64,000 bases of DNA from Fluviicola chungangensis (GTDB taxonomy: Bacteria > Bacteroidota > Bacteroidia > Flavobacteriales_D > Crocinitomicaceae): the NCBI RefSeq assembly GCF_007558725.1, contig NZ_VLPL01000003.1, forward strand, positions 124,001-188,000, given 5' to 3'. Below the pieces are notes generated by a model. The model was not told where the DNA came from and searched no databases. It saw only the letters and a list, made by a program, of their open reading frames with translations. Numbering within the stretch: position 1 is the first letter of the stretch; each line of letters begins with the position of its first letter. This document shows positions 1-64,000 of the stretch, piece after piece. The translations under genes were made by a program, and so were the position numbers.

Positions 1-587
1 TTTGTTGTGCCGGTTCGCGCTTGTTCGTACAGGAATCTGTAGCTGAAGAAGTGATCCAAAAACTGAAAGATCGCTTGGATACCTTGTATGTGGGTGATCC
101 CTTGGATAAGAATACGGACATCGGTGCAATTAATTCGAGAGAACAATTGGACACCATTCGCAAGTATATTAAAATCGGGAAAGACGAAGGTGCAAGCATG
201 TATGAAAGTTCCTGCGAAATTCCGAAAACAGGATATTTCGTGCGTCCAACCTTATTTACGGATGTTGCTCAATCGAGCAGAATTGCACAGGAGGAAATTT
301 TCGGACCGGTGCTTACCATTCAAACTTTCCGGACGATTGATGAAGTCATTCAGAAAGCAAATAATTCACCGTATGGTTTAGCAGCAGGAGTTTGGACAGA
401 TAAAGGCTCGCGTATTTTTAATATGACGTCAAAACTGCGTGCCGGAGTAATCTGGGCAAATACCTATAATAAATTCGATCCGACTTCCCCGTTTGGAGGC
501 TACAAAGAAAGCGGATTCGGACGGGAAGGAGGCTTGCAGGGATTGGGAGCTTATCTCAGAATGGAGAATGGAGAATTGCAAAATTGA
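1..587 (+). CDS. Aldehyde dehydrogenase, C-terminal part (5' end outside window)
   Basis: Partial gene entering from the left edge. The first readable residues are CCAGSRLFVQ, the family motif around the catalytic cysteine (usually CCCAGSR), so the nucleophile codon is probably at bases 3-5. Further along are QEEIFGPVL, holding the conserved Glu and Phe of the NAD site, and the C-terminal SPFGGYKESGFGREGG block. The enzyme oxidises an aldehyde to its acid with NAD(P)+; the substrate cannot be read. The last residues (about MENGELQN) and the stop codon are encoded by the left arm of the repeat that bounds the next gene, so the native C-terminus has been replaced. It forms a pair with the catalytically incomplete ALDH at 1086, a layout resembling the two ALDH domains of ALDH16. 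The family call is secure; the ALDH16 link is inference. Confidence 0.93.
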   Translation, partial: CCAGSRLFVQESVAEEVIQKLKDRLDTLYVGDPLDKNTDIGAINSREQLDTIRKYIKIGKDEGASMYESSCEIPKTGYFVRPTLFTDVAQSSRIAQEEIFGPVLTIQTFRTIDEVIQKANNSPYGLAAGVWTDKGSRIFNMTSKLRAGVIWANTYNKFDPTSPFGGYKESGFGREGGLQGLGAYLRMENGELQN

Positions 588-593
588 AAAGAC
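560..593 (+). repeat. Left inverted arm of the S23-type cassette
   Basis: Contains aattgaaaaga at 582-592, the exact reverse complement of tcttttcaatt at 1049-1059, plus tandem ggagaat modules (atggagaatggagaattg). It runs through the end of the upstream ALDH reading frame and supplies its stop codon. Similar motifs occur singly near 5211 and 56732. Confidence 0.6.
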
Positions 594-670
594 GAGAAAT
601 TTTGTTTTAGGATTAAAAAGTTGGTTTTCAAGGATGTTTTTATCTAAATTAAATAAGAAAGAGAAAACAA

Positions 671-1045
671 ATGAGCTTAAAGCCAATAGATATTCGAGAA
701 AGAACTTTTCAATTTGCACTTCAAACTTTTAGGATTTGTGAGCAAATAAATGAAGTAGAAAAACAATTTATTATAACAAAACAACTTGCTAAATCTGCTT
801 CTTCGGTCGGAGCTAATGTTCGGGAAGCAAGAAATGCAGAAAGCAAAAACGACTTTATTCATAAGTTATCAATTGCGCTTAAAGAATGCGATGAGTCAAT
901 TTACTGGATGGAGTTATTGATAGAATTAAGTAAGTCAAAAAAGGAAGAACTAATAGAATTGAGGAAGGAGTCAGATCAAGTAATGAGAATTTTAAGCGCT
1001 ATTATTATAAAGTCGAAGGCAAATTCCACATGGATTAAACGATAA
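671..1045 (+). CDS. Four-helix bundle protein (S23 / IVP family)
   Basis: A 124-residue all-helical protein. The signature SVGANVREARNAESKNDF near residues 43-60 and the following KLSIALKECDESIYWMELL helix are typical of the four-helix bundle family first seen as open reading frames in intervening sequences of 23S rRNA genes; the accessory protein Avd of diversity-generating retroelements has the same fold. These proteins are basic and thought to bind nucleic acid; no enzymatic function is established. The gene is visibly richer in A+T than both flanking ALDH genes and is bracketed by inverted copies of a tcttttcaatt motif, which suggests a transferred cassette. No reverse transcriptase, template repeat or rRNA gene is visible nearby. 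Family assignment is strong; function is unknown. Confidence 0.88.
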   Translation: MSLKPIDIRERTFQFALQTFRICEQINEVEKQFIITKQLAKSASSVGANVREARNAESKNDFIHKLSIALKECDESIYWMELLIELSKSKKEELIELRKESDQVMRILSAIIIKSKANSTWIKR

Positions 1046-1046
1046 T

Positions 1047-1085
1047 CCTCTTTTCAATTCTCCATTTTAAATTTTCAATTAAAAG
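1047..1085 (+). repeat. Right inverted arm of the S23-type cassette
   Basis: Holds tcttttcaatt (1049-1059), then ctccatttt and attttcaattaa modules, ending directly before the ATG of the next ALDH gene at 1086. It is inverted relative to the arm at 560-593. Confidence 0.6.
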
Positions 1086-1964
1086 ATGCGTTTGGAAATA
1101 CTAAAAACATACAAAATCTTCATCGGCGGAGCATTCCCGCGCACGGAATCCGGAAGGTATTATACACCGCTTGATAAGAAAGGACAGCCATTGGCAAATA
1201 TGTGCCTGTCGTCCAGGAAAGATTTTAGAAACGCGGTGGTTGCTGCCCGAAAAGCATTCGGATCCTGGTCTGAGAAAACAGCTTTTAACCGCGGACAAAT
1301 CTTGTATCGTATTGCGGAAATGCTGGAAGGGCGCAAAGCCCAATTCGTAGAAGAATTAGTGAAGCAAGGGAGCACAGATGCAAAAGCGAAGCAGGAAGTA
1401 GAGCTGGCAATCGACCGCTGCGTGTATTATGCGGGTTGGTGTGATAAGTACCAGCAGGTATTCTCTTCGGTGAATCCGGTTGCGAGCAGCCATTTCAATT
1501 TCTCGGCTTTGGAACCAATGGGAGTTGTTGGAATTATCGCCCCGCAAGCAAACGGACTGATCGGTTTGGTTTCAACTATTTTACCGGTTATTGCCGGTGG
1601 AAATGCGTGCGTTGTTTTAGCTTCGGAGAATTTACCCTTGTGTGCGATTACCTTTGCTGAAGTATTGGCAACTTCTGATTTGACAGGTGGAGTGGTGAAC
1701 ATCCTGACTGGAACCGAGAAAGAATTGGTAGAGCAATTCCACAGTCACATGGATGTGAATGCTGTGGTTTATGCCGGTGGAAATAGAGAATATGGGTTGG
1801 CGATTGAATCCGGTGCGGATTGCAACGTGAAACGGGTATTTATCTATGAAAATGATTTCACCAAAGAAACAGACGAAAATCCGTATTACATCACCGATCT
1901 GCAGGAACTGAAAACAACCTGGCACCCGATTGAAAATGTGGGTGGGGCGACGAGTAGTTACTAG
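1086..1964 (+). CDS. ALDH-like protein lacking the catalytic domain
   Basis: A 292-residue protein matching the N-terminal and NAD-binding portion of aldehyde dehydrogenases: FIGGAFPRTESGRYY near the start, RAEML-type helix, then EPMGVVGIIAPQANGLIG around residues 143-160, which corresponds to the conserved proline-rich NAD loop. It stops before the region that would carry the catalytic cysteine, so it is probably not an oxidising enzyme itself. Normal ALDHs are about 480-500 residues. In ALDH16 proteins a second ALDH domain without a nucleophile follows the active one, and this adjacent gene may be its separate equivalent, acting as a structural partner of the upstream ALDH. The start lies right at the border of the inserted repeat, so the original start may have been altered. 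Fold call firm, role inferred. Confidence 0.82.
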   Translation: MRLEILKTYKIFIGGAFPRTESGRYYTPLDKKGQPLANMCLSSRKDFRNAVVAARKAFGSWSEKTAFNRGQILYRIAEMLEGRKAQFVEELVKQGSTDAKAKQEVELAIDRCVYYAGWCDKYQQVFSSVNPVASSHFNFSALEPMGVVGIIAPQANGLIGLVSTILPVIAGGNACVVLASENLPLCAITFAEVLATSDLTGGVVNILTGTEKELVEQFHSHMDVNAVVYAGGNREYGLAIESGADCNVKRVFIYENDFTKETDENPYYITDLQELKTTWHPIENVGGATSSY

Positions 1965-2039
1965 GTAAGTAATTTTGAAACTTGCAAAATTTACATACTT
2001 CCTTGTTCTGATTTTTTTCAGGTAATTACACGTTTTCTT

Positions 2040-2348
2040 ATGGTAATGGATTTTACATTTCCCGGAGAAAGAGATACAGAAGATCGGTTCTTGCTTTCGT
2101 CGTTGTTGTCTTTTAGTGCGCTTGGATTATTGCTGACCTCTTGGATTTCTAAAAATTCAAAAGTAATTCGCGTTTTAGAGAATAGTTCCTTATGGGTTGG
2201 GGCTTTCTTCTTCCGGGCATTTTTTCTGGCAGATACAGATGGATTTACACCTATTTGGGCACAATTACTATTTGTGATTTCCTTCGGGCTTTTCCTCTAT
2301 TTTAAATTAATGCTATACTTCAGCAGAGATAAGGAGAACCAGAAATGA
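2040..2348 (+). CDS. Small integral membrane protein, unknown
   Basis: A 102-residue protein with an acidic N-terminus (MVMDFTFPGERDTEDR) followed by three hydrophobic stretches at about residues 18-36, 50-66 and 74-92, and a charged tail (SRDKENQK). I do not recognise a family. An alternative ATG lies two codons downstream. The stop codon overlaps the start of the methyltransferase gene (ATGA), so the two are probably translated together. That the overlap is maintained supports this being a real gene. Confidence 0.6.
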   Translation: MVMDFTFPGERDTEDRFLLSSLLSFSALGLLLTSWISKNSKVIRVLENSSLWVGAFFFRAFFLADTDGFTPIWAQLLFVISFGLFLYFKLMLYFSRDKENQK

Positions 2349-3067
2349 AAGACAACTTCTCAAATAACTCTGCTGCGTACGCGCAATTTCGGCCAACTTA
2401 TCCGGATGGGGTTTTTGCTTTTTTGCACACGGTCCTGCCTGGAAAACAATGTGCCTGGGATTGCGCAACCGGAACCGGACAAGTCGCAGAAAAACTGGTG
2501 AAACTCTTTGATCACATAGAAGCCACTGATTTAAGCGAAAATCAATTAAAAAATGCGGTTTCTCACCCGAAAATCCGGTACTCCCAACAAGTTGCAGAAC
2601 AAACAGATTTTTCGGATCAGCATTTTGATTGCATCACAGTGGGCCAGGCAGTTCATTGGTTCGACTTTGAGAAATTCTATGCGGAAGCAAAGCGCGTTCT
2701 GAAACCAAATGGTTTGATCGTTGTTTTGGGTTATGGTAACATTCAAATTGACAATCCCGGCGTCCAAAAAGCAGTAACCAAATTGTATGCGGAAATCCTG
2801 GGAGATTATTGGGATCCGGAACGCCGTTATATCGATGAAGCCTATCAAACAATTCCTTTCCCTTTTGAAGAGATTCTGCATCCGGAGTTTGCGATCGAAC
2901 ATACCTGGAAACGTGACCAACTATTGGGATATTTGAGTACCTGGTCGGCGGTGAAACACTTCAAGGAAAAACACAAAATGAACCCGATTGATTTGATCCT
3001 CCCGGAATTCCCGGAATTCGAACAGGTTAAAGTTACTTTCCCGGTTTTACTAAGAATAGGGAAGTAG
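2345..3067 (+). CDS. Class I SAM-dependent methyltransferase
   Basis: A 240-residue soluble enzyme of the UbiE/COQ5-like group. Motif I, WDCATGTGQ at residues 38-46, binds S-adenosylmethionine; the acidic residue D62 in EATDLSENQ would contact the ribose. FDCITVGQAVHWFD (94-107) and RVLKPNGLIVVLGYGN (about 117-132) are the later family motifs. The AVHWF form with an N-terminal SAAYAQFRPTYP is typical of the Crg1/TMT1-like small-molecule methyltransferases such as trans-aconitate methyltransferase, but the substrate cannot be read. It overlaps the preceding membrane protein by four bases. Confidence 0.88.
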   Translation: MKDNFSNNSAAYAQFRPTYPDGVFAFLHTVLPGKQCAWDCATGTGQVAEKLVKLFDHIEATDLSENQLKNAVSHPKIRYSQQVAEQTDFSDQHFDCITVGQAVHWFDFEKFYAEAKRVLKPNGLIVVLGYGNIQIDNPGVQKAVTKLYAEILGDYWDPERRYIDEAYQTIPFPFEEILHPEFAIEHTWKRDQLLGYLSTWSAVKHFKEKHKMNPIDLILPEFPEFEQVKVTFPVLLRIGK

Positions 3068-3272
3068 AACAGATTTAGATCGTTTTTTGAACTTCAGGAA
3101 TGTTAGGTATTTATCATTTCGAATTCTGTTTTTTCATTTTGAAAAATATTCACATTTTTTTTCATTTTGAATAAACTACCGTAATCCCTTGTTATTCTTC
3201 ATTTTCAGTCGATTTTATCATTCATGGCACATCCATTGCCTTGACTTAAGCGAACCAAAAAAATAACAAGTT

Positions 3273-3854
3273 ATGGAAAAGATGAATTTCAAGAACCTGT
3301 TTATGATCGGGATGATGGTAGCAGGGTTGGTAGCGACAACGCCTTCTTTTGCCGCACATGAAGAAGGTTCAATCAAAGGAAACCGATTCCTGAATCGGAA
3401 GGAGTACAAAGAGATGAAAGCCTCTATGTCACGAATAGAAAGGGATCAGCAACGAATTGCTTTTTACAAAGCTGAATTCAAGAAAAACAAAGAGGCAGGT
3501 TTGGCAATTGAGTCACATATGAGTAAAAAAGAGCTCCGAAAAGCGAAAGCTGACTTGAAACGGGACAAAAAGTACTTACGTATTGACAAGTGTGATTTAC
3601 AAGCCGATCAGTATACTGCGATTCACCAGGCGAATTTAGAACGGAAAGCGGCTAAGAAAGAATTGTATGCAGCTAAGAAAGAATTGCGTAAGGATACACG
3701 CCAGGGAAATGTAGCTGACTTGAGAGAAGATGCAGCGCTGGTAGAGACCTTAACATTGAAAAAAGAACTAAAAGCCAAACAAGCCGAGGCATTGAAAGAT
3801 GATGTATATGCATTCTTCATTTACCTCGATGACGAGATTGATGAGGTTGTTTAA
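3273..3854 (+). CDS. Secreted Lys/Glu-rich coiled-coil protein, unknown
   Basis: A 193-residue protein with a signal peptide (hydrophobic MIGMMVAGLVATTPSFAA, cleavage probably after SFAA). The mature part is almost entirely charged helix with repeated KKELRKAK, AAKKELYAAKKELRKD segments, predicted as a long coiled coil, and ends in an acidic tail (LDDEIDEVV). No catalytic motif or family is recognised; it is likely periplasmic. The gene stands alone and is followed by a strong terminator. The 200 bases upstream are AT-rich and include two copies of tttttcattttgaa (about 3131 and 3159). Confidence 0.7.
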   Translation: MEKMNFKNLFMIGMMVAGLVATTPSFAAHEEGSIKGNRFLNRKEYKEMKASMSRIERDQQRIAFYKAEFKKNKEAGLAIESHMSKKELRKAKADLKRDKKYLRIDKCDLQADQYTAIHQANLERKAAKKELYAAKKELRKDTRQGNVADLREDAALVETLTLKKELKAKQAEALKDDVYAFFIYLDDEIDEVV

Positions 3855-3880
3855 TTCGTAGCAGATTAAACACATAAATC

Positions 3881-3911
3881 GGGGCTGTAAAGATAGGGAC
3901 AGCCCCTTTTT
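3881..3911 (+). terminator. Rho-independent terminator
   Basis: Eight-base GC-rich stem ggggctgt (3881-3888) and acagcccc (3899-3906) with a ten-base loop and a run of five T. It ends the 3273 gene. Confidence 0.88.
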
Positions 3912-4051
3912 CATTTTCCTCACCCCAGATTCATTCTGACCTAAGTTAATTTAAATGAAATTGGTAATGAATTAATCGAAAAACCTCCTTTATCAAATAT
4001 TCCAGTTTTCTGCAGAAAATGGTAAAAGAATAAAGATGGTTAACGTGATTC

Positions 4052-4615
4052 TCATTTTATGCGCTTAAACGTAAAGGGTTCAACGTGAATGATATCGCTT
4101 TTATAGTAACTGTCGATTTTGCTGTCATCAATCGTTACGACATAAGATTCGGTGATCTCACCGGTTTCTTCATCTGCGTTTTGTGAAGTGCTTACCTGTG
4201 AAAAAAATGGTTTTAACTGATCAGCAGTAACCCCTTCTTTCGCGTTCATAGAATGCAATTCCAGGTCCTTTCCTTTTTTGATCACTTTGAAAACATTCAA
4301 TACCGGGGCTTTGCCCATGCATAGATAATATTGTTTCCCCAATTTAGTAACGGAAATGGAATCATTGATTTTCATGTGTGAATCGCCCTCACCGCTATTC
4401 ATGATCAGTTCATCAGATTTGATCACAACAGTCGTTTTCATATCAGCTCCTTCCATCATTCCCTGGAAACTTTCTGGGTAGATCAATTCGTATTTTCCAA
4501 TCATCGATTTTGGAAAAGCGGCTTCCGGTTTTCCCGGTGCATTGGTGGAAGTAATAATGGTGCAGGAATTCAAAAAGATCAACAGGCCTGAGATGATATA
4601 TAATGCAATTTTCAT
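4052..4615 (-). CDS. Putative lipoprotein, unknown
   Basis: A 187-residue protein with an N-terminal hydrophobic segment ending in the lipobox-like LNSC (Cys at residue 18), so it should be lipid-anchored in the periplasm. The rest looks like a beta-rich lipocalin-like fold: KYELIYPESFQG, TVVIKSDELIMNSG and a C-terminal EPFTFKRIK strand. I do not recognise a named family. It is transcribed towards the 3273 gene (convergent), and away from gcvH by about 120 bases. Confidence 0.7.
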   Translation of the reverse strand: MKIALYIISGLLIFLNSCTIITSTNAPGKPEAAFPKSMIGKYELIYPESFQGMMEGADMKTTVVIKSDELIMNSGEGDSHMKINDSISVTKLGKQYYLCMGKAPVLNVFKVIKKGKDLELHSMNAKEGVTADQLKPFFSQVSTSQNADEETGEITESYVVTIDDSKIDSYYKSDIIHVEPFTFKRIK

Positions 4616-4687
4616 CAGATAATATTTTTGTGAAGTTACTATTTAAATTTAGTGGTCATAAGAAAAGTCAAAAATGATGTCTGAAAA

Positions 4688-4721
4688 CAGGCAGGGGCAG
4701 AAAATTTTCTGCCCCTGCCTG
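4688..4721 (-). terminator. 34-bp perfect palindrome, probable gcvH terminator
   Basis: Arms caggcaggggcagaaaa and its exact complement meet with no spacer. On the minus strand the stem is followed by tttt, fitting termination of gcvH. The stem is unusually long and GC-rich for a terminator. Confidence 0.7.
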
Positions 4722-4738
4722 ATATAATTGCATGTTTA

Positions 4739-5116
4739 TTAACCAACCAAAGCCTGGTATCCTGCTGCATCCAACAGACCGTCAATTTCTCCAGGATTAG
4801 ACATTTTTACTTTGATCATCCATCCGTCACCGTATGGATTTTTGTTTACTGCTTCCGGATTAGATTCCAAACCTGAATTGAACTCAATGATTTCTCCAGA
4901 AACCGGCATGAACAAATCAGAAACCGTTTTAACTGCTTCAACAGAACCGAAAACTTCTTCCTGGTCCATTGTTTCACCTACTGTTTCAATTTCAACGTAT
5001 ACGATATCGCCTAATTCACCCTGAGCGAAATCAGTAATACCGATTGTTGCAACATCACCTTCAACACTTACCCACTCGTGGTCTTTTGTGTATTTTAAAT
5101 TTGCTGGAATATTCAT
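4739..5116 (-). CDS. gcvH: Glycine cleavage system H protein
   Basis: A 125-residue lipoyl carrier protein that shuttles the aminomethyl group between the P and T proteins of the glycine cleavage complex in the cytoplasm. It starts [20 protein letters not shown] and has the lipoylation motif [14 protein letters not shown] with the lipoyl lysine at residue 63. Length and both motifs match the family fully. An upstream in-frame ATG at 5152 would add 12 residues with no family match and lies across the -7 promoter box, so 5116 is chosen. The gcvT and gcvP genes are not in the window, so in this genome gcvH is not in a gcvTHP operon. LipB, which begins lipoate attachment, is encoded at 55971-56669. 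Confidence 0.97.
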
Positions 5117-5149
5117 CTTATTATTCGTTTTATAAGTCTTTTCTCGGTG

Positions 5150-5157
5150 CAAATGTA
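5150..5157 (-). promoter_or_regulatory. gcvH -7 promoter box
   Basis: TACATTTG on the minus strand matches the Bacteroidota -7 consensus TAnnTTTG, 34 bases ahead of the ATG. A TTC (not TTG) is at the expected 19-base spacing upstream. Confidence 0.55.
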
Positions 5158-5168
5158 ATTTTTTTTGG

Positions 5169-5196
5169 GTAGTAGCGAAAGATTTTTCGCCACTAC
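5169..5196. repeat. Hairpin between gcvH and prfB
   Basis: gtagt-a-gcgaaa (5169-5180) pairs with tttcgc-c-actac (5185-5196) with one mismatch and a four-base loop. It lies in the divergent promoter region just before a solo tcttttcaatt repeat. Confidence 0.55.
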
Positions 5197-5210
5197 AATT
5201 TCACACACCT

Positions 5211-5245
5211 TCTTTTCAATTGTCCATTTTCCATTTTCAATTAAC
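5211..5245 (+). repeat. Solo tcttttcaatt-type repeat overlapping the prfB promoter
   Basis: tcttttcaattgtccatttt followed by ccattttcaattaac; same modules as the arm at 1047-1085. It is placed so that a TTG inside it sits 19 bases from the prfB -7 box. Confidence 0.6.
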
Positions 5246-5249
5246 TTTG
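5220..5249 (+). promoter_or_regulatory. prfB promoter
   Basis: TTG at 5220-5222, 19-base spacer, TAACTTTG at 5242-5249: full match to the Bacteroidota -33/-7 consensus. Only four bases separate the -7 box from the prfB ATG at 5254, so the transcript would be leaderless or nearly so. Confidence 0.7.
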
Positions 5250-5253
5250 TGTT

Positions 5254-6336
5254 ATGGTAAACAGTGACCAACTCAAAGAAATTAATCAGCGTATTGATGC
5301 AATTGCAAGCTATCTGAAGATTCCGGAAAAGCAAATGCAATTGCGTGAAAGTGAATTGAAAACACAGGATCCGGGTTTTTGGGATGATCCGAAAAAGGCG
5401 GAAGCGCAAATGAAAGAAATCCGCGGACTGAAATTCTGGATTGAATCCTATACGCGTTTGAAATCGCAGGCGGAAGACCTGGAAGTTTTGATGGATTTTG
5501 TAAAAGAAGGAGCCGCAGAAGAATCCGAATGTGATGTGGCATATGAATCCTTGCTCGTTACCATTGAAGAAGTGGAATTGAAAAACATGCTTTCGGGAGA
5601 GGAAGATGCGTTGAGTGCAGTATTGCAAATAACAGCAGGTGCCGGGGGAACCGAGGCATGCGACTGGGCCGGAATGCTGATGCGCATGTATATTATGTGG
5701 GCTGAAAAAAGTGGTTACAAGGTAAAAGAACTCAACTTCCAGGAAGGCGATGTTGCCGGGATCAAAACAGTAACGCTGGAAATCGAAGGGGAATTTGCTT
5801 TCGGTTACCTGAAAGGTGAAAATGGAATTCATCGCTTGGTACGTGTCAGTCCTTACAATTCCCAGGGAAAACGGATGACCTCATTTGCTTCCGTATACGT
5901 TTATCCATCTGTGGATGATACCATCGAAATTTACGTGAATCCGGCAGATATTACCTTTGAAACCTTCCGTTCAGGCGGTGCGGGCGGACAGAACGTTAAC
6001 AAGGTAGAAACTGCGGTCCGTTTGCGACACGCCCCTTCCGGAATCATCATTGAAAACTCCGAATCGCGGTCTCAATTAGCCAATAAGGAAAAAGCCATGC
6101 AATTGTTGCGTTCCCAATTATATGAAATTGAGTTGCGCAAACGTGCCGAATCACGCGAGCAAATTGAAGCAGGAAAGAAAAAGATCGAATGGGGTTCCCA
6201 GATCAGAAGTTATGTTTTGGATGACAGACGCGTCAAGGACCATCGAACGGATTACACGGTAAACGACCCGGATAAGGTACTGGATGGCGATTTATTGCCT
6301 TTCCTGAAGTCTTATCTGATGATGTACGGAAACTAA
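5254..6336 (+). CDS. prfB: Peptide chain release factor 2
   Basis: A 360-residue class I release factor that reads UGA and UAA stop codons and triggers peptide release. The GGQ motif is at residues 244-246 within [12 protein letters not shown]. The stop-recognition tripeptide, usually SPF in RF2, is SPY here (199-201, in [15 protein letters not shown]); I believe this variant is common in Bacteroidota. The gene is one continuous frame: at the point where many bacteria carry the autoregulatory CUU-UGA frameshift (after Tyr20-Leu21) this gene reads tat ctg aag, so there is no in-frame UGA and the frameshift control is absent. Its 3' end is followed within two bases by an agactcaagac-type inverted repeat. 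Confidence 0.97.
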
Positions 6337-6337
6337 T

Positions 6338-6427
6338 AAAGACTATAAGACTCAAGATGCAAGACAAAAGACTTGAATTCGTTGTAAGTCTGAATTTGTC
6401 TTGAGTCTTTTGTCTAAAGTCTTATGT
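6338..6427. repeat. agactcaagac-type inverted repeat, copy 1
   Basis: The left arm (aaagactataagactcaag, then acaaaagacttgaattc) is the near reverse complement of the right arm (gaatttgtcttgagtctttt, then gtctaaagtcttatgtcttt). It begins two bases after the prfB stop and its right end contains the first possible ATG of the next gene. A related structure lies at 52575-52720. Confidence 0.7.
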
Positions 6428-6435
6428 CTTTGAAA

Positions 6436-6789
6436 ATGAAAACAATTATATATCACAATAACCGGTGCTCTAAAAGCAGGGAAGGACTTTGTATCCTGGA
6501 AGATTTGGGTGCGGATGTAGAAATCAGGGATTATCTGCTGGTTCCTCCAACCTATGAAGAATTGGATGGATTACTAAAATTATTGAAGGCAAAACCACTG
6601 GATATCATTCGTCAAAAGGAGGAAATTTTCATAGAAAAATACGCAGGGAAGACCCGTACTCGAAAACAATGGATCCAGGCTATGATGAAATATCCCATTC
6701 TGATCGAACGACCGATTGTAGTGCGCGGTGACCAGGCAATAGTAGGCAGGCCTCCGATTCTTATCAAAGAATTACTGGATAAAAAATAA
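6436..6789 (+). CDS. ArsC/Spx family glutaredoxin-like protein
   Basis: A 117-residue thioredoxin-fold protein of the ArsC/YffB group. The single N-terminal cysteine sits in YHNNRCSKSRE (Cys11), matching the arsenate reductase motif CxxSR; the downstream RPIVVRGDQAIVGRPP matches the conserved arginine loop. Members either reduce arsenate with glutathione or glutaredoxin or act as redox regulators; there is no ars operon here, so arsenate reduction is not shown. An ATG at 6424 would add four residues but falls inside the inverted repeat, so 6436 (MKTIIYHNN) is preferred. Confidence 0.88.
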   Translation: MKTIIYHNNRCSKSREGLCILEDLGADVEIRDYLLVPPTYEELDGLLKLLKAKPLDIIRQKEEIFIEKYAGKTRTRKQWIQAMMKYPILIERPIVVRGDQAIVGRPPILIKELLDKK

Positions 6790-6857
6790 AACCGCTTGGA
6801 AGCAAAGAACGCAAAGAAGAATTTGTTTTCTGTCTTAGCGTCCTTTGCGTTTGGAAT
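6790..6857. repeat. ccgcaaag/ctttgcg repeat, copy 1
   Basis: aacgcaaag (about 6809-6817) and its complement ctttgcgtt (about 6843-6851) in inverted order between convergent genes. A second, better-paired copy is at 30276-30345. Confidence 0.45.
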
Positions 6858-6876
6858 ATATTTAGAGAGTAAGTAC

Positions 6877-7752
6877 CTATTCTTTGATAAGTGACTCCTT
6901 GAATTGAACGGAAGCACCAACTACTTCAAGAGTATAAATTCCCTTTGGAAGTTCACCAATGTTCAGTTGTGCCGTATTTCCGTTTACGGTAAAGTTTACT
7001 GCAAGCTTCTGTCCTACGGAGTTGTAAAGGTTTATATCTTCTATAGGTGAAGAACTTTCTATACTTACCAAAGACGAAGCAGGATTAGGAGCTATGCGAA
7101 GCACCTTGTTTTTCAGCTCCTCCAGGCTCAACGATGAATTGGTATATTGAATGGAATCACAGGAAATGCATCCGCCATTGGTCGTATTGGTCAGAATACA
7201 GCAGAAAAATTTGTTGGAAGGATTGGAAGGTCCTGGTGTATAAGTTACCATGGTTCCCGGTCCCATGTATGGTGTTCCCTGACCCTGGCCATTTCCGTCA
7301 GTCCACATAATCATCTGATTCACGATCAGGAAGGGCGGCATGGTCGAATTCAATGTAATGGAAACCTGATTTTGCCCGACAATAGAGGATGAGAACGCGG
7401 AATAGCAATTAAATGGTACCTGCAGTGCCGCCGTATCAGAGGCGCACGTTGTACAGTTAATCATATCCGTTATACACAGCTGATAGATCACACAACCATA
7501 ATTGTTTTGCAGGGTCATCGCATCGATCGTAATACTGTCACCACCCGAACTGGTAGTAAACGAGACAGGCATTCCGTTTCCGTCAGTTACTGTCCAGTTG
7601 TAAACAAAAGGACCGGTTCCGGTAATATTGACCGCATTCAGGATATAATCGTAATTGCTCATTAAGCTGTCATTTACTTCAACACTGCATTGAGCATGAG
7701 AAAAAGTTGTGAATCCCAAAGCCAGGGAAACATTTAGTAGTAGTTTTTTCAT
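6877..7752 (-). CDS. Secreted protein with type A T9SS sorting domain
   Basis: A 291-residue exported protein. It starts with a signal peptide (MKKLLLNVSLALGFTTFSHA, then Q), followed by a cysteine-containing Ig/PKD-like region rich in Asn, Thr and Gly (YNWTVTDGNGMPVSF near residue 50). It ends with a typical type A C-terminal sorting domain: APNPASSLVSIESS, INLYNSVGQKL, ELPKGIYTLEV and a final strand. Such tails direct export through the type IX secretion system and surface attachment or release. No enzymatic domain is seen. An ATG seven codons upstream (7773) is rejected because the signal peptide fits better from 7752. Confidence 0.85.
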   Translation of the reverse strand: MKKLLLNVSLALGFTTFSHAQCSVEVNDSLMSNYDYILNAVNITGTGPFVYNWTVTDGNGMPVSFTTSSGGDSITIDAMTLQNNYGCVIYQLCITDMINCTTCASDTAALQVPFNCYSAFSSSIVGQNQVSITLNSTMPPFLIVNQMIMWTDGNGQGQGTPYMGPGTMVTYTPGPSNPSNKFFCCILTNTTNGGCISCDSIQYTNSSLSLEELKNKVLRIAPNPASSLVSIESSSPIEDINLYNSVGQKLAVNFTVNGNTAQLNIGELPKGIYTLEVVGASVQFKESLIKE

Positions 7753-7879
7753 GTGATATTGTTTTGTAAGCACAAGACGCCGGGAAACGGGATCAGTTGC
7801 TTCCGGGATAAAAAGAGGTTTCTTCTTTCAACAATGATTCCTTTTTCCTTATCTTTAAAGGAAACCAAATAAGACGATT

Positions 7880-8197
7880 ATGATACGCGATTACGAAACG
7901 GTCAGTGAAGCGGTAAACGATTTAAAAAAGCGCGGGTATACGGCAGATTTGTCCATGGAAGCAGAACGCGATTGCCTAGTCTGTCGGGCCACTGCGACGG
8001 AATTATCACCGGAAGATTTTGAAATTGATGAGGTATACCGTTTTGAAGGAATGACTGATCCGGGAGACGAAATGATCGTTTATGCCATTTCTTCTAAGAA
8101 CAAGGAAGTGAAAGGAATTGTTGTAAACGCCTTTGGCATCTATTCCAGTTACAGAGCATCCAAATTGGTAGAGCATCTGACCAAACACCATTCTTGA
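7880..8197 (+). CDS. Small conserved protein often labelled phosphoribosylpyrophosphate synthetase
   Basis: A 105-residue acidic protein: DYETVSEAVNDLKKRGYTADL at the start, then EDFEIDEVYRFEGMTDPGDE and VYAISSKNKEVKGIVVNAFG. From memory, short Bacteroidota proteins of this pattern carry the database name phosphoribosylpyrophosphate synthetase, but at about 100 residues there is no PRPP-binding loop or room for the two-domain synthetase fold, so I regard that name as wrong. Cytoplasmic, function unknown. A TATCTTTA box at 7850-7857 is a possible promoter. Confidence 0.75.
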   Translation: MIRDYETVSEAVNDLKKRGYTADLSMEAERDCLVCRATATELSPEDFEIDEVYRFEGMTDPGDEMIVYAISSKNKEVKGIVVNAFGIYSSYRASKLVEHLTKHHS

Positions 8198-8319
8198 TAC
8201 TTCGCGGTATAACTATAATTAAACCGTTCAAAAAACCGCCATTAAAGGAAGTGTCCATGCCTGTGAATGGAAAACAATACGATTTTTAATTTTTTCCTGT
8301 CACATCCCAATCTTTACTC

Positions 8320-8327
8320 TAAATTTG
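8320..8327 (+). promoter_or_regulatory. -7 box ahead of the arginine decarboxylase gene
   Basis: TAAATTTG matches TAnnTTTG and is followed by CACCGG. It would give a leader of about 145 bases, which contains the GC-rich structured stretch at 8384-8470. No TTG is seen at the expected distance upstream. Confidence 0.45.
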
Positions 8328-8383
8328 CACCGGATTATTCCGTGAATAATTTAGTTGGTTTGTAAACTTTTAAGAAAGATTTC

Positions 8384-8470
8384 CGTAACGCTTACGCCAC
8401 CTTGCTCCACCGAAGCGGTTACGCATAGGTGAGAGCTTCAGCGAAGGCGCAGAGGAGTGCAACGTGTAGT
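8384..8470 (+). other. GC-rich, hairpin-prone 5' leader of the arginine decarboxylase gene
   Basis: Compositionally unlike its AT-rich surroundings. cgtaac (8384-8389) can pair with gttacg (8419-8424), and gcttcagcgaag forms a small hairpin near 8435-8446. It ends at the start codon region without a clear ribosome binding site. It may be a regulatory leader or a repeat; no known riboswitch class is recognised. Confidence 0.4.
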
Positions 8471-8472
8471 GA

Positions 8473-9873
8473 ATGAGAACAAAGTACATTGACCTTATCG
8501 ATCAGACATTTGATTTCCCGCAAGATGAATTTCACTTGAGAGAAGATCGCTTGATGTTTCATGGTATTGATTTGATGCGATTAATTGAAGAATACGGTAC
8601 GCCATTGAAATTCAATTATTTACCTCAGATTTCCCACAATATTCAACGTGCCAAAGGTTGGTTTCGCGAAGCAATGAACAACCTGGGGTATTCCGGAAAC
8701 TATTATTATTCGTACTGTACAAAAAGTTCTCACTTCTCCTTTGTCCTGGACGAGGTCCTGAAGAACGATGTCCACATTGAAACATCTTCTGCATTTGATA
8801 TCGATATCGTAAAAAATGTGCTGAACGCCGGAAAATTGAAGGAGGGAAGTTATGTTATTTGCAACGGATTCAAACCACCGCAATACATTCAGAATATCGC
8901 CGACTTGATTGATGACAAGCGATTGAACGTCATCCCTGTGGTCGACAACACGGCTGAAATTCACGACCTGATCGCAGCAACAGGAGAAAATGAGCTAAAG
9001 ATCGGGATTCGTATCGCTTCGGAAGAAGAACCGAAGTTCGAGTTTTATACTTCGCGATTGGGAATCCGTTACCGCGAAATAGTTCCTTTTTACAAAGCAT
9101 TTATCCAGGATAATCCACGTGTGCAAATTAAAATGCTGCATTTTTTTATCAATACCGGGATCAATGATACTTCGTACTACTGGAACGAATTGACGAAGTG
9201 TCTTCGGATTTATTCCGACCTGAAAAAAGTGTGTCCGACCCTGGATTCCTTGAATATAGGCGGCGGTTTCCCAATAAAAAAGTCGTTGGCTTTTGATTTC
9301 GATTATGCTTACATGGTTCGGGAGATCCTGATGCAGGTAAAACGCGTGTGTTCGGATAACGATATTCCGGAACCGAATATTTATACCGAATTCGGATCGT
9401 TTACTGTGGGAGAAAGCGGAGGCGCAATTTTCAACGTACTACATCAGAAACAGCAAAATGATCGGGAAAAATGGAATATGATCGACAGTTCGTTTATGAC
9501 AAATCTTCCCGATACCTGGGCAATTAATCAGCGCTTTATCATGTTGGCCATTAATCGCTGGAATGATGATTATGAGCGTGTGCTTTTGGGAGGTTTGACG
9601 TGTGATTCGGATGATTATTACAATTCGGAGCAGCATTCAAATGCCATTTATCTCCCGAAATTCGATAAAAATAAACCGCTTTATATTGGATTCTTTAATA
9701 CCGGTGCGTACCAGGAAACAATCGGTGGGTACGGAGGCCTGAAACACTGCCTGATTCCGGAACCTAAACATGTTCTTATTCAGCGGGATGAGCACGGGAA
9801 AATCGTATCGGAGCTGTTTTCTAAGGAACAGACCGCGGATGACTTTATGCGGATTCTCGGTTATCAGCCCTAA
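8473..9873 (+). CDS. speA: Arginine decarboxylase, PLP-dependent (fold III)
   Basis: A 466-residue enzyme of the alanine racemase-like fold III decarboxylase family; it most resembles the Bacteroidota form annotated as biosynthetic arginine decarboxylase, which makes agmatine for polyamine synthesis. The PLP lysine lies in YSYCTKSSHFSFV (about residue 77). Other family blocks are VHIETSSAFDIDIVKN, the glycine-rich phosphate loop LNIGGGFPIKK (about 259-269) and PNIYTEFGSFTVGESGG. It is shorter than the 630-660-residue enterobacterial SpeA, as usual for this group. No agmatinase or other polyamine gene is adjacent. Decarboxylase class is sure; the arginine substrate is by family resemblance. 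Confidence 0.85.
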   Translation: MRTKYIDLIDQTFDFPQDEFHLREDRLMFHGIDLMRLIEEYGTPLKFNYLPQISHNIQRAKGWFREAMNNLGYSGNYYYSYCTKSSHFSFVLDEVLKNDVHIETSSAFDIDIVKNVLNAGKLKEGSYVICNGFKPPQYIQNIADLIDDKRLNVIPVVDNTAEIHDLIAATGENELKIGIRIASEEEPKFEFYTSRLGIRYREIVPFYKAFIQDNPRVQIKMLHFFINTGINDTSYYWNELTKCLRIYSDLKKVCPTLDSLNIGGGFPIKKSLAFDFDYAYMVREILMQVKRVCSDNDIPEPNIYTEFGSFTVGESGGAIFNVLHQKQQNDREKWNMIDSSFMTNLPDTWAINQRFIMLAINRWNDDYERVLLGGLTCDSDDYYNSEQHSNAIYLPKFDKNKPLYIGFFNTGAYQETIGGYGGLKHCLIPEPKHVLIQRDEHGKIVSELFSKEQTADDFMRILGYQP

Positions 9874-9899
9874 AACTGACTAAATCGAATTAGTTAGTT
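9874..9899 (+). terminator. Weak hairpin after the arginine decarboxylase gene
   Basis: aactgactaa (9874-9883) pairs with ttagttagtt (9890-9899) with one mismatch and a six-base loop, overlapping the stop codon region. No T-run follows directly, so termination is uncertain. Confidence 0.35.
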
Positions 9900-10058
9900 G
9901 GCTCTAGGTTTTTAGTTCAAATTGTTGTAATTTTCAGCTCGAATAAGCACTGTGGTTAATTATTTCAGGATCAAATGCTTTCCGGATTATTGCATTGCTA
10001 ATTCGGATAAAAGAAGGAATTAATTCAATTTAAAACGGGGTTTACTAAAAGTTTACAG

Positions 10059-10066
10059 TATTTTTG
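10059..10066 (+). promoter_or_regulatory. -7 promoter box of the 10115 gene
   Basis: TATTTTTG matches TAnnTTTG and is followed by CACT; it lies 48 bases before the start codon. Confidence 0.5.
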
Positions 10067-10114
10067 CACTCTCTTTTAAGAAGCGTAAACGAAAAATAAC
10101 AAATTAAGGTAAGA

Positions 10115-10492
10115 ATGACAACACATATTCAGACCATTTATACCGATGACAAAACACCATTCGCTGATACCGTGAATTCCTGGTTGGAAGGGTTGGGATT
10201 TCATGTTTTGCCTTTCCAGGAAAATGATGAGCTGGTAGAAAAGATTGATGCTGTTGTTATTTTTCACGACAATCACAACTTCGACAAGCGAACCGCAGAA
10301 TTGCGTGATTTGTTCGAAGTACACCAGGCACCGATCCACAAAATTGACTTAAGTGGAACAATGAACGTTGCGCTATCTCATTTATCGTTATTTTTCGATC
10401 GCACAAAATGCAAGGATGTCCTATTTATAGGAAGTGAGGGCGTAAAAGATCACCCTAAAATGGATGTTTTCAAGGAGAAGTGGAATTTGTAA
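10115..10492 (+). CDS. Conserved-looking small protein, unknown
   Basis: A 125-residue soluble protein with its own promoter box and terminator. The pattern alternates hydrophobic strands and helices (HIQTIYTDDK, LGFHVLPFQENDEL, KIDAVVIFHDNHN, CKDVLFIGSEGV), which suggests a small Rossmann-like or flavodoxin-like alpha/beta fold. No nucleotide-binding glycine motif or catalytic residue can be assigned and I do not recognise the family. Confidence 0.68.
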   Translation: MTTHIQTIYTDDKTPFADTVNSWLEGLGFHVLPFQENDELVEKIDAVVIFHDNHNFDKRTAELRDLFEVHQAPIHKIDLSGTMNVALSHLSLFFDRTKCKDVLFIGSEGVKDHPKMDVFKEKWNL

Positions 10493-10521
10493 GAATGAGA
10501 ATTTTTTAATTGATATATTTG

Positions 10522-10548
10522 AAAGGACGACATTTGTAGTCCTTTTTT
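10522..10548 (+). terminator. Rho-independent terminator
   Basis: aaaggac (10522-10528) and gtccttt (10539-10545), ten-base loop, T-run to 10548. Confidence 0.75.
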
Positions 10549-10621
10549 ATTATCCGGTTTTTCGAAACAGGTCTGAATGAAATTTCCGGGAATCATCTAA
10601 CATTGTGTCAAATATTATCCG

Positions 10622-11488
10622 ATGAGAAAAGTCCTTAACCTGTTTGTCTTTACGTTCTGCATAATTGCTGCGCTTGCTCAAAACACCATATTATGGTCTG
10701 TTCGAAAAGCTGGTTCTGAAAGGACGTCCTACGTATTAGGTACGCTTCACCAAATGGGAAATTCTTTTGTAGATGAAAAACCCAAAATTAAGGAACTGTT
10801 ACTCAAATCGGATCTGGCTATTTTCGAGAGCGTAGAAGATAAGAATGAGAAGATCATTCGTGTGATGCTGAATAGAACGGACGATTTTTCCTATAGAGAA
10901 TTCCTGGCAAAAGAAGATGTGGATTTTTTGGAAAAACTCTCCATAGACTGGAAAGTCCCGTTGAGTAAACAAAAACCTTCAGAACTTCTGTTAAAGCTTC
11001 GGCAGGAATATGTGAAAATGAATTGCGGAACGATAAAGTCAGCGGACACAACTGACCATATGGATGATTATCTGTTGTCCATAGCCCGAAAAAACACGAT
11101 TCAAGTACAGGGATTGGAAAGTTTCGCAGATCAGTTTGATGCAATAAGCAGTATAAATGGTGAAGATTTTTCCTGGGATAAAGCGAAGGATGCTGTTCAC
11201 CAATGGGTTAACAACTTTCAGGACGATAAAAGCCGAAAGAAAATTTGTGCCGTGGTGGAATCGTATTTAAAAATGCGACTGGATTATCAATTCGAGGCAA
11301 AATGTGCAGAAAACGATGAAGTTCTAACCAAACGAAATGAGAAATGGATGCCCTTGATCACAGAATTCATTCAGCAAAATAATTCGGTGATTGTAATCGT
11401 AGGTTTATATCACCTGTATGGAGAATGTGGAATCATTTCCCGTTTGCGGGAAGCTGGATTCATCGTTAGTCCTGTTAAACTAAAATGA
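10622..11488 (+). CDS. TraB/GumN family protein
   Basis: A 288-residue exported protein with a signal peptide (MRKVLNLFVFTFCIIAALAQ). The mature part has the two TraB/GumN hallmarks: YVLGTLHQMGNSF near residue 37, with the GTxH motif, and the C-terminal VIVIVGLYHLYGECGIISRLREAGF with a second conserved histidine. The family shares the fold of the EreA/Tiki group and includes putative metal-dependent proteases; many members are of unknown substrate. A conserved FESVED acidic stretch follows the first motif. Periplasmic location is expected. It is convergent with the gene at 11515. Confidence 0.85.
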   Translation: MRKVLNLFVFTFCIIAALAQNTILWSVRKAGSERTSYVLGTLHQMGNSFVDEKPKIKELLLKSDLAIFESVEDKNEKIIRVMLNRTDDFSYREFLAKEDVDFLEKLSIDWKVPLSKQKPSELLLKLRQEYVKMNCGTIKSADTTDHMDDYLLSIARKNTIQVQGLESFADQFDAISSINGEDFSWDKAKDAVHQWVNNFQDDKSRKKICAVVESYLKMRLDYQFEAKCAENDEVLTKRNEKWMPLITEFIQQNNSVIVIVGLYHLYGECGIISRLREAGFIVSPVKLK

Positions 11489-11514
11489 TTGGTATTCATC
11501 GATAATAGGTTCTG

Positions 11515-11877
11515 TTATTTCACATAATCTTGTTTCAGTACCAGCATGTATTGATCACCATCTAATTTCGAGTAACCTTGCTCGTAACAAAAAAAATAGG
11601 TGTTCCCCTTTTGGGTTTGATACGTATTGGTGTAATAATGAAAATTGAATCCTTCTTCAGCCAATGTTATGGCATCGACCGTTCGTTTTCCGGCAGGATT
11701 CAATGCAGCTAAAATCCGCCGGTTTTTGCGTAAGATATTGTTGATCCGTCTTACATACTTGGTAGCATCTTCATTCAGGCGATTGTTATATGTGTTTCTG
11801 CAGTAGTCGGAACAAAACTTCTGATCTTTTCGGCCACTTAATTTCTGTCCGCATTCCAGGCATTTTCGGTCTGTCAT
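11515..11877 (-). CDS. Zinc-ribbon protein of unknown function
   Basis: A 120-residue cytoplasmic protein. The N-terminus has a four-cysteine zinc ribbon: KCLECGQKLSGRKDQKFCSDYCRN (CxxC, then CxxxC), like the DUF2116 type. The remainder is basic helix (RRINNILRKNRRIL) followed by a beta-rich end with several aromatic residues (FNFHYYTNTY, TYFFCYEQGY). It may bind nucleic acid, but that is inferred only from the zinc ribbon and charge. Confidence 0.78.
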   Translation of the reverse strand: MTDRKCLECGQKLSGRKDQKFCSDYCRNTYNNRLNEDATKYVRRINNILRKNRRILAALNPAGKRTVDAITLAEEGFNFHYYTNTYQTQKGNTYFFCYEQGYSKLDGDQYMLVLKQDYVK

Positions 11878-11955
11878 TTTATCCAGTGATTTCGTGTATC
11901 TGAAGTTGAAAAATAATCGATTTATTCAAAAAGGCGATAATAATTTGAAAAATAA

Positions 11956-11986
11956 TTGATTGTTAATTCTTTATGGAATATGTTTG
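11956..11986 (+). promoter_or_regulatory. Consensus Bacteroidota promoter
   Basis: TTG (11956-11958), 20-base spacer, TATGTTTG (11979-11986), upstream of the secreted protein at 12007. Confidence 0.7.
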
Positions 11987-12006
11987 TTGTTGAAACACTA
12001 CTGATT

Positions 12007-14112
12007 ATGAAGAAAGTTTACCTTTTGCTGGTTGCAATTTGTCCTTTGCTCGGCTTTGGTCAGACCAAAGAAATTGCATTCTCCGAACTCACTGTTGGTA
12101 GTGGAATGTATTTTGGTGCCGTAATGACTACAACAGATATTACCGTAACCGTTCAGGGGCCATCGGATCGTTTTATTGCTTTTGGATTTGGAACCGGGAT
12201 GGCCACAGGAAATGATGCGATTATCTGGTCGACTTTAGGAACAGGGGCGGCACCACTTCAATTGCGTGATCACAGAATGATCGGGCAGGGAGTTGAACCT
12301 TCGGTAGATGCACAACAAGACTGGACGGTTGTTTCCAACAATGTTTCCGGAGGAAGCCGCACGATTGTAGCAACGAGAGCGCTGAATACCGGAGATCCCA
12401 ATGACGTAACATTCAATTTTGCAGCAACAAGCCAAAATCTGTTTTGGTCACATGGGCCAAGTGCAACGAATCAATTACAATATCATGGAGCAAGCAACAG
12501 GGCAAGTGGAATCGTTCGCAACTGGGTTGTTCCCGATGTAACACCTCCTGCAATTTCAACTGTTATTCCAGCTGATGATGCTGTTGGAGTGAGTATTACA
12601 ACCAATTTAACGATCAATTTCTCTGAAAATGTCTCCTGGGGAACGGGATCGGTAACACTCTACGATGGGAATGATAATGTCATTCAAACGGTTTCAAACG
12701 GCAATCCGAATGCAACACTCTCAGGAAGTACGTTTTTCTATAATCCACCGACAAACCTGGTTATCAACACACCGTATTACGTGAAAATTGATGCTACTGC
12801 CTTCAAAGATGCAGCAAACAACTTCTTTCCGGGAATTTCGGACAATACCACCTGGAATTTCAATACCAATGATGTTACACCACCGGCTTTGATTGCCGCG
12901 CCTTTTGTTCCGGCTGATAATTCGATAGGAGTTGCTCTGACAACCCCGCTTTCCCTGACTTTCAACGAAGCAATTCAAGCGGGGACAGGTGAAATTCAAT
13001 TGTATAGCGGTACAGGAACGCTGGTTGAATCTTACGACGTGCTTACCAGTCCATTAATTTCCTTTTCCGGATCGGTGGTAACGATCAACCCAACGGATTT
13101 GGTACTGAATACCAATTATTACGTAAATGTTCAGTCGGGAGCTATTAAGGACATGTCAAACAACAGCTACGCGGGATTTTCAACAAATACCACCTGGAAT
13201 TTCAATACAAATGATGTAACACCTCCATTGGCCGTTGCTCCGTTTTCTCCTGCAGATGATGCCACAAACGTTCCTGTAAATGGAAGTTTCAGTATTTCCT
13301 TTACGGAAGATGTGCAAATCTCCGCGGTAGGAGTGATAGAAATTTATACTTCCTCCGGAACGCTTGTAGAATCATTTGGTTTCGGATCGCCCCAGTTATT
13401 GGTGAATGGCGTCACCGTGAATTTTTCAACCGTTAATCCCTTAACTGAAAACACGGATTACTATGTTAATATTGATCCTGGATTCATTAAGGACCTCGGA
13501 GGAAATGACTTTGCCGGAATAACAACGAATACTTTGTGGAATTTTACCGTTGGAGATTTTACGGCACCGACGATTGCCAGTCTTGATCCGGCAGATAATA
13601 GTATCAATGTGCTTTTGAATGTCACTCCGACAATCATTTTCAGTGAAAATATTGTACCGGGTACGGGGAGTTACTTCCTCGTAGACGAAGATAATCTGAC
13701 AACAGTAGAATTCAGCAGTGCGTTGGGTAATATCAGTACAACAACCAATTCGGTAACCCTGAATCAGGGAGGTTTATCGCTGGCGGCTCATTATCACATT
13801 TTAATTGACAATGATGCAGTTGCCGATTTGGCAGGAAATGCATTTGCAGGAATCACCGATACAACAGCCTGGACTTTTAGAGCAGTGCTGGAAAACGGAT
13901 TACAGGAGTTAACCAACGAATATTCCTGGAATGGGAAAGCGTTGATCATCAAAATCCCGTATTCGTCCGGAGAAGTGATGGATGCAAGTGGAAGGACAGT
14001 TCGCAAACTGGATGCGAAGCTTACAGTTCTGGATAATCTTCCTTCCGGGATTTATATTGTGAAAATTCAACAAAATAAAACACCTTCTTTCTTCCGGATT
14101 TATGTGGATTAA
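12007..14112 (+). CDS. Secreted DOMON / Ig-like repeat protein with T9SS sorting domain
   Basis: A 701-residue exported protein. Signal peptide MKKVYLLLVAICPLLGFGQ; residues about 20-175 resemble a DOMON domain (haem or sugar-binding beta sandwich: IAFGFGTGMATGNDAIIWST, and a FNFAATSQNLFWSHG strand). Four bacterial Ig-like (SbsA-type Big) domains of about 105 residues follow, each starting near TPPAISTVIPADDAVGV and containing INFSENV- or ISFTEDV-type strands and a DLAGN-type turn. The end has a short type A sorting tail (ASGRTVRKL, LPSGIYIVKI). It is probably displayed on the cell surface by the type IX system. The upstream in-frame ATG at 11956 is inside the promoter, so 12007 is used. It overlaps the ankyrin gene. 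Confidence 0.85.
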   Translation: MKKVYLLLVAICPLLGFGQTKEIAFSELTVGSGMYFGAVMTTTDITVTVQGPSDRFIAFGFGTGMATGNDAIIWSTLGTGAAPLQLRDHRMIGQGVEPSVDAQQDWTVVSNNVSGGSRTIVATRALNTGDPNDVTFNFAATSQNLFWSHGPSATNQLQYHGASNRASGIVRNWVVPDVTPPAISTVIPADDAVGVSITTNLTINFSENVSWGTGSVTLYDGNDNVIQTVSNGNPNATLSGSTFFYNPPTNLVINTPYYVKIDATAFKDAANNFFPGISDNTTWNFNTNDVTPPALIAAPFVPADNSIGVALTTPLSLTFNEAIQAGTGEIQLYSGTGTLVESYDVLTSPLISFSGSVVTINPTDLVLNTNYYVNVQSGAIKDMSNNSYAGFSTNTTWNFNTNDVTPPLAVAPFSPADDATNVPVNGSFSISFTEDVQISAVGVIEIYTSSGTLVESFGFGSPQLLVNGVTVNFSTVNPLTENTDYYVNIDPGFIKDLGGNDFAGITTNTLWNFTVGDFTAPTIASLDPADNSINVLLNVTPTIIFSENIVPGTGSYFLVDEDNLTTVEFSSALGNISTTTNSVTLNQGGLSLAAHYHILIDNDAVADLAGNAFAGITDTTAWTFRAVLENGLQELTNEYSWNGKALIIKIPYSSGEVMDASGRTVRKLDAKLTVLDNLPSGIYIVKIQQNKTPSFFRIYVD

Positions 14113-14668
14113 AATGTCATTTTTAGCGAGTATTTTCATTTTCATGAAAATTTCTGCTTATTCACAGGATGTGTTTGAAGCTGCACGAACAGGAAACATC
14201 AAGCAGCTCAAAAAACTGATTGCCCTGAATAAAGACACCATTCAGAAGGCGAATGCAATGGGTTTCGATCCTTTAATGATTGCCTGTTACCGCGGACAAA
14301 CCAAATGCGCCGGATTTTTGATCAGGAACGGAGCAAATGTCAATCGTCCTTCTGCTGAAGGCAGTGCACTGCAGGCGGCGTGTTATCAGAATAATACAGA
14401 ATTGGCTGCATTACTGGTTAGAAAGGGTGCTCAGTTGAATGCGCAGGGCCCGGATGGAAATACAGCTTTGATGTATGCGGTGCTGAACCAAAACCTGAAA
14501 ATGGTAAAGATCCTGGTGGATGCTGGTTCGGACCTGAACATTACGAACAAGGATAATCAAACAGCCTATTCCCTGGCGATGTCACTTGCAAACGTTGAAA
14601 TACAGGAATTAGTAAAAAGTCATCGAGTTTTAGGTAGTGTTAATCAAGACATGCTTAACATAAATTAA
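14102..14668 (+). CDS. Exported ankyrin-repeat protein
   Basis: A 188-residue protein starting with a hydrophobic signal segment (FLASIFIFMKISAYSQ). It then has about four ankyrin repeats: DVFEAARTGNIKQLKKLIAL, GFDPLMIACYRGQTKCAGFL, GSALQAACYQNNTELAALLV and GNTALMYAVLNQNLKMVKIL. Ankyrin repeats mediate protein-protein contact. The start overlaps the end of the preceding gene by 11 bases if ATG 14102 is used; ATG 14114 would avoid the overlap. The overlap suggests co-expression with the DOMON protein. Confidence 0.85.
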   Translation: MWIKMSFLASIFIFMKISAYSQDVFEAARTGNIKQLKKLIALNKDTIQKANAMGFDPLMIACYRGQTKCAGFLIRNGANVNRPSAEGSALQAACYQNNTELAALLVRKGAQLNAQGPDGNTALMYAVLNQNLKMVKILVDAGSDLNITNKDNQTAYSLAMSLANVEIQELVKSHRVLGSVNQDMLNIN

Positions 14669-14701
14669 CAGCATTTATCCCCCCTAAAGAACATTCTTTT
14701 A

Positions 14702-14709
14702 CATATTTG
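14702..14709 (+). promoter_or_regulatory. Possible -7 box of the moxR-bat operon
   Basis: CATATTTG differs from TAnnTTTG at one position and is followed by CGACC; 19 bases before the moxR ATG. No TTG was found upstream. Confidence 0.35.
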
Positions 14710-14727
14710 CGACCTTAGGCTAAAACT

Positions 14728-15744
14728 ATGATGGATATACCTAATTTATCTCCTTCGGAGCAGTTGCAGGTAATTGCAACTGAGATCAAAACAGAAGGAC
14801 TGAAATACGATTTATTGCGTCGCGAAATTGGAAAAGTAATTGTTGGACAAGAGAACATGGTTCGAAGTCTGTTAATTGCCTTGCTTGCAGACGGACACGT
14901 GCTATTGGAGGGTGTTCCGGGACTGGCAAAAACATTGGCGATTCGCACGCTTTCAAGTGCTGTTTCGGGAGAGTTTTCCCGGATCCAGTTTACTCCCGAT
15001 TTACTTCCTGCCGATGTGACGGGAACCTTGATCTATCAGCAGAAATCAGAGCAGTTTGCGGTAAAGAAAGGACCGATTTTCGCCAATTTTGTTTTGGCAG
15101 ATGAAATCAACCGTGCACCGGCGAAAGTCCAGGCGGCTTTACTGGAAGCAATGCAGGAACGCCAGGTTACGATCGGGGATTCTACATTTGAATTGCCGAA
15201 ACCGTTTTTAGTCTTAGCAACCCAAAACCCTATCGAGCAGGAAGGTACTTATCCTTTGCCCGAAGCACAGGTGGATCGGTTTATGCTGAAAGTGTTTATG
15301 GGTTATCCATCCAAACAGGAAGAGCAGTTGATCTTACGTTCCAATGTACGGCCTGAAGGATTGGAAAAAATCGCACACGTCATGCATCCCGAGGACCTGA
15401 TCAAAGGAAAACATTTAACGCGTTCCATTTACCTGGACGAAAAAGTAGAGCGTTACATTGTGGATATTGTGGATGCTACCCGTAATCCGGCGACTGCCGG
15501 AGTTTCGGAAATTTCAAAATACCTGTTATATGGAGCATCACCGCGGGCAACCATCAATCTGGCATTAGCTGCCAAAGCGAATGCGTTCCTGGAACAGCGT
15601 GGTTTTGTTATTCCGGACGATGTGAGAACGGTTGCGATGGATGTACTTCGCCACAGGGTTGGTTTGAACTACGAGGCGGAGGCAGACGGAGTAAAGCCGG
15701 AACAAATCATAGAACGTTTATTGCAGCGTGTAGAAGTTCCATAA
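14728..15744 (+). CDS. moxR: MoxR family AAA+ ATPase
   Basis: A 338-residue ATPase of the MoxR group, which act as chaperones maturing von Willebrand-factor-A (vWA) domain proteins. Walker A GVPGLAKT is at residues 62-69, Walker B FVLADEINRA at 121-130, then the sensor LVLATQNPIEQEGTYPLPEAQ and the arginine finger region VDRF. First gene of a seven-gene run of DUF58 and Bat proteins with overlaps or gaps of six bases or fewer, except for BatC-BatD where the start is uncertain. Its probable clients are the two vWA proteins encoded downstream. Confidence 0.95.
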   Translation: MMDIPNLSPSEQLQVIATEIKTEGLKYDLLRREIGKVIVGQENMVRSLLIALLADGHVLLEGVPGLAKTLAIRTLSSAVSGEFSRIQFTPDLLPADVTGTLIYQQKSEQFAVKKGPIFANFVLADEINRAPAKVQAALLEAMQERQVTIGDSTFELPKPFLVLATQNPIEQEGTYPLPEAQVDRFMLKVFMGYPSKQEEQLILRSNVRPEGLEKIAHVMHPEDLIKGKHLTRSIYLDEKVERYIVDIVDATRNPATAGVSEISKYLLYGASPRATINLALAAKANAFLEQRGFVIPDDVRTVAMDVLRHRVGLNYEAEADGVKPEQIIERLLQRVEVP

Positions 15745-15750
15745 ATTGTC

Positions 15751-16620
15751 ATGGATAAGGAAGCCTTATTAAAGCGCATTCGTACCATTGAGCTTCAAAC
15801 TCGCGGTATGACCGAACAAGTATTCGCAGGACAATATCAATCTGCGTTTAAAGGTCGTGGTATGTCCTTTAGTGAAGTGAGATCCTATCAGGTCGGAGAT
15901 GATGTACGATCAATCGATTGGAATGTAACAGCCCGTTTCAGAGAACCATTTGTAAAAATTTTTGAAGAAGAAAGGGAATTAACGGTTTTGCTGATTATCG
16001 ACGTTTCGGGTTCGATGTATTTCGGACAAGGAAAAGATTCAAAAATATCCCTTGCTGTTGAATTGGCAGCAACCCTGGCTTTTTCAGCAGCAAAAAAGAA
16101 TGATAAAGTAGGAGCGATTTTTATTTCAGATGAAGTGGAATATTATGTTCCGCCTAAGAAGGGTTTCGGACATGTACACTTTTTGTTGCGTAAGCTCATT
16201 AACCTTCAACCCAAATCGAGTGGCACCAGTTTGGATATGGGATTGAAATATGCCCGCAATATTTTCAAACAACGAAGCATTTGTTTCGTAATCAGCGATT
16301 TTTCCCAATTGGAACTAAGTAAAGAAGGATTTGCCAATACAGCAAGAAAGCACGATTTGGTGGCATTGGGTGTAAGCGATCCGGGAGAAGCAAATCTTCC
16401 GAATGTAGGATTTGTGCGCTGGCTGAATGCAGAAACCAATCGAACGAATTGGATAGACAGTTCTTCTGCACAGGTAAGAAAAGATTACGAAAAAAAACAC
16501 CTCCTTCGGAAAGAAAAAAATGAGGCTTTCTTTCTTCAATTGGGAATTGATGCGGCTTTTTTTGAAGTCGGAGATCACGTTTATTTACCCTTGCTTCAAT
16601 TGTTCAAACGCCGGAAATGA
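15751..16620 (+). CDS. DUF58 domain protein
   Basis: A 289-residue cytoplasmic protein with the DUF58 signature FKGRGMSFSEVRSYQVGDDV (about 34-53) followed by RSIDWNVTARFREPFVKIFEEERE. The vWA-like fold carries DVSGSMYFG (about 87-95), so the metal-ion site DxSxS is present. DUF58 proteins almost always accompany MoxR ATPases; their molecular role is not settled. Six bases separate it from moxR, and its end overlaps the next gene (ATGA). Confidence 0.93.
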   Translation: MDKEALLKRIRTIELQTRGMTEQVFAGQYQSAFKGRGMSFSEVRSYQVGDDVRSIDWNVTARFREPFVKIFEEERELTVLLIIDVSGSMYFGQGKDSKISLAVELAATLAFSAAKKNDKVGAIFISDEVEYYVPPKKGFGHVHFLLRKLINLQPKSSGTSLDMGLKYARNIFKQRSICFVISDFSQLELSKEGFANTARKHDLVALGVSDPGEANLPNVGFVRWLNAETNRTNWIDSSSAQVRKDYEKKHLLRKEKNEAFFLQLGIDAAFFEVGDHVYLPLLQLFKRRK

Positions 16621-17531
16621 GAAGTGTTTTATCCATACTTATCTGTTGGTGTTTTGGAGCAGGTTTTGCACAAACAAAGCATGTGTACTGGGAAAAAGAT
16701 TCCGTTCGCATCGGTGATAAAGCGCATTTGACCATCCTGGTAAAACACAAGCCATCCCGTTTTGATTACAATCCTATTTCGGATGTGTTTATCTGTGACA
16801 TTACTCACAAGGGGCAAACACTCTGGAAGCCGGGAGGAGAATTGGAAATAGAATCGTTTAAAGATACCTCCTATACTCGGAACGGGATCAAATACTGGAA
16901 AGGAGTTTATACGCTGATAGCCTGGGATTCTGCCAAATACCGTTTGCCGGAATTGTGGATGAGCTGGAAAGACTCTACCTTTTCATTTAGAGCACCCAAC
17001 CTGTATGTAGGATTTGTTAAGAAAAAGGTGAAAGATGGAATTGAAGAAATTCCAATCGAACCGGAAAATGAATATTGGAGGCTGTTCAAAAAATACTGGT
17101 GGGTTCTACTGATAGTAGTTGCCGGGATAGTCATTGGAATTCTTTGGAACAAACGCAAGAAAATCCGGAAATCCGAAGAATTGAGTTTGAGAGAACGGAC
17201 CTTACTTGCAATTCAGCAACTCCGGAAAAAGGAGGATTGGCTGCACGGCAAAACCAAATCGCATTATGTCGCCTTTTCTTCCGTATTGAAGATGTATTTG
17301 AGTACCCGCTATGAACTAAACCTGATGGAGCGCACAACGTATGAAACCATTTCCCTCTTAAAGTTAAAGGGCCTTGATCTGAATATGATCAGAAGGGTCG
17401 AAGTGCTTTTAAGGGAAGCCGATATGGTGAAATTCGCCAAAACAGAATTGCATGATATGCATATTCGGTCCAGTCTATTTCGTTTAGAGGAAATTGTAAC
17501 AGAATTAAGTCCATTGGAAATCCCGGAATGA
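16617..17531 (+). CDS. Bat-operon membrane protein, unknown
   Basis: A 304-residue protein with a signal peptide (MRSVLSILICWCFGAGFAQ), a periplasmic beta-rich domain of about 130 residues, one transmembrane helix near 155-173 (YWWVLLIVVAGIVIGILW) and a cytoplasmic helical tail with RTLLAIQQLRKKEDWLHGK and SHYVAFSSVLKMYLSTRYEL. The topology, and the tail resembling that of DUF4381/BatD-type proteins, suggest a subunit linking periplasmic substrate to the vWA proteins. It overlaps DUF58 and batA genes by four bases each, so it is part of the same translational unit. No named family is claimed. Confidence 0.8.
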   Translation: MRSVLSILICWCFGAGFAQTKHVYWEKDSVRIGDKAHLTILVKHKPSRFDYNPISDVFICDITHKGQTLWKPGGELEIESFKDTSYTRNGIKYWKGVYTLIAWDSAKYRLPELWMSWKDSTFSFRAPNLYVGFVKKKVKDGIEEIPIEPENEYWRLFKKYWWVLLIVVAGIVIGILWNKRKKIRKSEELSLRERTLLAIQQLRKKEDWLHGKTKSHYVAFSSVLKMYLSTRYELNLMERTTYETISLLKLKGLDLNMIRRVEVLLREADMVKFAKTELHDMHIRSSLFRLEEIVTELSPLEIPE

Positions 17532-18553
17532 GTCGCTATTTCAACATATTTTTTTGGGAATATGATTTCTACAATCCGCATATGCTTTGGCTCCTGCTCG
17601 CAATTCCTGTGCTCCTGTTTTTCTGGGAATACCTGCAGAAAACCCGGGTTGGTCAATTAAAGTACGCCAATTCGGAGCAAGAGCAATTATCCTATTCGAT
17701 CGGATGGGTGCGTTATATCCGCTGGGGAATAACCACCTGTTATGCAATGTCAATGGCTTGTTTGATTCTGACACTGGCAGAACCTTACAACACTTCCATA
17801 GATCCTCCTAAAATTGATTACAAGAACGGGATCGATATTATTTTGTCTATTGATGCTTCCGGGTCTATGCTCGCGCAGGATTTTGATCCGAACCGATTGG
17901 AAGTCGCAAAACGCGTGGCCAAGAAATTTGTGGATTCCCGAAAAGGTGACCGGGTTGGGTTGGTTGTTTATGAAGGAGAAGCGTATACTGCATGTCCTGC
18001 TACCTTGGATTACAAATTGTTGAAAGATCAGATTACGGCCATTGAACCGGGATACCTGGAGCCCGGAACGGCTATCGGAAGTGGCCTGGGAGTTGCAGTC
18101 ACCAGGTTGAGAAGTGACAGTTTGCCTTCCAAAGTCATTATCCTGTTAACAGATGGCAGCAGCAATACGGGACCCGACCCGATGGAAGCAGCTGAGTTGG
18201 CAAAACAGAAGAAATGTAAAGTATATACCATCGGTGTGGGGGCAAATGGGATGGCACCGACACCGGTTCAAACTCCTTTTGGTGTTATTTATCAGAATGT
18301 TCCCGTAGAAATTGATGAAGCGATATTGAGAGATATTGCCAAGTTGACCAACGGAAAATACTTTCGCGCACAGGATGAAAAATCGCTGGAAAAAATCTAT
18401 GCGGAAATTGACAAGCTGGAAAAACGGAAAATGGAAGATCAGCATTTAGCTGTAGAACCACCATTGACCTTATTTCCCTTTTTTATTTGGAGTATGTTGT
18501 TTTCCCTTGCAGCCTGGGGGGTTCAACGGTTGAAATTCAAGTTGGATGATTAG
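17528..18553 (+). CDS. batA: BatA: membrane-anchored vWA protein
   Basis: A 341-residue protein with two N-terminal membrane helices (about 18-33 and 62-84), a vWA domain and a C-terminal membrane helix (FPFFIWSMLFSLAAWGV). The MIDAS motif DASGSM is complete (Asp109, Ser111, Ser113); LLTDGSSNTGPDP and the TNGKYFRA block complete the fold. Bat proteins were described as aerotolerance factors in Bacteroides fragilis and as virulence-related factors elsewhere; the molecular task is unclear. It overlaps the genes on both sides. Confidence 0.92.
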   Translation: MSRYFNIFFWEYDFYNPHMLWLLLAIPVLLFFWEYLQKTRVGQLKYANSEQEQLSYSIGWVRYIRWGITTCYAMSMACLILTLAEPYNTSIDPPKIDYKNGIDIILSIDASGSMLAQDFDPNRLEVAKRVAKKFVDSRKGDRVGLVVYEGEAYTACPATLDYKLLKDQITAIEPGYLEPGTAIGSGLGVAVTRLRSDSLPSKVIILLTDGSSNTGPDPMEAAELAKQKKCKVYTIGVGANGMAPTPVQTPFGVIYQNVPVEIDEAILRDIAKLTNGKYFRAQDEKSLEKIYAEIDKLEKRKMEDQHLAVEPPLTLFPFFIWSMLFSLAAWGVQRLKFKLDD

Positions 18554-19673
18554 AGAGAACAATACATACAATCATTTGGTGAAAGGGTTGCTCGTTTCCG
18601 AAGCAATTTGGTGGTCGCTGGTACTCGTCATGTATGTGTTTGTCCCGTTGGAAAGTTGGGGAGTAAAACTGCTTCACAGCGAAATGCTTGGTTTGTGGGC
18701 GATTATTCCGCTTTTAGGGATATTAACCTGGATTCAATGGAGATGGAAAGCACAGATTTATGCGGAATATTCCGGTTATGGTTCCACGCGGATGTTGTGG
18801 GTAAGATTTGAGCCGGTTAAAGCCTTTTTACATTATTTTTTATTGCGGAGCACCTATTTTTTTGTGGTACTGGCGATGGCCCAACCAGTAGCAGGATCAC
18901 GAAAAGTGAATGGTTCCAAGCGGGTACTCGACCTGGTTATTTGCCTGGATATTTCGAATTCCATGAATACCAAGGACATGGGTGGAAATAAAACAAGCCG
19001 TCTGACTGCGGCAAAAAATGCAATCGGGGAATTGTTAAATCAATTGAAAGGCGAGCGGATCGCAGTGGTGGTTTTCGCAAATGATGCCTATACACAGCTT
19101 CCGTTGACAATGGATTACGGCGCAGCCAAGTTGTTTGTTCCGGATATAGAAACTTCCATGATCTCGGATCAGGGAACGAATATCGGAAGAGCCCTGGAGG
19201 TTGCGCAGGACCAATTTAAAGACACGGAATCCGGGAAAGCGATCCTGGTGATTACGGATGGAGAAGACCACGAAGCACTTTGGAAAAAACAATTGACGGA
19301 ACTCAAAAAGAAAAACGTAGAATTAGCCTATTTGGGTCTGGGCTCTGCAAAAGGTGGCCTCATACCGAATAATCCTTACGATGAATCCGAAGGATATAAA
19401 CGCGAAAACGGACAGGCGGTTGTGTCTAAAATCGATCAAAAAGGATTGACACGCATGGCTGGTGAATCCGGAAGTATTTTAGTAACTTCAGATAGCCCGT
19501 TCCCGAATATCTATGATATTGCAGCGAATTATAAGAACACAAAAAATAAGCAAGTGATGAAAGTAGAATTTAAGGTAGATAAAAACTATTTTTACATTCC
19601 TACAATTTTAGCGCTCTTGTGTATGATCTGCTACTTCTTTTTACCCATTATCATCCATCCGCATAAGTCATGA
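18546..19673 (+). CDS. batB: BatB: membrane-anchored vWA protein
   Basis: A 375-residue paralogue of BatA with N-terminal membrane helices (about 17-37, 48-64 and 94-113), a vWA domain and a C-terminal membrane helix (YIPTILALLCMICYFFLPI). The metal site is DISNSM (Asp135, Ser137, Ser139), keeping DxSxS; VITDGEDHE is the later metal loop. It likely pairs with BatA in the inner membrane with the vWA domain in the periplasm (inferred from the topology). It overlaps batA by eight bases and batC by four. Confidence 0.92.
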   Translation: MIRENNTYNHLVKGLLVSEAIWWSLVLVMYVFVPLESWGVKLLHSEMLGLWAIIPLLGILTWIQWRWKAQIYAEYSGYGSTRMLWVRFEPVKAFLHYFLLRSTYFFVVLAMAQPVAGSRKVNGSKRVLDLVICLDISNSMNTKDMGGNKTSRLTAAKNAIGELLNQLKGERIAVVVFANDAYTQLPLTMDYGAAKLFVPDIETSMISDQGTNIGRALEVAQDQFKDTESGKAILVITDGEDHEALWKKQLTELKKKNVELAYLGLGSAKGGLIPNNPYDESEGYKRENGQAVVSKIDQKGLTRMAGESGSILVTSDSPFPNIYDIAANYKNTKNKQVMKVEFKVDKNYFYIPTILALLCMICYFFLPIIIHPHKS

Positions 19674-20401
19674 AAACAGTATTGATAATCATTTTGTGTA
19701 TGGTAACCTTAACTTCTTTCGGGCAGGAATGGAAAGAGACACTCAACGAAGCCAGAAGGTTATACAAAAAAGGAAACTACAAAGAAGCGTTAAAGTATTA
19801 TAAAAGAGCCGATCAAATAGCTCCAAATGACGTAGATTTGTCTCAGGAGATTGGTCAGACCGCTTACCGTGCGAATGATTTTGGAACTGCCGCAGAAAAC
19901 TTTGAACGTCAGGCGAATAATGCTGAGACGAAAGAAAAAGAGATCCGGGCCAGAACAAGTTTGGGAGAATCCCGTATGAAGCAACAGGATTTTCAAAATG
20001 CTGTGGAAACATACAAACAGATCTTGAGAATGGATCCAGAAAATGAAAAGGCAAGACAACGGTTAGTTGAGGCGAAAAGATTATGGGAACAACAGAAAAA
20101 GCAACAACAAAACAAACAGGATAAAGAGAATAAAGACAATCAAAATAATAGTCAGAATCAACAGAATCAACAGAATCAACAGAATCAACAGAATCAACAG
20201 AATAATTCAAAGGATAATCAACAAAACCAAAACCAGCAAAATCAAAAATCGCAACAGCAAAAGAGCGAAGAAAAAAAACTACAAGACAAAGAAACCGAGC
20301 GCAAACTCGATGAGTTTAGTAAGCAGGAAATGAATACAAAGAAAAGATTGGATGGTTCAAAAGGTACTACAGGTGGTAAGAGTGCAAGAAAAGACTGGTA
20401 A
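19670..20401 (+). CDS. batC: BatC: TPR protein with Gln/Asn-rich tail
   Basis: A 243-residue exported protein: signal peptide (MKTVLIIILCMVTLTSFGQ), then three TPR-type units between about residues 24 and 140 (EARRLYKKGNYKEALKYYKR, EIGQTAYRANDFGTAAENFE, ESRMKQQDFQNAVETYKQIL). A low-complexity region of Gln, Asn and Lys follows, including a run encoded by five identical 9-base units, and then a charged end (KLDEFSKQEMNTKKRL). TPRs provide a docking surface for the other Bat proteins. The DNA repeat can change length without shifting frame. Confidence 0.9.
   Translation: MKTVLIIILCMVTLTSFGQEWKETLNEARRLYKKGNYKEALKYYKRADQIAPNDVDLSQEIGQTAYRANDFGTAAENFERQANNAETKEKEIRARTSLGESRMKQQDFQNAVETYKQILRMDPENEKARQRLVEAKRLWEQQKKQQQNKQDKENKDNQNNSQNQQNQQNQQNQQNQQNNSKDNQQNQNQQNQKSQQQKSEEKKLQDKETERKLDEFSKQEMNTKKRLDGSKGTTGGKSARKDW
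20153..20197 (+). repeat. Five tandem cagaatcaa units within batC
   Basis: Five perfect copies of the 9-mer cagaatcaa, followed by a degenerate sixth (cagaataat), encoding QNQ repeats. Unit length is a multiple of three, so slippage alters protein length only. Confidence 0.9.
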
Positions 20402-22124
20402 TCAATGGCAATTAATGTTGTTTTTGTTCACACTGGTGAGTCAGATTTCTATTGCTCAAAAACCGGTAGTTGCGCTGACATCCGATAAGAAGGAATTAGG
20501 TGTCAATGAGCACCTGAGTTTTACCATTACAGCCAATGTGGAAGGATCCATGAAAATTGATTTTCCGGTTGAATTTGAAGTGGATCTGAACGTCATGCAT
20601 GGCATGGAACAAAAAATGGATCCGAGCGGTAAGATCAAAACCTACTATTACATGCAACAAACCGGAGCCTTCAAGAAAGAAGGAACCTATTCGTTCTATG
20701 CTTATACCACGTTTAGAAATAAAGTCTACCGATCGAATAAGATTACCATTAAAGTAACCGAAGCTTCGGAAGAAGACAACAAGGTCAATTCAAACGACCC
20801 GGTGTTTGGTTTTATCCAGTGCAAAAAGACAAGTGTGTATGAGGGAGAACCTATTTTACTGAAAGCGAAGGTATTTTCCTATATAAATATTGAGTATTTG
20901 GAAGGATATTCTGACTTTAAAGCAGATATTTCCATGGAAGAGCACTCCTTCCCGAACGGTCGTGTGGAGGTAGAGCAGACCCGTGTAAACGGAAAAGATG
21001 CCTTGGCATTCGAGTATGGAAAGCAGTTGCTGATCCCGGTCGGTACCGGAAAATGCCATATCAAACCTTTTGAAATGGCATTGCGCTGTCATGGCTCTTT
21101 GTTCTCCAAAACCATGCGGTTCCGTTCATCCGGATTGTATATCAACATCAAACCATTGCCTGGGAATGCTCCAAAAGATTTCATCGGGGCGGTAGGTGAG
21201 TACCGGCTTTCTCAAAAAAGCCCAACCAAAGAGATCAAAGAAGGCGAAGTATTCACACTTGAGTTGGTTATTGCAGGAGTAGGAAACCTGCATAATTCCA
21301 ATGCTCCGAAATTAAAATTGCCAAAGGGTTGCTCGATTTACGGGGATCCGGAACGGATTGAAGATATCGAATTCACTGAAAGCGGTGCGGAAGGAATGAT
21401 TACTTACCGATTCAATATTCAGGTGCTGGAAGACCATGACCTGGCGTTTAGTGCCCCCTCGATCAGTTATTTTGATCCTGAAAAGGAAAAATACATAACG
21501 ATCAAAGGAAATTCGTTCAACATTCATGTACTTCCGGATAAGAGTTTTAATCCGGTGGTTCTGACAGACCCTGCTTCCGGGACACATACTGATATGGTTG
21601 ACTTGAAAACTCAGAAAACAGCTACGTCAGAAACAAAAACAAAATCTTCTTCCAAATCTAAATTGTGGGTAGGAATTGTGGCACCGACCAGTTTGCTGGG
21701 CCTTCTGTTTGTGTTCCTGGCAGTTAGGAAACGCAAGAAAAAGGAAACGGGTAAGATTGAACTCTCCGAAACGGATGAACTTCCAAGAACCCCCGTTTTC
21801 TTAAACGAAACAAAAGCGGAAATTCCCGTAGAAACCATCGATTACTGGAAAGATGCTGAAAAGCACGTCGAAGATCCAAGCATTTTCGCAATTCTTCTGC
21901 CCAAAGCAATCATTCAACGGATCGAGCAGTGTGAAAAATGTAATTTCCAGTCGAGAGAGAAGGCTTTTGACAGATTATTGGACACCAATCCTGAGATTGC
22001 TAAGGGCTTACGCGAAATCATCGAAATGTGCGATCAGTACCGCTACGGATTTGGTACTGAGCATTTAGAAACGGAGAAGATTTTGGCACATGCAGAAAAC
22101 TTGTTAAGTCAATTGCCTTCCTAA
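20382..22124 (+). CDS. batD: BatD-like oxygen tolerance protein
   Basis: About 580 residues with a signal segment (LMLFLFTLVSQISIAQ), several periplasmic Ig-like beta domains (VALTSDKKELGVNEHLSFTI; VFGFIQCKKTSVYEGEPILL; AVGEYRLSQKSPTKEIKEGE), one membrane helix near residues 437-456 (LWVGIVAPTSLLGLLFVFLA) and a cytoplasmic helical tail. This matches BatD, the usual last large member of Bat operons. The start is uncertain: GTG 20382 has aggtgg nine bases upstream and gives a normal signal peptide; ATG 20352 or ATG 20415 are alternatives. No BatE-type TPR/SH3 gene follows. Confidence 0.87.
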   Translation: MQEKTGNQWQLMLFLFTLVSQISIAQKPVVALTSDKKELGVNEHLSFTITANVEGSMKIDFPVEFEVDLNVMHGMEQKMDPSGKIKTYYYMQQTGAFKKEGTYSFYAYTTFRNKVYRSNKITIKVTEASEEDNKVNSNDPVFGFIQCKKTSVYEGEPILLKAKVFSYINIEYLEGYSDFKADISMEEHSFPNGRVEVEQTRVNGKDALAFEYGKQLLIPVGTGKCHIKPFEMALRCHGSLFSKTMRFRSSGLYINIKPLPGNAPKDFIGAVGEYRLSQKSPTKEIKEGEVFTLELVIAGVGNLHNSNAPKLKLPKGCSIYGDPERIEDIEFTESGAEGMITYRFNIQVLEDHDLAFSAPSISYFDPEKEKYITIKGNSFNIHVLPDKSFNPVVLTDPASGTHTDMVDLKTQKTATSETKTKSSSKSKLWVGIVAPTSLLGLLFVFLAVRKRKKKETGKIELSETDELPRTPVFLNETKAEIPVETIDYWKDAEKHVEDPSIFAILLPKAIIQRIEQCEKCNFQSREKAFDRLLDTNPEIAKGLREIIEMCDQYRYGFGTEHLETEKILAHAENLLSQLPS

Positions 22125-22212
22125 AGTCTTTTTTGACAGAAAAGTTGTTCCAAAAAGATTCACTTTTGATTTTTTTACTACTTTTACCACACAAAACACA
22201 AATTAAACTATC

Positions 22213-22380
22213 ATGAGCATTTTTGGTATCGTATTGTTTCTTTTGATCGGGGGTATGGCATTTTGGATGTTATTGTTCTTAATGGGCTTTGTCCTTCCTT
22301 TTTGGATTACATTGGGAATCAACCAACAAATGCGTCCAAAACGTGTATTTGAAAAAGAGAACGATTCAGAAGCAAAGTAA
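22213..22380 (+). CDS. Small membrane peptide (55 residues), unknown
   Basis: ATG at 22213 opens a 55-codon frame: MSIFGIVLFLLIGGMAFWML, then LFLMGFVLPFWITLGINQ and a charged tail ending ENDSEAK. One long or two short membrane helices with a cytoplasmic basic/acidic tail are expected. Support for being real: hydrophobic then charged architecture, a clean stop, and a strong terminator 22 bases later. No family is recognised. Confidence 0.6.
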   Translation: MSIFGIVLFLLIGGMAFWMLLFLMGFVLPFWITLGINQQMRPKRVFEKENDSEAK

Positions 22381-22401
22381 TTTTGCATCGGCATATTTGA
22401 G

Positions 22402-22437
22402 AACCCTGATTCCGTGCATACGGAATCAGGGTTTTTT
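22402..22437 (+). terminator. Strong rho-independent terminator
   Basis: A perfect 13-base stem aaccctgattccg (22402-22414) with its complement (22421-22433), six-base loop, T-run to 22437. Confidence 0.9.
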
Positions 22438-22502
22438 GTTTCTTGAGAAACCGGAGTTCACTAAAAGTGATGAAAGGATGGAAGACTTTCAAAACAGGCT
22501 CC

Positions 22503-22510
22503 TATCTTTG
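22503..22510 (+). promoter_or_regulatory. -7 promoter box of the M43 protease gene
   Basis: TATCTTTG, 26 bases before the chosen ATG at 22536; identical to the box before rplU. Confidence 0.5.
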
Positions 22511-22535
22511 TCCAACTTACTACTCGTCGATAAAC

Positions 22536-24614
22536 ATGAAAGGAATCCTTTTACTCGTTGTTGCATTTACCTGTTGTTCGAATGCATTTTCCCAACAATT
22601 GCTTCATTGTGGAAGTGATGAAATGGAGCAAAAATTGTTTCACGAACATCCCGGATATCAAGAGGGATTTTTGAGATCAAAGAAAAAACTGGAATCATTT
22701 ACCAAACAATTCCAGGATAACCCAACCAAATCCGGAGCAACTTATATTATTCCGGTGGTATTTCACATCATTCATAACAATGGTCCCGAAAATATCACCG
22801 ATTCGCAGATTCATGATGCAATTGAACAAGTCAACCTGCAATACCGGAAACTGAACCCGGATACCAATCAGATTGTCTCCGCTTTTCAATCGATTGCGGC
22901 AGATGCAGGAATCGAAATTCGTTTGGCACAAATCGATCCGGATGGCAATTGTACTTCCGGAATTACACGGACGGTTTCAGTATTAACATATCCCGGAGAT
23001 CACCAGGTGAAAAGCCTGATCCATTGGCCACCAGAAAAATACCTGAATATTTATGTGTGTTTTGATGCTGCGGGATTAGCGGGTCATGCATTGATGCCAG
23101 CAGTTGCAGATACGATTCCCGAATGGGACGGAATCGTAATACGACACGATTATGTGGGAACGATCGGAACATCCGATTATTTCAAACGAACCGTTCTTTC
23201 GCATGAAATCGGTCATTATTTGAACTTGTATCACATCTGGGGAGGAAACAATGTCCCTGATTTCTATTATTTACCCGTCGGAGATGCTGGGAATTGCGCT
23301 TACGATGATGAGGTAACGGATACTCCGAATACGATCGGCTGGTCTTCCTGTAACTTGAATGCCACATCGTGCAGCGGATTGGACAATATTCAGAATTATA
23401 TGGATTATGCGTACTGCGCATTGATGTTTACCGAAGGACAAAAGATACGCATGCATGCAGCCTTGAATTCTTCCGTAGCACAACGAAATAATTTGTGGAC
23501 ACCTGCTAACCTTGCTGCGACAGGAACCGATGATCTGAACAATCAGCTTTGTGAGGCAAAGTTTGAAGCCAGTAAGCAAATTATTTGCCAGGGAGATTCG
23601 GTTTTATTCAAGGATGTTTCATCCCATGGCGTTACAAGCAGGTTATGGACTTTCGAAGCGGGTACTTTAAACGGATCTGCTTCGGATGATACGGCAATTG
23701 TGGTGTACAATCAAGTGGGAACTTATGATGTAACAATCCGTGTAAGCAATGGAATCGATACGCTTGAACTCACAGTGACCGATTATATTACGGTACTTCC
23801 TGCAAGTGGTTCGGATCATGGAATTACAGAAGGTTTCGAAAATGATCTGGCTGATTTTTCATCAAAATGGATGGTTCGGGAAGTTGGTCAACCGCATAAC
23901 TGGGAAATTGCCAGCATCGGTTTTCAAAGTGCTCAATCGACGATGATCAATAATTTTGAAGCAGGTCCTTACCAGGTATATGAGTTCTTTTCCGATCCGT
24001 TGGACTTATCCGGATTTACAAGTCTGGCGGTTGCGTTCGATTGGGCATATGCACAACGATTGGCCAGTGATGGAGATTTATTGCGTATTTTTATTTCCAA
24101 TGATTGCGGAGAAAACTGGCTGGTTAAAAAAACATATGTGGGAACAAACTCACTGAAATCTGTGAGTCAATTATGGACCACCCCGTTTGCTCCGGCAACA
24201 ATGAATGAATGGGCGAGTGATACGGTCCTGATTAATGGTGCAGCAAATTTTACCGACCACACACAGGTAAAATTCCGTTTTGAATCAAAAGGAGGGAACA
24301 ATTTCTTTTTGGACAATATTCGCATTGGGAAACTGAACGAGTTGGGATTGCATGAAGTGGGTTCTGAAGGGTTGATGGAGGTTTATCCCAATCCGGCAGA
24401 CAAGGAGGAGTTTGCTATATTGAAGTGGCGGGATCAACTGATACCCCAAAAAGTCCGGTTATTGGATGCACAAGGAAGAGTGGTGTTTGAAACGAGCAAC
24501 CTGGAAGATGTAAAGACCCTTTCGATTCCATTGGCAGGGTTGTGTTCGGGGTATTATTTTATCAAAGTTAGCGGAGCGAATGGAGAGCATTCTTTGCCTT
24601 TGGTATTGGAATAA
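22536..24614 (+). CDS. Secreted M43 family metalloprotease with PKD and T9SS tail
   Basis: A 692-residue exported protease. Signal peptide MKGILLLVVAFTCCSNAFSQ; the catalytic domain has the zinc site HEIGHYLNLYH (first His about residue 223), a pappalysin/cytophagalysin-type motif, then DTPNT and the Met-turn NYMDYAYCALMFTEGQ. A PKD-like domain follows (FEASKQIICQGDSVLFKDVS), then a beta-sandwich region (ITEGFENDLADFSSKW) and a type A sorting tail (VYPNPADKEEF, GLCSGYYFIKV). Such enzymes are released or displayed to digest extracellular protein. An in-frame ATG at 22443 lies upstream of the -7 box and is rejected. Confidence 0.92.
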   Translation: MKGILLLVVAFTCCSNAFSQQLLHCGSDEMEQKLFHEHPGYQEGFLRSKKKLESFTKQFQDNPTKSGATYIIPVVFHIIHNNGPENITDSQIHDAIEQVNLQYRKLNPDTNQIVSAFQSIAADAGIEIRLAQIDPDGNCTSGITRTVSVLTYPGDHQVKSLIHWPPEKYLNIYVCFDAAGLAGHALMPAVADTIPEWDGIVIRHDYVGTIGTSDYFKRTVLSHEIGHYLNLYHIWGGNNVPDFYYLPVGDAGNCAYDDEVTDTPNTIGWSSCNLNATSCSGLDNIQNYMDYAYCALMFTEGQKIRMHAALNSSVAQRNNLWTPANLAATGTDDLNNQLCEAKFEASKQIICQGDSVLFKDVSSHGVTSRLWTFEAGTLNGSASDDTAIVVYNQVGTYDVTIRVSNGIDTLELTVTDYITVLPASGSDHGITEGFENDLADFSSKWMVREVGQPHNWEIASIGFQSAQSTMINNFEAGPYQVYEFFSDPLDLSGFTSLAVAFDWAYAQRLASDGDLLRIFISNDCGENWLVKKTYVGTNSLKSVSQLWTTPFAPATMNEWASDTVLINGAANFTDHTQVKFRFESKGGNNFFLDNIRIGKLNELGLHEVGSEGLMEVYPNPADKEEFAILKWRDQLIPQKVRLLDAQGRVVFETSNLEDVKTLSIPLAGLCSGYYFIKVSGANGEHSLPLVLE

Positions 24615-24620
24615 AATTTT

Positions 24621-24661
24621 ATTACCCGGGTAAGTGGTGGATAATCTTACACTTATCCCCA
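24621..24661 (-). repeat. 41-nt conserved element, copy A
   Basis: Read on the minus strand it begins TGGGGATAA, continues GTGTAAGA, TTATCCACC, ACTTACC and ends with the palindrome TTACCCGGGTAA plus T. It matches copy B (61482-61522) at 39 of 41 positions. It lies seven bases after the protease stop and about 50 bases upstream of the rplU -33 box. Confidence 0.85.
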
Positions 24662-24707
24662 AACTGAAGAAAATGTCCTTTACTTAAAGAAAAATAGTTG
24701 TACTGCA

Positions 24708-24736
24708 TTGATTGTTGAAAAACTTTGCTATCTTTG
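24708..24736 (+). promoter_or_regulatory. rplU-rpmA promoter
   Basis: TTG (24708-24710), 18-base spacer, TATCTTTG (24729-24736), 30 bases before the rplU ATG. Confidence 0.6.
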
Positions 24737-24766
24737 CCCTCCAAATTAAATTTTAAAACATCTGTT

Positions 24767-25078
24767 ATGTACGCAATAGTAGAAATAGCAGGGCAGCAAT
24801 TTAAAGTGCAAAAAGACCAAAAAATCTTTGTACACCGTTTAGACGCTGAAGCAGGATCAAAAGTAGAATTTGATCGTGTTTTATTGGTAGACAACGGAGG
24901 AAAAGTGAATATTGGCGCCCCGGCTATCGCAGGAGCAAAAGTTACTGCTCAAGTGAATGATCACGTTAAAGGTGATACAGTTATCATTTTCCGCAAAAAA
25001 CGCAGAAAAGGATATGTGAAAAGAAACGGACACCGTCAGTCTTTTACACAAATTACAATTACAGATATTAAAGGGTAA
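24767..25078 (+). CDS. rplU: 50S ribosomal protein L21
   Basis: A 103-residue ribosomal protein. [18 protein letters not shown] and [17 protein letters not shown] with the final [10 protein letters not shown] match L21 throughout. It binds 23S rRNA in the large subunit. An in-frame ATG at 24725 overlaps the promoter and is rejected. It is followed 37 bases later by rpmA, the usual pairing. Confidence 0.98.
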
Positions 25079-25115
25079 TTCTTCGTCGCGATTAGACGAA
25101 TAAAAATTAGAAAAC

Positions 25116-25385
25116 ATGGCACACAAAAAAGGAGTCGGTAGTTCCAAAAACGGTCGCGAATCTCATAGCAAACGTTTAGGAGTGAAAATTTTCGGTGGAC
25201 AAATGGCAATCGCAGGGAATATTATTATTCGCCAACGCGGAACTGCACACCACCCAGGAGAAAATGTGGGAATTGGAAAAGACCACACATTATACGCATT
25301 GACTGACGGAACTGTTGAGTTCCGTAAAAAAAGAGATAATCGTTCGTTTGTATCGGTAGTTCCATTTGAAACTGCGGAGGCTTAA
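25116..25385 (+). CDS. rpmA: 50S ribosomal protein L27
   Basis: An 89-residue protein. [20 protein letters not shown] is the standard Gram-negative L27 N-terminus, without the cleaved leader of Firmicutes; this tail reaches the peptidyl-transferase centre. [18 protein letters not shown] and [11 protein letters not shown] follow. Co-transcribed with rplU; the pair ends at a clear terminator. No obgE gene follows, unlike in many bacteria. Confidence 0.98.
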
Positions 25386-25407
25386 TCGAATAATATAGAT
25401 TTTTGAT

Positions 25408-25447
25408 AAAGGCGAGTTCCGACAGTTTCGGGATTCGCCTTTTTTTA
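25408..25447 (+). terminator. Rho-independent terminator of rplU-rpmA
   Basis: aaaggcga (25408-25415) pairs with tcgccttt (25435-25442), followed by continuing T residues to 25446. Confidence 0.8.
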
Positions 25448-25503
25448 TTTTAAATTTACCAATTTTGTACCCGACAACAATCGGGAAACTAATTCAATTC
25501 ATT

Positions 25504-26775
25504 ATGTTAGAAATGACTAAAATTCGCGCTGAACGTGATGAGATCATCACTGCACTGAGGAAGCGCAACATCGATGTAACAGAGATTATTGATGCCATTA
25601 TTGCGAAAGACCAGCAATGGCGTTCAGCAAAAACATCCATGGAATCTATTGCATCCGAATTGAATAAGATGGCAAAAGAAATCGGTGAATTTTTCAAAAG
25701 CGGGAAAACCGCGGAAGCAGAAGCTGCAAAAACCAAAACTGCGGATTTGAAACAAGAAGAGAGCCAGCTAAAAGGGCAGGTAGATGCACTTGAAAATGAA
25801 ATCACGCAATTGCTTTACCAAATTCCGAATGTTCCGAATGCTTTAGTGGTTGCAGGAAAAAATGAAGAAGATAATGAAACGGTGGAAGTTGTAGGTGAGC
25901 CGGCTGTTTTACATAAGAATGCACTTCCGCATTGGGAATTGACCAAAAAATTTGATTTGATCGATTTTGAACTGGGAGTGAAAATCACTGGGGCAGGATT
26001 CCCTGTTTACAAAGGGAAAGGAGCAAAATTGCAACGTGCATTGATCCAGTTCTTTTTGGACGAGGCAGAAAAGGCGGGTTACGAAGAATTCATTGTTCCT
26101 CACGTCGTGAATGAAGCCAGTGCCTATGGTACAGGACAACTTCCGGACAAAGAAGGGCAAATGTATCACATGCCGGTGGATGATCTGTATATGATCCCTA
26201 CGGCTGAAGTTCCGCTTACAAATATTTACCGCGATGTGGTGCTTCCGGACGAGAATTTCTCCATTAAAATGACGGGTTACACGCCGTGTTTCCGTCGTGA
26301 AGCCGGAAGTTACGGAGCGCATGTTCGCGGTTTGAACCGCTTGCATCAGTTTGATAAGGTGGAAATTGTTCGCATTGAACATCCGAAAAATACAGACCGT
26401 GCTTTAACTGAAATGGTGAATCATGTGAAGGGATTATTGGAGAAATTGGGATTGCATTACCGAATTCTGCGTTTGTGTGGAGGAGATACCGGTTTTGCTT
26501 CTGCCATGACCTATGATTTTGAAGTATTCTCGGCAGCGCAGGAGAAATGGCTGGAAGTCAGTTCTTGTTCCCGCTTTGATACGTTCCAGGCAAACCGCCT
26601 GAAATTGCGTTTCAAAGGAAGCGACAAAAAGAATTACCTCGCACATACTCTAAATGGTTCAGCTCTTGCTCTTCCGAGAATCATGGCGTCTATTATGGAA
26701 AATTACCAGACACTGGACGGTATTGAAATTCCAGAGGTGCTGCATAAGTACACTGGGTTCACAAGAATAGATTAA
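25504..26775 (+). CDS. serS: Serine--tRNA ligase
   Basis: A 423-residue class II synthetase charging tRNA-Ser. The N-terminal two-helix coiled coil (about residues 1-110, KIRAERDEIITALRKRN onwards), which grips the tRNA long arm, precedes the catalytic core. Motif 2 is TGYTPCFRREAGSYGAHVRG and motif 3 the C-terminal NGSALALPRIMASIMENYQ. HPTAEVPLTN-like MIPTAEVPLTNIYRD is the serine/ATP loop. A GTG- or ATG-extended start at 25465 adds unmatched residues and is rejected. Single gene with its own terminator. Confidence 0.97.
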   Translation: MLEMTKIRAERDEIITALRKRNIDVTEIIDAIIAKDQQWRSAKTSMESIASELNKMAKEIGEFFKSGKTAEAEAAKTKTADLKQEESQLKGQVDALENEITQLLYQIPNVPNALVVAGKNEEDNETVEVVGEPAVLHKNALPHWELTKKFDLIDFELGVKITGAGFPVYKGKGAKLQRALIQFFLDEAEKAGYEEFIVPHVVNEASAYGTGQLPDKEGQMYHMPVDDLYMIPTAEVPLTNIYRDVVLPDENFSIKMTGYTPCFRREAGSYGAHVRGLNRLHQFDKVEIVRIEHPKNTDRALTEMVNHVKGLLEKLGLHYRILRLCGGDTGFASAMTYDFEVFSAAQEKWLEVSSCSRFDTFQANRLKLRFKGSDKKNYLAHTLNGSALALPRIMASIMENYQTLDGIEIPEVLHKYTGFTRID

Positions 26776-27085
26776 CAGGAATCAATACAAAATCAGTTGA
26801 ATCGCACGGTAAGCTTATCGTGCGATTTTTTTATTGACTATTTTAGAGAAGGGCTATGTTAAATATTCATTTATACCGGTGAAATATTCATACAAACAGT
26901 TAATTGACACAACAATTATTTTGTATTTTAAAGACATTTTAGTCGAATTTCGAGGTCAAATTCCTGTTATGAAAAGACCAATCGTAATTTTCTATAGATT
27001 AAGGCAATTCAGCAGTCTTTTTTTGCCAGGTTAGACGCTTCAATTTTTTTTGCGTCATTGAGGTGTTGAGTTTAATAACTGTATT
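26776..27085. other. Intergenic region between serS and the giant surface protein
   Basis: Holds the serS terminator, a small gacgc/gcgtc hairpin near 27034-27056 and AT-rich sequence expected to contain the promoter of the next gene. A possible 66-codon frame (26834-27034) lacks a signal, family features or a good composition and is not called. Nothing else is seen. Confidence 0.5.
26800..26832 (+). terminator. Rho-independent terminator of serS
   Basis: aatcgcacg (26800-26808) pairs with cgtgcgatt (26819-26827); the ten-base loop can itself pair partly (gtaagcttat). Seven T follow. Confidence 0.85.
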
Positions 27086-30000
27086 ATGAAGACTAAAGTG
27101 CCACTCCTTCGTGTGCTGAACTGGTTGTTTGGCGCATGTATTTTTGTCCCCCTAATTTCCAATGCGCAGTATTGCGATTCCATAACACCGACATTTAATG
27201 TCGATTTATCGGCAAGTCCGTATATGACCTGGTTGAGTCCAAGTACGGATCGGGATGGGTTTTGTTGCGGAGCTTCAGCTCCGGATAAATGCCTGGAATT
27301 TGTGATCACATTGAATCCGAATTCTGCAGCCGTAATATTCAATATTGCTTCGGGGGCAGTTCCACCGGGAGCACTCTTCTACCAGATCGATTGCGGAACA
27401 CCTACACCGGTTGGTTCCCCGATCTGTTTATACGGAACCGGTCCGTTTCATCTTACATTTTGTAAACCGGGAAATAATATTAATACCTTTTCCATTGAAA
27501 CCATTCCAAACCCGATATTTGGCCCGAACCTGACATTGGGAGATGGTTGTTCGGATGAATTATGGGTACAATTTTACGATGAAACAACCATTACATGGAA
27601 CAGTATCAATCCGGGAGGATTTGGATCACAAAACGGATTGCTTTCGTGTACAGCAGCTTGCGATACGGTTTTGGCAATAAATAATTCACTGGCCCCTCCG
27701 GTTGTTGATTACCTGGTTTGTGGGATGGCAGCAAACGGTTGTACTACCGAACCAATCTGTGATACGATGACAGTTGTTTTTGCCACCCCGTTAACGGCAA
27801 CCATTTTGGCTCCCGATACAGTGTTATGCCCAAATGAATTAACCATTCCTGCAACAGCTCAAGCGACTGGAGGAACACCTCCATATGCTTATTTGTGGTC
27901 TAACGGTACAAATACAGCTACCGCTGATTTGACAGCCGGAACACATACAGTAAGCATTACTGATGCAACGAACTGTGTTATTCGTCAAGCTACCGTGAAC
28001 GTAACACAGCTAGCTGTTCCTGTTGTTGATGCAGGAGCGAATATAGATGTCTGTTTGAATTATGTCGGGGCAATTACATTAACAGCTACAGCTTCCAATA
28101 CGCAGGGAGTTTTATGGTCAGGAGGTTCGGGAACTTTTTCACCGAGTGATACCTCATTGGTAGTAGATTATTTACCTGGTGCCGGAGAGTTTAGTACAGG
28201 AGCTATCCAAATACAAGTGGAAACCGTGAATAATACCGGATGTCCGGAGGTTTCGGACAGTACTCAAATAGCGTTCAATCCTGTATTGGAATCGGTTTTG
28301 ATAGAAACCCAGGATGTTTCTTGTTTTGGAATGACCAACGGAACAGCGTTGGTAACTATGACCGGATCGACCGGACCATATTCATTTGCCTTTGACGGTG
28401 GAGCTTACAATGCTTCCAATTCAGTCTTAAACTTAGCACCGGGACAACACACGGTCAGTATCTTAAATACCATTGGCTGTGATACACTTCTTTCATTCGT
28501 AATTAATGAGCCGCCTTTGCTGCAGGTGAGTGAAGTAAGCAGAACCAATGTGTCTTGTTTCGGAGGCACTGACGGATCACTTAGTGTACAGGGGATAGGA
28601 GGTTATGGGACTTATTCGTATAGCTGGAATACCAATCCTGTTCAGAATACAGAAACAGCAGTTAGTTTAAGCGCTGGAAATTATATGGTAACCCTTACGG
28701 ACCAAAATGGATGTACGAGCAATTTGAACTTGATTGTCACCGAACCTCTGCCTTTGGCAAATAATTTCACTATTGTTCAGCCAAGTTGTAACGGATTTAA
28801 TGATGGAAGCATCCTGGCTTCCGTTTCAGGTGGAACGACTCCATACGGATACAATTGGAATACAGGCGGGACGGGAACATCCATTACCGGATTGGTTTCG
28901 GGAAATTACTCCGTACTAATTACAGACTCGAATGGCTGTACCTTGAATCTGAATACCTTCGTATCTCAACCAACTCCTTTAGCAATGACAATTTCACCGG
29001 ATACAACGATTTGTCCGGGAAGTCCCATAACTCTTGAAGCACAGGTTAATGGGGGTACCGGGGCTTACACATTTGATTGGACACCGCAGACCGGAACTAC
29101 CAATCAATTAATTGTTTCACCACTTACTCAAACTACATATGCCTGTAATATAACTGACGCGAACGGATGTGTAATCGGATCTTCTACAAGTATTTCCATG
29201 ATTTCGTTAAATCCTGCGGATATCTACGCAAGTATTTCTGAATCAGTTATTTGTTTGGGAGAAGAGGTAGTGATAACTGGAGCTTATACCGGTTCCGATC
29301 AAACGGTTGTACTTTCCTGGACACATTGCACTTCCTGCCCGATTACCCAGAACATTATACCGGGAGCGACAACCACTTATACTATTTTGGCAGTAAATCA
29401 GTGTAACCAACAAATTACTTCGGACGTAACGGTAGTGGTTTCTGAACCGCCGATTGTGAATCTAAATCCGGACTTGGGGACTTATTGCCAGGGAGAATAT
29501 TTTTCCGTTTCGAATTCAGGCACGAATGACCCTTCATGGATTTACACCTGGGTTTTTGAGGATGGAAGTATTTCTCATGACATGATAGCGGTGCATGTAT
29601 TCAATTCTCCCGGTCAATTTGATGTTAATTTGACGATTGTCAATCAGTATGGCTGTCAAAGTGTTGCAGCTGCAAGTGGCACGGTAACGGTTAATCCACG
29701 TGCCGTTGCTTCGTTCACAGCAGATAAAACTGAAGTTACAACGATTGATCCTGAACTTCATTTCACCAACACGTCTCAGAATGCTTCGGAATATGAATGG
29801 CATTTCGGAGACGACGATATGAGTTACGTGACGAATCCGACTCACAGTTATGATACCTATGGTGAATTTGAGGTTACTCTGAATGCAAATAATCAATACA
29901 ATTGTCCGGATCAGGCTCGTTTGGCCGTAACCGTAAAACCGTCTTTCGAACTCTTTGTACCGAATGCATTTACACCTGATGGTGATGAATACAACAATAC

Positions 30001-30229
30001 ATTTATGGCAACGGGATATGGTATTTTGGAGAATGATTTTACAATGGAAATTTATAATCGCTGGGGAGAGTTGATCTTTGAATCCCATAACATGCAAATT
30101 GGCTGGGATGGTTCGTATGGAGCAGGGACAGAACGCGTTCAGGACGGAACATACACGTGGGTGATCCGTTTCAAAGATTTGACAAACACCCTGCATGAGA
30201 GAAACGGGCATTTGAGTTTATTGCGTTAA
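27086..30229 (+). CDS. Giant SprB-repeat / PKD surface protein with type B T9SS C-terminus
   Basis: A 1047-residue exported protein: signal segment (LLRVLNWLFGACIFVPLISNA, QY), a cysteine-rich N-terminal part of about 210 residues, then an SprB-like repeat near 235-310 and three consecutive ones at about 410-630, each with SCFGxTDGS, PYxYxW, GNYxVxxTDxNGC elements. Ig-like stretches and two PKD domains (about 790-960; YTWVFEDGS, YEWHFGDDDMSY) follow. The last 90 residues are the gliding-motility C-terminal domain: FVPNAFTPDGDEYNNTF, YNRWGELIFES, GWDGSYG, DGTYTWVIRFKD. Such proteins are type IX secreted adhesins; SprB itself is the mobile gliding adhesin. No PorP/SprF partner gene adjoins it here. 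Confidence 0.92.
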   Translation: MKTKVPLLRVLNWLFGACIFVPLISNAQYCDSITPTFNVDLSASPYMTWLSPSTDRDGFCCGASAPDKCLEFVITLNPNSAAVIFNIASGAVPPGALFYQIDCGTPTPVGSPICLYGTGPFHLTFCKPGNNINTFSIETIPNPIFGPNLTLGDGCSDELWVQFYDETTITWNSINPGGFGSQNGLLSCTAACDTVLAINNSLAPPVVDYLVCGMAANGCTTEPICDTMTVVFATPLTATILAPDTVLCPNELTIPATAQATGGTPPYAYLWSNGTNTATADLTAGTHTVSITDATNCVIRQATVNVTQLAVPVVDAGANIDVCLNYVGAITLTATASNTQGVLWSGGSGTFSPSDTSLVVDYLPGAGEFSTGAIQIQVETVNNTGCPEVSDSTQIAFNPVLESVLIETQDVSCFGMTNGTALVTMTGSTGPYSFAFDGGAYNASNSVLNLAPGQHTVSILNTIGCDTLLSFVINEPPLLQVSEVSRTNVSCFGGTDGSLSVQGIGGYGTYSYSWNTNPVQNTETAVSLSAGNYMVTLTDQNGCTSNLNLIVTEPLPLANNFTIVQPSCNGFNDGSILASVSGGTTPYGYNWNTGGTGTSITGLVSGNYSVLITDSNGCTLNLNTFVSQPTPLAMTISPDTTICPGSPITLEAQVNGGTGAYTFDWTPQTGTTNQLIVSPLTQTTYACNITDANGCVIGSSTSISMISLNPADIYASISESVICLGEEVVITGAYTGSDQTVVLSWTHCTSCPITQNIIPGATTTYTILAVNQCNQQITSDVTVVVSEPPIVNLNPDLGTYCQGEYFSVSNSGTNDPSWIYTWVFEDGSISHDMIAVHVFNSPGQFDVNLTIVNQYGCQSVAAASGTVTVNPRAVASFTADKTEVTTIDPELHFTNTSQNASEYEWHFGDDDMSYVTNPTHSYDTYGEFEVTLNANNQYNCPDQARLAVTVKPSFELFVPNAFTPDGDEYNNTFMATGYGILENDFTMEIYNRWGELIFESHNMQIGWDGSYGAGTERVQDGTYTWVIRFKDLTNTLHERNGHLSLLR

Positions 30230-30235
30230 TCGAAT

Positions 30236-30261
30236 CCCTTCGGTTTACCGGAGGGCTTTTT
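30236..30261 (+). terminator. Rho-independent terminator
   Basis: Eight-base stem ccctTcgg / ccgGaggg (one G-T pair) with a ttta loop and five T. Confidence 0.75.
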
Positions 30262-30275
30262 GTTATTCCATACTT

Positions 30276-30345
30276 TTTTACCGCAAAGAGAAAGCGCGCG
30301 AAGTTTATCTTCATTCTTTGCGTTCTTCCATTCGTTGCGGTAAAA
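30276..30345. repeat. ccgcaaag/ctttgcg repeat, copy 2
   Basis: ttttaccgcaa (30276-30286) and its exact complement ttgcggtaaaa (30335-30345) enclose agaaagcgcg and ctttgcgttctt. It resembles the copy at 6790-6857. Confidence 0.55.
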
Positions 30346-30380
30346 TTTAAAACCTGGATCATTTTGTTTAATTTAGTCTC

Positions 30381-30908
30381 ATGCTAAGAATCATGTCTTT
30401 TTTCTTACTACTTGGAATTGTCACTTCCTGCGAAAGCAAACTGGGTAAGTTTGAAGAGGATGTGCTCTTTGCCAAATCCACCAATGATTCCGTACAGGTT
30501 TTGCTGCAGCAATTGGATACCAACCAGGTCTTGAAACTGCGGGGAAAATCAAAAAAAATGCTCTTGAATTTCAATATTGAACTGGGAAATGATACACTCG
30601 ACATCGCAACGGCAAGAGAGATTGACGGATTTATCCAAGCCTATCGAGCAACAGATTTTTTCACCACTGAAATAAAACAACTGCGCTTGGCACAGCAGGA
30701 TCAGCGGGAGCGCCTTCAAAAATTACAATCAGACATTGAAAATGCGGCCGGAGATCGCTCAACCTATTATGAACACGTGCAATTTGAGCGAAAGGAAGCG
30801 GAGCAGATCCGTTCGCACAGTTTGATCCTCGAGAAACAATTTATGGATTTTAAACAATCTTACGAGCAATTTAAACCTACATTTGAGCGTTTTAAAGCGG
30901 TACACTAA
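30381..30908 (+). CDS. Lipoprotein with coiled-coil tail, unknown
   Basis: A 175-residue protein with a hydrophobic N-terminus and lipobox-like IVTSC (Cys at residue 17), so a periplasmic lipid anchor is likely. The C-terminal half is a long charged helix (KQLRLAQQDQRERLQKLQSD, ERKEAEQIRSHSLILEKQF). A start at ATG 30393 also gives a good signal. It lies seven bases upstream of the TPR gene, so they are probably one operon. Family not recognised. Confidence 0.75.
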   Translation: MLRIMSFFLLLGIVTSCESKLGKFEEDVLFAKSTNDSVQVLLQQLDTNQVLKLRGKSKKMLLNFNIELGNDTLDIATAREIDGFIQAYRATDFFTTEIKQLRLAQQDQRERLQKLQSDIENAAGDRSTYYEHVQFERKEAEQIRSHSLILEKQFMDFKQSYEQFKPTFERFKAVH

Positions 30909-30915
30909 ATAAATC

Positions 30916-32745
30916 ATGAAACAAGCCTTATTTTTTTGTTGTCTTCTTCTTTCTTTTGCCCTTTCGGCACAAACCAGTACCGACCAGCAATTGGCAAATT
31001 TGTATTACAACAACGGCGAGTTTGATAAAGCACTTCCTTATTTCGAGAAAATCATCACGAAACAAAGTACGAAGTTTGACCAATTGCGTTATGTGGATTG
31101 CCTGGAGAAAACTAACCAGATAAAAGATGCGGAGAAATTCCTGAAGAAGTTGGTTTCAGCTAATTCAAACGATTTCGATTATACCATAGCGTTAGGCGAT
31201 TTGTATGAGCGGACGGAACGCGTTTCACAAACCGAAAAATTATACAACGACCGGATCAAACAAGTTGCTTCAAATGGCTACGAAGTCATTGAGCTCTACA
31301 ATTCATTTATTAAAAAAGGGAAAGTAGAGTGGGGACTGAAAACACTGGAATCCGGAAGGAAAGAATTGAAAAAGAATTATCCGCTTCAGATTCAGTTTGC
31401 CGAAGTGTATTCCCTCTTGGGAAGAACAGACGAAATGATCGACGAATATTTTGATATTTTGGACCAATATCCCAATTATAGCAGCAACATCCAGAATGCA
31501 CTCACGAAACAGATTGATTTCTCGGAAGATAAAACCGGAGTGTATCAAAAATTGAAAGATAAATTACTGGTACGCATCCAGAAAAAACCAAATGATTTTG
31601 TGTATTCCGAAATGCTGATCTGGCTCTTTATTCAAAAGAAAGAGTTTAAATCGGCATTGGTACAAACCCAGGCCCTGGACAGACGAGAGAAAGGAACCGG
31701 AAACCGGGTAATGGATTTGGCAGAAACCTGTGTGGAGAACAGCGATTATGCAACTGCCCGATTGGCGTATAAATACATCATTGATCAAGGCACTCAAAAC
31801 CCGAACTACTATTCTGCCTATGGTGCTTTACTGAATATCCGTTACCGGGAAATTACGATCGAGAAGAACTACCGGCCACAAGACATTATAGAAGCCGAAA
31901 AAGAGTACCGGGAAGGGTTAAAATTGCTTGGTTGGGGACGAAATGCCGTTTACACGGCAAAAGAACTGGCCGAGATCAAAGCCTATTATGGAAATGATGC
32001 GAAAGGCGCAGCTGATTTACTCGATAGTTGTTTGGCAGTTCAGGGCTTGTCCGATATGGAAAAAGCACAAGTGAAAATGGCATTGGCAGATGTACTGGTG
32101 CTTCAGGACGATATTTGGCAGGCATCCCTTTACTACATGCAAATCGATAAGGATTTCAAATTCGAGGCTATCGGTTCCGAAGCAAAGTTCAAGAATGCAC
32201 GTATTTTCTATTATGACGGTGATTTTAAATTTGCCCAGTCGCAACTGGATATCTTAAAAGAATCCACCAGTAAACTCATCGCAAATGATGCAATGAAACT
32301 GTCCGTGCTGATTACGGATAACTTGGGTTTGGACAGCAATTACACCGCGATGTATCAATTTGCGCAGGCAGATTTATTATTGGAACAACACCAGTTCGAC
32401 CGTGCGTTTAAATTGTACGACTCCATTAACAAGGCTTTCCCGGCACACGGCTTGGCAGATGAGATCCTTTTCCGGAAAGCGCAGGCCATGCAATACCAGG
32501 GAAAATGGCCCGAAGCATTGGACTACCTCCAGAAGATCGTTACCTATCACATGGACGACATCCTTTCCGATGACGCAATCTTTACCATGGCGGAGATCTA
32601 TGAGAAAAATCTCCACGACAAAGAAAAAGCTGCGGAATACTACAAAAAGATCCTGTTTGAGTGCAAGGGAAGCCTCCTAACCGTGGAAGCTCGTAAACGA
32701 TACCGTGCACTGCGCGGAGATGTTTCCGATTCGGAGGATTTATAG
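30916..32745 (+). CDS. Exported TPR protein
   Basis: A 609-residue protein: signal peptide (MKQALFFCCLLLSFALSAQ), then tetratricopeptide-type helical repeats along nearly its whole length, clearest at residues 22-55 (QLANLYYNNGEFDKALPYFEK), 85-120, and near the C-terminus (ADLLLEQHQFDRAFKLYDSI; LFRKAQAMQYQGKWPEALDY; FTMAEIYEKNLHDKEKAAEY). It should act as a periplasmic scaffold. Long TPR proteins of this type are common in Bacteroidota; partner unknown. Confidence 0.85.
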   Translation: MKQALFFCCLLLSFALSAQTSTDQQLANLYYNNGEFDKALPYFEKIITKQSTKFDQLRYVDCLEKTNQIKDAEKFLKKLVSANSNDFDYTIALGDLYERTERVSQTEKLYNDRIKQVASNGYEVIELYNSFIKKGKVEWGLKTLESGRKELKKNYPLQIQFAEVYSLLGRTDEMIDEYFDILDQYPNYSSNIQNALTKQIDFSEDKTGVYQKLKDKLLVRIQKKPNDFVYSEMLIWLFIQKKEFKSALVQTQALDRREKGTGNRVMDLAETCVENSDYATARLAYKYIIDQGTQNPNYYSAYGALLNIRYREITIEKNYRPQDIIEAEKEYREGLKLLGWGRNAVYTAKELAEIKAYYGNDAKGAADLLDSCLAVQGLSDMEKAQVKMALADVLVLQDDIWQASLYYMQIDKDFKFEAIGSEAKFKNARIFYYDGDFKFAQSQLDILKESTSKLIANDAMKLSVLITDNLGLDSNYTAMYQFAQADLLLEQHQFDRAFKLYDSINKAFPAHGLADEILFRKAQAMQYQGKWPEALDYLQKIVTYHMDDILSDDAIFTMAEIYEKNLHDKEKAAEYYKKILFECKGSLLTVEARKRYRALRGDVSDSEDL

Positions 32746-32873
32746 TCTCTTCAATATTCACACTCGAACTCACACTTTTCATTCCGGAGTTGTAGGAACT
32801 CGATTTCATTAAGTACGGAAAATCGCAATTCGTTTTTGAAACATTTTGCGCAAATTTGTAAAAATGATCTACG

Positions 32874-33243
32874 ATGAAACTGATTTTTTTGGTCCTGACA
32901 GTCCTTCTTCTGTTGTTGAATTCCTGCACCAAATTCTGAAAGAACGTCACGGTCAAAAGGTCGGGTAGTCAATCCAATTACCGGGGAAGGGATTTCGGGG
33001 GTTCGAGTATTTATGTACAAGGCAACCAACACCAGTTTACCGTCCGATTATAAAATTGTAAACGAGGTCAATACCACTTCGGACTGCTCTTTTGAATCAA
33101 ATAAACCAGGCTTGTCCAAATATTATGTTAAGTGTGATGTTCTGGGAGAAATATTAACCTTTTTCTCCGATAGTTTTCCGAGCTTTACAGAAAGCTTTGA
33201 AAAATGGAACGATCACTCACATCCATCCTTTTATTGTTCTTAA
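32874..33243 (+). pseudogene. Lipoprotein gene broken by a +1 frameshift
   Basis: ATG 32874 encodes MKLIFLVLTVLLLLLNSCTK, a textbook lipoprotein signal with lipobox LNSC, but reaches TGA four codons after the Cys (32937). Skipping one A in the aaa run at 32931-32933 joins it to the next frame. That frame reads NSERTSRSKGRVVNPITGEG, ISGVRVFMYKATN (a start of a carboxypeptidase-regulatory-like beta domain often found just after lipoprotein signals in Bacteroidota) and runs to the stop at 33243. The restored protein would be about 122 residues. Its 3' end overlaps the start of the next gene by 40 bases. Either a real single-base mutation or a sequence error. Confidence 0.7.
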
Positions 33244-33749
33244 TGAGTTGGATGGGATACCAAAATCGGATCTGTGCTCAAACAGATACGTCTAATTCCG
33301 ATAATATTCCGCGGATAACGAAAAAAGAACTGAGAAAATACACCCGGACTTTTGATACGTTTTTAGTTGGAGCACGCGTAAATTACTTGCAGGGAAAATA
33401 CGGGTTCCTGGGATTAGCGGGAACTTTTATGTGGCATGAGATCGGATATATACCCGAATCGCATATCGGGCTTGCAGCCGGAATGGATTTCCGACTCACC
33501 AAATCCATGGTGTATGCGCCCAAAATAACTTTTGAATACCGTTACCAGATCGGAGTGGTGAGAGTGGGGTATACCTGTTTCACAGATTTTAAATCGGAAC
33601 CTGATCACCGGATCTCGGCAGAAATCGGTTTCTCTTTACTGAGCTTCCTGGATATAACCTATCTGCATGCTTTCGGATCAGATAGAAATCCGTTTTTTCT
33701 GGGGAACGATTATTTCAACCTGGTGGCAACTATTCCATTGAATCTTTAA
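33204..33749 (+). CDS. Outer-membrane-like protein, unknown
   Basis: A 181-residue protein with a signal peptide (LTSILLLFLMSWMGYQNRICAQ). The mature part has repeated amphipathic strands ending in aromatic residues (TFLVGARVNYLQGKYGF, HIGLAAGMDFRLT, PKITFEYRYQIGVVRVGYT, RISAEIGFSLLSFLDITYL) and a final strand YFNLVATIPLNL, suggesting a small beta-barrel in the outer membrane. The start codon lies inside the frame of the preceding broken lipoprotein gene. Confidence 0.75.
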   Translation: MERSLTSILLLFLMSWMGYQNRICAQTDTSNSDNIPRITKKELRKYTRTFDTFLVGARVNYLQGKYGFLGLAGTFMWHEIGYIPESHIGLAAGMDFRLTKSMVYAPKITFEYRYQIGVVRVGYTCFTDFKSEPDHRISAEIGFSLLSFLDITYLHAFGSDRNPFFLGNDYFNLVATIPLNL

Positions 33750-34016
33750 CTCGGCAATCGAATATTTCCGGTAAAATGGTCAAGTATTTTTAGTTGAAAA
33801 AAACTTTTAACATTTCCATTTTTAATTGGACGATCATTCGCACGCTTCTCATCAACAAGCCTTTATCATCGCTCTATAAATCCTTTTCTTCGACCAACGT
33901 TTTTACTGGGATTTCAAACTATTTACCCTGTAATTTAGATTAAATCTAAATAGGATTTTTCGCGATTTTGTCTTGTTAAAAAGTATTAAATTCGCCTGTC
34001 TTAAAAATTAGAGATT

Positions 34017-34382
34017 ATGTCTTCTGCAGAAGATTACTTACCGATATTGCTCCAGGCAGGTGTTGCCCTGGGTTTTGTTGTGACAGTTTTGGTGATTGCC
34101 CCCATGTTGGGCCCCAAGTTGTTTGGAAAGAAAAAAAATGCCAACTGGGAATGTGGTATTGAAGAAGTAGGAAACGCTCGTTTCCCGATCTCCATTCGTT
34201 ATTTGTTGACCGCAATTTTATTCGTATTGTTCGATGTGGAAGTAATCTTCTTCTACCCGTACGCTGTGAATTTCAAATTCTTACAGTCTGACGGATTGAT
34301 CGCGGTAATTATTTTCGTAGCATTCTTCCTGACAGGATTTTTCTACGTACTTAAAAAAGGCGCTTTAGAATGGGAAAAGTAG
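34017..34382 (+). CDS. nuoA: NADH-quinone oxidoreductase subunit A
   Basis: A 121-residue membrane subunit of proton-pumping complex I with three helices and the conserved loop NWECGIEEVGNARFPISIRY between helices 1 and 2, with the family cysteine. First of fourteen nuo genes in the order A to N, nearly all touching or overlapping, so transcribed together. The 268 bases upstream must hold the promoter; only a poor match (TTG 33968, TAAATTCG 33987) is seen. Its end overlaps nuoB by 13 bases. Confidence 0.97.
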   Translation: MSSAEDYLPILLQAGVALGFVVTVLVIAPMLGPKLFGKKKNANWECGIEEVGNARFPISIRYLLTAILFVLFDVEVIFFYPYAVNFKFLQSDGLIAVIIFVAFFLTGFFYVLKKGALEWEK

Positions 34383-34918
34383 AAATTATCAATGGTGTAG
34401 AAACCATTAACGGAGAAGGTTTCCAATTGACTTTGCTTGACAAGGTGATTGGAGCTGCTCGTGCGAATTCCGTTTGGCCTTTGCCATTTGCTACCTCGTG
34501 TTGTGGTATCGAATACATGGGAACGATGGGAAGTAATTACGATGTTGCGCGTTTCGGAATGGAGCGTATGTCCTTTTCTCCACGCCAGGCAGACTTATTG
34601 ATCGTTGCCGGCACCATCTCAAAGAAATTAGCTCCGATCCTGAAACAGGTTTATGAACAAATGGCTGAACCGAAATGGGTGTTGTCTGTTGGTGCTTGTG
34701 CTTGTTCAGGGGGGATTTTTGATACCTATTCCGTTTTGCAGGGGATTGACCGTGTTATTCCTGTAGACGTTTATGTTCCGGGATGTCCGCCAAGACCGGA
34801 GCAAATCATCGAAGGGTGTATGAACATTCACCGCCTGGTAAAAAGCGAATCATTGCGTCGCCGTTATTCGGATGAATACAAGCATTTGTTGAAAAAATAC
34901 GATTTGAACGATGAGTAA
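34370..34918 (+). CDS. nuoB: NADH-quinone oxidoreductase subunit B
   Basis: A 182-residue peripheral subunit carrying the last iron-sulfur cluster N2, which donates electrons to quinone. Ligands: the adjacent pair in TSCCGIEYMG, the cysteine in SVGACACSGG and that in YVPGCPPRPEQI. It overlaps nuoA and nuoC, implying coupled translation. Confidence 0.98.
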   Translation: MGKVEIINGVETINGEGFQLTLLDKVIGAARANSVWPLPFATSCCGIEYMGTMGSNYDVARFGMERMSFSPRQADLLIVAGTISKKLAPILKQVYEQMAEPKWVLSVGACACSGGIFDTYSVLQGIDRVIPVDVYVPGCPPRPEQIIEGCMNIHRLVKSESLRRRYSDEYKHLLKKYDLNDE

Positions 34919-35417
34919 TTTGACAAACGAAGCGGTTTTAACCCGTATCCAGGAAAAATTCGGTGAAGCTGTTCGAAATCACGAAGAACCATACGGATTA
35001 TTGACCATCGAAATTCAGGCAGATAAAACACACGATCTGATTGCGTGGTTGAAAACCGATGAGGTTTTGAAAGTGTCATTTCTCACATTAATCGGCGGAG
35101 CACATTTTCCAAACGATAAAGGACGTGAGATCTGTGTGAACTACCACCTGCATTCCTTGGTGAATAATGTGCGTTTACGCGTTCGTGCATTTCTCCCGAT
35201 TGAAAATCCATCCATTCAGTCCATTACTGATATTTATGTGGGTGCTGACTGGCAGGAGCGTGAATCATACGATTTCTTCGGAATCATTTTCGAAGGACAC
35301 CCGAATTTAACGCGAATCCTGAACGAGGATTCAATGGATTACTTCCCGATGCGTAAAGAATACCATTTGGAAGATGCAACTAGAGAAGATAAAGACGATC
35401 GCTTCTTCGGTCGGTAA
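34911..35417 (+). CDS. nuoC: NADH-quinone oxidoreductase subunit C
   Basis: A 168-residue hydrophilic subunit of the connecting arm. The signature ADWQERESYDFFGIIFEGHPNL is at about residues 109-130, followed by RILNEDSMDYFPMRKEY. It is separate from nuoD, unlike the fused NuoCD of enterobacteria. Confidence 0.97.
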   Translation: MSNLTNEAVLTRIQEKFGEAVRNHEEPYGLLTIEIQADKTHDLIAWLKTDEVLKVSFLTLIGGAHFPNDKGREICVNYHLHSLVNNVRLRVRAFLPIENPSIQSITDIYVGADWQERESYDFFGIIFEGHPNLTRILNEDSMDYFPMRKEYHLEDATREDKDDRFFGR

Positions 35418-35427
35418 TTAAGAAACT

Positions 35428-36645
35428 ATGAGCGATACTCCAACTAATAAAAGCCTGTTTGCCGATGAAACCATCGACGGACAAATCGCGACGCTGAACC
35501 TTGGGCCAACGCACCCTGCAACACATGGAATTTTCCAGAACGTGTTGACGGTGGATGGAGAAAAGATCCTGGATTCAGTTCAAACAGTAGGTTACATTCA
35601 CCGTGCTTTTGAAAAGCTGGCTGAAAGAAGACCTTACAATCAGATTACACCAATCACAGACCGATTGAATTATTGTTCTTCTCCAATCAATAACATGGGT
35701 TGGGAAATGACCATGGAGAAATTGATCGGGGTGCAAGTGCCGAAGAAAGTAGATTACATGCGTGTGATCATCATGGAATTGGCGCGTATTGCAGACCACC
35801 TGGTTTGTAACTCGGTAATCGGTGTAGATACCGGAGCATTGACAGGATTTACCTACATGTTCCAGCAACGTGAGTTGATCTATGAATTGTATGAAGAAGT
35901 GTGTGGGGCACGTTTGACTACAAACATCGGTCGAATCGGAGGTTTCGAGCGCGATTTCTCTCCGACATTCCACGTAAAAATCAAGAAATTCTTGAAAGAA
36001 TTCAATAAACACTTCCAGGAATTCGACGACTTGTTATTGCGTAACCGCATTTTCATGGACCGTACGATCAAAGCCGGACCAATCAGCGCAGAACGCGCAT
36101 TGGATTACGGATTTACAGGTCCGAACCTGCGTGCAGCTGGAGTAGATTACGATGTGCGTGTAATGACACCTTATTCTTCCTACGAAGATTTCGATTTCAT
36201 TATTCCGGTGGGAACGCAGGGAGATACGTATGACCGTTTTTGTGTGCGCCAGGAAGAAGTGCGTCAAAGTTTGAAGATCATCGAGCAGGCTTACGACAAT
36301 ATGCCGGAAGGAAAACACTTCTCACCGGATGTTCCCGAATTCTATTTGCCTCCGAAAGCGGATGTTTATACGAAAATGGAAGCCCTGATCTACCACTTCA
36401 AAATCGTTATGGGTGAAACACCTGTTCCGGTCGGAGAAGTATATCACGCTGTGGAAGGCGGAAACGGGGAGCTAGGGTTTCACCTGATTTCAGATGGAGG
36501 AAGAACACCATACAGACTTCAGTTTAGAAGACCTTGTTTTATTTATTATCAAGCATATCCGGAAATGATTAAAGGACAAACCATCTCAGATGCCGTATTG
36601 ACCTTAAGTAGTTTGAATGTGATTGCAGGAGAATTGGATGCATAA
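35428..36645 (+). CDS. nuoD: NADH-quinone oxidoreductase subunit D
   Basis: A 405-residue subunit related to the NiFe-hydrogenase large subunit; with NuoB and NuoH it forms the quinone pocket. LNLGPTHPATHG near residue 25 carries the quinone-binding histidine and HRAFEKLAERRPYNQ follows. The usual C-terminal PCF motif appears as FRRPCFIYYQAYP. Ten bases separate it from nuoC. Confidence 0.98.
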   Translation: MSDTPTNKSLFADETIDGQIATLNLGPTHPATHGIFQNVLTVDGEKILDSVQTVGYIHRAFEKLAERRPYNQITPITDRLNYCSSPINNMGWEMTMEKLIGVQVPKKVDYMRVIIMELARIADHLVCNSVIGVDTGALTGFTYMFQQRELIYELYEEVCGARLTTNIGRIGGFERDFSPTFHVKIKKFLKEFNKHFQEFDDLLLRNRIFMDRTIKAGPISAERALDYGFTGPNLRAAGVDYDVRVMTPYSSYEDFDFIIPVGTQGDTYDRFCVRQEEVRQSLKIIEQAYDNMPEGKHFSPDVPEFYLPPKADVYTKMEALIYHFKIVMGETPVPVGEVYHAVEGGNGELGFHLISDGGRTPYRLQFRRPCFIYYQAYPEMIKGQTISDAVLTLSSLNVIAGELDA

Positions 36646-36646
36646 G

Positions 36647-37183
36647 ATGAGTATATCAGTTACACATAATAGTACAGATCAGGCTGAACCACAATTCAGC
36701 GCTGAGAGAATGGTTGAAGTACAACGCATCATCAACATGTTCCCGGAAGGAAAACAGAAAAGTGCGTTGATGCGTATTCTTCACATGGCAGAAGAAGATT
36801 TCGGAGGCTGGTTAAGCGTTCCAACGATGAATTACGTTGCCCGCTTGTTGGATATTCAACCGATTGAAGTGTATGAAGTAGCAACTTTCTATACTATGTT
36901 TAACATTGAAAAACCTGGGAAAGTTGTTTTGGAAGTTTGTAGAACAGGACCATGTATGTTGGTTGGTTCGGATCAGATTATCGAGCACATTGAACAAAAA
37001 TTAGATATTAAAGTTGGTCAGACATCAGCAGATGGAATGTTTACATTGAAAACTGCAGAATGTTTGGGAGCTTGTGGTTACGGACCGATGTTACAATGCG
37101 GGAAACATTACCACGAACACTTAACTCCTGCGAAAGTAGACGAGTTATTGGATACCTTGCGTAAAGAACATTCAGATAAATAG
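36647..37183 (+). CDS. nuoE: NADH-quinone oxidoreductase subunit E
   Basis: A 178-residue thioredoxin-like subunit with a [2Fe-2S] cluster (N1a). Ligands: VCRTGPCMLVG (CxxxxC) and AECLGACGYGP (CxxxC). The ATG at 36647, two bases after the nuoD stop, is chosen; an upstream ATG at 36623 would add eight residues overlapping nuoD. Confidence 0.97.
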   Translation: MSISVTHNSTDQAEPQFSAERMVEVQRIINMFPEGKQKSALMRILHMAEEDFGGWLSVPTMNYVARLLDIQPIEVYEVATFYTMFNIEKPGKVVLEVCRTGPCMLVGSDQIIEHIEQKLDIKVGQTSADGMFTLKTAECLGACGYGPMLQCGKHYHEHLTPAKVDELLDTLRKEHSDK

Positions 37184-37185
37184 GA

Positions 37186-38529
37186 ATGGGAAGAAAATTA
37201 TTATTGGAACATGCAAACGTTCCCGGAATCGAATCGTTTGAAGTCTACCGCAAAAACGGAGGTTACCGTTCAGTAGAGAAGGCTTTGAAAACGATGTCGC
37301 CGCAAAATGTGGTGGAGGAAGTTCAGGCATCCGGATTAAGAGGTCGTGGAGGAGCTGGATTCCCGACAGGAATGAAATGGTCTTTCCTGGCAAAGCCGGA
37401 AGGAGTTCCGCGTTATTTATTGTGTAACGCAGACGAATCTGAGCCCGGAACATTCAAGGACCGCTACTTAATGGAAAAGATCCCGCATTTGCTGATCGAA
37501 GGAATGATCGTTTCTTCCTATGCTTTGGGGTGCAACCAATCGTATATTTATATCCGCGGAGAGTACATGTGGGTGCTGGAAATTGTGGAAAAAGCAATTG
37601 CCGAGGCTTACGCAAACGGATTCCTGGGAAAAAATATTTTAGGATCAGGTTATGATCTGGACCTGGCAATTTGTCCGGGTGGTGGAGCGTATATCTGTGG
37701 TGAAGAAACAGCCTTGATCGAATCATTGGAAGGAAAGCGTGGAAATCCGCGTATCAAACCACCATTCCCTGCTGTAAAAGGGTTGTGGGGATGCCCAACC
37801 GTGGTAAATAACGTGGAATCTATTGCAGCGGTTGTTCCGATTGTGAACGACGGTGGAGCTGAATATGCGAAAATCGGGATCGGTAAAAGTACCGGAACCA
37901 AATTGATCTCCGCTTGTGGAAACCTGGTAAAACCGGGAGTTTACGAAATCGAGTTGGGTCTTTCCGTAGAAGAATTTATTTACTCGGATGAGTGGTGTGG
38001 CGGAATCGCAAACGGGAAGAAAATCAAGGCATGTGTGCCGGGTGGATCTTCCGTTCCGATCTTACCTGCAAACCTGATCACCAAAACAGCAGAAGGAACG
38101 GATCGTTTGATGACGTATGAAAGTTTGGCTGAAGGTGGTTTCGCAACAGGATCGATGCTGGGTTCGGGAGGTTTCATCGTATTTGATGAAGATCAGTGCA
38201 TTGTAAGAAATACTTGGAATTTCGCGCGTTTCTACGCACACGAGTCTTGCGGACAATGTTCACCTTGTCGTGAAGGAACCGGATGGATGGAGAAAGTATT
38301 GCGCCGTTTGGAATACGGACAAGGCCATATGCACGACATTGATTTGCTGGCAGAAATCAACAAGAAAATAGAAGGAAATACGATTTGTCCGCTGGGTGAT
38401 GCAGCAGCATGGCCGGTAGCAGCAGCAATTCGTCATTTTAGAGAAGAATTTGAATGGCATGTGACTCACCCGGATGAAGCGGTAAAACGCAACTTCGGAA
38501 TTGCGTCAAATCACATGCCTTTAGTATAA
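37186..38529 (+). CDS. nuoF: NADH-quinone oxidoreductase subunit F
   Basis: A 447-residue subunit that binds NADH and FMN and holds cluster N3. GLRGRGGAGFPTGMKW (about residues 49-64) is the NADH/FMN motif, LCNADESEPGTFKDR the FMN loop, ESCGQCSPCREGTGW (about 352-366) with TICPLGDAAAWP the [4Fe-4S] ligands. It starts two bases after nuoE. Confidence 0.98.
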   Translation: MGRKLLLEHANVPGIESFEVYRKNGGYRSVEKALKTMSPQNVVEEVQASGLRGRGGAGFPTGMKWSFLAKPEGVPRYLLCNADESEPGTFKDRYLMEKIPHLLIEGMIVSSYALGCNQSYIYIRGEYMWVLEIVEKAIAEAYANGFLGKNILGSGYDLDLAICPGGGAYICGEETALIESLEGKRGNPRIKPPFPAVKGLWGCPTVVNNVESIAAVVPIVNDGGAEYAKIGIGKSTGTKLISACGNLVKPGVYEIELGLSVEEFIYSDEWCGGIANGKKIKACVPGGSSVPILPANLITKTAEGTDRLMTYESLAEGGFATGSMLGSGGFIVFDEDQCIVRNTWNFARFYAHESCGQCSPCREGTGWMEKVLRRLEYGQGHMHDIDLLAEINKKIEGNTICPLGDAAAWPVAAAIRHFREEFEWHVTHPDEAVKRNFGIASNHMPLV

Positions 38530-38539
38530 AATAGAGATC

Positions 38540-39508
<969 letters not shown>

Positions 39509-39509
39509 G

Positions 39510-40640
39510 ATGATCATAAAATTAATCATAGTCGTTGCGTTATTCGCAATCACATTGGGGATCGCAGCTTATCTGACTCTGATGGAGCGAAAAGTTGCTG
39601 CCTGGATGCAGGACCGTATCGGGCCGGACAGAGCGGGACCATTCGGTTTACTTCAACCATTGGCTGATGGTGGAAAAATGTTCTTCAAAGAAGATTTCCG
39701 TCCAACGAATGCCGATAAGTGGTTGTTCATCATCGGACCGGGAATTGCCATGTTTACTTCACTCATTACGGGGGCAGTGATTCCATGGGCGCCGGCAATA
39801 CAAATGGCAACGGAGAGCATTGCAATCCAGGTTGCAGATGTGAATATTGGAATCCTCTTTATCATGGGAGCAGTTTCCATCGGAGTTTACGGGATCATGA
39901 TCGGAGGTTGGGCTTCCAACAATAAGTTTGCCTTATTCGGAGCAATCCGCGCGAGTTCTCAAATGATCTCTTACGAATTGGCAATGGGAGTTTCCGTGAT
40001 CACGATCGTGATGATGACGGGTTCATTGAGTTTGAATAAGATTGTTGATATGCAGCATGGTTTCTGGCAGGACGGGTGGTTCTCCTGGAATGTATTCAAG
40101 CAACCGATTTGTTTTGTCGTATTCTTAATTACAGCATTGGCTGAATGTAACCGTGCTCCGTTCGATTTACCGGAATGTGAATCCGAATTGATCGGTGGTT
40201 ACCACACAGAATACGGTGCCATGAAATTAGGGTTCTTCTTATTTGCTGAATACGTGAACATGTTCATTTCTTGTGCGGTAATCTCGGCATTGTTCTTCGG
40301 AGGATACAACTTCCCTGGAATGGATCATTTCTCAGGACTTACTTTGACAATCCTTGGAGGTTTGGTTTTCTTCGCGAAAACATTCTTCTTCATCTTCGTA
40401 TTTATGTGGATCCGTTGGACTTTACCGCGTTTCCGTTACGATCAATTGATGCACATCGGTTGGAAAAAAATGATTCCGCTGGCATTGATCAACTTACTAA
40501 TTACCGGAGTGGTGATTGCCTACACAGAGGGCTGGTTCTCCAAGAATAAGGACAGCGAATCTGCAAGCAATGCGAAAGTAGAACAACCATTGGGTGTAAA
40601 TACATCCCTTGAAAAGACGAAAACCGGAAATAGCTTATAA
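39510..40640 (+). CDS. nuoH: NADH-quinone oxidoreductase subunit H
   Basis: A 376-residue membrane subunit with eight or so helices at the junction of membrane and peripheral arms. Conserved loops: MERKVAAWMQDRIGPDRAGP near the start, LQPLADGGKMFFKEDF, and ALAECNRAPFDLPECESELI (about 204-223) facing the quinone tunnel. The C-terminus has an extra hydrophilic tail of about 30 residues (SKNKDSESASNAKVEQ). Confidence 0.97.
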   Translation: MIIKLIIVVALFAITLGIAAYLTLMERKVAAWMQDRIGPDRAGPFGLLQPLADGGKMFFKEDFRPTNADKWLFIIGPGIAMFTSLITGAVIPWAPAIQMATESIAIQVADVNIGILFIMGAVSIGVYGIMIGGWASNNKFALFGAIRASSQMISYELAMGVSVITIVMMTGSLSLNKIVDMQHGFWQDGWFSWNVFKQPICFVVFLITALAECNRAPFDLPECESELIGGYHTEYGAMKLGFFLFAEYVNMFISCAVISALFFGGYNFPGMDHFSGLTLTILGGLVFFAKTFFFIFVFMWIRWTLPRFRYDQLMHIGWKKMIPLALINLLITGVVIAYTEGWFSKNKDSESASNAKVEQPLGVNTSLEKTKTGNSL

Positions 40641-40648
40641 ATATTCGA

Positions 40649-41188
40649 ATGGAAAGTTTATCAAATCGTAAAAAAGTTGTTTCGAACAAGAAGATGACCT
40701 TCATGGAGAAACTGTACTTCCCGGCAATCCTGGGAGGTATGTGGATCACATTCAAGCATCTTTTTAAGAAACACAATACCGTGAAGTACCCGGAAGTAAA
40801 ACGCGAGTTTGCTCCCGTTTATCGCGGACAGCACGTATTGAAGCGTGACGAAGAGGGAAGAGAGAATTGTACTGCTTGCGGATTATGTGCAGTTGCATGC
40901 CCGGCAGAGGCCATTACCATGACTTCCGAAGAACGTAAAAAAGGCGAAGAACACTTGTATAGAGAAGAAAAGTACGCTGCTACATATGAAATCAATATGT
41001 TGCGTTGCATTTTCTGTGGATTATGTGAAGAAGCCTGTCCGAAGGAAGCTATTTTCCTGACTGATCGTCTCGTTCCTACTTATTTCGAGCGCAACGATTT
41101 CATTTATGGAAAAGACAAACTGGTAGAACCGGTTGATCAGCGTGTAGATATCAGTAAAAGACAATTAACCGGAAAAAGACCTGCGTAA
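40649..41188 (+). CDS. nuoI: NADH-quinone oxidoreductase subunit I
   Basis: A 179-residue ferredoxin-like subunit with two [4Fe-4S] clusters (N6a, N6b) in CTACGLCAVACPAEAI and CIFCGLCEEACPKEAI, the complete double CxxCxxCxxxCP pattern. The N-terminal amphipathic helix attaches it to the membrane arm. Its last base is shared with the start of nuoJ. Confidence 0.98.
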   Translation: MESLSNRKKVVSNKKMTFMEKLYFPAILGGMWITFKHLFKKHNTVKYPEVKREFAPVYRGQHVLKRDEEGRENCTACGLCAVACPAEAITMTSEERKKGEEHLYREEKYAATYEINMLRCIFCGLCEEACPKEAIFLTDRLVPTYFERNDFIYGKDKLVEPVDQRVDISKRQLTGKRPA

Positions 41189-41700
41189 TGAGTTTAGACC
41201 TTATATTTTACATTTTGGGTGGATTGACGATCGGAACAGCTTTAATGGTTGTTTTAAGCAAACACCCGGTAAGAAGTGTGTTGTACCTCGTACTCACGTT
41301 CTTCCTGATCTCTGCAAATTACGTGATGATGAACGCGCAGTTTATTGCGATTGTAAACATCATTGTGTATGCCGGAGCCATTATGGTATTGTTCCTCTTC
41401 GTATTGATGTTGCTGAACCTGAACAAAGAAAACGAACCGAAACATTCATTATGGATGACTGTCGGTGCTATGATTGCCGGAGGTGGATTATTTCTGGTAT
41501 TGGTTGCAGCCATGCGTGATGCAATTCTGGCAGCTCCTATGATCGACGAAAACTCCGAAAAAGTAGGGTTGGTTGAGAACCTGGGGCAAGTATTGTTTAC
41601 GAAATACGTGCTTCCTTTTGAAGTTTCTTCCATTCTGTTCCTTGCTGCAATGGTGGGAGCAGTTCTTTTAGCAAAACGTGAAAAACAAACTATAGAGTAA
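41188..41700 (+). CDS. nuoJ: NADH-quinone oxidoreductase subunit J
   Basis: A 170-residue membrane subunit with five helices. The [20 protein letters not shown] helix (about 49-68) contains the pi-bulge region conserved in NuoJ. Part of the antiporter-linked membrane arm. Confidence 0.97.
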
Positions 41701-41701
41701 T

Positions 41702-42031
41702 ATGTTATTAGCGACATTATTTGAATCAGGGGTAAAGATCGAACACTACATGGTACTTGCTACGGCATTGTTCGTGATCGGTGTATTCGGTGTGCTTTAC
41801 AGAAAAAATGCAATCATTTTATTGATGTGCATTGAATTAATGCTCAACGCGGTGAATTTGTTACTTGTAGCGTTTTCTACTTATTTCGGACAGGCTGACG
41901 GACAATTATTCGTGTTCTTCATCATGGTCGTAGCAGCTGCTGAGGCTACTGTAGGTCTCTCGATTTTGGTATTACTTTACCGCAATACGCGTTCCACAGA
42001 TATTCGATTGTTTAATAAATTAAAGAACTAA
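41702..42031 (+). CDS. nuoK: NADH-quinone oxidoreductase subunit K
   Basis: A 109-residue three-helix membrane subunit related to MnhC. Conserved glutamates for proton transfer: [17 protein letters not shown] and [15 protein letters not shown]. One base separates it from nuoJ. Confidence 0.97.
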
Positions 42032-42036
42032 GAAAC

Positions 42037-43962
42037 ATGTCGGTATCACAATTACTACCTCTGATTTTATTGCTTCCGTTGATCGGGGCATTTATTAACG
42101 GGACCATCGGGAAATCACTTTCGAAAGTGATGGTCGGGACAATCGCGACCGGCGTCATGGCCATTTCGTTTGTTTTGGCTGTCATGGCTTTTATGAGCGT
42201 TCAGCACAGCGAACCGGTAACCGTTCATTTGTTCACCATGATCAAAACGAGTTCGTTCTCGTTGAATGCGCGCCTGTTTGCAGATAACTTGTCCCTGTGG
42301 ATGACCCTGATCGTAACTGGTGTCGGGACATTGATCCACTTGTTCTCTATGGGATATATGAAGCACGATGCAGGATATTATAAGTTCTTTACTTACCTGA
42401 ATCTCTTCATCTTTTCCATGCTGACATTGGTTCTTGGAAGTAACTACTTCATGTTGTTCTTCGGATGGGAAGGTGTTGGAATTTGTTCGTATTTATTAAT
42501 CGGGTTCTGGTACCAGGATTTCAAAAACACATTGGCTGCAAGAAAAGCATTCATCATGAACCGGATCGGGGATTTGGGTCTTTTGATCGGGTTGTTTTTG
42601 ATCCTTGGAAAATTCGGGACACTGGAATATGCAGAAGTGGCAAAAGCGGTAATGACAGAAGGATTCGAAATTTCTGAAATGCTGATCTTCGGAATTACGA
42701 TCTGTTTATTTATCGGTGCAACTGGAAAATCAGCACAAATACCATTGTTTACCTGGTTGCCGGATGCGATGGCGGGACCAACTCCGGTTTCAGCTTTGAT
42801 CCACGCAGCTACGATGGTAACAGCGGGTATTTTTTTAACGGTTCGTTCAAACTTCCTTTACGAATTGGAGGGGGCACATGTGGTGAAGGAAATCATTCTA
42901 TACGTCGGTTTGGCAACTTCGATCATTGCGGCATTCATTGCCATGCGCCAGAATGACATCAAAAAAGTATTGGCTTATTCAACTGTTTCGCAATTGGGAA
43001 TGTTGTTCGTAGCATTGGGAATGGGAGCTTATACGGCTGCTATGTTCCATGTGACCACACATGCTTTCTTTAAAGCACTGTTGTTCCTGGGTTCAGGAAG
43101 TGTGATCCACGCGATGTCTGACGAACAGGATATCCGTAAAATGGGTGGACTTCGCAAGAAGATCCCGGTAACACACATGACCTTTCTGATCGGTACTTTG
43201 GCAATTTCGGGGATTCCGTTCCTATCCGGTTTCTATTCGAAGGATGAAATTATTGGCCATTCATTTGAATCACATAAATTCGTCTACTTTGCTTTAATGT
43301 TCAGTTCAGCATTGACTGCAATTTACATGTTCCGCCTCTACTTCGTTACTTTCTACGGAAAATTCAGAGGAACACACGAACAGGAACACCATTTGCACGA
43401 AGGTCCAGCATCCATGACCTTACCATTGATTATTTTGGCAATTCTTTCTGTTTTCGGTGGATTGTTGAATTTACCGGGAGTTTTCTTACACAAAGGAACA
43501 CATTGGTTGTCTCATTACTATGCACACAATGTAGCAGGACCTGGAGTCGCTGTTGGCGAACATGGTGATCCGAATACAACGTTAATGCTGATGATTGTTG
43601 CCGGAGCAATGGCCGTTGTAATTGCCGGGATTACGTATACAATTTACGTTACTAAAAACAGTATTCCGAAAGAAGACGACCAATTGAAAGGCTGGGAGAA
43701 AGCTTCTGCAATGAAATTATACTTCGACGAGATTTACGATTTCCTATTCGTGAAACCGGTTCTTTGGCTTTCGGAAAAAGGGGCACATTACTTTGAAGGA
43801 GCCTTTTTACACCGTGGAGTGGTGAGCATCGGAAAAGTGATTGGAAAATCAGGTGACCTGGTGCGAAAAATTCAAACAGGAAGAACCGATAACTACCTTC
43901 TATGGATGGTAAGCGGAATCATCGGGTTAATTGTTTATTACATTATCTATTATAAAAACTAA
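42037..43962 (+). CDS. nuoL: NADH-quinone oxidoreductase subunit L
   Basis: A 641-residue antiporter-like subunit at the far end of the membrane arm. FFGWEGVGICSYLLIGFWY (about 146-164) has the key glutamate, KSAQIPLFTWLPDAMAGPTP the family lysine motif, and VSALIHAATMVTAGIF follows. The C-terminal lateral helix is represented by the last 80 residues. Confidence 0.97.
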   Translation: MSVSQLLPLILLLPLIGAFINGTIGKSLSKVMVGTIATGVMAISFVLAVMAFMSVQHSEPVTVHLFTMIKTSSFSLNARLFADNLSLWMTLIVTGVGTLIHLFSMGYMKHDAGYYKFFTYLNLFIFSMLTLVLGSNYFMLFFGWEGVGICSYLLIGFWYQDFKNTLAARKAFIMNRIGDLGLLIGLFLILGKFGTLEYAEVAKAVMTEGFEISEMLIFGITICLFIGATGKSAQIPLFTWLPDAMAGPTPVSALIHAATMVTAGIFLTVRSNFLYELEGAHVVKEIILYVGLATSIIAAFIAMRQNDIKKVLAYSTVSQLGMLFVALGMGAYTAAMFHVTTHAFFKALLFLGSGSVIHAMSDEQDIRKMGGLRKKIPVTHMTFLIGTLAISGIPFLSGFYSKDEIIGHSFESHKFVYFALMFSSALTAIYMFRLYFVTFYGKFRGTHEQEHHLHEGPASMTLPLIILAILSVFGGLLNLPGVFLHKGTHWLSHYYAHNVAGPGVAVGEHGDPNTTLMLMIVAGAMAVVIAGITYTIYVTKNSIPKEDDQLKGWEKASAMKLYFDEIYDFLFVKPVLWLSEKGAHYFEGAFLHRGVVSIGKVIGKSGDLVRKIQTGRTDNYLLWMVSGIIGLIVYYIIYYKN

Positions 43963-43965
43963 TAC

Positions 43966-45402
43966 GTGGAACTACTTTTATTTATACTACCCCTTTTCTT
44001 TGCGCTATCGGTATTGATTATCCCGAAACAAGGAGTTCGGGCATACGGAATTATCGGTTCGCTTGCCGTTTTAGGTGTTGTAATAGCATGTATGATGCAG
44101 TACAACAACGATGGAACAACACACTATTTTGTAAATAAACCATGGCTTGCAGGAATTACCTTAAGCTTCGGATACGATGGAATTTCCTTGCTGATGTTGT
44201 TATTGACAGCGGTATTGGTTCCCCTGATCCTGGTTTCCAACTTCAAAAATGAATTGGCCGAGAACCGGTTGTTTACAAGCATGGTTTTCTTCATGCAGTT
44301 GGGCTTGATCGGAGTATTTATTTCAATGGATGGATTGTGGTTCTACATTTTCTGGGAAATTACCTTAATCCCGATTTTCTTAATTTCCTGGTGGTTCGGT
44401 GCTCCGGAAAGAAAAGCGGCATTGATGAAGTTCTTCATCTACACCTTCGTAGGATCCCTTGCCATGCTGGCTGCTTTGATCGGTATCAAAGTAAATGCAC
44501 CTACGTTCTACATTGAAGATTTGAAAGCAGTTACGTTTACGTGTAAAACAGCTTGCTGGTTAGCAATGGGCTTCTTCCTGGCATTCGCTGTTAAGATCCC
44601 GATTTTCCCGTTCCACACGTGGCAGCCTGATACCTATACGAAGTCTCCGATGGCCGGAACAATGTTGCTATCGGGGATCATGCTGAAAATGGCACTATAC
44701 GGAATGATTCGCTGGATGATTCCATTATTCCCGGAAGCGGTAGCTTGTCTTCAGTGGCCGGTAATTATTTTGGCGACAATCGGAGTTGTTTACGGGGCAA
44801 TTATTGCAATCAAACAAAAAGACATGAAGCGTGTATTCGCATTTGCTTCCATGTCTCACGTCGGATTAATTGCTGCTGCAATCATGGTTTGGGATTTTGA
44901 TGCATTATCCGGAAGTATGGTTCAGATAGTAAACCACGGTTTGGTGGCTGTTGGATTGTTCTTAGCGGTTGAAATTATCGAGCGCAGAACAGGTACCAGA
45001 AACCTGGCTGATTTGGGAGGATTTGCGAAACAAGCCCCGAAATTTGCATTTTGGTTTGCAGCATTGGCTTTTGCTTCTGTTTCGGTTCCATTAACAAGCG
45101 GGTTCATCGGGGAGTTTTTGATGCTGAAAGGATTGGTTCAGTTTGATATGATCGCAGGAATTGTTGCAGGGACAACCTTAATACTTGGAGCAGTTTACAC
45201 CTTCAGAGCTTATCAGCTGAGTATGTACGGTCCGGTAACAAGGGATCAGTTTGCAGATCTGCATTGGTCAGAATTAGTTGTTTTGGCAATTATCATCCTT
45301 GCAGTAGTGATCTTGGGAGTTTACCCGGCATTGATCACGGATTTCGTAAATCCAAGTTTAAAAGTAGTTTTAGAAACCCTCTCAACACCTTCAGGTTTAT
45401 AA
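43966..45402 (+). CDS. nuoM: NADH-quinone oxidoreductase subunit M
   Basis: A 478-residue antiporter-like subunit with about 14 helices. FYIFWEITLIPIFLISWWFG has the conserved glutamate and VKIPIFPFHTWQPDTYTKSP the conserved lysine. The start is GTG at 43966, three bases after the nuoL stop; no in-frame ATG fits as well. Confidence 0.96.
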   Translation: MELLLFILPLFFALSVLIIPKQGVRAYGIIGSLAVLGVVIACMMQYNNDGTTHYFVNKPWLAGITLSFGYDGISLLMLLLTAVLVPLILVSNFKNELAENRLFTSMVFFMQLGLIGVFISMDGLWFYIFWEITLIPIFLISWWFGAPERKAALMKFFIYTFVGSLAMLAALIGIKVNAPTFYIEDLKAVTFTCKTACWLAMGFFLAFAVKIPIFPFHTWQPDTYTKSPMAGTMLLSGIMLKMALYGMIRWMIPLFPEAVACLQWPVIILATIGVVYGAIIAIKQKDMKRVFAFASMSHVGLIAAAIMVWDFDALSGSMVQIVNHGLVAVGLFLAVEIIERRTGTRNLADLGGFAKQAPKFAFWFAALAFASVSVPLTSGFIGEFLMLKGLVQFDMIAGIVAGTTLILGAVYTFRAYQLSMYGPVTRDQFADLHWSELVVLAIIILAVVILGVYPALITDFVNPSLKVVLETLSTPSGL

Positions 45403-45403
45403 T

Positions 45404-46786
45404 ATGGATGCATTATTAATTGTTTTTGCCAGTGGATTGATTTCCTTATTTGCTGCTTTTGCGAAGAAACCGTGGTTAGTTGTTGGCTCTGCTATGGCTG
45501 GTCTGTTGGCTGCTATTATAGTGATTATCGGTCAGCTTCAAACAGGGAAGGCATTTTTTGATTTCCTGACGTATGAAGGACTGGCTTTTGATGAATTCGC
45601 ATTACTCTTTAGCTTAGCAATCTGCGTTTTGTCTTTATTGATCATTGGTATCGGATACGAACGATTTAAGGAAAACCCGGTTCATACGGGAGAGTATGTT
45701 GGTTTATTGCTATTCTCCGCAACAGGGGCAATGATCATGACTGCATATACGGATATGTTTATGTTCTTCCTGGGATTGGAAATCCTTTCCATTCCGATTT
45801 ATGTCATGGCGGGAAGTAACAAAACGGACGTGCGTTCTTCTGAAGCATCTTTGAAGTATTTCCTGACGGGTTCATTTGCAACCGGTATTTTCTTGTTTGG
45901 TTTGGCCTGGGTTTATGGGGCAACCGGAACATTTAAGTTACAGGAGATTCAAATGAGAATCACGGAAATGGATACCCTAAGTCCGATTTTGATGATCGGG
46001 GTCTTATTGATCATGGCTTCGTTTGTCTTCAAAGTGGGAGCAGCACCGTTCCATTTCTGGAGTCCGGATGTATATGACGGGGCACCACCGGCTGTAACCG
46101 GATTTATGGCTTCTGTTGTGAAGATTGCCGCATTCTATGCATTCCTGAAGATGTTTGCAATTTGCTTCGGACAGGGAGAATTATTCCTGTTCTGGAAGGA
46201 TGCTTTAATTGTAATGATTATCATCACGTTATTTGTCGGTAATTTATCTGCTCTGCGTCAGGTAAGATTCAAGCGTTTGTTGGCTTATTCTTCTATCACC
46301 CATGTAGGGTATACCCTGATTCTTTTTGTGTCTCAAGTGGATTACTTTTTCACTGCAGGATTCTTGTGGTTCTACATGTTCGCATACGGCTTCTCCATCG
46401 TAGGAATTATTGCCGTTGCAATTGCAGTCAATGATCCGGAAGACCGAATCGATGGATTGAAAGGACTCGGCAAGAGAAATCCGTTCCTGGCAGTTGTCGG
46501 AATCGTTGCTTTGCTGTCATTGGCAGGAATTCCACCAACATCCGGTTTCTTTGCAAAATATATTTTATTTTCTGCCGCATGGAAAAGTGCTTCCTGGTTA
46601 GTGATCATTGCATTGATCAATTCCGGGATCAGTATCTACTATTATTTGAAAGTGATTGTTGCAATTGCTTCTCCGGCTGAGGAAACAACCGAAAAAATCA
46701 AGTTGTCTCCGTTGACGGTTGTTGTTTTGACAATTGCACTGGTTGGGATGCTTGGATTTAGCTTTATTCTTCCGTTGCTTAATTAG
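45404..46786 (+). CDS. nuoN: NADH-quinone oxidoreductase subunit N
   Basis: A 460-residue antiporter-like subunit. FFLGLEILSIPIYVMAGSNK (about 121-140) and VFKVGAAPFHFWSPDVYDGA carry the conserved glutamate and lysine. It closes the nuo operon; no clear terminator was found after it. Confidence 0.96.
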   Translation: MDALLIVFASGLISLFAAFAKKPWLVVGSAMAGLLAAIIVIIGQLQTGKAFFDFLTYEGLAFDEFALLFSLAICVLSLLIIGIGYERFKENPVHTGEYVGLLLFSATGAMIMTAYTDMFMFFLGLEILSIPIYVMAGSNKTDVRSSEASLKYFLTGSFATGIFLFGLAWVYGATGTFKLQEIQMRITEMDTLSPILMIGVLLIMASFVFKVGAAPFHFWSPDVYDGAPPAVTGFMASVVKIAAFYAFLKMFAICFGQGELFLFWKDALIVMIIITLFVGNLSALRQVRFKRLLAYSSITHVGYTLILFVSQVDYFFTAGFLWFYMFAYGFSIVGIIAVAIAVNDPEDRIDGLKGLGKRNPFLAVVGIVALLSLAGIPPTSGFFAKYILFSAAWKSASWLVIIALINSGISIYYYLKVIVAIASPAEETTEKIKLSPLTVVVLTIALVGMLGFSFILPLLN

Positions 46787-46846
46787 AAGATTCCAATTTT
46801 TCTTAAAATACTAGCTATGCTTCGAAATTCACGCCATTTTTGTGCT

Positions 46847-47758
46847 ATGTTTTTGAAGTATAGCTTTTTTTTATTTTCCCTTCTGAACGTATTCCAGTCT
46901 TCTGCACAATTGATAGAGAATACAAAAGGTGTCGCATTTACGGATATTCCATTCTTTAATACCCAGTTTGTAAAGAGAAGTAAGATCAAGGAAATTCACG
47001 GAAAATTTACCTTCAAGAAACAGGGAGATATCATGCGTGAGTCAGATTATGTATACGTTTTCAACTTTGATACGCTGGGAAACCTGGTGAGACATTACCA
47101 AACTTCGAGAGGAGATCAGGTAACGGACACGAATGTGCGTTTCTATGATTACACCACGGATGGAAGGATCGTAAGGAAACGGATCAGCCAGAAAAGAGGA
47201 TTTCTCTCCACGTATTATACCTACAATTCCGAAGGGCAAATTGTGAAGGAGGAAGTTTACAGGGACATTGATACGATGAACAGCATTCTGAAGCCGGCGA
47301 TCGAACGCAGTTTGCTGTGGAATACGGAGACAATGGAGTACCAATTGTACCAGGGACAATACAAGAAGAAAGTGTTTAACAGCTATGGAAATCAATACCT
47401 GGAGGTCACCAAATACAAGGATAGTTTGGGGTATTTGGCGCGTGAGGAAGAGTTGTTTACCATTACGGGAAACCGGCTTACCACCAAATACAGTTATTCG
47501 GATAAAGGATTGATCGAAAAGGTTTCCGTTTATAAAAACACGGATTCGGTTCCAACTTCCGAATCCCGTTATACATATGACATCTTTGGGAATCTGCAGT
47601 CAAAGTTGGTTTACAAGGATGGAGTGTTTGTCACGGAATATCAAATTGTTTACAGTGGTGTGACGGGGTTATTGTATTCGATTATTATGCGGGAAGTGAG
47701 CAATAATTTCATCTCGATCATCCGTTTCTCAGAGCCTAAATTTTGGGATAAACCCTGA
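46847..47758 (+). CDS. Exported protein with YD-like repeats, unknown
   Basis: About 303 residues with a signal segment (FLKYSFFLFSLLNVFQSSAQ). The body has repeated short units of the type YDYTTDGRIVRKRIS, YTYNSEGQIVKEEVYRD, YSYSDKGLIEKVSVYKN and YTYDIFGNLQSKLVYKD, resembling YD/RHS-like beta repeats. No toxin or peptidase domain is present. ATG 46817 would add ten residues and also gives a possible signal peptide. Probably periplasmic or outer-membrane; role unknown. Confidence 0.75.
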   Translation: MFLKYSFFLFSLLNVFQSSAQLIENTKGVAFTDIPFFNTQFVKRSKIKEIHGKFTFKKQGDIMRESDYVYVFNFDTLGNLVRHYQTSRGDQVTDTNVRFYDYTTDGRIVRKRISQKRGFLSTYYTYNSEGQIVKEEVYRDIDTMNSILKPAIERSLLWNTETMEYQLYQGQYKKKVFNSYGNQYLEVTKYKDSLGYLAREEELFTITGNRLTTKYSYSDKGLIEKVSVYKNTDSVPTSESRYTYDIFGNLQSKLVYKDGVFVTEYQIVYSGVTGLLYSIIMREVSNNFISIIRFSEPKFWDKP

Positions 47759-47933
47759 ACTTACATAGAATCATAAAGAATAGTACAAATAGAATTATTC
47801 CAAATCCAATCATTCGTGAGTACTATGTGAATCTTTTCTGCGGGATTTATTTAAAATACGATCTTGCTAACTTCAATCTGCGGAATCAGTAAATCTGCAG
47901 GAGATTAAAAACGAATCAATCCTGTGAGCAATA

Positions 47934-47965
47934 ATAAAAAATCCCTTCCACCGTAGCAGAAGGGA
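47934..47965 (-). terminator. Rho-independent terminator of the 47994 gene
   Basis: On the minus strand tcccttc and gaaggga (47959-47965 and 47942-47948) form a seven-base stem with a ten-base loop, followed by a T-run. Confidence 0.75.
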
Positions 47966-47993
47966 CTTTCATTATATATGTGTCTTGGTTGCT

Positions 47994-48872
47994 TTACAAT
48001 TGTCCGTCTGAATGGTATACACCACCTTTGTATACTTTCACCTTCAGAAGGATTCCGTCACTGTCGTAGACATATACTTTACCATCCCAAAGTGCGCCGT
48101 TCTTGAATTCTCCGTCTTGCCAGATTTCTCCGTCACTGTTATATACTTTGTTGTAACCGTTAGGAGACCATTTGACCCCTTGTGTTTTCGGTGTTCCGTT
48201 GATCGCAGGAGCTTTTTCCTTGGATTGTCCCGGATCTTTCACTTTTACCATCGGATTAACAGGATCCTTCACTTCGGATTTTGTCTGGTTTCCTGAAGCG
48301 TCGTAATACGAAATTTCTTTTATATCCCCATTTTCATAGTAGCGCACAGCTTTTCCAGAAATTACCCCGTTATTGGAATCGTACTCATATTCCAACTGTC
48401 CATTCGGATAGTAATAACGGATCTTACCGTTCTCTTTTCCGATTTCATTGTATTTTCCCTGGTAAGAAGGCTGTCCGTTTTCGTAATAACGGATCAACGA
48501 ATCTTTGTAAATGTTTTTCTCGAAATTCCCTCTTTCTTTCGGTTGACCATTTGCCCAGTAGCGGGTAAACTGACCTTTCGGGCGGTTGTTTTCGTAATTT
48601 CCTTTAAGAGAAGGAGTCATGCCATCGGTGTGGTACTTAATCCAAATGCCTTCTTTGCGGTCATCAACATACTTTCCTTCCTCTACTTTACCGTTTGCGG
48701 GAACACCAGAGTCCGGACGGTCTTTACCGTAGTAAATCCACTTGCCTTGTTTTCTACCTTTTTCATCTGTAACATTCAGCTTGCCATCTTGATCCGTTGT
48801 TGGAGATGCTTTAGCAGTCATAAGCAGTGACAGGAAAAAAACAATGAGTCCGACTTGTTTATACTTCCACAT
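47994..48872 (-). CDS. Exported MORN/YwqK-like repeat protein
   Basis: About 292 residues with a signal peptide (MWKYKQVGLIVFFLSLLMTA). It has at least seven MORN-type units of about 22 residues: GRKQGKWIYYGKD, DRKEGIWIKYHTDG, NRPKGQFTRYWANGQPKERG, YKDSLIRYYENGQPSYQG, KENGKIRYYYPNGQLEYEY, ISGKAVRYYENGDIKEIS, then a Lys/Pro-rich linker and a final DGKVYVYDSDGILLKVKVYK. The Bacillus YwqK antitoxin family shares this repeat, but no toxin gene adjoins this one, so an antitoxin role is not supported. An upstream in-frame ATG at 48938 adds unmatched sequence. Confidence 0.82.
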   Translation of the reverse strand: MWKYKQVGLIVFFLSLLMTAKASPTTDQDGKLNVTDEKGRKQGKWIYYGKDRPDSGVPANGKVEEGKYVDDRKEGIWIKYHTDGMTPSLKGNYENNRPKGQFTRYWANGQPKERGNFEKNIYKDSLIRYYENGQPSYQGKYNEIGKENGKIRYYYPNGQLEYEYDSNNGVISGKAVRYYENGDIKEISYYDASGNQTKSEVKDPVNPMVKVKDPGQSKEKAPAINGTPKTQGVKWSPNGYNKVYNSDGEIWQDGEFKNGALWDGKVYVYDSDGILLKVKVYKGGVYHSDGQL

Positions 48873-49006
48873 GTTTTGAATTAGTTTTGTAGCGCATTCT
48901 AAAGATAGAATTATTTTGTTATAGTTGCCTAAATACATACAAAATTTCGCTGAAGTGCTTTTTTTTTTCGATTAACAATGAATAGTTTGATTTTTTTCGA
49001 TCAAAA

Positions 49007-49939
49007 TCAAAGATTTTTTAACATTTCAGAGGTAGTTTTATCTAAATCATAACGTTCTCTCCAGCCCCAATTTTCACGCGCATATGAATCATCGATGGAT
49101 GCAGGCCAGGAATCAGCGATGGCTTGCCGGAAATCAGGTTCGTAGCTCACTGTGAATGAAGGAATTACTTTTTGAATGCTTTCAAATATTTGTTTCGGAG
49201 TGAAACTTAAAGCAGAAAGGTTGTAGCTTGAACGAACCTTCACCTGCTCGGCAGGAGCTTCCATCAATTCAATGGTAGCACGGATTGCATCGTCCATAAA
49301 CATCATCGGAAGAGCCGTATCTTCTTTCAGGAAGCAGGTGAAATGCTCTCCTGCCTTTGCTTTATAATAAATATCAACGGCATAATCTGTTGTACCTCCG
49401 CCTGGTAAACTCTTATAAGAGATCAATCCGGGGTAACGGATACTTCGAACGTCCACTCCGAACTTATTATAATAATATTCGCACCATCTTTCACCGGCCT
49501 GTTTTGAAATTCCATAAACCGTACTTGGTTCCATAACCGTATATTGCGGTGTATTGAATCGGGGAGTTGTGGGCCCGAAAACCGCTATGGATGAAGGCCA
49601 GAATATTTTTGAAATATGCCCTTCTTTTGCAAGGTCCAGGATAATGAACAAGCTTTCCATGTTTAATTTCCACGCAAAATCCGGATTCTTCTCTGCTGTG
49701 GCTGAAAGTAAAGCGGCAAGCAAATAAACGTCGGAGAATTGTTGTTCAATAATATAGGAGCGAACCAACTCCTTGTTCAGGGCGTCTAAGCGGATGTATG
49801 GCCCGTTTGAAAGATTCTCAGGACATTCCTCTTTTAAATCGGCAGCAACAACATTCTGAGCACCGAATTTGTCTCTCAATGCAAGTACCAATTCAGTACC
49901 GATTTGTCCGCAGGAACCTAAAACCAGAATTTTTTTCAT
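49007..49939 (-). CDS. tdh: L-threonine 3-dehydrogenase, SDR type
   Basis: A 310-residue extended short-chain dehydrogenase. The NAD-binding motif is LVLGSCGQIGTEL at residues 5-17, the catalytic YGISK at about 137-141 with a preceding serine (WPSSIAVFGP). The C-terminal block DSWPASIDDSYARENWGWRERYDL is diagnostic, in my judgement, of the UDP-galactose-epimerase-like threonine dehydrogenases found in Flavobacterium. It oxidises threonine to 2-amino-3-ketobutyrate, normally cleaved to glycine by Kbl; kbl is not in the window. The start is set at MKKILVLG; an ATG at 49981 would cross the -7 box. Confidence 0.9.
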   Translation of the reverse strand: MKKILVLGSCGQIGTELVLALRDKFGAQNVVAADLKEECPENLSNGPYIRLDALNKELVRSYIIEQQFSDVYLLAALLSATAEKNPDFAWKLNMESLFIILDLAKEGHISKIFWPSSIAVFGPTTPRFNTPQYTVMEPSTVYGISKQAGERWCEYYYNKFGVDVRSIRYPGLISYKSLPGGGTTDYAVDIYYKAKAGEHFTCFLKEDTALPMMFMDDAIRATIELMEAPAEQVKVRSSYNLSALSFTPKQIFESIQKVIPSFTVSYEPDFRQAIADSWPASIDDSYARENWGWRERYDLDKTTSEMLKNL

Positions 49940-49956
49940 GGGGTGCGATTTGAGCG

Positions 49957-49964
49957 CAAATATA
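49957..49964 (-). promoter_or_regulatory. tdh -7 promoter box
   Basis: TATATTTG on the minus strand followed by CGCTC, 18 bases before the tdh ATG. Confidence 0.5.
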
Positions 49965-50043
49965 CTTTTTTTTCCATGCAATGAAAGTGTTCACTTTCGG
50001 TTAAAAACTGACAATTCTCATTTTTTATAAGTCTTTTTGTCGG

Positions 50044-50051
50044 TAATTTTG
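50044..50051 (+). promoter_or_regulatory. -7 promoter box of hgmA
   Basis: TAATTTTG followed by CG; gives a leader of roughly 120 bases before hgmA. No clear -33 TTG. Confidence 0.4.
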
Positions 50052-50174
50052 CGTAACTTTCAGGTACTATGTGGTTGGAATTGATGATAAAACTGATGTG
50101 GGTGCTTATCCGAAAACCCGAGTGAACTTTTGTTCATTTTATGATCGAATTGTTAAAAAATAATATAAATAAAC

Positions 50175-51335
50175 ATGCCTTTTTACTATAATTTGGGGAA
50201 AATTCCCCCTAAAAGACATACTCAGTTCCGAAAGGATTCCGGTGATTTATACTACGAACAATTGTTCGGAACGGAAGGATTTCATGGTTTTTCGTCGTTG
50301 TTGTATCACGTACACCGGCCTACCATGGTAAAATCTGTCAGAGAATTGAAAGATTTGACACCTATTCCGGCAGTCAATAAGAATATCACTTCACGCATGC
50401 TGAAAGGATACAATGTGGCTCCGAAAGATGATTTTTTAGAGTCGCGTGAGATCGTTTTGTTTAATAATGACCTGAACATTGCACTGGCAGCACCTAAAAA
50501 ATCCATGCAAACGTATTTTTATAAAAATGCAGATGCAGACGAGGTGATTTTCATTCACGAAGGAAGCGGGAAATTGAGAACCATGCTGGGGAATATTCCG
50601 TTCAGCTATGGCGATTACCTGGTTATTCCACGCGGAATGATTTACCAGATCGAATTTGATACGGAGAAGAACCGATTGTTCATCGTAGAGTCATTTTCTC
50701 CGGTTTTAACCCCACGTAATTACCGCAATCATTTCGGGCAATTATTGGAACACTCACCTTTCTGTGAACGGGATTTCAGGGGTCCGACAGAGTTGGAAAC
50801 GCATGATGAATTGGGAACATTTATCCTCAAGATCAAAAAGGAAAACATGCTGCATGAATTGGAGTATGCTTCACATCCTTTTGACGTTGTAGGCTGGGAC
50901 GGGTACAATTTCCCGTACGCTTTTTCCATTCATGACTTTGAACCAATTACCGGGCGCGTGCATTTACCTCCTCCGATCCACCAGACTTTCGAAGGCCATA
51001 ATTTTGTTATTTGTTCGTTTGTGCCTCGTTTGTATGATTATCATCCGCTTTCTATTCCTGCCCCATACAATCACAGCAATATCGATTCGGATGAGTTGTT
51101 GTATTACGTGGATGGTGACTTTATGAGCAGGAATCATGTCGAGAAGGGCTACATTTCGTTGCATCCTGGAGGTATTCCTCACGGACCACATCCGGGAGCA
51201 TACGAAAGAAGTATCGGACAAAAAGAGACCAAGGAATTGGCGGTAATGGTAGACACGTTTAAACCTTTGAAATTAACTCAGGCTGCTGTCGATATGGAAG
51301 ATAACACCTATGCGACAAGCTGGCTTGACAAATAA
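50175..51335 (+). CDS. hgmA: Homogentisate 1,2-dioxygenase
   Basis: A 386-residue cupin-fold Fe(II) enzyme that opens the ring of homogentisate to maleylacetoacetate in tyrosine and phenylalanine breakdown. Recognisable blocks: YYNLGKIPPKRHTQFRK at the start, EVIFIHEGSGKLRTMLG with SYGDYLVIPRGMIYQ in the N-terminal cupin, and the iron-ligand region HPGGIPHGPHPGAYE near residue 335. The neighbour hpd makes its substrate, which supports the assignment. This family form is shorter than the 430-450 residues of animal and proteobacterial enzymes. Confidence 0.94.
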   Translation: MPFYYNLGKIPPKRHTQFRKDSGDLYYEQLFGTEGFHGFSSLLYHVHRPTMVKSVRELKDLTPIPAVNKNITSRMLKGYNVAPKDDFLESREIVLFNNDLNIALAAPKKSMQTYFYKNADADEVIFIHEGSGKLRTMLGNIPFSYGDYLVIPRGMIYQIEFDTEKNRLFIVESFSPVLTPRNYRNHFGQLLEHSPFCERDFRGPTELETHDELGTFILKIKKENMLHELEYASHPFDVVGWDGYNFPYAFSIHDFEPITGRVHLPPPIHQTFEGHNFVICSFVPRLYDYHPLSIPAPYNHSNIDSDELLYYVDGDFMSRNHVEKGYISLHPGGIPHGPHPGAYERSIGQKETKELAVMVDTFKPLKLTQAAVDMEDNTYATSWLDK

Positions 51336-51386
51336 TATTATCTCCCCTCTGCTGGAGCTAAAGCGCAAGCATAAGGGGGGAGAATA
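51336..51386. repeat. Imperfect palindrome between hgmA and hpd
   Basis: tattatctcccct near the left (51336-51349) pairs with the complement aggggggagaata (51374-51386). Inside are gctggagcta and aagcgcaagc. It begins one base after the hgmA stop; no T-run follows. Confidence 0.5.
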
Positions 51387-51409
51387 GTTGAAACATTTAA
51401 AAAAATAGT

Positions 51410-52573
51410 ATGAGTAACGAAATTAAAAACGTAGAATACGGATTAGAGAAAATTTTTGAAGGCGCGCAAGATTTTTTGCCTTTGCTGGGAACGGATTATG
51501 TAGAGTTTTATGTGGGGAATGCGAAACAAGCGGCACATTTCTATAAAACCGCCTTTGGTTTCCAGGATTTGGCTTATGCCGGATTAGAGACCGGGATGAA
51601 GGATCGTGCATCCTACGTGCTGAAGCAGGATAAAATCAGGATCGTATTAACCACGGCATTAAAGAGTGATTCGCCGATTGGGGAACACGTAAAAAAGCAT
51701 GGTGACGGAGTAAAAGTGATTGCGCTTTGGGTCGAAGATGCCAGAAAATCATATGAGGAAACGACCAAAAGAGGTGCGAAGTCATATTTTGAACCTATGG
51801 TTGAATCGGATGAGCACGGAGAAGTCGTTCGTTCCGGAATTTACGGAGCATACGGTGAGACGGTTTTTGTATTCGTTGAACGCAAAAACTACAAGGGTAT
51901 TTTTATGCCGGGATACGTAGAGCATAAAACGGATTACAATCCTGCTCCGGTTGGATTGAAGTTCATCGACCACATGGTTGGAAATACGGGCTGGAACAGA
52001 ATGAACGAGGCGGTAAAATGGTTCGAAGACATCATGGGATTCGTAAATTTCCTATCCTTCGATGACAAACAAATCACCACAGAATATTCTGCTTTGATGT
52101 CAAAAGTGATGTCGAACGGGAATGGACGGATTAAATTCCCGATCAACGAACCGGCGGAAGGTAAAAAGCGGTCTCAAATCGAGGAATACATTGACTTTTA
52201 TGAAGGAGAAGGCGTTCAACACCTTGCGGTGGCAACAGACGACATCATCAAAACGGTAGCAGATATGCGCTCCCGCGGGGTTGAGTTCCTTTCAACACCT
52301 CCGCAGGCGTATTATGATGCCATTCCGGAGCGTTTGAAAGACCACATGTCGAAATTCAAAGAAGATATCAACGAATTGCAAAAATTGGGAATCATGATTG
52401 ATGCGGATGACGAAGGTTATTTGCTGCAGATTTTCACTAAGCCTGTGGAAGATCGTCCGACTGTTTTCTTCGAGGTCATTCAACGAATGGGAGCTAAAGG
52501 ATTTGGAGCAGGAAACTTTAAAGCACTGTTTGAATCGATTGAAAGAGAACAGGAGAAACGTGGAACGTTGTAA
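51410..52573 (+). CDS. hpd: 4-hydroxyphenylpyruvate dioxygenase
   Basis: A 387-residue enzyme that converts 4-hydroxyphenylpyruvate to homogentisate. It has the two vicinal-oxygen-chelate modules of the family. The iron triad is visible as FIDHMVGN (His), VQHLAVATDDI (His) and TVFFEVIQRMGAKGFGAGNF (Glu). VEFYVGNAKQAAHFYKTAFGF begins the N-terminal module. It lies 74 bases after hgmA and is likely co-transcribed with it; downstream fumarylacetoacetase is not in the window. Confidence 0.97.
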   Translation: MSNEIKNVEYGLEKIFEGAQDFLPLLGTDYVEFYVGNAKQAAHFYKTAFGFQDLAYAGLETGMKDRASYVLKQDKIRIVLTTALKSDSPIGEHVKKHGDGVKVIALWVEDARKSYEETTKRGAKSYFEPMVESDEHGEVVRSGIYGAYGETVFVFVERKNYKGIFMPGYVEHKTDYNPAPVGLKFIDHMVGNTGWNRMNEAVKWFEDIMGFVNFLSFDDKQITTEYSALMSKVMSNGNGRIKFPINEPAEGKKRSQIEEYIDFYEGEGVQHLAVATDDIIKTVADMRSRGVEFLSTPPQAYYDAIPERLKDHMSKFKEDINELQKLGIMIDADDEGYLLQIFTKPVEDRPTVFFEVIQRMGAKGFGAGNFKALFESIEREQEKRGTL

Positions 52574-52574
52574 G

Positions 52575-52720
52575 AGACTTTAGACTTGAGACAAAAGATA
52601 AAAGACTCAAGACAGATCCATTAAAATTAAAAACCTCGACAATCCATTCAATTGGAGTCGAGTTTTTATTTTAACTATAAATCTGTCTTAAGTCTCGAGT
52701 CTAAAGTCTTAATATCTTAA
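52575..52720. repeat. agactcaagac-type inverted repeat, copy 2
   Basis: Left arm gagactttagacttgagac with aaaagactcaagacagat (52575-52618), right arm atctgtcttaagtctcgag with tctaaagtctt (about 52679-52711). It starts directly after the hpd stop and encloses the hpd terminator. Related to 6338-6427. Confidence 0.7.
52635..52667 (+). terminator. Rho-independent terminator of hpd
   Basis: ctcgac (52635-52640) and tcca pair with tgga and gtcgag (52657-52662) with a six-base loop, then five T. It is nested within the larger inverted repeat. Confidence 0.8.
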
Positions 52721-52735
52721 AGTCCTGGTATCCAA

Positions 52736-53146
52736 TCAGCCGATCATCACACCTTTTCCGCCTAATTTTGGAATCGTAGTCATGTTTTTTTCGTTGATGG
52801 TTTCCGGAAGAAAGATAAAGCGCTTGTCATACATCACATCATCGACCCAAAAAGAGACCCAATACTCATTCGTAAGGCCAAACACTTCTTCCATAATCGG
52901 TTCGATTTTCGCAGCTTCATTTGGCAGAAGCACTTCCAGGGAATGACGCAAAGTAGACGTTTTGATCTTCTCACCGGTATTTACATCTTCGCCATAACCG
53001 CGGCTTGTAATGATGATTCCCTCCATGATATCATCACGCAGGTTCAAAAGATACACGTAATGCTGTGTTCCGCCCTCTTCATTGATTTCGGGAACGACAA
53101 CAACTTTTACATTTTCTACTACCGGGCCTTTTAATTCTTCACGCAT
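52736..53146 (-). CDS. Conserved hypothetical protein
   Basis: A 136-residue soluble protein: VKVVVVPEINEEGGTQHYVYLLNL, GIIITSRGYGEDVNTGEKIK, TLRHSLEVLLPNEAAKIEPI, VFGLTNEYWVSFWVDDVMYDKRFIF, then TTIPKLGGKGVMIG. From memory similar small proteins are widespread in Bacteroidota but of unknown function (some carry mistaken phenylalanyl-tRNA synthetase labels). Mostly beta strands, no catalytic motif. It lies alone between hpd and a glycosyltransferase gene. Confidence 0.78.
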   Translation of the reverse strand: MREELKGPVVENVKVVVVPEINEEGGTQHYVYLLNLRDDIMEGIIITSRGYGEDVNTGEKIKTSTLRHSLEVLLPNEAAKIEPIMEEVFGLTNEYWVSFWVDDVMYDKRFIFLPETINEKNMTTIPKLGGKGVMIG

Positions 53147-53264
53147 TCTTCAACCAATTTTGGATTGCAAAGGTAATAAAAAGCTACGGCTTTTGAGGAC
53201 AGAGTTGCAATCAAGCATTGGAAGAGCCGGAGTATGTTGTTTTCCGGCGAAGGGATTTTCCGGA

Positions 53265-54701
53265 TTACTTGTGTTCGAATTCGTAAATGTCAAAAATCTC
53301 TTCCAGGTGATGTTTGTTGGTTTGATTGAATGTCGCATTCAGGGTATTCAGAATGTTGTTGCCGGGCGCAGAAAAATTACTTGCTGCATCCACCAGGACA
53401 ATGTGTTTCCGGGACTTGTAATCCAGACCCTCCAAACCATTGATGCAGTATACGGATCGCTCATTCAGTTTCTTTTGGATCAATTCTGTGTCGGGAAACT
53501 GGAATAAATGGCGGTCATAGTAATAAATAAAGTTGAGTGAGAAGTGAACTGGGGCCACCAAAACCAAGGTGTTGTTACCTTCCAGCTGTTTAACCAATTG
53601 AACGGTTTCACGGACTTCACGCTTGTTGGTTTTATTCGGTTTGACCGTCACAAGAAACAACAGACAGATCAGGCCCGGAATTAGAAGCCTGAATTTCGGA
53701 TGGTGTATCACAAAATCGGCTGAAACAGCAACCATTAAAGGAAAACCGATGGAAAGGAACATCAGGTAACGGTCCAGGAACATGGGGATTCGGAAGGAAA
53801 TCACGAACATGAACAGGAATGGGAGATAAAACCAGCAAAATATCAGCCGGGTTGCCATGCGTGCAGGATTTTTTCTGCGTTTCAAAATTAAAAGAACAAA
53901 ACCGGCTACCATTGTCATAATGGTAAATACAGCCGTCACAGGAGCGTTACTAAAAGCACGAAGCATTTCATAAAGTTCGCTGATTCCGCTTGGAGGTGAT
54001 ACCCAGGTTCCTCCGGCAGCACTTGAAAAACGACTTAAAATAAGCCACATATACGGCGAATAAGTCACCAGCATTACACCGCTAAAAAGCAACAGGAATT
54101 TGTAGTAATCTTTTAACAATCTGGGTTGAAAAAGAATAAAGAAAAACTGGATGAACAGGATGAAGAATCCGAAAAAGTGCGTATAAATCAACAAGGTGTT
54201 TGCCAGGAAGAACCAAAAAAAATTCCGGAAATTCCGGTTTTTCGAATGGATGATTTCCAGGTAATGAAACATAGAAACGGCGGTTAGAAACCCCATGAGT
54301 GCATAGGCCCTTGCTTCATGTGCGAAAATAACCTGATAGGTCGAGAAGGTGAAAATAATCGAAGCAATAACTGCTACACGCAGATTGAAGAAACGCAACC
54401 CGATTCGGTAAACAAACAATACTGTGAAAGAGCTGAAAATGAGTGAGGGAATCCGCACAGAGATTTCCGAAATACCGAAGTATTTGATCCAGTAATGTAA
54501 AAGAAGGAAATGAAGTGGCGGATTGTTTTCCTGCTGAAAAATTGAAAATAAATTGCTGAGTGACTGCTGTGAATGATACACACTGAACGGTTCGTCTCCG
54601 CCAAGCGAATTGGATCCAAGAAAAAGTCCTTTCAGGACCAACCCCAAAAGAATGAAAAAGAGCGGAAGATAATACCTGGTATAGTTACTGCGCGTGATCA
54701 T
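53265..54701 (-). CDS. GT39/ArnT-type membrane glycosyltransferase
   Basis: A 478-residue membrane protein with about ten to twelve helices. The first periplasmic loop has GGDEPFSVYHSQQSL with the aspartate-glutamate pair expected of polyprenol-sugar-using GT-C enzymes (residues about 35-50), and QQENNPPLHFLLLHYWIKYFG follows, matching the PMT/ArnT family pattern. A C-terminal soluble part follows the helices. It likely transfers a sugar from a lipid carrier to an envelope acceptor; the acceptor cannot be read. Confidence 0.85.
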   Translation of the reverse strand: MITRSNYTRYYLPLFFILLGLVLKGLFLGSNSLGGDEPFSVYHSQQSLSNLFSIFQQENNPPLHFLLLHYWIKYFGISEISVRIPSLIFSSFTVLFVYRIGLRFFNLRVAVIASIIFTFSTYQVIFAHEARAYALMGFLTAVSMFHYLEIIHSKNRNFRNFFWFFLANTLLIYTHFFGFFILFIQFFFILFQPRLLKDYYKFLLLFSGVMLVTYSPYMWLILSRFSSAAGGTWVSPPSGISELYEMLRAFSNAPVTAVFTIMTMVAGFVLLILKRRKNPARMATRLIFCWFYLPFLFMFVISFRIPMFLDRYLMFLSIGFPLMVAVSADFVIHHPKFRLLIPGLICLLFLVTVKPNKTNKREVRETVQLVKQLEGNNTLVLVAPVHFSLNFIYYYDRHLFQFPDTELIQKKLNERSVYCINGLEGLDYKSRKHIVLVDAASNFSAPGNNILNTLNATFNQTNKHHLEEIFDIYEFEHK

Positions 54702-54738
54702 TGCTTCATTGTTCGTCCGGTTTGGGACGTGAAGTTAA

Positions 54739-55968
54739 TCATTTGTCTTCACCGGCAATTTCCCTTCCCATGCGAATGTATTCGAACAGATCGGAAGGAT
54801 GCCCGATTTTCTCTTGATTTTCTTTGGTATTTGCCGTTTCCAGGATTTTAGGATCGGTATCCGGTGCGCGTTTGTGACCGGTTCGCACAATGATCAATTG
54901 TTCATCCGGGATTGAAATGATGTACTGTCCTTTAATTCCGCGGCAATAATAAACCGGATGCCCATTGCTGACATAGGTCCAGATATGCAATCCGTAACGC
55001 GTGTTCGGAACACCTTCTTCCGTTGTCATAACCGGATTTTTGACCATTTCATCAAAATAAGCGGCAGGGATTATTTGTTTGCCATTCCATTTACCATGAT
55101 GGATCAATAATTTTCCGATGCGTGCAAAATCACGTGTGGTGCTGTACAAACAGCAAAATGCTTTTTCATCACCATTTTTTTTATCCAGACTCCAAAAGGC
55201 GTTCGACACAGCACCGATGGGTTGCCATAGTCTTTCGGAAGCGTACTGGGATAAGTCCTTACCGGTAGCCTTTTCAAGGATGAAAGCAAGTAACTGAGAA
55301 TTCCCGCTTTGGTAGATAAATTCTTTCCCGGGAGCCCGTTCCACATGCTGGCGCGTCACCAATCCTCTTAAATCCCATCCATAATAGGATTCTGCATTTT
55401 CAGACAAAGGATTTTTCCCGCTTTCCGTCCAATCCAGCCCGGAAGACATGGCAAGCAAGTGCCGAATCGTAATTTTTTCCTTTCCTTTCCCGGTAAATTC
55501 AGGGATATACTTGTAAACAGGTTCGTCCAGGCTTTTGATATCACCGTCTTCCAGCGCCATTCCAATGAGTATACTTACTACCGTTTTTGCAGCAGAAAAC
55601 GAATTGGACACGGTTTCCGGATGATGTTCGTCCCAATAATGCTCGTAAATTACTTGGTTGTTTTTGACAACCAGGAAAGACGATGTGCGCCAGGTATCCA
55701 TGTATTTGAGATCTTCCTTGCTAAGTCGTTCCCCCTGAGGTAAGTTGAAACTCCACGGTTCGCCTTTCTTCGGAGCTTCAACCGTTGCATTGTAAAATTT
55801 ATTCAGATCGTAGATCGTAGGAGAGGTTTCACCTTGCAAATAGGTGTAATAAATTCCCTTGTAGAGGTAAAAACGACCACTTAAAAGGATAAAAATATTG
55901 ACGGATAAAAATAGGATCAAGACAAACCAACCAGTTCGTTTTAACCATTTGAGCAGGGTGCGTTTCAT
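54739..55968 (-). CDS. Serine hydrolase, beta-lactamase class C-like
   Basis: A 409-residue protein with an N-terminal membrane anchor (GWFVLILFLSVNIFILLSG) and a periplasmic serine-hydrolase domain. The SxxK motif is SNSFSAAKTVVSI (Ser about residue 125), followed by TIRHLLAMSSGLDW, typical of class C beta-lactamase/esterase relatives. YQSGNSQLLAF gives the YxN-like motif as Y-Q-S. The likely role is a peptidase or esterase acting in the envelope rather than antibiotic resistance. It ends 37 bases before the glycosyltransferase start and starts two bases from the lipB stop, so the three may form an operon. Confidence 0.87.
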   Translation of the reverse strand: MKRTLLKWLKRTGWFVLILFLSVNIFILLSGRFYLYKGIYYTYLQGETSPTIYDLNKFYNATVEAPKKGEPWSFNLPQGERLSKEDLKYMDTWRTSSFLVVKNNQVIYEHYWDEHHPETVSNSFSAAKTVVSILIGMALEDGDIKSLDEPVYKYIPEFTGKGKEKITIRHLLAMSSGLDWTESGKNPLSENAESYYGWDLRGLVTRQHVERAPGKEFIYQSGNSQLLAFILEKATGKDLSQYASERLWQPIGAVSNAFWSLDKKNGDEKAFCCLYSTTRDFARIGKLLIHHGKWNGKQIIPAAYFDEMVKNPVMTTEEGVPNTRYGLHIWTYVSNGHPVYYCRGIKGQYIISIPDEQLIIVRTGHKRAPDTDPKILETANTKENQEKIGHPSDLFEYIRMGREIAGEDK

Positions 55969-55970
55969 GA

Positions 55971-56669
55971 CTAATGTGCGTAAGTGAATCCGAATTGGGA
56001 GGCTAGTTTTTCTTTTAGGAGGCCTTTTACTTCCTGCATATCGATAGCTCTACCAAGTTCCTGTTGCAAGGAAGTTACAGATTTATCTTCAATTCCGCAA
56101 GGGACGATGTGAGAAAAATAAGAAAGATTTGAATTGATGTTGAAACCGATCCCGTGCATAGTTACCCAGCGGGACGATTTGACACCCATTGCACAAATTT
56201 TTCGGGCAGTTGGCAAAGCCGGATCAATCCATACACCGGTAAACCCTTGTGATCGTTCTCCTTTGATCCCATAATGAGCCAATACCTGGATAACTGCTTC
56301 TTCCAGGTAACGCATGTATTTATGAATGTCCGTAAAAAAATAATCGAGGTCCAAAAGCGGGTAAGCAACCAATTGTCCGGGTCCGTGGTAGGTAATATCT
56401 CCTCCGCGGTTGATTTTGTAAAACTTCGCTTGGTGTTCTTCCAGTCCCTGTTCGTTCAGAAGCAAATGATCTTCCGTACCACTTTTCCCTAGGGTAAACA
56501 CATGCGGATGTTCACAGAATAACAAGTGATTTTTGGTCTCTTCCGAACTGGTTTCATTCCTGCGTTCGATTTTCAGGGCAATGGTTTCCCCAAAGAGCTT
56601 TTCCTGATAATCCCAGGCTTCCTGATAATCGATCAGCCCCAAATCCTGAAAGTGAACCTTTGGTAACAT
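55971..56669 (-). CDS. lipB: Octanoyl-[ACP]:protein N-octanoyltransferase
   Basis: A 232-residue cytoplasmic enzyme that moves octanoate from acyl carrier protein to lipoyl domains, such as that of GcvH encoded at 4739. Motifs: RGGDITYHGPGQLVAYPLLDL (about 78-98), the catalytic lysine in AMGVKSSRWVTMHGIGFNIN and the catalytic cysteine in VPCGIEDKSVTSL (about 178-190). Full family length. Confidence 0.96.
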   Translation of the reverse strand: MLPKVHFQDLGLIDYQEAWDYQEKLFGETIALKIERRNETSSEETKNHLLFCEHPHVFTLGKSGTEDHLLLNEQGLEEHQAKFYKINRGGDITYHGPGQLVAYPLLDLDYFFTDIHKYMRYLEEAVIQVLAHYGIKGERSQGFTGVWIDPALPTARKICAMGVKSSRWVTMHGIGFNINSNLSYFSHIVPCGIEDKSVTSLQQELGRAIDMQEVKGLLKEKLASQFGFTYAH

Positions 56670-56717
56670 CTTATTAGCCGTTGTTTCTGTTTTTGTATTG
56701 ATTATTTGTTCAAAATA

Positions 56718-56766
56718 GATGTTTTAAACATCTTTTCAATTTTACATTTTCAATTCTCAATTAAAC
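56718..56766. repeat. Hairpin plus solo tcttttcaatt-type repeat
   Basis: agatgttt-t-aaacatct (56718-56734) is a perfect 8-base palindrome with one central base. It runs into tcttttcaattttacatttt and caattctcaattaaac. It lies between the MBOAT stop and the lipB start; same motif modules as at 560, 1047 and 5211. Confidence 0.6.
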
Positions 56767-56781
56767 TTGAACCTTTTTATT

Positions 56782-58452
56782 TTAGAACTCCAAATATACG
56801 AAAGGTTGGAATGAATTGGAAGCTGCCTGGTACAGGATGACTACGAAAATAGCAATGATTAACATTTGCAGGACATAATGGGTTTTTACGAAACTGGCTA
56901 CCATAAAATCTTTCCATTTCTGAGGCATCCAATGCAGGAAGAAACCTAAGAGCATGATCAGAAGCGCCGGATAGTACGTGTTTATTAGTAAATGGAATGT
57001 TTCCCATTTATAGTCGGTAAAATGATGGAAAATTCTGTCGAGCATGTTTTCCGGTGCACCTTCTGTTTTTAATCGGAACCAGATGCGTGTAAACGTAATG
57101 AAATTGAATGTCAGCAAGATCTTCCAGAAATGCACGATCCACCAGGAACTCTTTTCATAAGGAGAAACTTTTTTCCAGTGATTGTAAAGAACCAAAGCCA
57201 ACCCGTTCATGGCTCCCCAGATGACAAAATTTTGAGAAGCTCCGTGCCATAATCCACCGAGAATCATCGTAATTAACAAGTTCAAATCCCGATACATGAA
57301 AGTTTTTACTTGCGGACTGATGAGAATGGCGATTCCGTACAAACTCATTAAACCAACATATACGAAAATCAGTTCAAACCAGCCGGTAATGAAGATCAGG
57401 AAAACGAAAATGACGATAATGGCAATGAACGTCCCGATAGTTCCTCTTTTGTTCCCTCCGAGAGGAATGTATAAGTAATCCCGCAACCAGGATCCAAGTG
57501 ATTTGTGCCATCTTCGCCAGAAATCTGCAACACTGTTTGCTTTGTAAGGAGAATTGAAGTTCGGCAGGAGTTCGAAGCCCATCAGTTTGGAAATTCCGAT
57601 TGCAATGTCGGTATAGCCTGAGAAATCCCCGTAAATCTGCAGGGAATATCCCCACATGGCAATCACACTCCAGTAGCCCGGATATGGATCCGGGTTGTCT
57701 ACTATGGCGTTGATAAAATGAGTCGCAATGAAATCCGCCAATACGATTTTTTTGAAAAGCCCTTTCATGATCAGAAAGACCGCCTCACTGAATTCTTGTT
57801 GGCTTAGTTTGAATTTCTGGTAGATTTGTGGAATGAAATCGCGCGCACGGACAATAGGTCCCATAAGTACATGCGGAAAGTAGGTTACGTAGAACGAATA
57901 ATCCCAGAAGTTCTTCACCGGTTCAATTTCCTTCCGGTAAATATCGACCACATAGCTGATGGATTGGAAGGTAAAGAAACTCACTCCGGCCGGAAGCATG
58001 ATGTGGGTTTCGAATGTATATTCACCGAAAATGTTGTTTCCTATTTGAGCGAAGTAATTCCAGACTTCATGCTTTGTATGGAACATCTTATTGAAAGACT
58101 CTGTAAAAAAGAGCGCATATTTAAAGAATCCCAGGAAAAATAAATTAAAAACTGCGGAAAGCGCAATGATCCATTTTCGTCCCAATTTACTTTCAGTCCG
58201 GAAAATCCATTTGCCCAGGAAGAAATTGACGATTACGGAAAGTACAAGAAGTGTTACAAAGAAACCCGAAGTTTTAAAATACAGGAACAAACTGGCAAGT
58301 GTAATAAACATACTGCGCACCAGTTGATGTTTATGCAGGAAACTAAACAGCACCATGAATACCAGGAAGAAAATCCAAAAATCCAGCCGGTTAAATGCCA
58401 GATCATCAGCTGACATATGTGTGAAACTAAAAATGCGGTGCAACGATTCCAT
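56782..58452 (-). CDS. MBOAT family O-acyltransferase
   Basis: A 556-residue membrane acyltransferase with about ten helices, like AlgI/DltB/PatA. The catalytic histidine lies in ILGGLWHGASQNFVIWGAMNG (about residue 393); FWRRWHKSLGSWLRDYLYIP (about 302-321) is the second conserved block. Such proteins move acetyl groups across the inner membrane to be placed on an extracytoplasmic polymer by a partner. Two SGNH-fold proteins encoded just upstream on the same strand, with short gaps, are the natural partners. Confidence 0.93.
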   Translation of the reverse strand: MESLHRIFSFTHMSADDLAFNRLDFWIFFLVFMVLFSFLHKHQLVRSMFITLASLFLYFKTSGFFVTLLVLSVIVNFFLGKWIFRTESKLGRKWIIALSAVFNLFFLGFFKYALFFTESFNKMFHTKHEVWNYFAQIGNNIFGEYTFETHIMLPAGVSFFTFQSISYVVDIYRKEIEPVKNFWDYSFYVTYFPHVLMGPIVRARDFIPQIYQKFKLSQQEFSEAVFLIMKGLFKKIVLADFIATHFINAIVDNPDPYPGYWSVIAMWGYSLQIYGDFSGYTDIAIGISKLMGFELLPNFNSPYKANSVADFWRRWHKSLGSWLRDYLYIPLGGNKRGTIGTFIAIIVIFVFLIFITGWFELIFVYVGLMSLYGIAILISPQVKTFMYRDLNLLITMILGGLWHGASQNFVIWGAMNGLALVLYNHWKKVSPYEKSSWWIVHFWKILLTFNFITFTRIWFRLKTEGAPENMLDRIFHHFTDYKWETFHLLINTYYPALLIMLLGFFLHWMPQKWKDFMVASFVKTHYVLQMLIIAIFVVILYQAASNSFQPFVYLEF

Positions 58453-58470
58453 ATAGGGGTTAAAACGATT

Positions 58471-59799
58471 TTAATTGATGTATTTTCTTTTTTCCATTTG
58501 TTGGAGCCATTTTTCAAAGGCATCGATAAACAGGTCCGCTTTTAAGTGATAGCCCGACGCTGTAAAATGGACCAAATCTCCCCGCATCAGCCCATTTCCT
58601 TTCCAAATGCGTGATGAGCCCAATTCCCCCATGATTCCGTAAAAATCCCACACGGGACATTCGTATTTTTTTGCCAGTTCAATGATGACATCGCGTTCGC
58701 GGGCAACGTTTTTGTTGAGGTATTTCTTCTTGTAACCGGCGTCATTCGGAACCGTGAGCAGAATGGCGCATTCCGGGTTGGCCGCCAATACTTTCCGGAT
58801 CATGGCTTCCAGGTTATTCTTATACACCTCCGGATTGAATGAACTGTAAGGAACGTTGGCATCATTGGTCCCGACAGAAAATGCAAAGAAATCAGGCGGG
58901 GATTCCTTTAATTGTTCTTCGAAGTTCTTATTGGCGAGATAGGTATATAAGCCTGCGCCGTTAATTCCAATGGCAGTGTAAGAAATTCCCGGATAAGCGT
59001 TGCCTAATTGAAATGCGTTGAGTTGCAGATTGTATGGTCCGGCGATCAATCGCGTGAATTGGAGGTTGAATGTGTCTACCGGATCAGTAAAGATTGTTTC
59101 CGTGTAACCCAGGGTCTCATTCCGGAATTTATTGACGATCAGAATCTCATCCGGTCCGAAATTCAATTCATAAGGAAATGGTCCTTTGTTGTGGTATACA
59201 CGCAATCGTGTAAATCCCGGTTTGACATCCGTTTTGTCGTAGTTGAACTTGATTTCTACAATGGAATCGGGAGTTTCGACTATAGCTCCCAATAACCCGA
59301 AGTCAATTCCTTCCGGGCGGTGGTAACTCACGCTTCGGTAAGTGTGCCAGTTATTTTTGGAGTGGAATTCGTAATTCCAGGGATTATTGGTATTTGCGAG
59401 ATCGAAGGGGAAAATTAATCCGCGTTCTCCCGGAAGGTCCAGCCAATGCGTTTGCAAATATGTCCGGATATCGTGTGTATAAACATCCGCCTGGAGGTGC
59501 GATCCACCGATGTGATAAAAGTTCAATTTACAATTTTTATCATTCACCATGTTTCTGAAATCCTGGAAAAGATGCTCCCAATTGGCACTTTGGGGGCTGT
59601 AGAACCGAAAGCAGTTGGTTTCAAAACGGATAAAAGGGTATTGGTGTTTTAAATTCGTATCGAGGTGATGGAAATGGGGATAAATGTAAGTGTCCAGCGG
59701 AGTTTTATCACGCAGGATCTCCACTTGCGACTGACCGGTGCAGGCAATAAGAGAGGCAATTAATAATGCGGTATAAAAACTAAACTTCATCCAGTATTT
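58471..59799 (-). CDS. SGNH/GDSL-family lipoprotein (acetyl-transfer partner)
   Basis: About 442 residues with a lipobox-like LIAC in the N-terminal signal (FSYTALLIASLIAC region; Cys near residue 20). Block I is GGSHLQADVYTHDI rather than GDS, block III FFAFSVGTNDAN and block V DLVHFTASGYHLKADLFIDAF with the catalytic Asp-His. It therefore keeps a plausible Ser-Asp-His triad in a less common form. It sits 18 bases from the MBOAT gene; the start ATG 59799 is six codons inside an alternative at 59817. Confidence 0.83.
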   Translation of the reverse strand, partial: KYWMKFSFYTALLIASLIACTGQSQVEILRDKTPLDTYIYPHFHHLDTNLKHQYPFIRFETNCFRFYSPQSANWEHLFQDFRNMVNDKNCKLNFYHIGGSHLQADVYTHDIRTYLQTHWLDLPGERGLIFPFDLANTNNPWNYEFHSKNNWHTYRSVSYHRPEGIDFGLLGAIVETPDSIVEIKFNYDKTDVKPGFTRLRVYHNKGPFPYELNFGPDEILIVNKFRNETLGYTETIFTDPVDTFNLQFTRLIAGPYNLQLNAFQLGNAYPGISYTAIGINGAGLYTYLANKNFEEQLKESPPDFFAFSVGTNDANVPYSSFNPEVYKNNLEAMIRKVLAANPECAILLTVPNDAGYKKKYLNKNVARERDVIIELAKKYECPVWDFYGIMGELGSSRIWKGNGLMRGDLVHFTASGYHLKADLFIDAFEKWLQQMEKRKYIN

Positions 59800-59823
59800 C
59801 ATTTGAGCAACGAACATGCCATT

Positions 59824-61299
59824 TTATTGAGTCCTTTGTTTCCATTTGACATATTCAGCTGCAAAGGCATCAAAGAAAAGCTGAGATGCAATACTTGCAC
59901 CCCGGTTCGTGAAATGGATGTAATCATTTCCGGCTAATCCTTTTTCGACCCAACTAGGCATGGAATTTTCTCCGCCCATTGCACTGAAAAGATCCCAATA
60001 ACATGCCCCGACGTCTTTTGAAACGCGTGTCATTTCCTGTACCAGGAACGGAAGCATTTTATAAGTTACACGCCCGTTTGCGGCTTGCATAGACATATCA
60101 CTCGGTCCGATTACAATGATTGAAGCAGAAGGACGGAGTTTTTTCAGGGTATGCAATTGTCCTTTGAATTGCTTCGCATACCTGCGCACCGATGAAGAAT
60201 CACTCATATAAGGAACGCCATTTCCTCCGAATTGCATAATGACCATTTCCACATTCAAGTCAGCATACATTTTCGATGCAGAATTGTGATCGATCTTTCC
60301 AAAAAAAGTACCACTTGAACCCCGCATTCCGATATTATCTACAAATACTCCGTAATCACTTTCCAGGGAGAACCCGATAATCGTGGGACTGACGGTTGAC
60401 GAGAATTCATAACGCAATTTCCCCGGTGTAGAAGGAAATTCGAGCGAAAGAACATGGTATTTTCCATCGTTTTCCAGGCTGTCTTCGTGAACCAATGTCG
60501 TTCCGTTATAGACTTTGATTTTACATGGTTTGAAACAGCTGGTGTAGAACATTTTCGCATGGTTGTACGTTCTGGCACGTGAATAAGCCGTTTTTGTGGG
60601 TTCAATTTCAATAAAAGCTTCCTTAAGAGTGGTGGAAGCGGACATTTGCACACTGTCCATTTCCGGAGTAAACCTGGCCGCCGTATTCATGGAACCGTAT
60701 TTCCGTGATTTCAGACTGGTACCGCCAAAAGCGGTATAACGGCTAAAATTGGGAGAGCAGGTTTGCTTGAAGGTAATGGTATTGTATTCGTTTTTGGCTG
60801 GAATTGTTCCCGGTCCGAATCCACCGAATTGCGTTTGCAAGCGTTGACGAATATAAGAAGTCATCCTATCACCTTCAATTTGGGAATCTCCGTAATGCAG
60901 GACACGCACTTTTTTTCCCTTTGCTGCACCATCTAATTTTTCGAAGAACGCATGAAGGGCCTCTTGTCCTTTTTCATTGAATTGAAGGCTGGTAGCAGCT
61001 TCCGCAGTTAATGTCCCGCCGGTAGGTGCGCCCATTTTCCCATCAGATTCAAAGGTGTTTTTGATGGTCGTGTCTGCTGCAATATCTTCTACATTTACAG
61101 TATCAACCTTTACAATTTCGGTAATATCTTTCTTTTCTACCGGTTTAGGTGGTGTCAGGGCGTCATTAAAAGTTAGGAAACGAACATCCATACCAAAAAG
61201 ATCAATAGTATCACCCTTAACCAAAAAACTAATACCACTCAATAATACCAGGATTCCGGCAAGGTAAATAAGAACATGAAAAGGTTGTAATTGCTTCAC
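59824..61299 (-). CDS. SGNH/GDSL-family protein with N-terminal anchor
   Basis: A 491-residue protein with an N-terminal membrane segment (FHVLIYLAGILVLLSGISFLV), a 90-residue low-complexity linker (PPKPVEKKDITEIVKVDTVN) and an SGNH domain. Block I is LHYGDSQIEGDRMTSYIRQ (Ser in GDS, about residue 138), block III VIMQFGGNGVPYMSD, block V NDYIHFTNRGASIASQLF. Likely a periplasmic O-acetyl transferase or esterase acting with the MBOAT protein. It lies first in the three-gene unit, 6 to 24 bases before the next gene. Confidence 0.85.
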   Translation of the reverse strand: MKQLQPFHVLIYLAGILVLLSGISFLVKGDTIDLFGMDVRFLTFNDALTPPKPVEKKDITEIVKVDTVNVEDIAADTTIKNTFESDGKMGAPTGGTLTAEAATSLQFNEKGQEALHAFFEKLDGAAKGKKVRVLHYGDSQIEGDRMTSYIRQRLQTQFGGFGPGTIPAKNEYNTITFKQTCSPNFSRYTAFGGTSLKSRKYGSMNTAARFTPEMDSVQMSASTTLKEAFIEIEPTKTAYSRARTYNHAKMFYTSCFKPCKIKVYNGTTLVHEDSLENDGKYHVLSLEFPSTPGKLRYEFSSTVSPTIIGFSLESDYGVFVDNIGMRGSSGTFFGKIDHNSASKMYADLNVEMVIMQFGGNGVPYMSDSSSVRRYAKQFKGQLHTLKKLRPSASIIVIGPSDMSMQAANGRVTYKMLPFLVQEMTRVSKDVGACYWDLFSAMGGENSMPSWVEKGLAGNDYIHFTNRGASIASQLFFDAFAAEYVKWKQRTQ

Positions 61300-61481
61300 T
61301 TACGTCAAAATTGTGCTACAAAATTAATCCAAATTGGGAATAGACCAATGTTTGTTTATTATCTGTAAGGAATTGAAGATTATTTGATGTATTAATGTGG
61401 GTTGCATCCCGATAGCTAACGGAATTGCGATATTGTGAACAGGCTAATATTTATAAGGCTTTCAGAAGTTTTTTGGCATTC

Positions 61482-61522
61482 TGGGGATAAGTGTAAGATT
61501 ATCCACCACTTACCATGGTAAT
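61482..61522 (+). repeat. 41-nt conserved element, copy B
   Basis: Begins TGGGGATAA, GTGTAAGA, TTATCCACC, ACTTACC and ends in TTACCATGGTAA plus T. It matches copy A (24621-24661) at 39 of 41 positions; the two differing bases are the centre of the palindrome. It lies in the divergent region between the SGNH operon and the YyaL-type gene. Confidence 0.85.
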
Positions 61523-61579
61523 TATTAATTGGCTATAAAATCCTTCCGAAAATTCCAGGATTCATTTCATGACTATTCG

Positions 61580-61587
61580 TAACTTTA
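61580..61587 (+). promoter_or_regulatory. -7-like box at the start of the YyaL-type gene
   Basis: TAACTTTA four bases before ATG 61592; same spacing to the start codon as TAACTTTG before prfB. Confidence 0.45.
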
Positions 61588-61591
61588 AGTT

Positions 61592-63550
61592 ATGGAACAG
61601 TACACAAACGAACTCATTCATGAAAGTAGCCTGTATTTGCAACAGCATGCCCACAACCCGGTAAACTGGGTTCCCTGGTCGAAGGAAGCTTTTGAAAGAG
61701 CCGAAAAAGAACGGAAATTGGTACTTGTTTCTGTTGGGTATTCTGCTTGTCACTGGTGTCATGTGATGGAACACGAATGTTTCGAAGATGAAGAGGTGGC
61801 AGCATTGATGAATAAACATTTTGTTTGTATCAAGGTCGACAGGGAAGAACGCCCTGACGTGGACCAGGTGTATATGACTGCTGTGCAATTAATGACACAA
61901 CGCGGCGGATGGCCGTTAAACTGTTTCACGATTCCGAATGGGCAGCCGATTTACGGTGGAACGTATTTTCCAAAAGAGCAATGGATGCATGTGCTGAAAT
62001 CTCTGAATCACACCTATATATCTGAACCGGAAAAAGTATTGGAATACGCAAAAGAACTTTCGGATGGTGTGCACCAATCTGATCTGATTGCAGTGGCAGA
62101 ACCTGTAAAGCCTTTTCCGGAAGATAAATTATGGGAATTGGTTCGAAGATGGCAGCCTCGCATGGATATGGTGGAAGGTGGTCCGACCACGGCACCGAAA
62201 TTTCCGCTTCCAAGCAACCTGGAGTTTTTATTGCACTACGGAATCCTGGAGAAAGAAGAAGGAGTTCAAAAATACGTACATCTGACCTTGCACAAAATGG
62301 CATTCGGTGGAATTTACGATCAAGTTGGCGGTGGTTTTTCGCGATATTCAGTTGATTTGTTGTGGAAAATCCCTCATTTTGAGAAAATGTTATACGATAA
62401 CGGGCAATTGCTGAGTGTATATGCAGAAGCTTATTCTCACACCAAAATTCCGGAATACAAACGAGTCTTGGATCAAACGCTCGGCTGGCTCGAACGCGAA
62501 ATGAAAAGTGAAGAGGGCGGATTATTTGCTGCTCAGGATGCCGATTCGGAAGGAGTGGAAGGAAAATATTATGTGTGGACAAAAGAAGAGATTGATACGG
62601 CTTTGGGCGAAAATGCGTCCTGGTTTTGGAAATTTTACAATCCGGGAAATAAAGGATATTGGGAGCATCAACAATGGGTTTTACTGAGAAATGAAACCTG
62701 GGAAGCGTTTTGTAAGAACAATCCATCCATTGATGCGACAAAGATCCAAGAACAATTGGATACCTTGTTGCATATCCGAAAAAAACGCATTGCCCCGGTT
62801 ACGGATACCAAATGTCTGACGGCCTGGAATGCATTAACCATCACCGGATTACTCGAAGCATTCAAAGCGACGGAAGATCAGGCTTACTTGAAACTGGCCT
62901 TGCAAATTGCTAAATGGATCCGGAAATACCAAACAACTGCTGATTTTCAGTTACTTCATACCCGCCAAAACGGACGTTCGTTCATCACCGGATTTTTGGA
63001 CGATTATGCCACAACGATTCAGGCATTTCTTTCACTGTATCAAATTACAGCAGATGAAGAAGATCTGAATTTTGCCAAAGAACGATGCAATTATACTTTG
63101 CAGCATTTCTACGATGAGGTATCGGGTATGTTCTATTTTACCGCAGATAATCACGACCTGATTGCCCGGAAAATGGAAATCAATGACAATGTCATTCCGG
63201 CAACAAACAGTATCATGGCAAATAACCTGCTCACGCTTTCCTTGTTGACCGACAACCTGGATTACGAAGCAAAATCCAAACAATTACTGCAAAATGTGAT
63301 CGATGGAATGGAGCAATACGGTTCCGGATATTCCAATTGGGCGCTCTTGTTACTGCGGTTCCAAAAAGAAGTGCGTTTGTTGACAATCCCGAAAACTGCT
63401 GATTGGAATGTGTTTAGAAAGCAAAGTTCACCGTTTTTACTGGTGCGTTATACCAACGATACTGAAGCAACGGTGTGCGCTGCAGGTTTGTGTTCGATCC
63501 CGATGGTGCATGTGCGGGAAGTAGAAGATTATTTGGAGAATTTGAATTAA
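61592..63550 (+). CDS. YyaL/SPATA20-type protein (thioredoxin-like plus alpha/alpha-barrel)
   Basis: A 652-residue cytoplasmic protein. The N-terminal thioredoxin-like domain (about 1-170) has [20 protein letters not shown] with the CxWC pair, then [12 protein letters not shown] and [11 protein letters not shown]. The rest is a six-hairpin alpha/alpha toroid like N-acylglucosamine epimerase-related proteins ([60 protein letters not shown]). This layout is the DUF255/spermatogenesis-associated protein 20 family. Bacterial members have no established reaction, though the barrel resembles sugar epimerases. Confidence 0.92.
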
Positions 63551-63587
63551 CTAGCAGCACATTTATCGACAAATCCCACTAGATAAT

Positions 63588-63617
63588 TGAGGGCACGCGA
63601 TGAATCGCGTGCCCTCA
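63588..63617. terminator. Bidirectional terminator hairpin
   Basis: tgagggcacgcga (63588-63600) pairs perfectly with tcgcgtgccctca (63605-63617), four-base loop, between convergent genes. No T-run on either side. Confidence 0.65.
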
Positions 63618-63639
63618 GAACAGATTAACGGGTATCATT

Positions 63640-64000
63640 TTAGTTCTTCTTTTCTTCCGTTTTCAACATTTCGGGAGCTTTAATTTTAAATTGCTCCAGT
63701 CTCGGTTGTGAAACTGCCTGCACATATCCGTTGTTCGGATTACGGCATTCAAAGTTTTGATGGTATTCTTCCGCCTTGTAAAAAGCTGTGAATTTGACCA
63801 CCTCTGTGGTGATTCTTGGGAATTTCTTTTCTTTCAGCAAATGCTCAATATACGCTTTTGCATGATCGCGTTCGTAATTAGTTTGGTAGAAAATAGCCGA
63901 GCGATATTGCGTTCCGGCATCCGGGCCCTGGCGATTCAACGTGGTCGGATCATGGGAATCGTAAAAGACTTTCAAAAGGTCATCGTAGGAAATAACGGTA
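63640..64000 (-). CDS. msrA: Peptide methionine sulfoxide reductase MsrA, C-terminal part (5' end outside window)
   Basis: Partial gene running off the right edge; 119 or so residues are visible. FYDSHDPTTLNRQGPDAGTQYRSAIFY and AEEYHQNFECRNP match MsrA, which reduces methionine-S-sulfoxide in proteins. The catalytic GCFWC motif would lie beyond the edge. The final segment (LEQFKIKAPEMLKTEEKKN) shows no recycling cysteine, so the usual thioredoxin-resolving Cys is not seen near the C-terminus except ECRN. Confidence 0.94.
   Translation of the reverse strand, partial: TVISYDDLLKVFYDSHDPTTLNRQGPDAGTQYRSAIFYQTNYERDHAKAYIEHLLKEKKFPRITTEVVKFTAFYKAEEYHQNFECRNPNNGYVQAVSQPRLEQFKIKAPEMLKTEEKKN

What the first reader, a model, noticed from the sequence alone, without database searches (positions are those of the whole stretch)
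24621..61522. 41-nt element with two DnaA-box-like 9-mers and a co-varying palindrome, at 24621-24661 and 61482-61522
Seen: copies 37 kb apart in opposite orientation agree at 39 of 41 bases. Each holds TGGGGATAA (complement TTATCCCCA) and TTATCCACC, both close to the DnaA box TTATNCACA, in inverted arrangement. The only two differences are the central bases of a 12-base palindrome (TTACCCGGGTAA versus TTACCATGGTAA), and both forms remain self-complementary. That suggests selection for symmetry or structure. Inference: a DnaA-binding titration or regulatory site, a site for another dimeric protein, or a small mobile repeat.
Basis: partly seen in the sequence, partly recalled or inferred. Interest (0 to 1): 0.75.

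Follow-up and report, generated by a model that had tools for sequence, protein, structure and literature searches.

The report
Scattered sites co-evolving with regulator-like protein
The 41-base element is one of 17 copies of a conserved double-palindrome DNA site in this Fluviicola genome, most likely read by a small DNA-binding protein whose gene carries one copy of the site at its end; site and protein appear to change together from species to species.

Summary
The element is real: one of 17 copies in this Fluviicola genome, none inside a gene, with relatives in other Fluviicola species, often at the same spots. Two inferences fail. The palindrome centre does not co-vary: 7 of 17 are not self-complementary. 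DnaA is unlikely: its DNA-binding domain is almost invariant in 14 genomes while the second palindrome changes. The unit is two dyads with centres 21 bp apart, P1 TTACCMKGGTAA and a 20-bp P2. In P2, copies within a genome are more alike than orthologous copies (0 of 2000 shuffles as low), but free positions nearby are not homogenised. That points to a shared reader rather than copying. The best candidate is a ~100-aa ArsR-fold winged-helix protein: clear orthologues in exactly the 7 of 14 genus genomes with intact sites, a site at its stop codon in 7 of 7, and a recognition-helix residue that mostly follows the P2 half-site. Binding was not measured; the cellular role is open. A paralogue lies among copies of a second dispersed palindrome.

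The parts
24621..24661 (+). element copy 1, between the end of a gene with Peptidase_M43 and Por-secretion-tail matches (ends 24614) and rplU (ATG at 24767)
24622..24633 (+). P1 dyad TTACCCGGGTAA (consensus TTACCMKGGTAA)
   Evidence: read
24639..24658 (+). P2 dyad GGATAATCTTACACTTATCC; centre 21 bp from the centre of P1
   Evidence: read
61482..61522 (-). element copy 2, between two divergent genes (59824-61299 on -, weak GDSL-lipase match; 61592-63550 on +, DUF255/thioredoxin-like, called yyaL in this report)
   Evidence: orthologous copy in G001 (L113)
61510..61521 (-). P1 dyad TTACCATGGTAA
   Evidence: read
61485..61504 (-). P2 dyad GGATAATCTTACACTTATCC
   Evidence: read

Best explanation
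Each copy is a compound DNA-binding site: two dyads, P1 TTACCMKGGTAA and a 20-bp P2 (GGATAA-N8-TTATCC here), with centres 21 bp apart, about two helical turns, so that bound dimers would sit on one face of the helix. Shown: copy number, fixed spacing, position outside genes, persistence at orthologous spots, and P2 changing together across a genome while other positions stay free. Its gene ends on a copy of the site, its clear orthologues are found only in genomes with intact sites, and substitutions in its recognition helix accompany changes of P2. Inferred further: the sites act as chromosomal landmarks or local roadblocks rather than as promoter operators, because 7 of 17 lie between convergent genes and no fixed orientation to genes (own genome) or to replication (G013) was seen. 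What binding achieves in the cell is not known.
For: 17 copies, reversed control 0; 0 of 17 inside an ORF of 100 aa or more. Orthologous copies: core identity 0.82, flanks 0.53/0.54 against a baseline of 0.44/0.43 (45 pairs). P2 differences: same genome 2.67 (280 pairs), same place in another genome 4.67 (45 pairs), 0 of 2000 label shuffles as low. P1 centre not homogenised, 278 of 2000 shuffles as low. Orthologues of the winged-helix protein (50-90% identity to the own one) in G001, G003, G008, G009, G011 and G013; matches of 33% or less in the other 7 of 14. Intact sites (R2, E below 1e-6) in the same 7; 1 in 3432 if genomes were independent. P2 overlaps the stop codon or starts within 6 bases of it in 7 of 7; G009's only R2 match is this one. 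Residue 54 and half-site triplet, in the sites tabulated: K with GGT in G000 17/17, G013 11/11, G001 5/8; Q with GAA in G008 9/11; R with TGT in G003 4/4. AF2 model pLDDT 92, ArsR-type fold. A paralogue in G007 and G013 lies among copies of a different palindrome, which is most abundant in those two genomes (24 and 15; see the caveat).
Against: No binding data. The 14 genomes are related, the match of profiles was found by looking, and the E cut was set afterwards: G006 (best E 2.2e-6), G005 and G051 of another genus have weak matches without a detected orthologue of the gene (the gene was not sought in G051). G002 and G004 are only 84% and 83% complete, so absence there is uncertain. G001 has K54/L57 but 3 of 8 tabulated sites with another half-site; G008 keeps 1 GGT and 1 GGA site. 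G009 keeps the gene with one good site. G011 also has K at 54 although its P2 is very different. The pattern for the second family was built from copies in G007 and G013, so its counts lean towards them, and it occurs in G003 (10) and G008 (6), where no such paralogue was found. Other genes with the same distribution were not surveyed.
Confidence: 0.7

Rival explanations
1. A different, unseen protein with the same distribution reads the sites, and the winged-helix gene only happens to carry one.
Against: Site at the gene's end in 7 of 7; recognition-helix changes with dialect; a second gene/repeat association.
Confidence: 0.13
2. A REP-like or other small mobile repeat, spread by a transposase, with no function for the cell.
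For: Short dispersed palindromes outside genes; direct doublets and triplets in G011; an 85-bp inverted pair in G003; two direct copies 598 bp apart in G001; other repeats at some of the same spots.
Against: No Y1_Tnp match in the own genome, which has 17 copies; the Y1_Tnp gene at the conserved place there is a remnant, and its orthologues in 7 genomes are not flanked by the element. Orthologous positions and unhomogenised free positions do not fit recent copying. Other transposase families were not searched.
Confidence: 0.12
3. DnaA titration or regulatory site.
For: Both P2 arms resemble DnaA boxes; in one G003 pair of copies the arms are TGTGGATAA and TTATCCACA.
Against: DnaA domain IV is almost invariant in 14 genomes while P2 changes to GAAGG and GTGGTAAAGC forms.
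Confidence: 0.02
4. An RNA element (pair of hairpins), for example in 3' untranslated regions.
For: Both dyads could fold; 14 of 17 copies have a gene 3' end on at least one side. Fold z-scores -1.8 and -2.1. In one search the share of paired cells (5 of 500 shuffles as high), cells changed on both sides (3 of 500) and the covariation score (9 of 500) exceed the shuffles; a dyad read by a protein dimer would give the same.
Against: 3 of 17 lie between divergent genes and tandem cases occur in both orientations; the number of pairs changed on both sides, 2 of 11, and of pair types is not above the shuffles; copies of a genome share one stem sequence instead of varying by compensation; no Rfam match in the window.
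Confidence: 0.03

Closest known systems
ArsR/SmtB-family regulators (PDB PagR 2zkz, CzrA 1r1u, HlyU 4k2e)
   Same: Fold and size of the candidate reader; dimeric recognition of palindromes (recalled)
   Different: Sequence falls below the curated ArsR cut-offs; many sites, few of them between divergent genes; no neighbouring resistance operon was seen at the loci read
REP elements with RAYT transposases
   Same: Dispersed short palindromes outside genes, often downstream of genes; a gene that carries its own repeat; repeat and protein changing together (abstract and passages of PMC3733652 and PMC2817692)
   Different: Partner is a winged-helix protein; no GTAG head directly before the hairpin; 1-23 copies; orthologous positions kept
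TubR/tubC, ParB/parS, MatP/matS, SlmA and Noc sites
   Same: Several to dozens of sites for a DNA-binding protein, not tied to promoters (recalled); TubR is among the fold matches
   Different: No clear clustering or polarity was seen in G013; no partner ATPase or GTPase was looked for

Membership tests
DnaA box cluster / titration site | matches the DnaA box TTATNCACA | tested here: not met
   TTATCCACC and TTATCCCCA in the window are not exact; G008 and G011 forms depart further, while one G003 pair is exact
DnaA box cluster / titration site | sites stay the same while DnaA stays the same | tested here: not met
   DnaA domain IV almost invariant, P2 not
DnaA box cluster / titration site | binds DnaA | not testable with these tools
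   needs a binding assay
REP element with RAYT | cognate Y1 transposase gene in the genome | tested here: not met
   no PF01797 match at E 0.001 in the own genome, only a remnant
REP element with RAYT | rayt gene flanked by the repeat | tested here: not met
   7 orthologous rayt genes without it; other Y1_Tnp genes of the genus not checked, one excepted (G013b)
REP element with RAYT | GT(A/G)G head immediately before a palindrome | tested here: not met
   GGTAA or GGTAG in most copies, but 5 other bases stand before P2; definition from passages of PMC2817692
REP element with RAYT | usually more than 100 copies per genome | tested here: not met
   1 to 23 copies; the source says 'usually', and its table also lists lower counts
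ArsR/SmtB family (the candidate reader) | winged-helix ArsR fold | tested here: met
   AF2 pLDDT 92; Foldseek prob 1.00, E 1.3e-4 to 8.8e-4 for the top six, all PagR or ArsR-type regulators
ArsR/SmtB family (the candidate reader) | sequence above curated family cut-offs | tested here: not met
   own protein: NF033788 24.5 bits against 55, HTH_20 12.9 against 27
ArsR/SmtB family (the candidate reader) | metal or thiol sensing | not tested
   no cysteine conserved in the 7 orthologues by eye

The most novel reading that the evidence does not exclude
Fluviicola carries several paralogous ArsR-fold proteins, each paired with its own dispersed palindrome family mostly outside promoters, and each able to change its specificity together with its sites. 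These genes share an upstream motif with RAYT transposase, RecJ, YraN, DUF2851 and 23S-IVP genes. If true, this is a transposase-free counterpart of the REP-RAYT system, possibly tied to DNA uptake or recombination.
Probability: 0.27. Interest if true: 0.8.

Novelty: new variant of a known kind. Interest (0 to 1): 0.62.

Why it matters
If the pairing holds, this is a natural record of a DNA-binding protein and its chromosomal sites changing specificity together, with intermediate states in living species, and it joins a regulator-like fold to a REP-like repeat family. It gives a small, testable set: seven proteins, their site dialects, and a few helix residues. It also offers a way to ask what scattered non-promoter sites do for a bacterial chromosome.

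Tried and rejected
DnaA: rejected by the contrast of an almost invariant DnaA domain IV with changing P2. Co-variation of the palindrome centre: rejected. RAYT/REP: followed and set aside because the own genome lacks an intact Y1 transposase and the element does not flank the orthologous rayt genes. RNA element: weak and mixed support. Replication polarity: 12 unique sites in G013, 6 with and 6 against replication, with origin and terminus only roughly placed from 20 GC-skew samples, so that three sites near them could change sides. Gene conversion or recent copying as the cause of homogeneity: argued against by the free positions. Cassette insertion or transposon ends, from the G001 direct pair and the G003 inverted pair: not followed further. 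A competence regulon for the upstream motif: dprA in the own genome has only a 6-mismatch match, so it is not claimed.

Limits: the alignment test used 51 of 53 rows; two with low match scores were dropped (G001 purH, G008 at the L004 spot), one site per locus was taken, and G011 and G009 were left out. It held 8 of 11 sites of G001, 11 of 13 of G008, 11 of 12 of G013 and 4 of 5 of G003 by the R2 counts. In one search the count of the P2 core by regular expression mixes two forms in G003, so only the half-site triplet is used. Gene names for spots (purC, nifS, tpr, mfs and the like) are working labels from my scripts, mostly untested. On print: searches, read as listings, showed no description of this element or pairing; subscription papers and preprints are not held.
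Full report
The observation. Copy 1 (24621-24661, +) and copy 2 (61482-61522, -) are as described. The core does not occur in 100 shuffles of the window. The genome, 4.27 Mb in 19 contigs with the window at C13:124001-188000, holds 17 copies within 3 mismatches of the 24-base core, and none of the reversed pattern. All 17 also carry the upstream palindrome. None of the 17 lies inside an ORF of 100 aa or more; one overlaps the 3' end of the winged-helix gene described below. Read from the mechanical ORFs, 7 lie between convergent genes, 7 between tandem genes (2 in gene direction, 5 against) and 3 between divergent genes.

Where it occurs. A search with up to 3 mismatches found the full form in the own genome and in 3 of 39 relatives, all of the same genus. 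A scan of genome contigs for a looser pattern gave 19 stretches. By title or contig length they belong to Fluviicola MAGs, to a Flavobacteriales MAG that is G008, and to CP034120.1, which has the length of G003 and is labelled Glaciecola amylolytica. No viral contig matched. G013 has the length of the F. taffensis type strain (passages of PMC3236050). A profile from 34 copies of several species (R2) matched 10 of 150 genomes of the family at E up to 0.001: 9 of the genus, own included, and one weak match elsewhere. After removal of reverse-strand echoes, the counts read from that table are G011 23, G000 17, G008 13, G013 12, G001 11, G003 5 and G009 1, with weak matches in G006 (3), G005 (2) and G051 (1). 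The earlier profile R1 at E up to 0.1 also gave one weak match in G002.

Anatomy. The unit is P1, TTACCMKGGTAA, and P2, a 20-bp dyad, with centres 21 bp apart. P2 is GGATAA-N8-TTATCC in most species. In G008 several copies have GGATAAGTGTACACTTATCC. In G011 it is close to GGTAAAGCTGCMGAYWGACC in the same register. P2 has on average 6.3 to 8.8 of 10 complementary pairs by genome, against 2.5 in random sequence. The two bases at the centre of P1 are not held complementary but show a symmetric preference, A/C then G/T. Independent half-sites of a dimer would give that. In G011 all 22 collected copies fit it.

Persistence at orthologous spots. I located genes next to 16 of the 17 spots in the genus with one artificial joined query (its listing was cut, so not every gene in every genome was seen) and read 60 regions at nine of those spots. 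The spot beside valS was followed with its own neighbouring gene. Of the sites tabulated, the one beside the winged-helix gene is found in 5 species, those at priA, purC and purH in 4, and five further ones in 3; ten were seen in one species only. Some spots hold decayed remains, for example upstream of priA in G002 and G009 and beside valS in G002 and G006. Other spots are empty or hold other repeats. Orthologous flanks are near the baseline while the core is 82% identical, so the element is under constraint in the species that keep it.

Concerted change. In the second half of the element, copies of one genome differ at 2.67 of 25 positions on average (280 pairs), orthologous copies at 4.67 (45 pairs) and other pairs at 5.07 (950 pairs). 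None of 2000 label shuffles gives so small a within-genome value. The strongest block is the half-site next to GGATAA: 9.5% differences within a genome, 40% between orthologues. The free centre of P1, 7 to 11 bp away, is not homogenised (57% against 63%; 278 of 2000 shuffles). Copying would have carried those bases along. A common reader that changes specificity explains both facts. A dnaA tree places G008 beside G013, which has the G000 form, but only 3 of its 11 inner branches are well supported.

DnaA. The last 105 residues of DnaA are identical in 8 of 14 genomes and differ at one and the same position in the other 6. A site that DnaA reads should not change in this way.

The candidate reader. 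The spot shared by most species is the 3' end of a gene for a ~100-residue protein. Its clear orthologues are in G000, G013 (90%), G008 (85%), G001 (82%), G009 (79%), G003 (67%) and G011 (50%). The other 7 of 14 genomes give only matches of 33% identity or less. These are the 7 genomes with R2 matches below 1e-6. In 7 of 7, P2 overlaps the stop codon or starts within 6 bases of it, in that species' own dialect, and the start of the same divergent PadR-type gene can be read upstream. In G009 it is the only R2 match. The predicted structure has mean pLDDT 92 and matches ArsR-type regulators. The profile of the 7 orthologues alone finds ArsR-type chains weakly (best E 0.0017). The recognition helix spans residues 54-67. 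Residue 54 is K in G000, G013 and G001, Q in G008, E in G009, R in G003 and K (after N53) in G011; residue 57 is L in the first three and I in the rest. The half-site triplet next to GGATAA is GGT in 17 of 17, 11 of 11 and 5 of 8 tabulated sites of the first three, GAA in 9 of 11 in G008 and TGT in 4 of 4 in G003. No relative of the protein was found in viral contigs or plasmids.

A second association. Paralogues of about 30% identity in G007 and G013 lie among copies of another palindrome. I derived the pattern AAATAGANNNATGTCTATNCGTNTTT from six copies of those two genomes and expected it to be commonest there, although I had not written that down in a call. It has 24 copies in G007 and 15 in G013, against 10, 6, 2, 2, 2, 1, 1 and five zeros elsewhere, and 0 reversed controls. 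Because of how the pattern was made, these counts lean towards the two genomes. Of the 30 copies inspected, 28 lie outside ORFs of 100 aa or more. In G007 three of the copies, two of them used to make the pattern, sit at spots where other species have the first element (valS, yyaL and the spot labelled purC). G003 and G008 have this family without a detected paralogue, so this pair is less clean.

A shared upstream motif. A ~30-base motif lies just before the start codon of the 7 winged-helix orthologues, of 9 paralogues, of 9 Y1_Tnp genes, of a 23S_rRNA_IVP gene in the window and of a small zinc-ribbon ORF. These are 28 of 30 hits (one gene counted twice), some with 3 mismatches; 2 other hits have no or an unnamed ORF, and the reversed control gave 2. 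A weight matrix trained on such copies, the own winged-helix gene included, gives five hits above 24 bits in 1.66 Mb of the own genome: the winged-helix gene, a UPF0102/YraN gene, a DUF2851 gene, recJ (seen as a fragment cut by the end of the stretch) and the IVP gene. The best reversed control is 18.0, and 320 kb of G013 gave no hit. This hints at a DNA-processing or repeat-related regulon. It is a lead, not a result.

What it does. The evidence supports a DNA site read by a protein. It speaks against a DnaA site and against a REP of the RAYT kind by the features tested, and gives little for an RNA element. I think the protein binds both dyads as dimers on one face of the DNA and marks or blocks the chromosome at these spots. 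Binding, its strength, and any effect on expression, recombination or chromosome structure are untested.

Papers. PMC3733652: abstract and passages. PMC2817692: passages. PMC3236050: passages. All other papers: search listings only. Statements on SlmA, Noc, MatP, ParB and TubR function and on ArsR operators are recalled.

Noticed in passing
L325 (G007), L332 (G013); loci L348-L377: Second dispersed palindrome family AAATAGANNNATGTCTATNCGTNTTT around ArsR-fold paralogue genes; 24 copies in G007, 15 in G013.
   Followed up: partly
window 61425-61444; also L113, L191, L121, L123, L328, L330: Another repeat with a GCAATATTGC/GCGATATTG-like palindrome near the yyaL spot, at the valS spot of G008 and G003, and beside paralogue genes in G010 and G012 (by eye).
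   Followed up: no
window 627-660, before the gene 671-1045: Motif shared upstream of winged-helix, Y1_Tnp, recJ, UPF0102, DUF2851 and 23S_rRNA_IVP genes; the window's own case is a 23S_rRNA_IVP gene.
   Followed up: partly
L153:16080-16257 (G000 C13): Remnant of a Y1_Tnp (RAYT) gene whose orthologues lie at the same place in seven relatives.
   Followed up: partly
L030 (G001) 1501-2134: Two direct copies 598 bp apart flank a 166-aa ORF between two genes that have a single copy between them in G013 (L043).
   Followed up: no
L107 (G003) 363-447 and 4325-4409: 85-bp unit with the element in inverted duplicate, 98% complementary arms, 3.9 kb apart.
   Followed up: no
CP034120.1 (loci L164, L173, L174, L176): Record titled Glaciecola amylolytica that has the length of G003, which is placed in this genus; probably a misnamed record.
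   Followed up: no
L327, L334, L335, L344: A further paralogue group (MGRSK...) has TGATATC-type palindromes or parts of them upstream (by eye).
   Followed up: no
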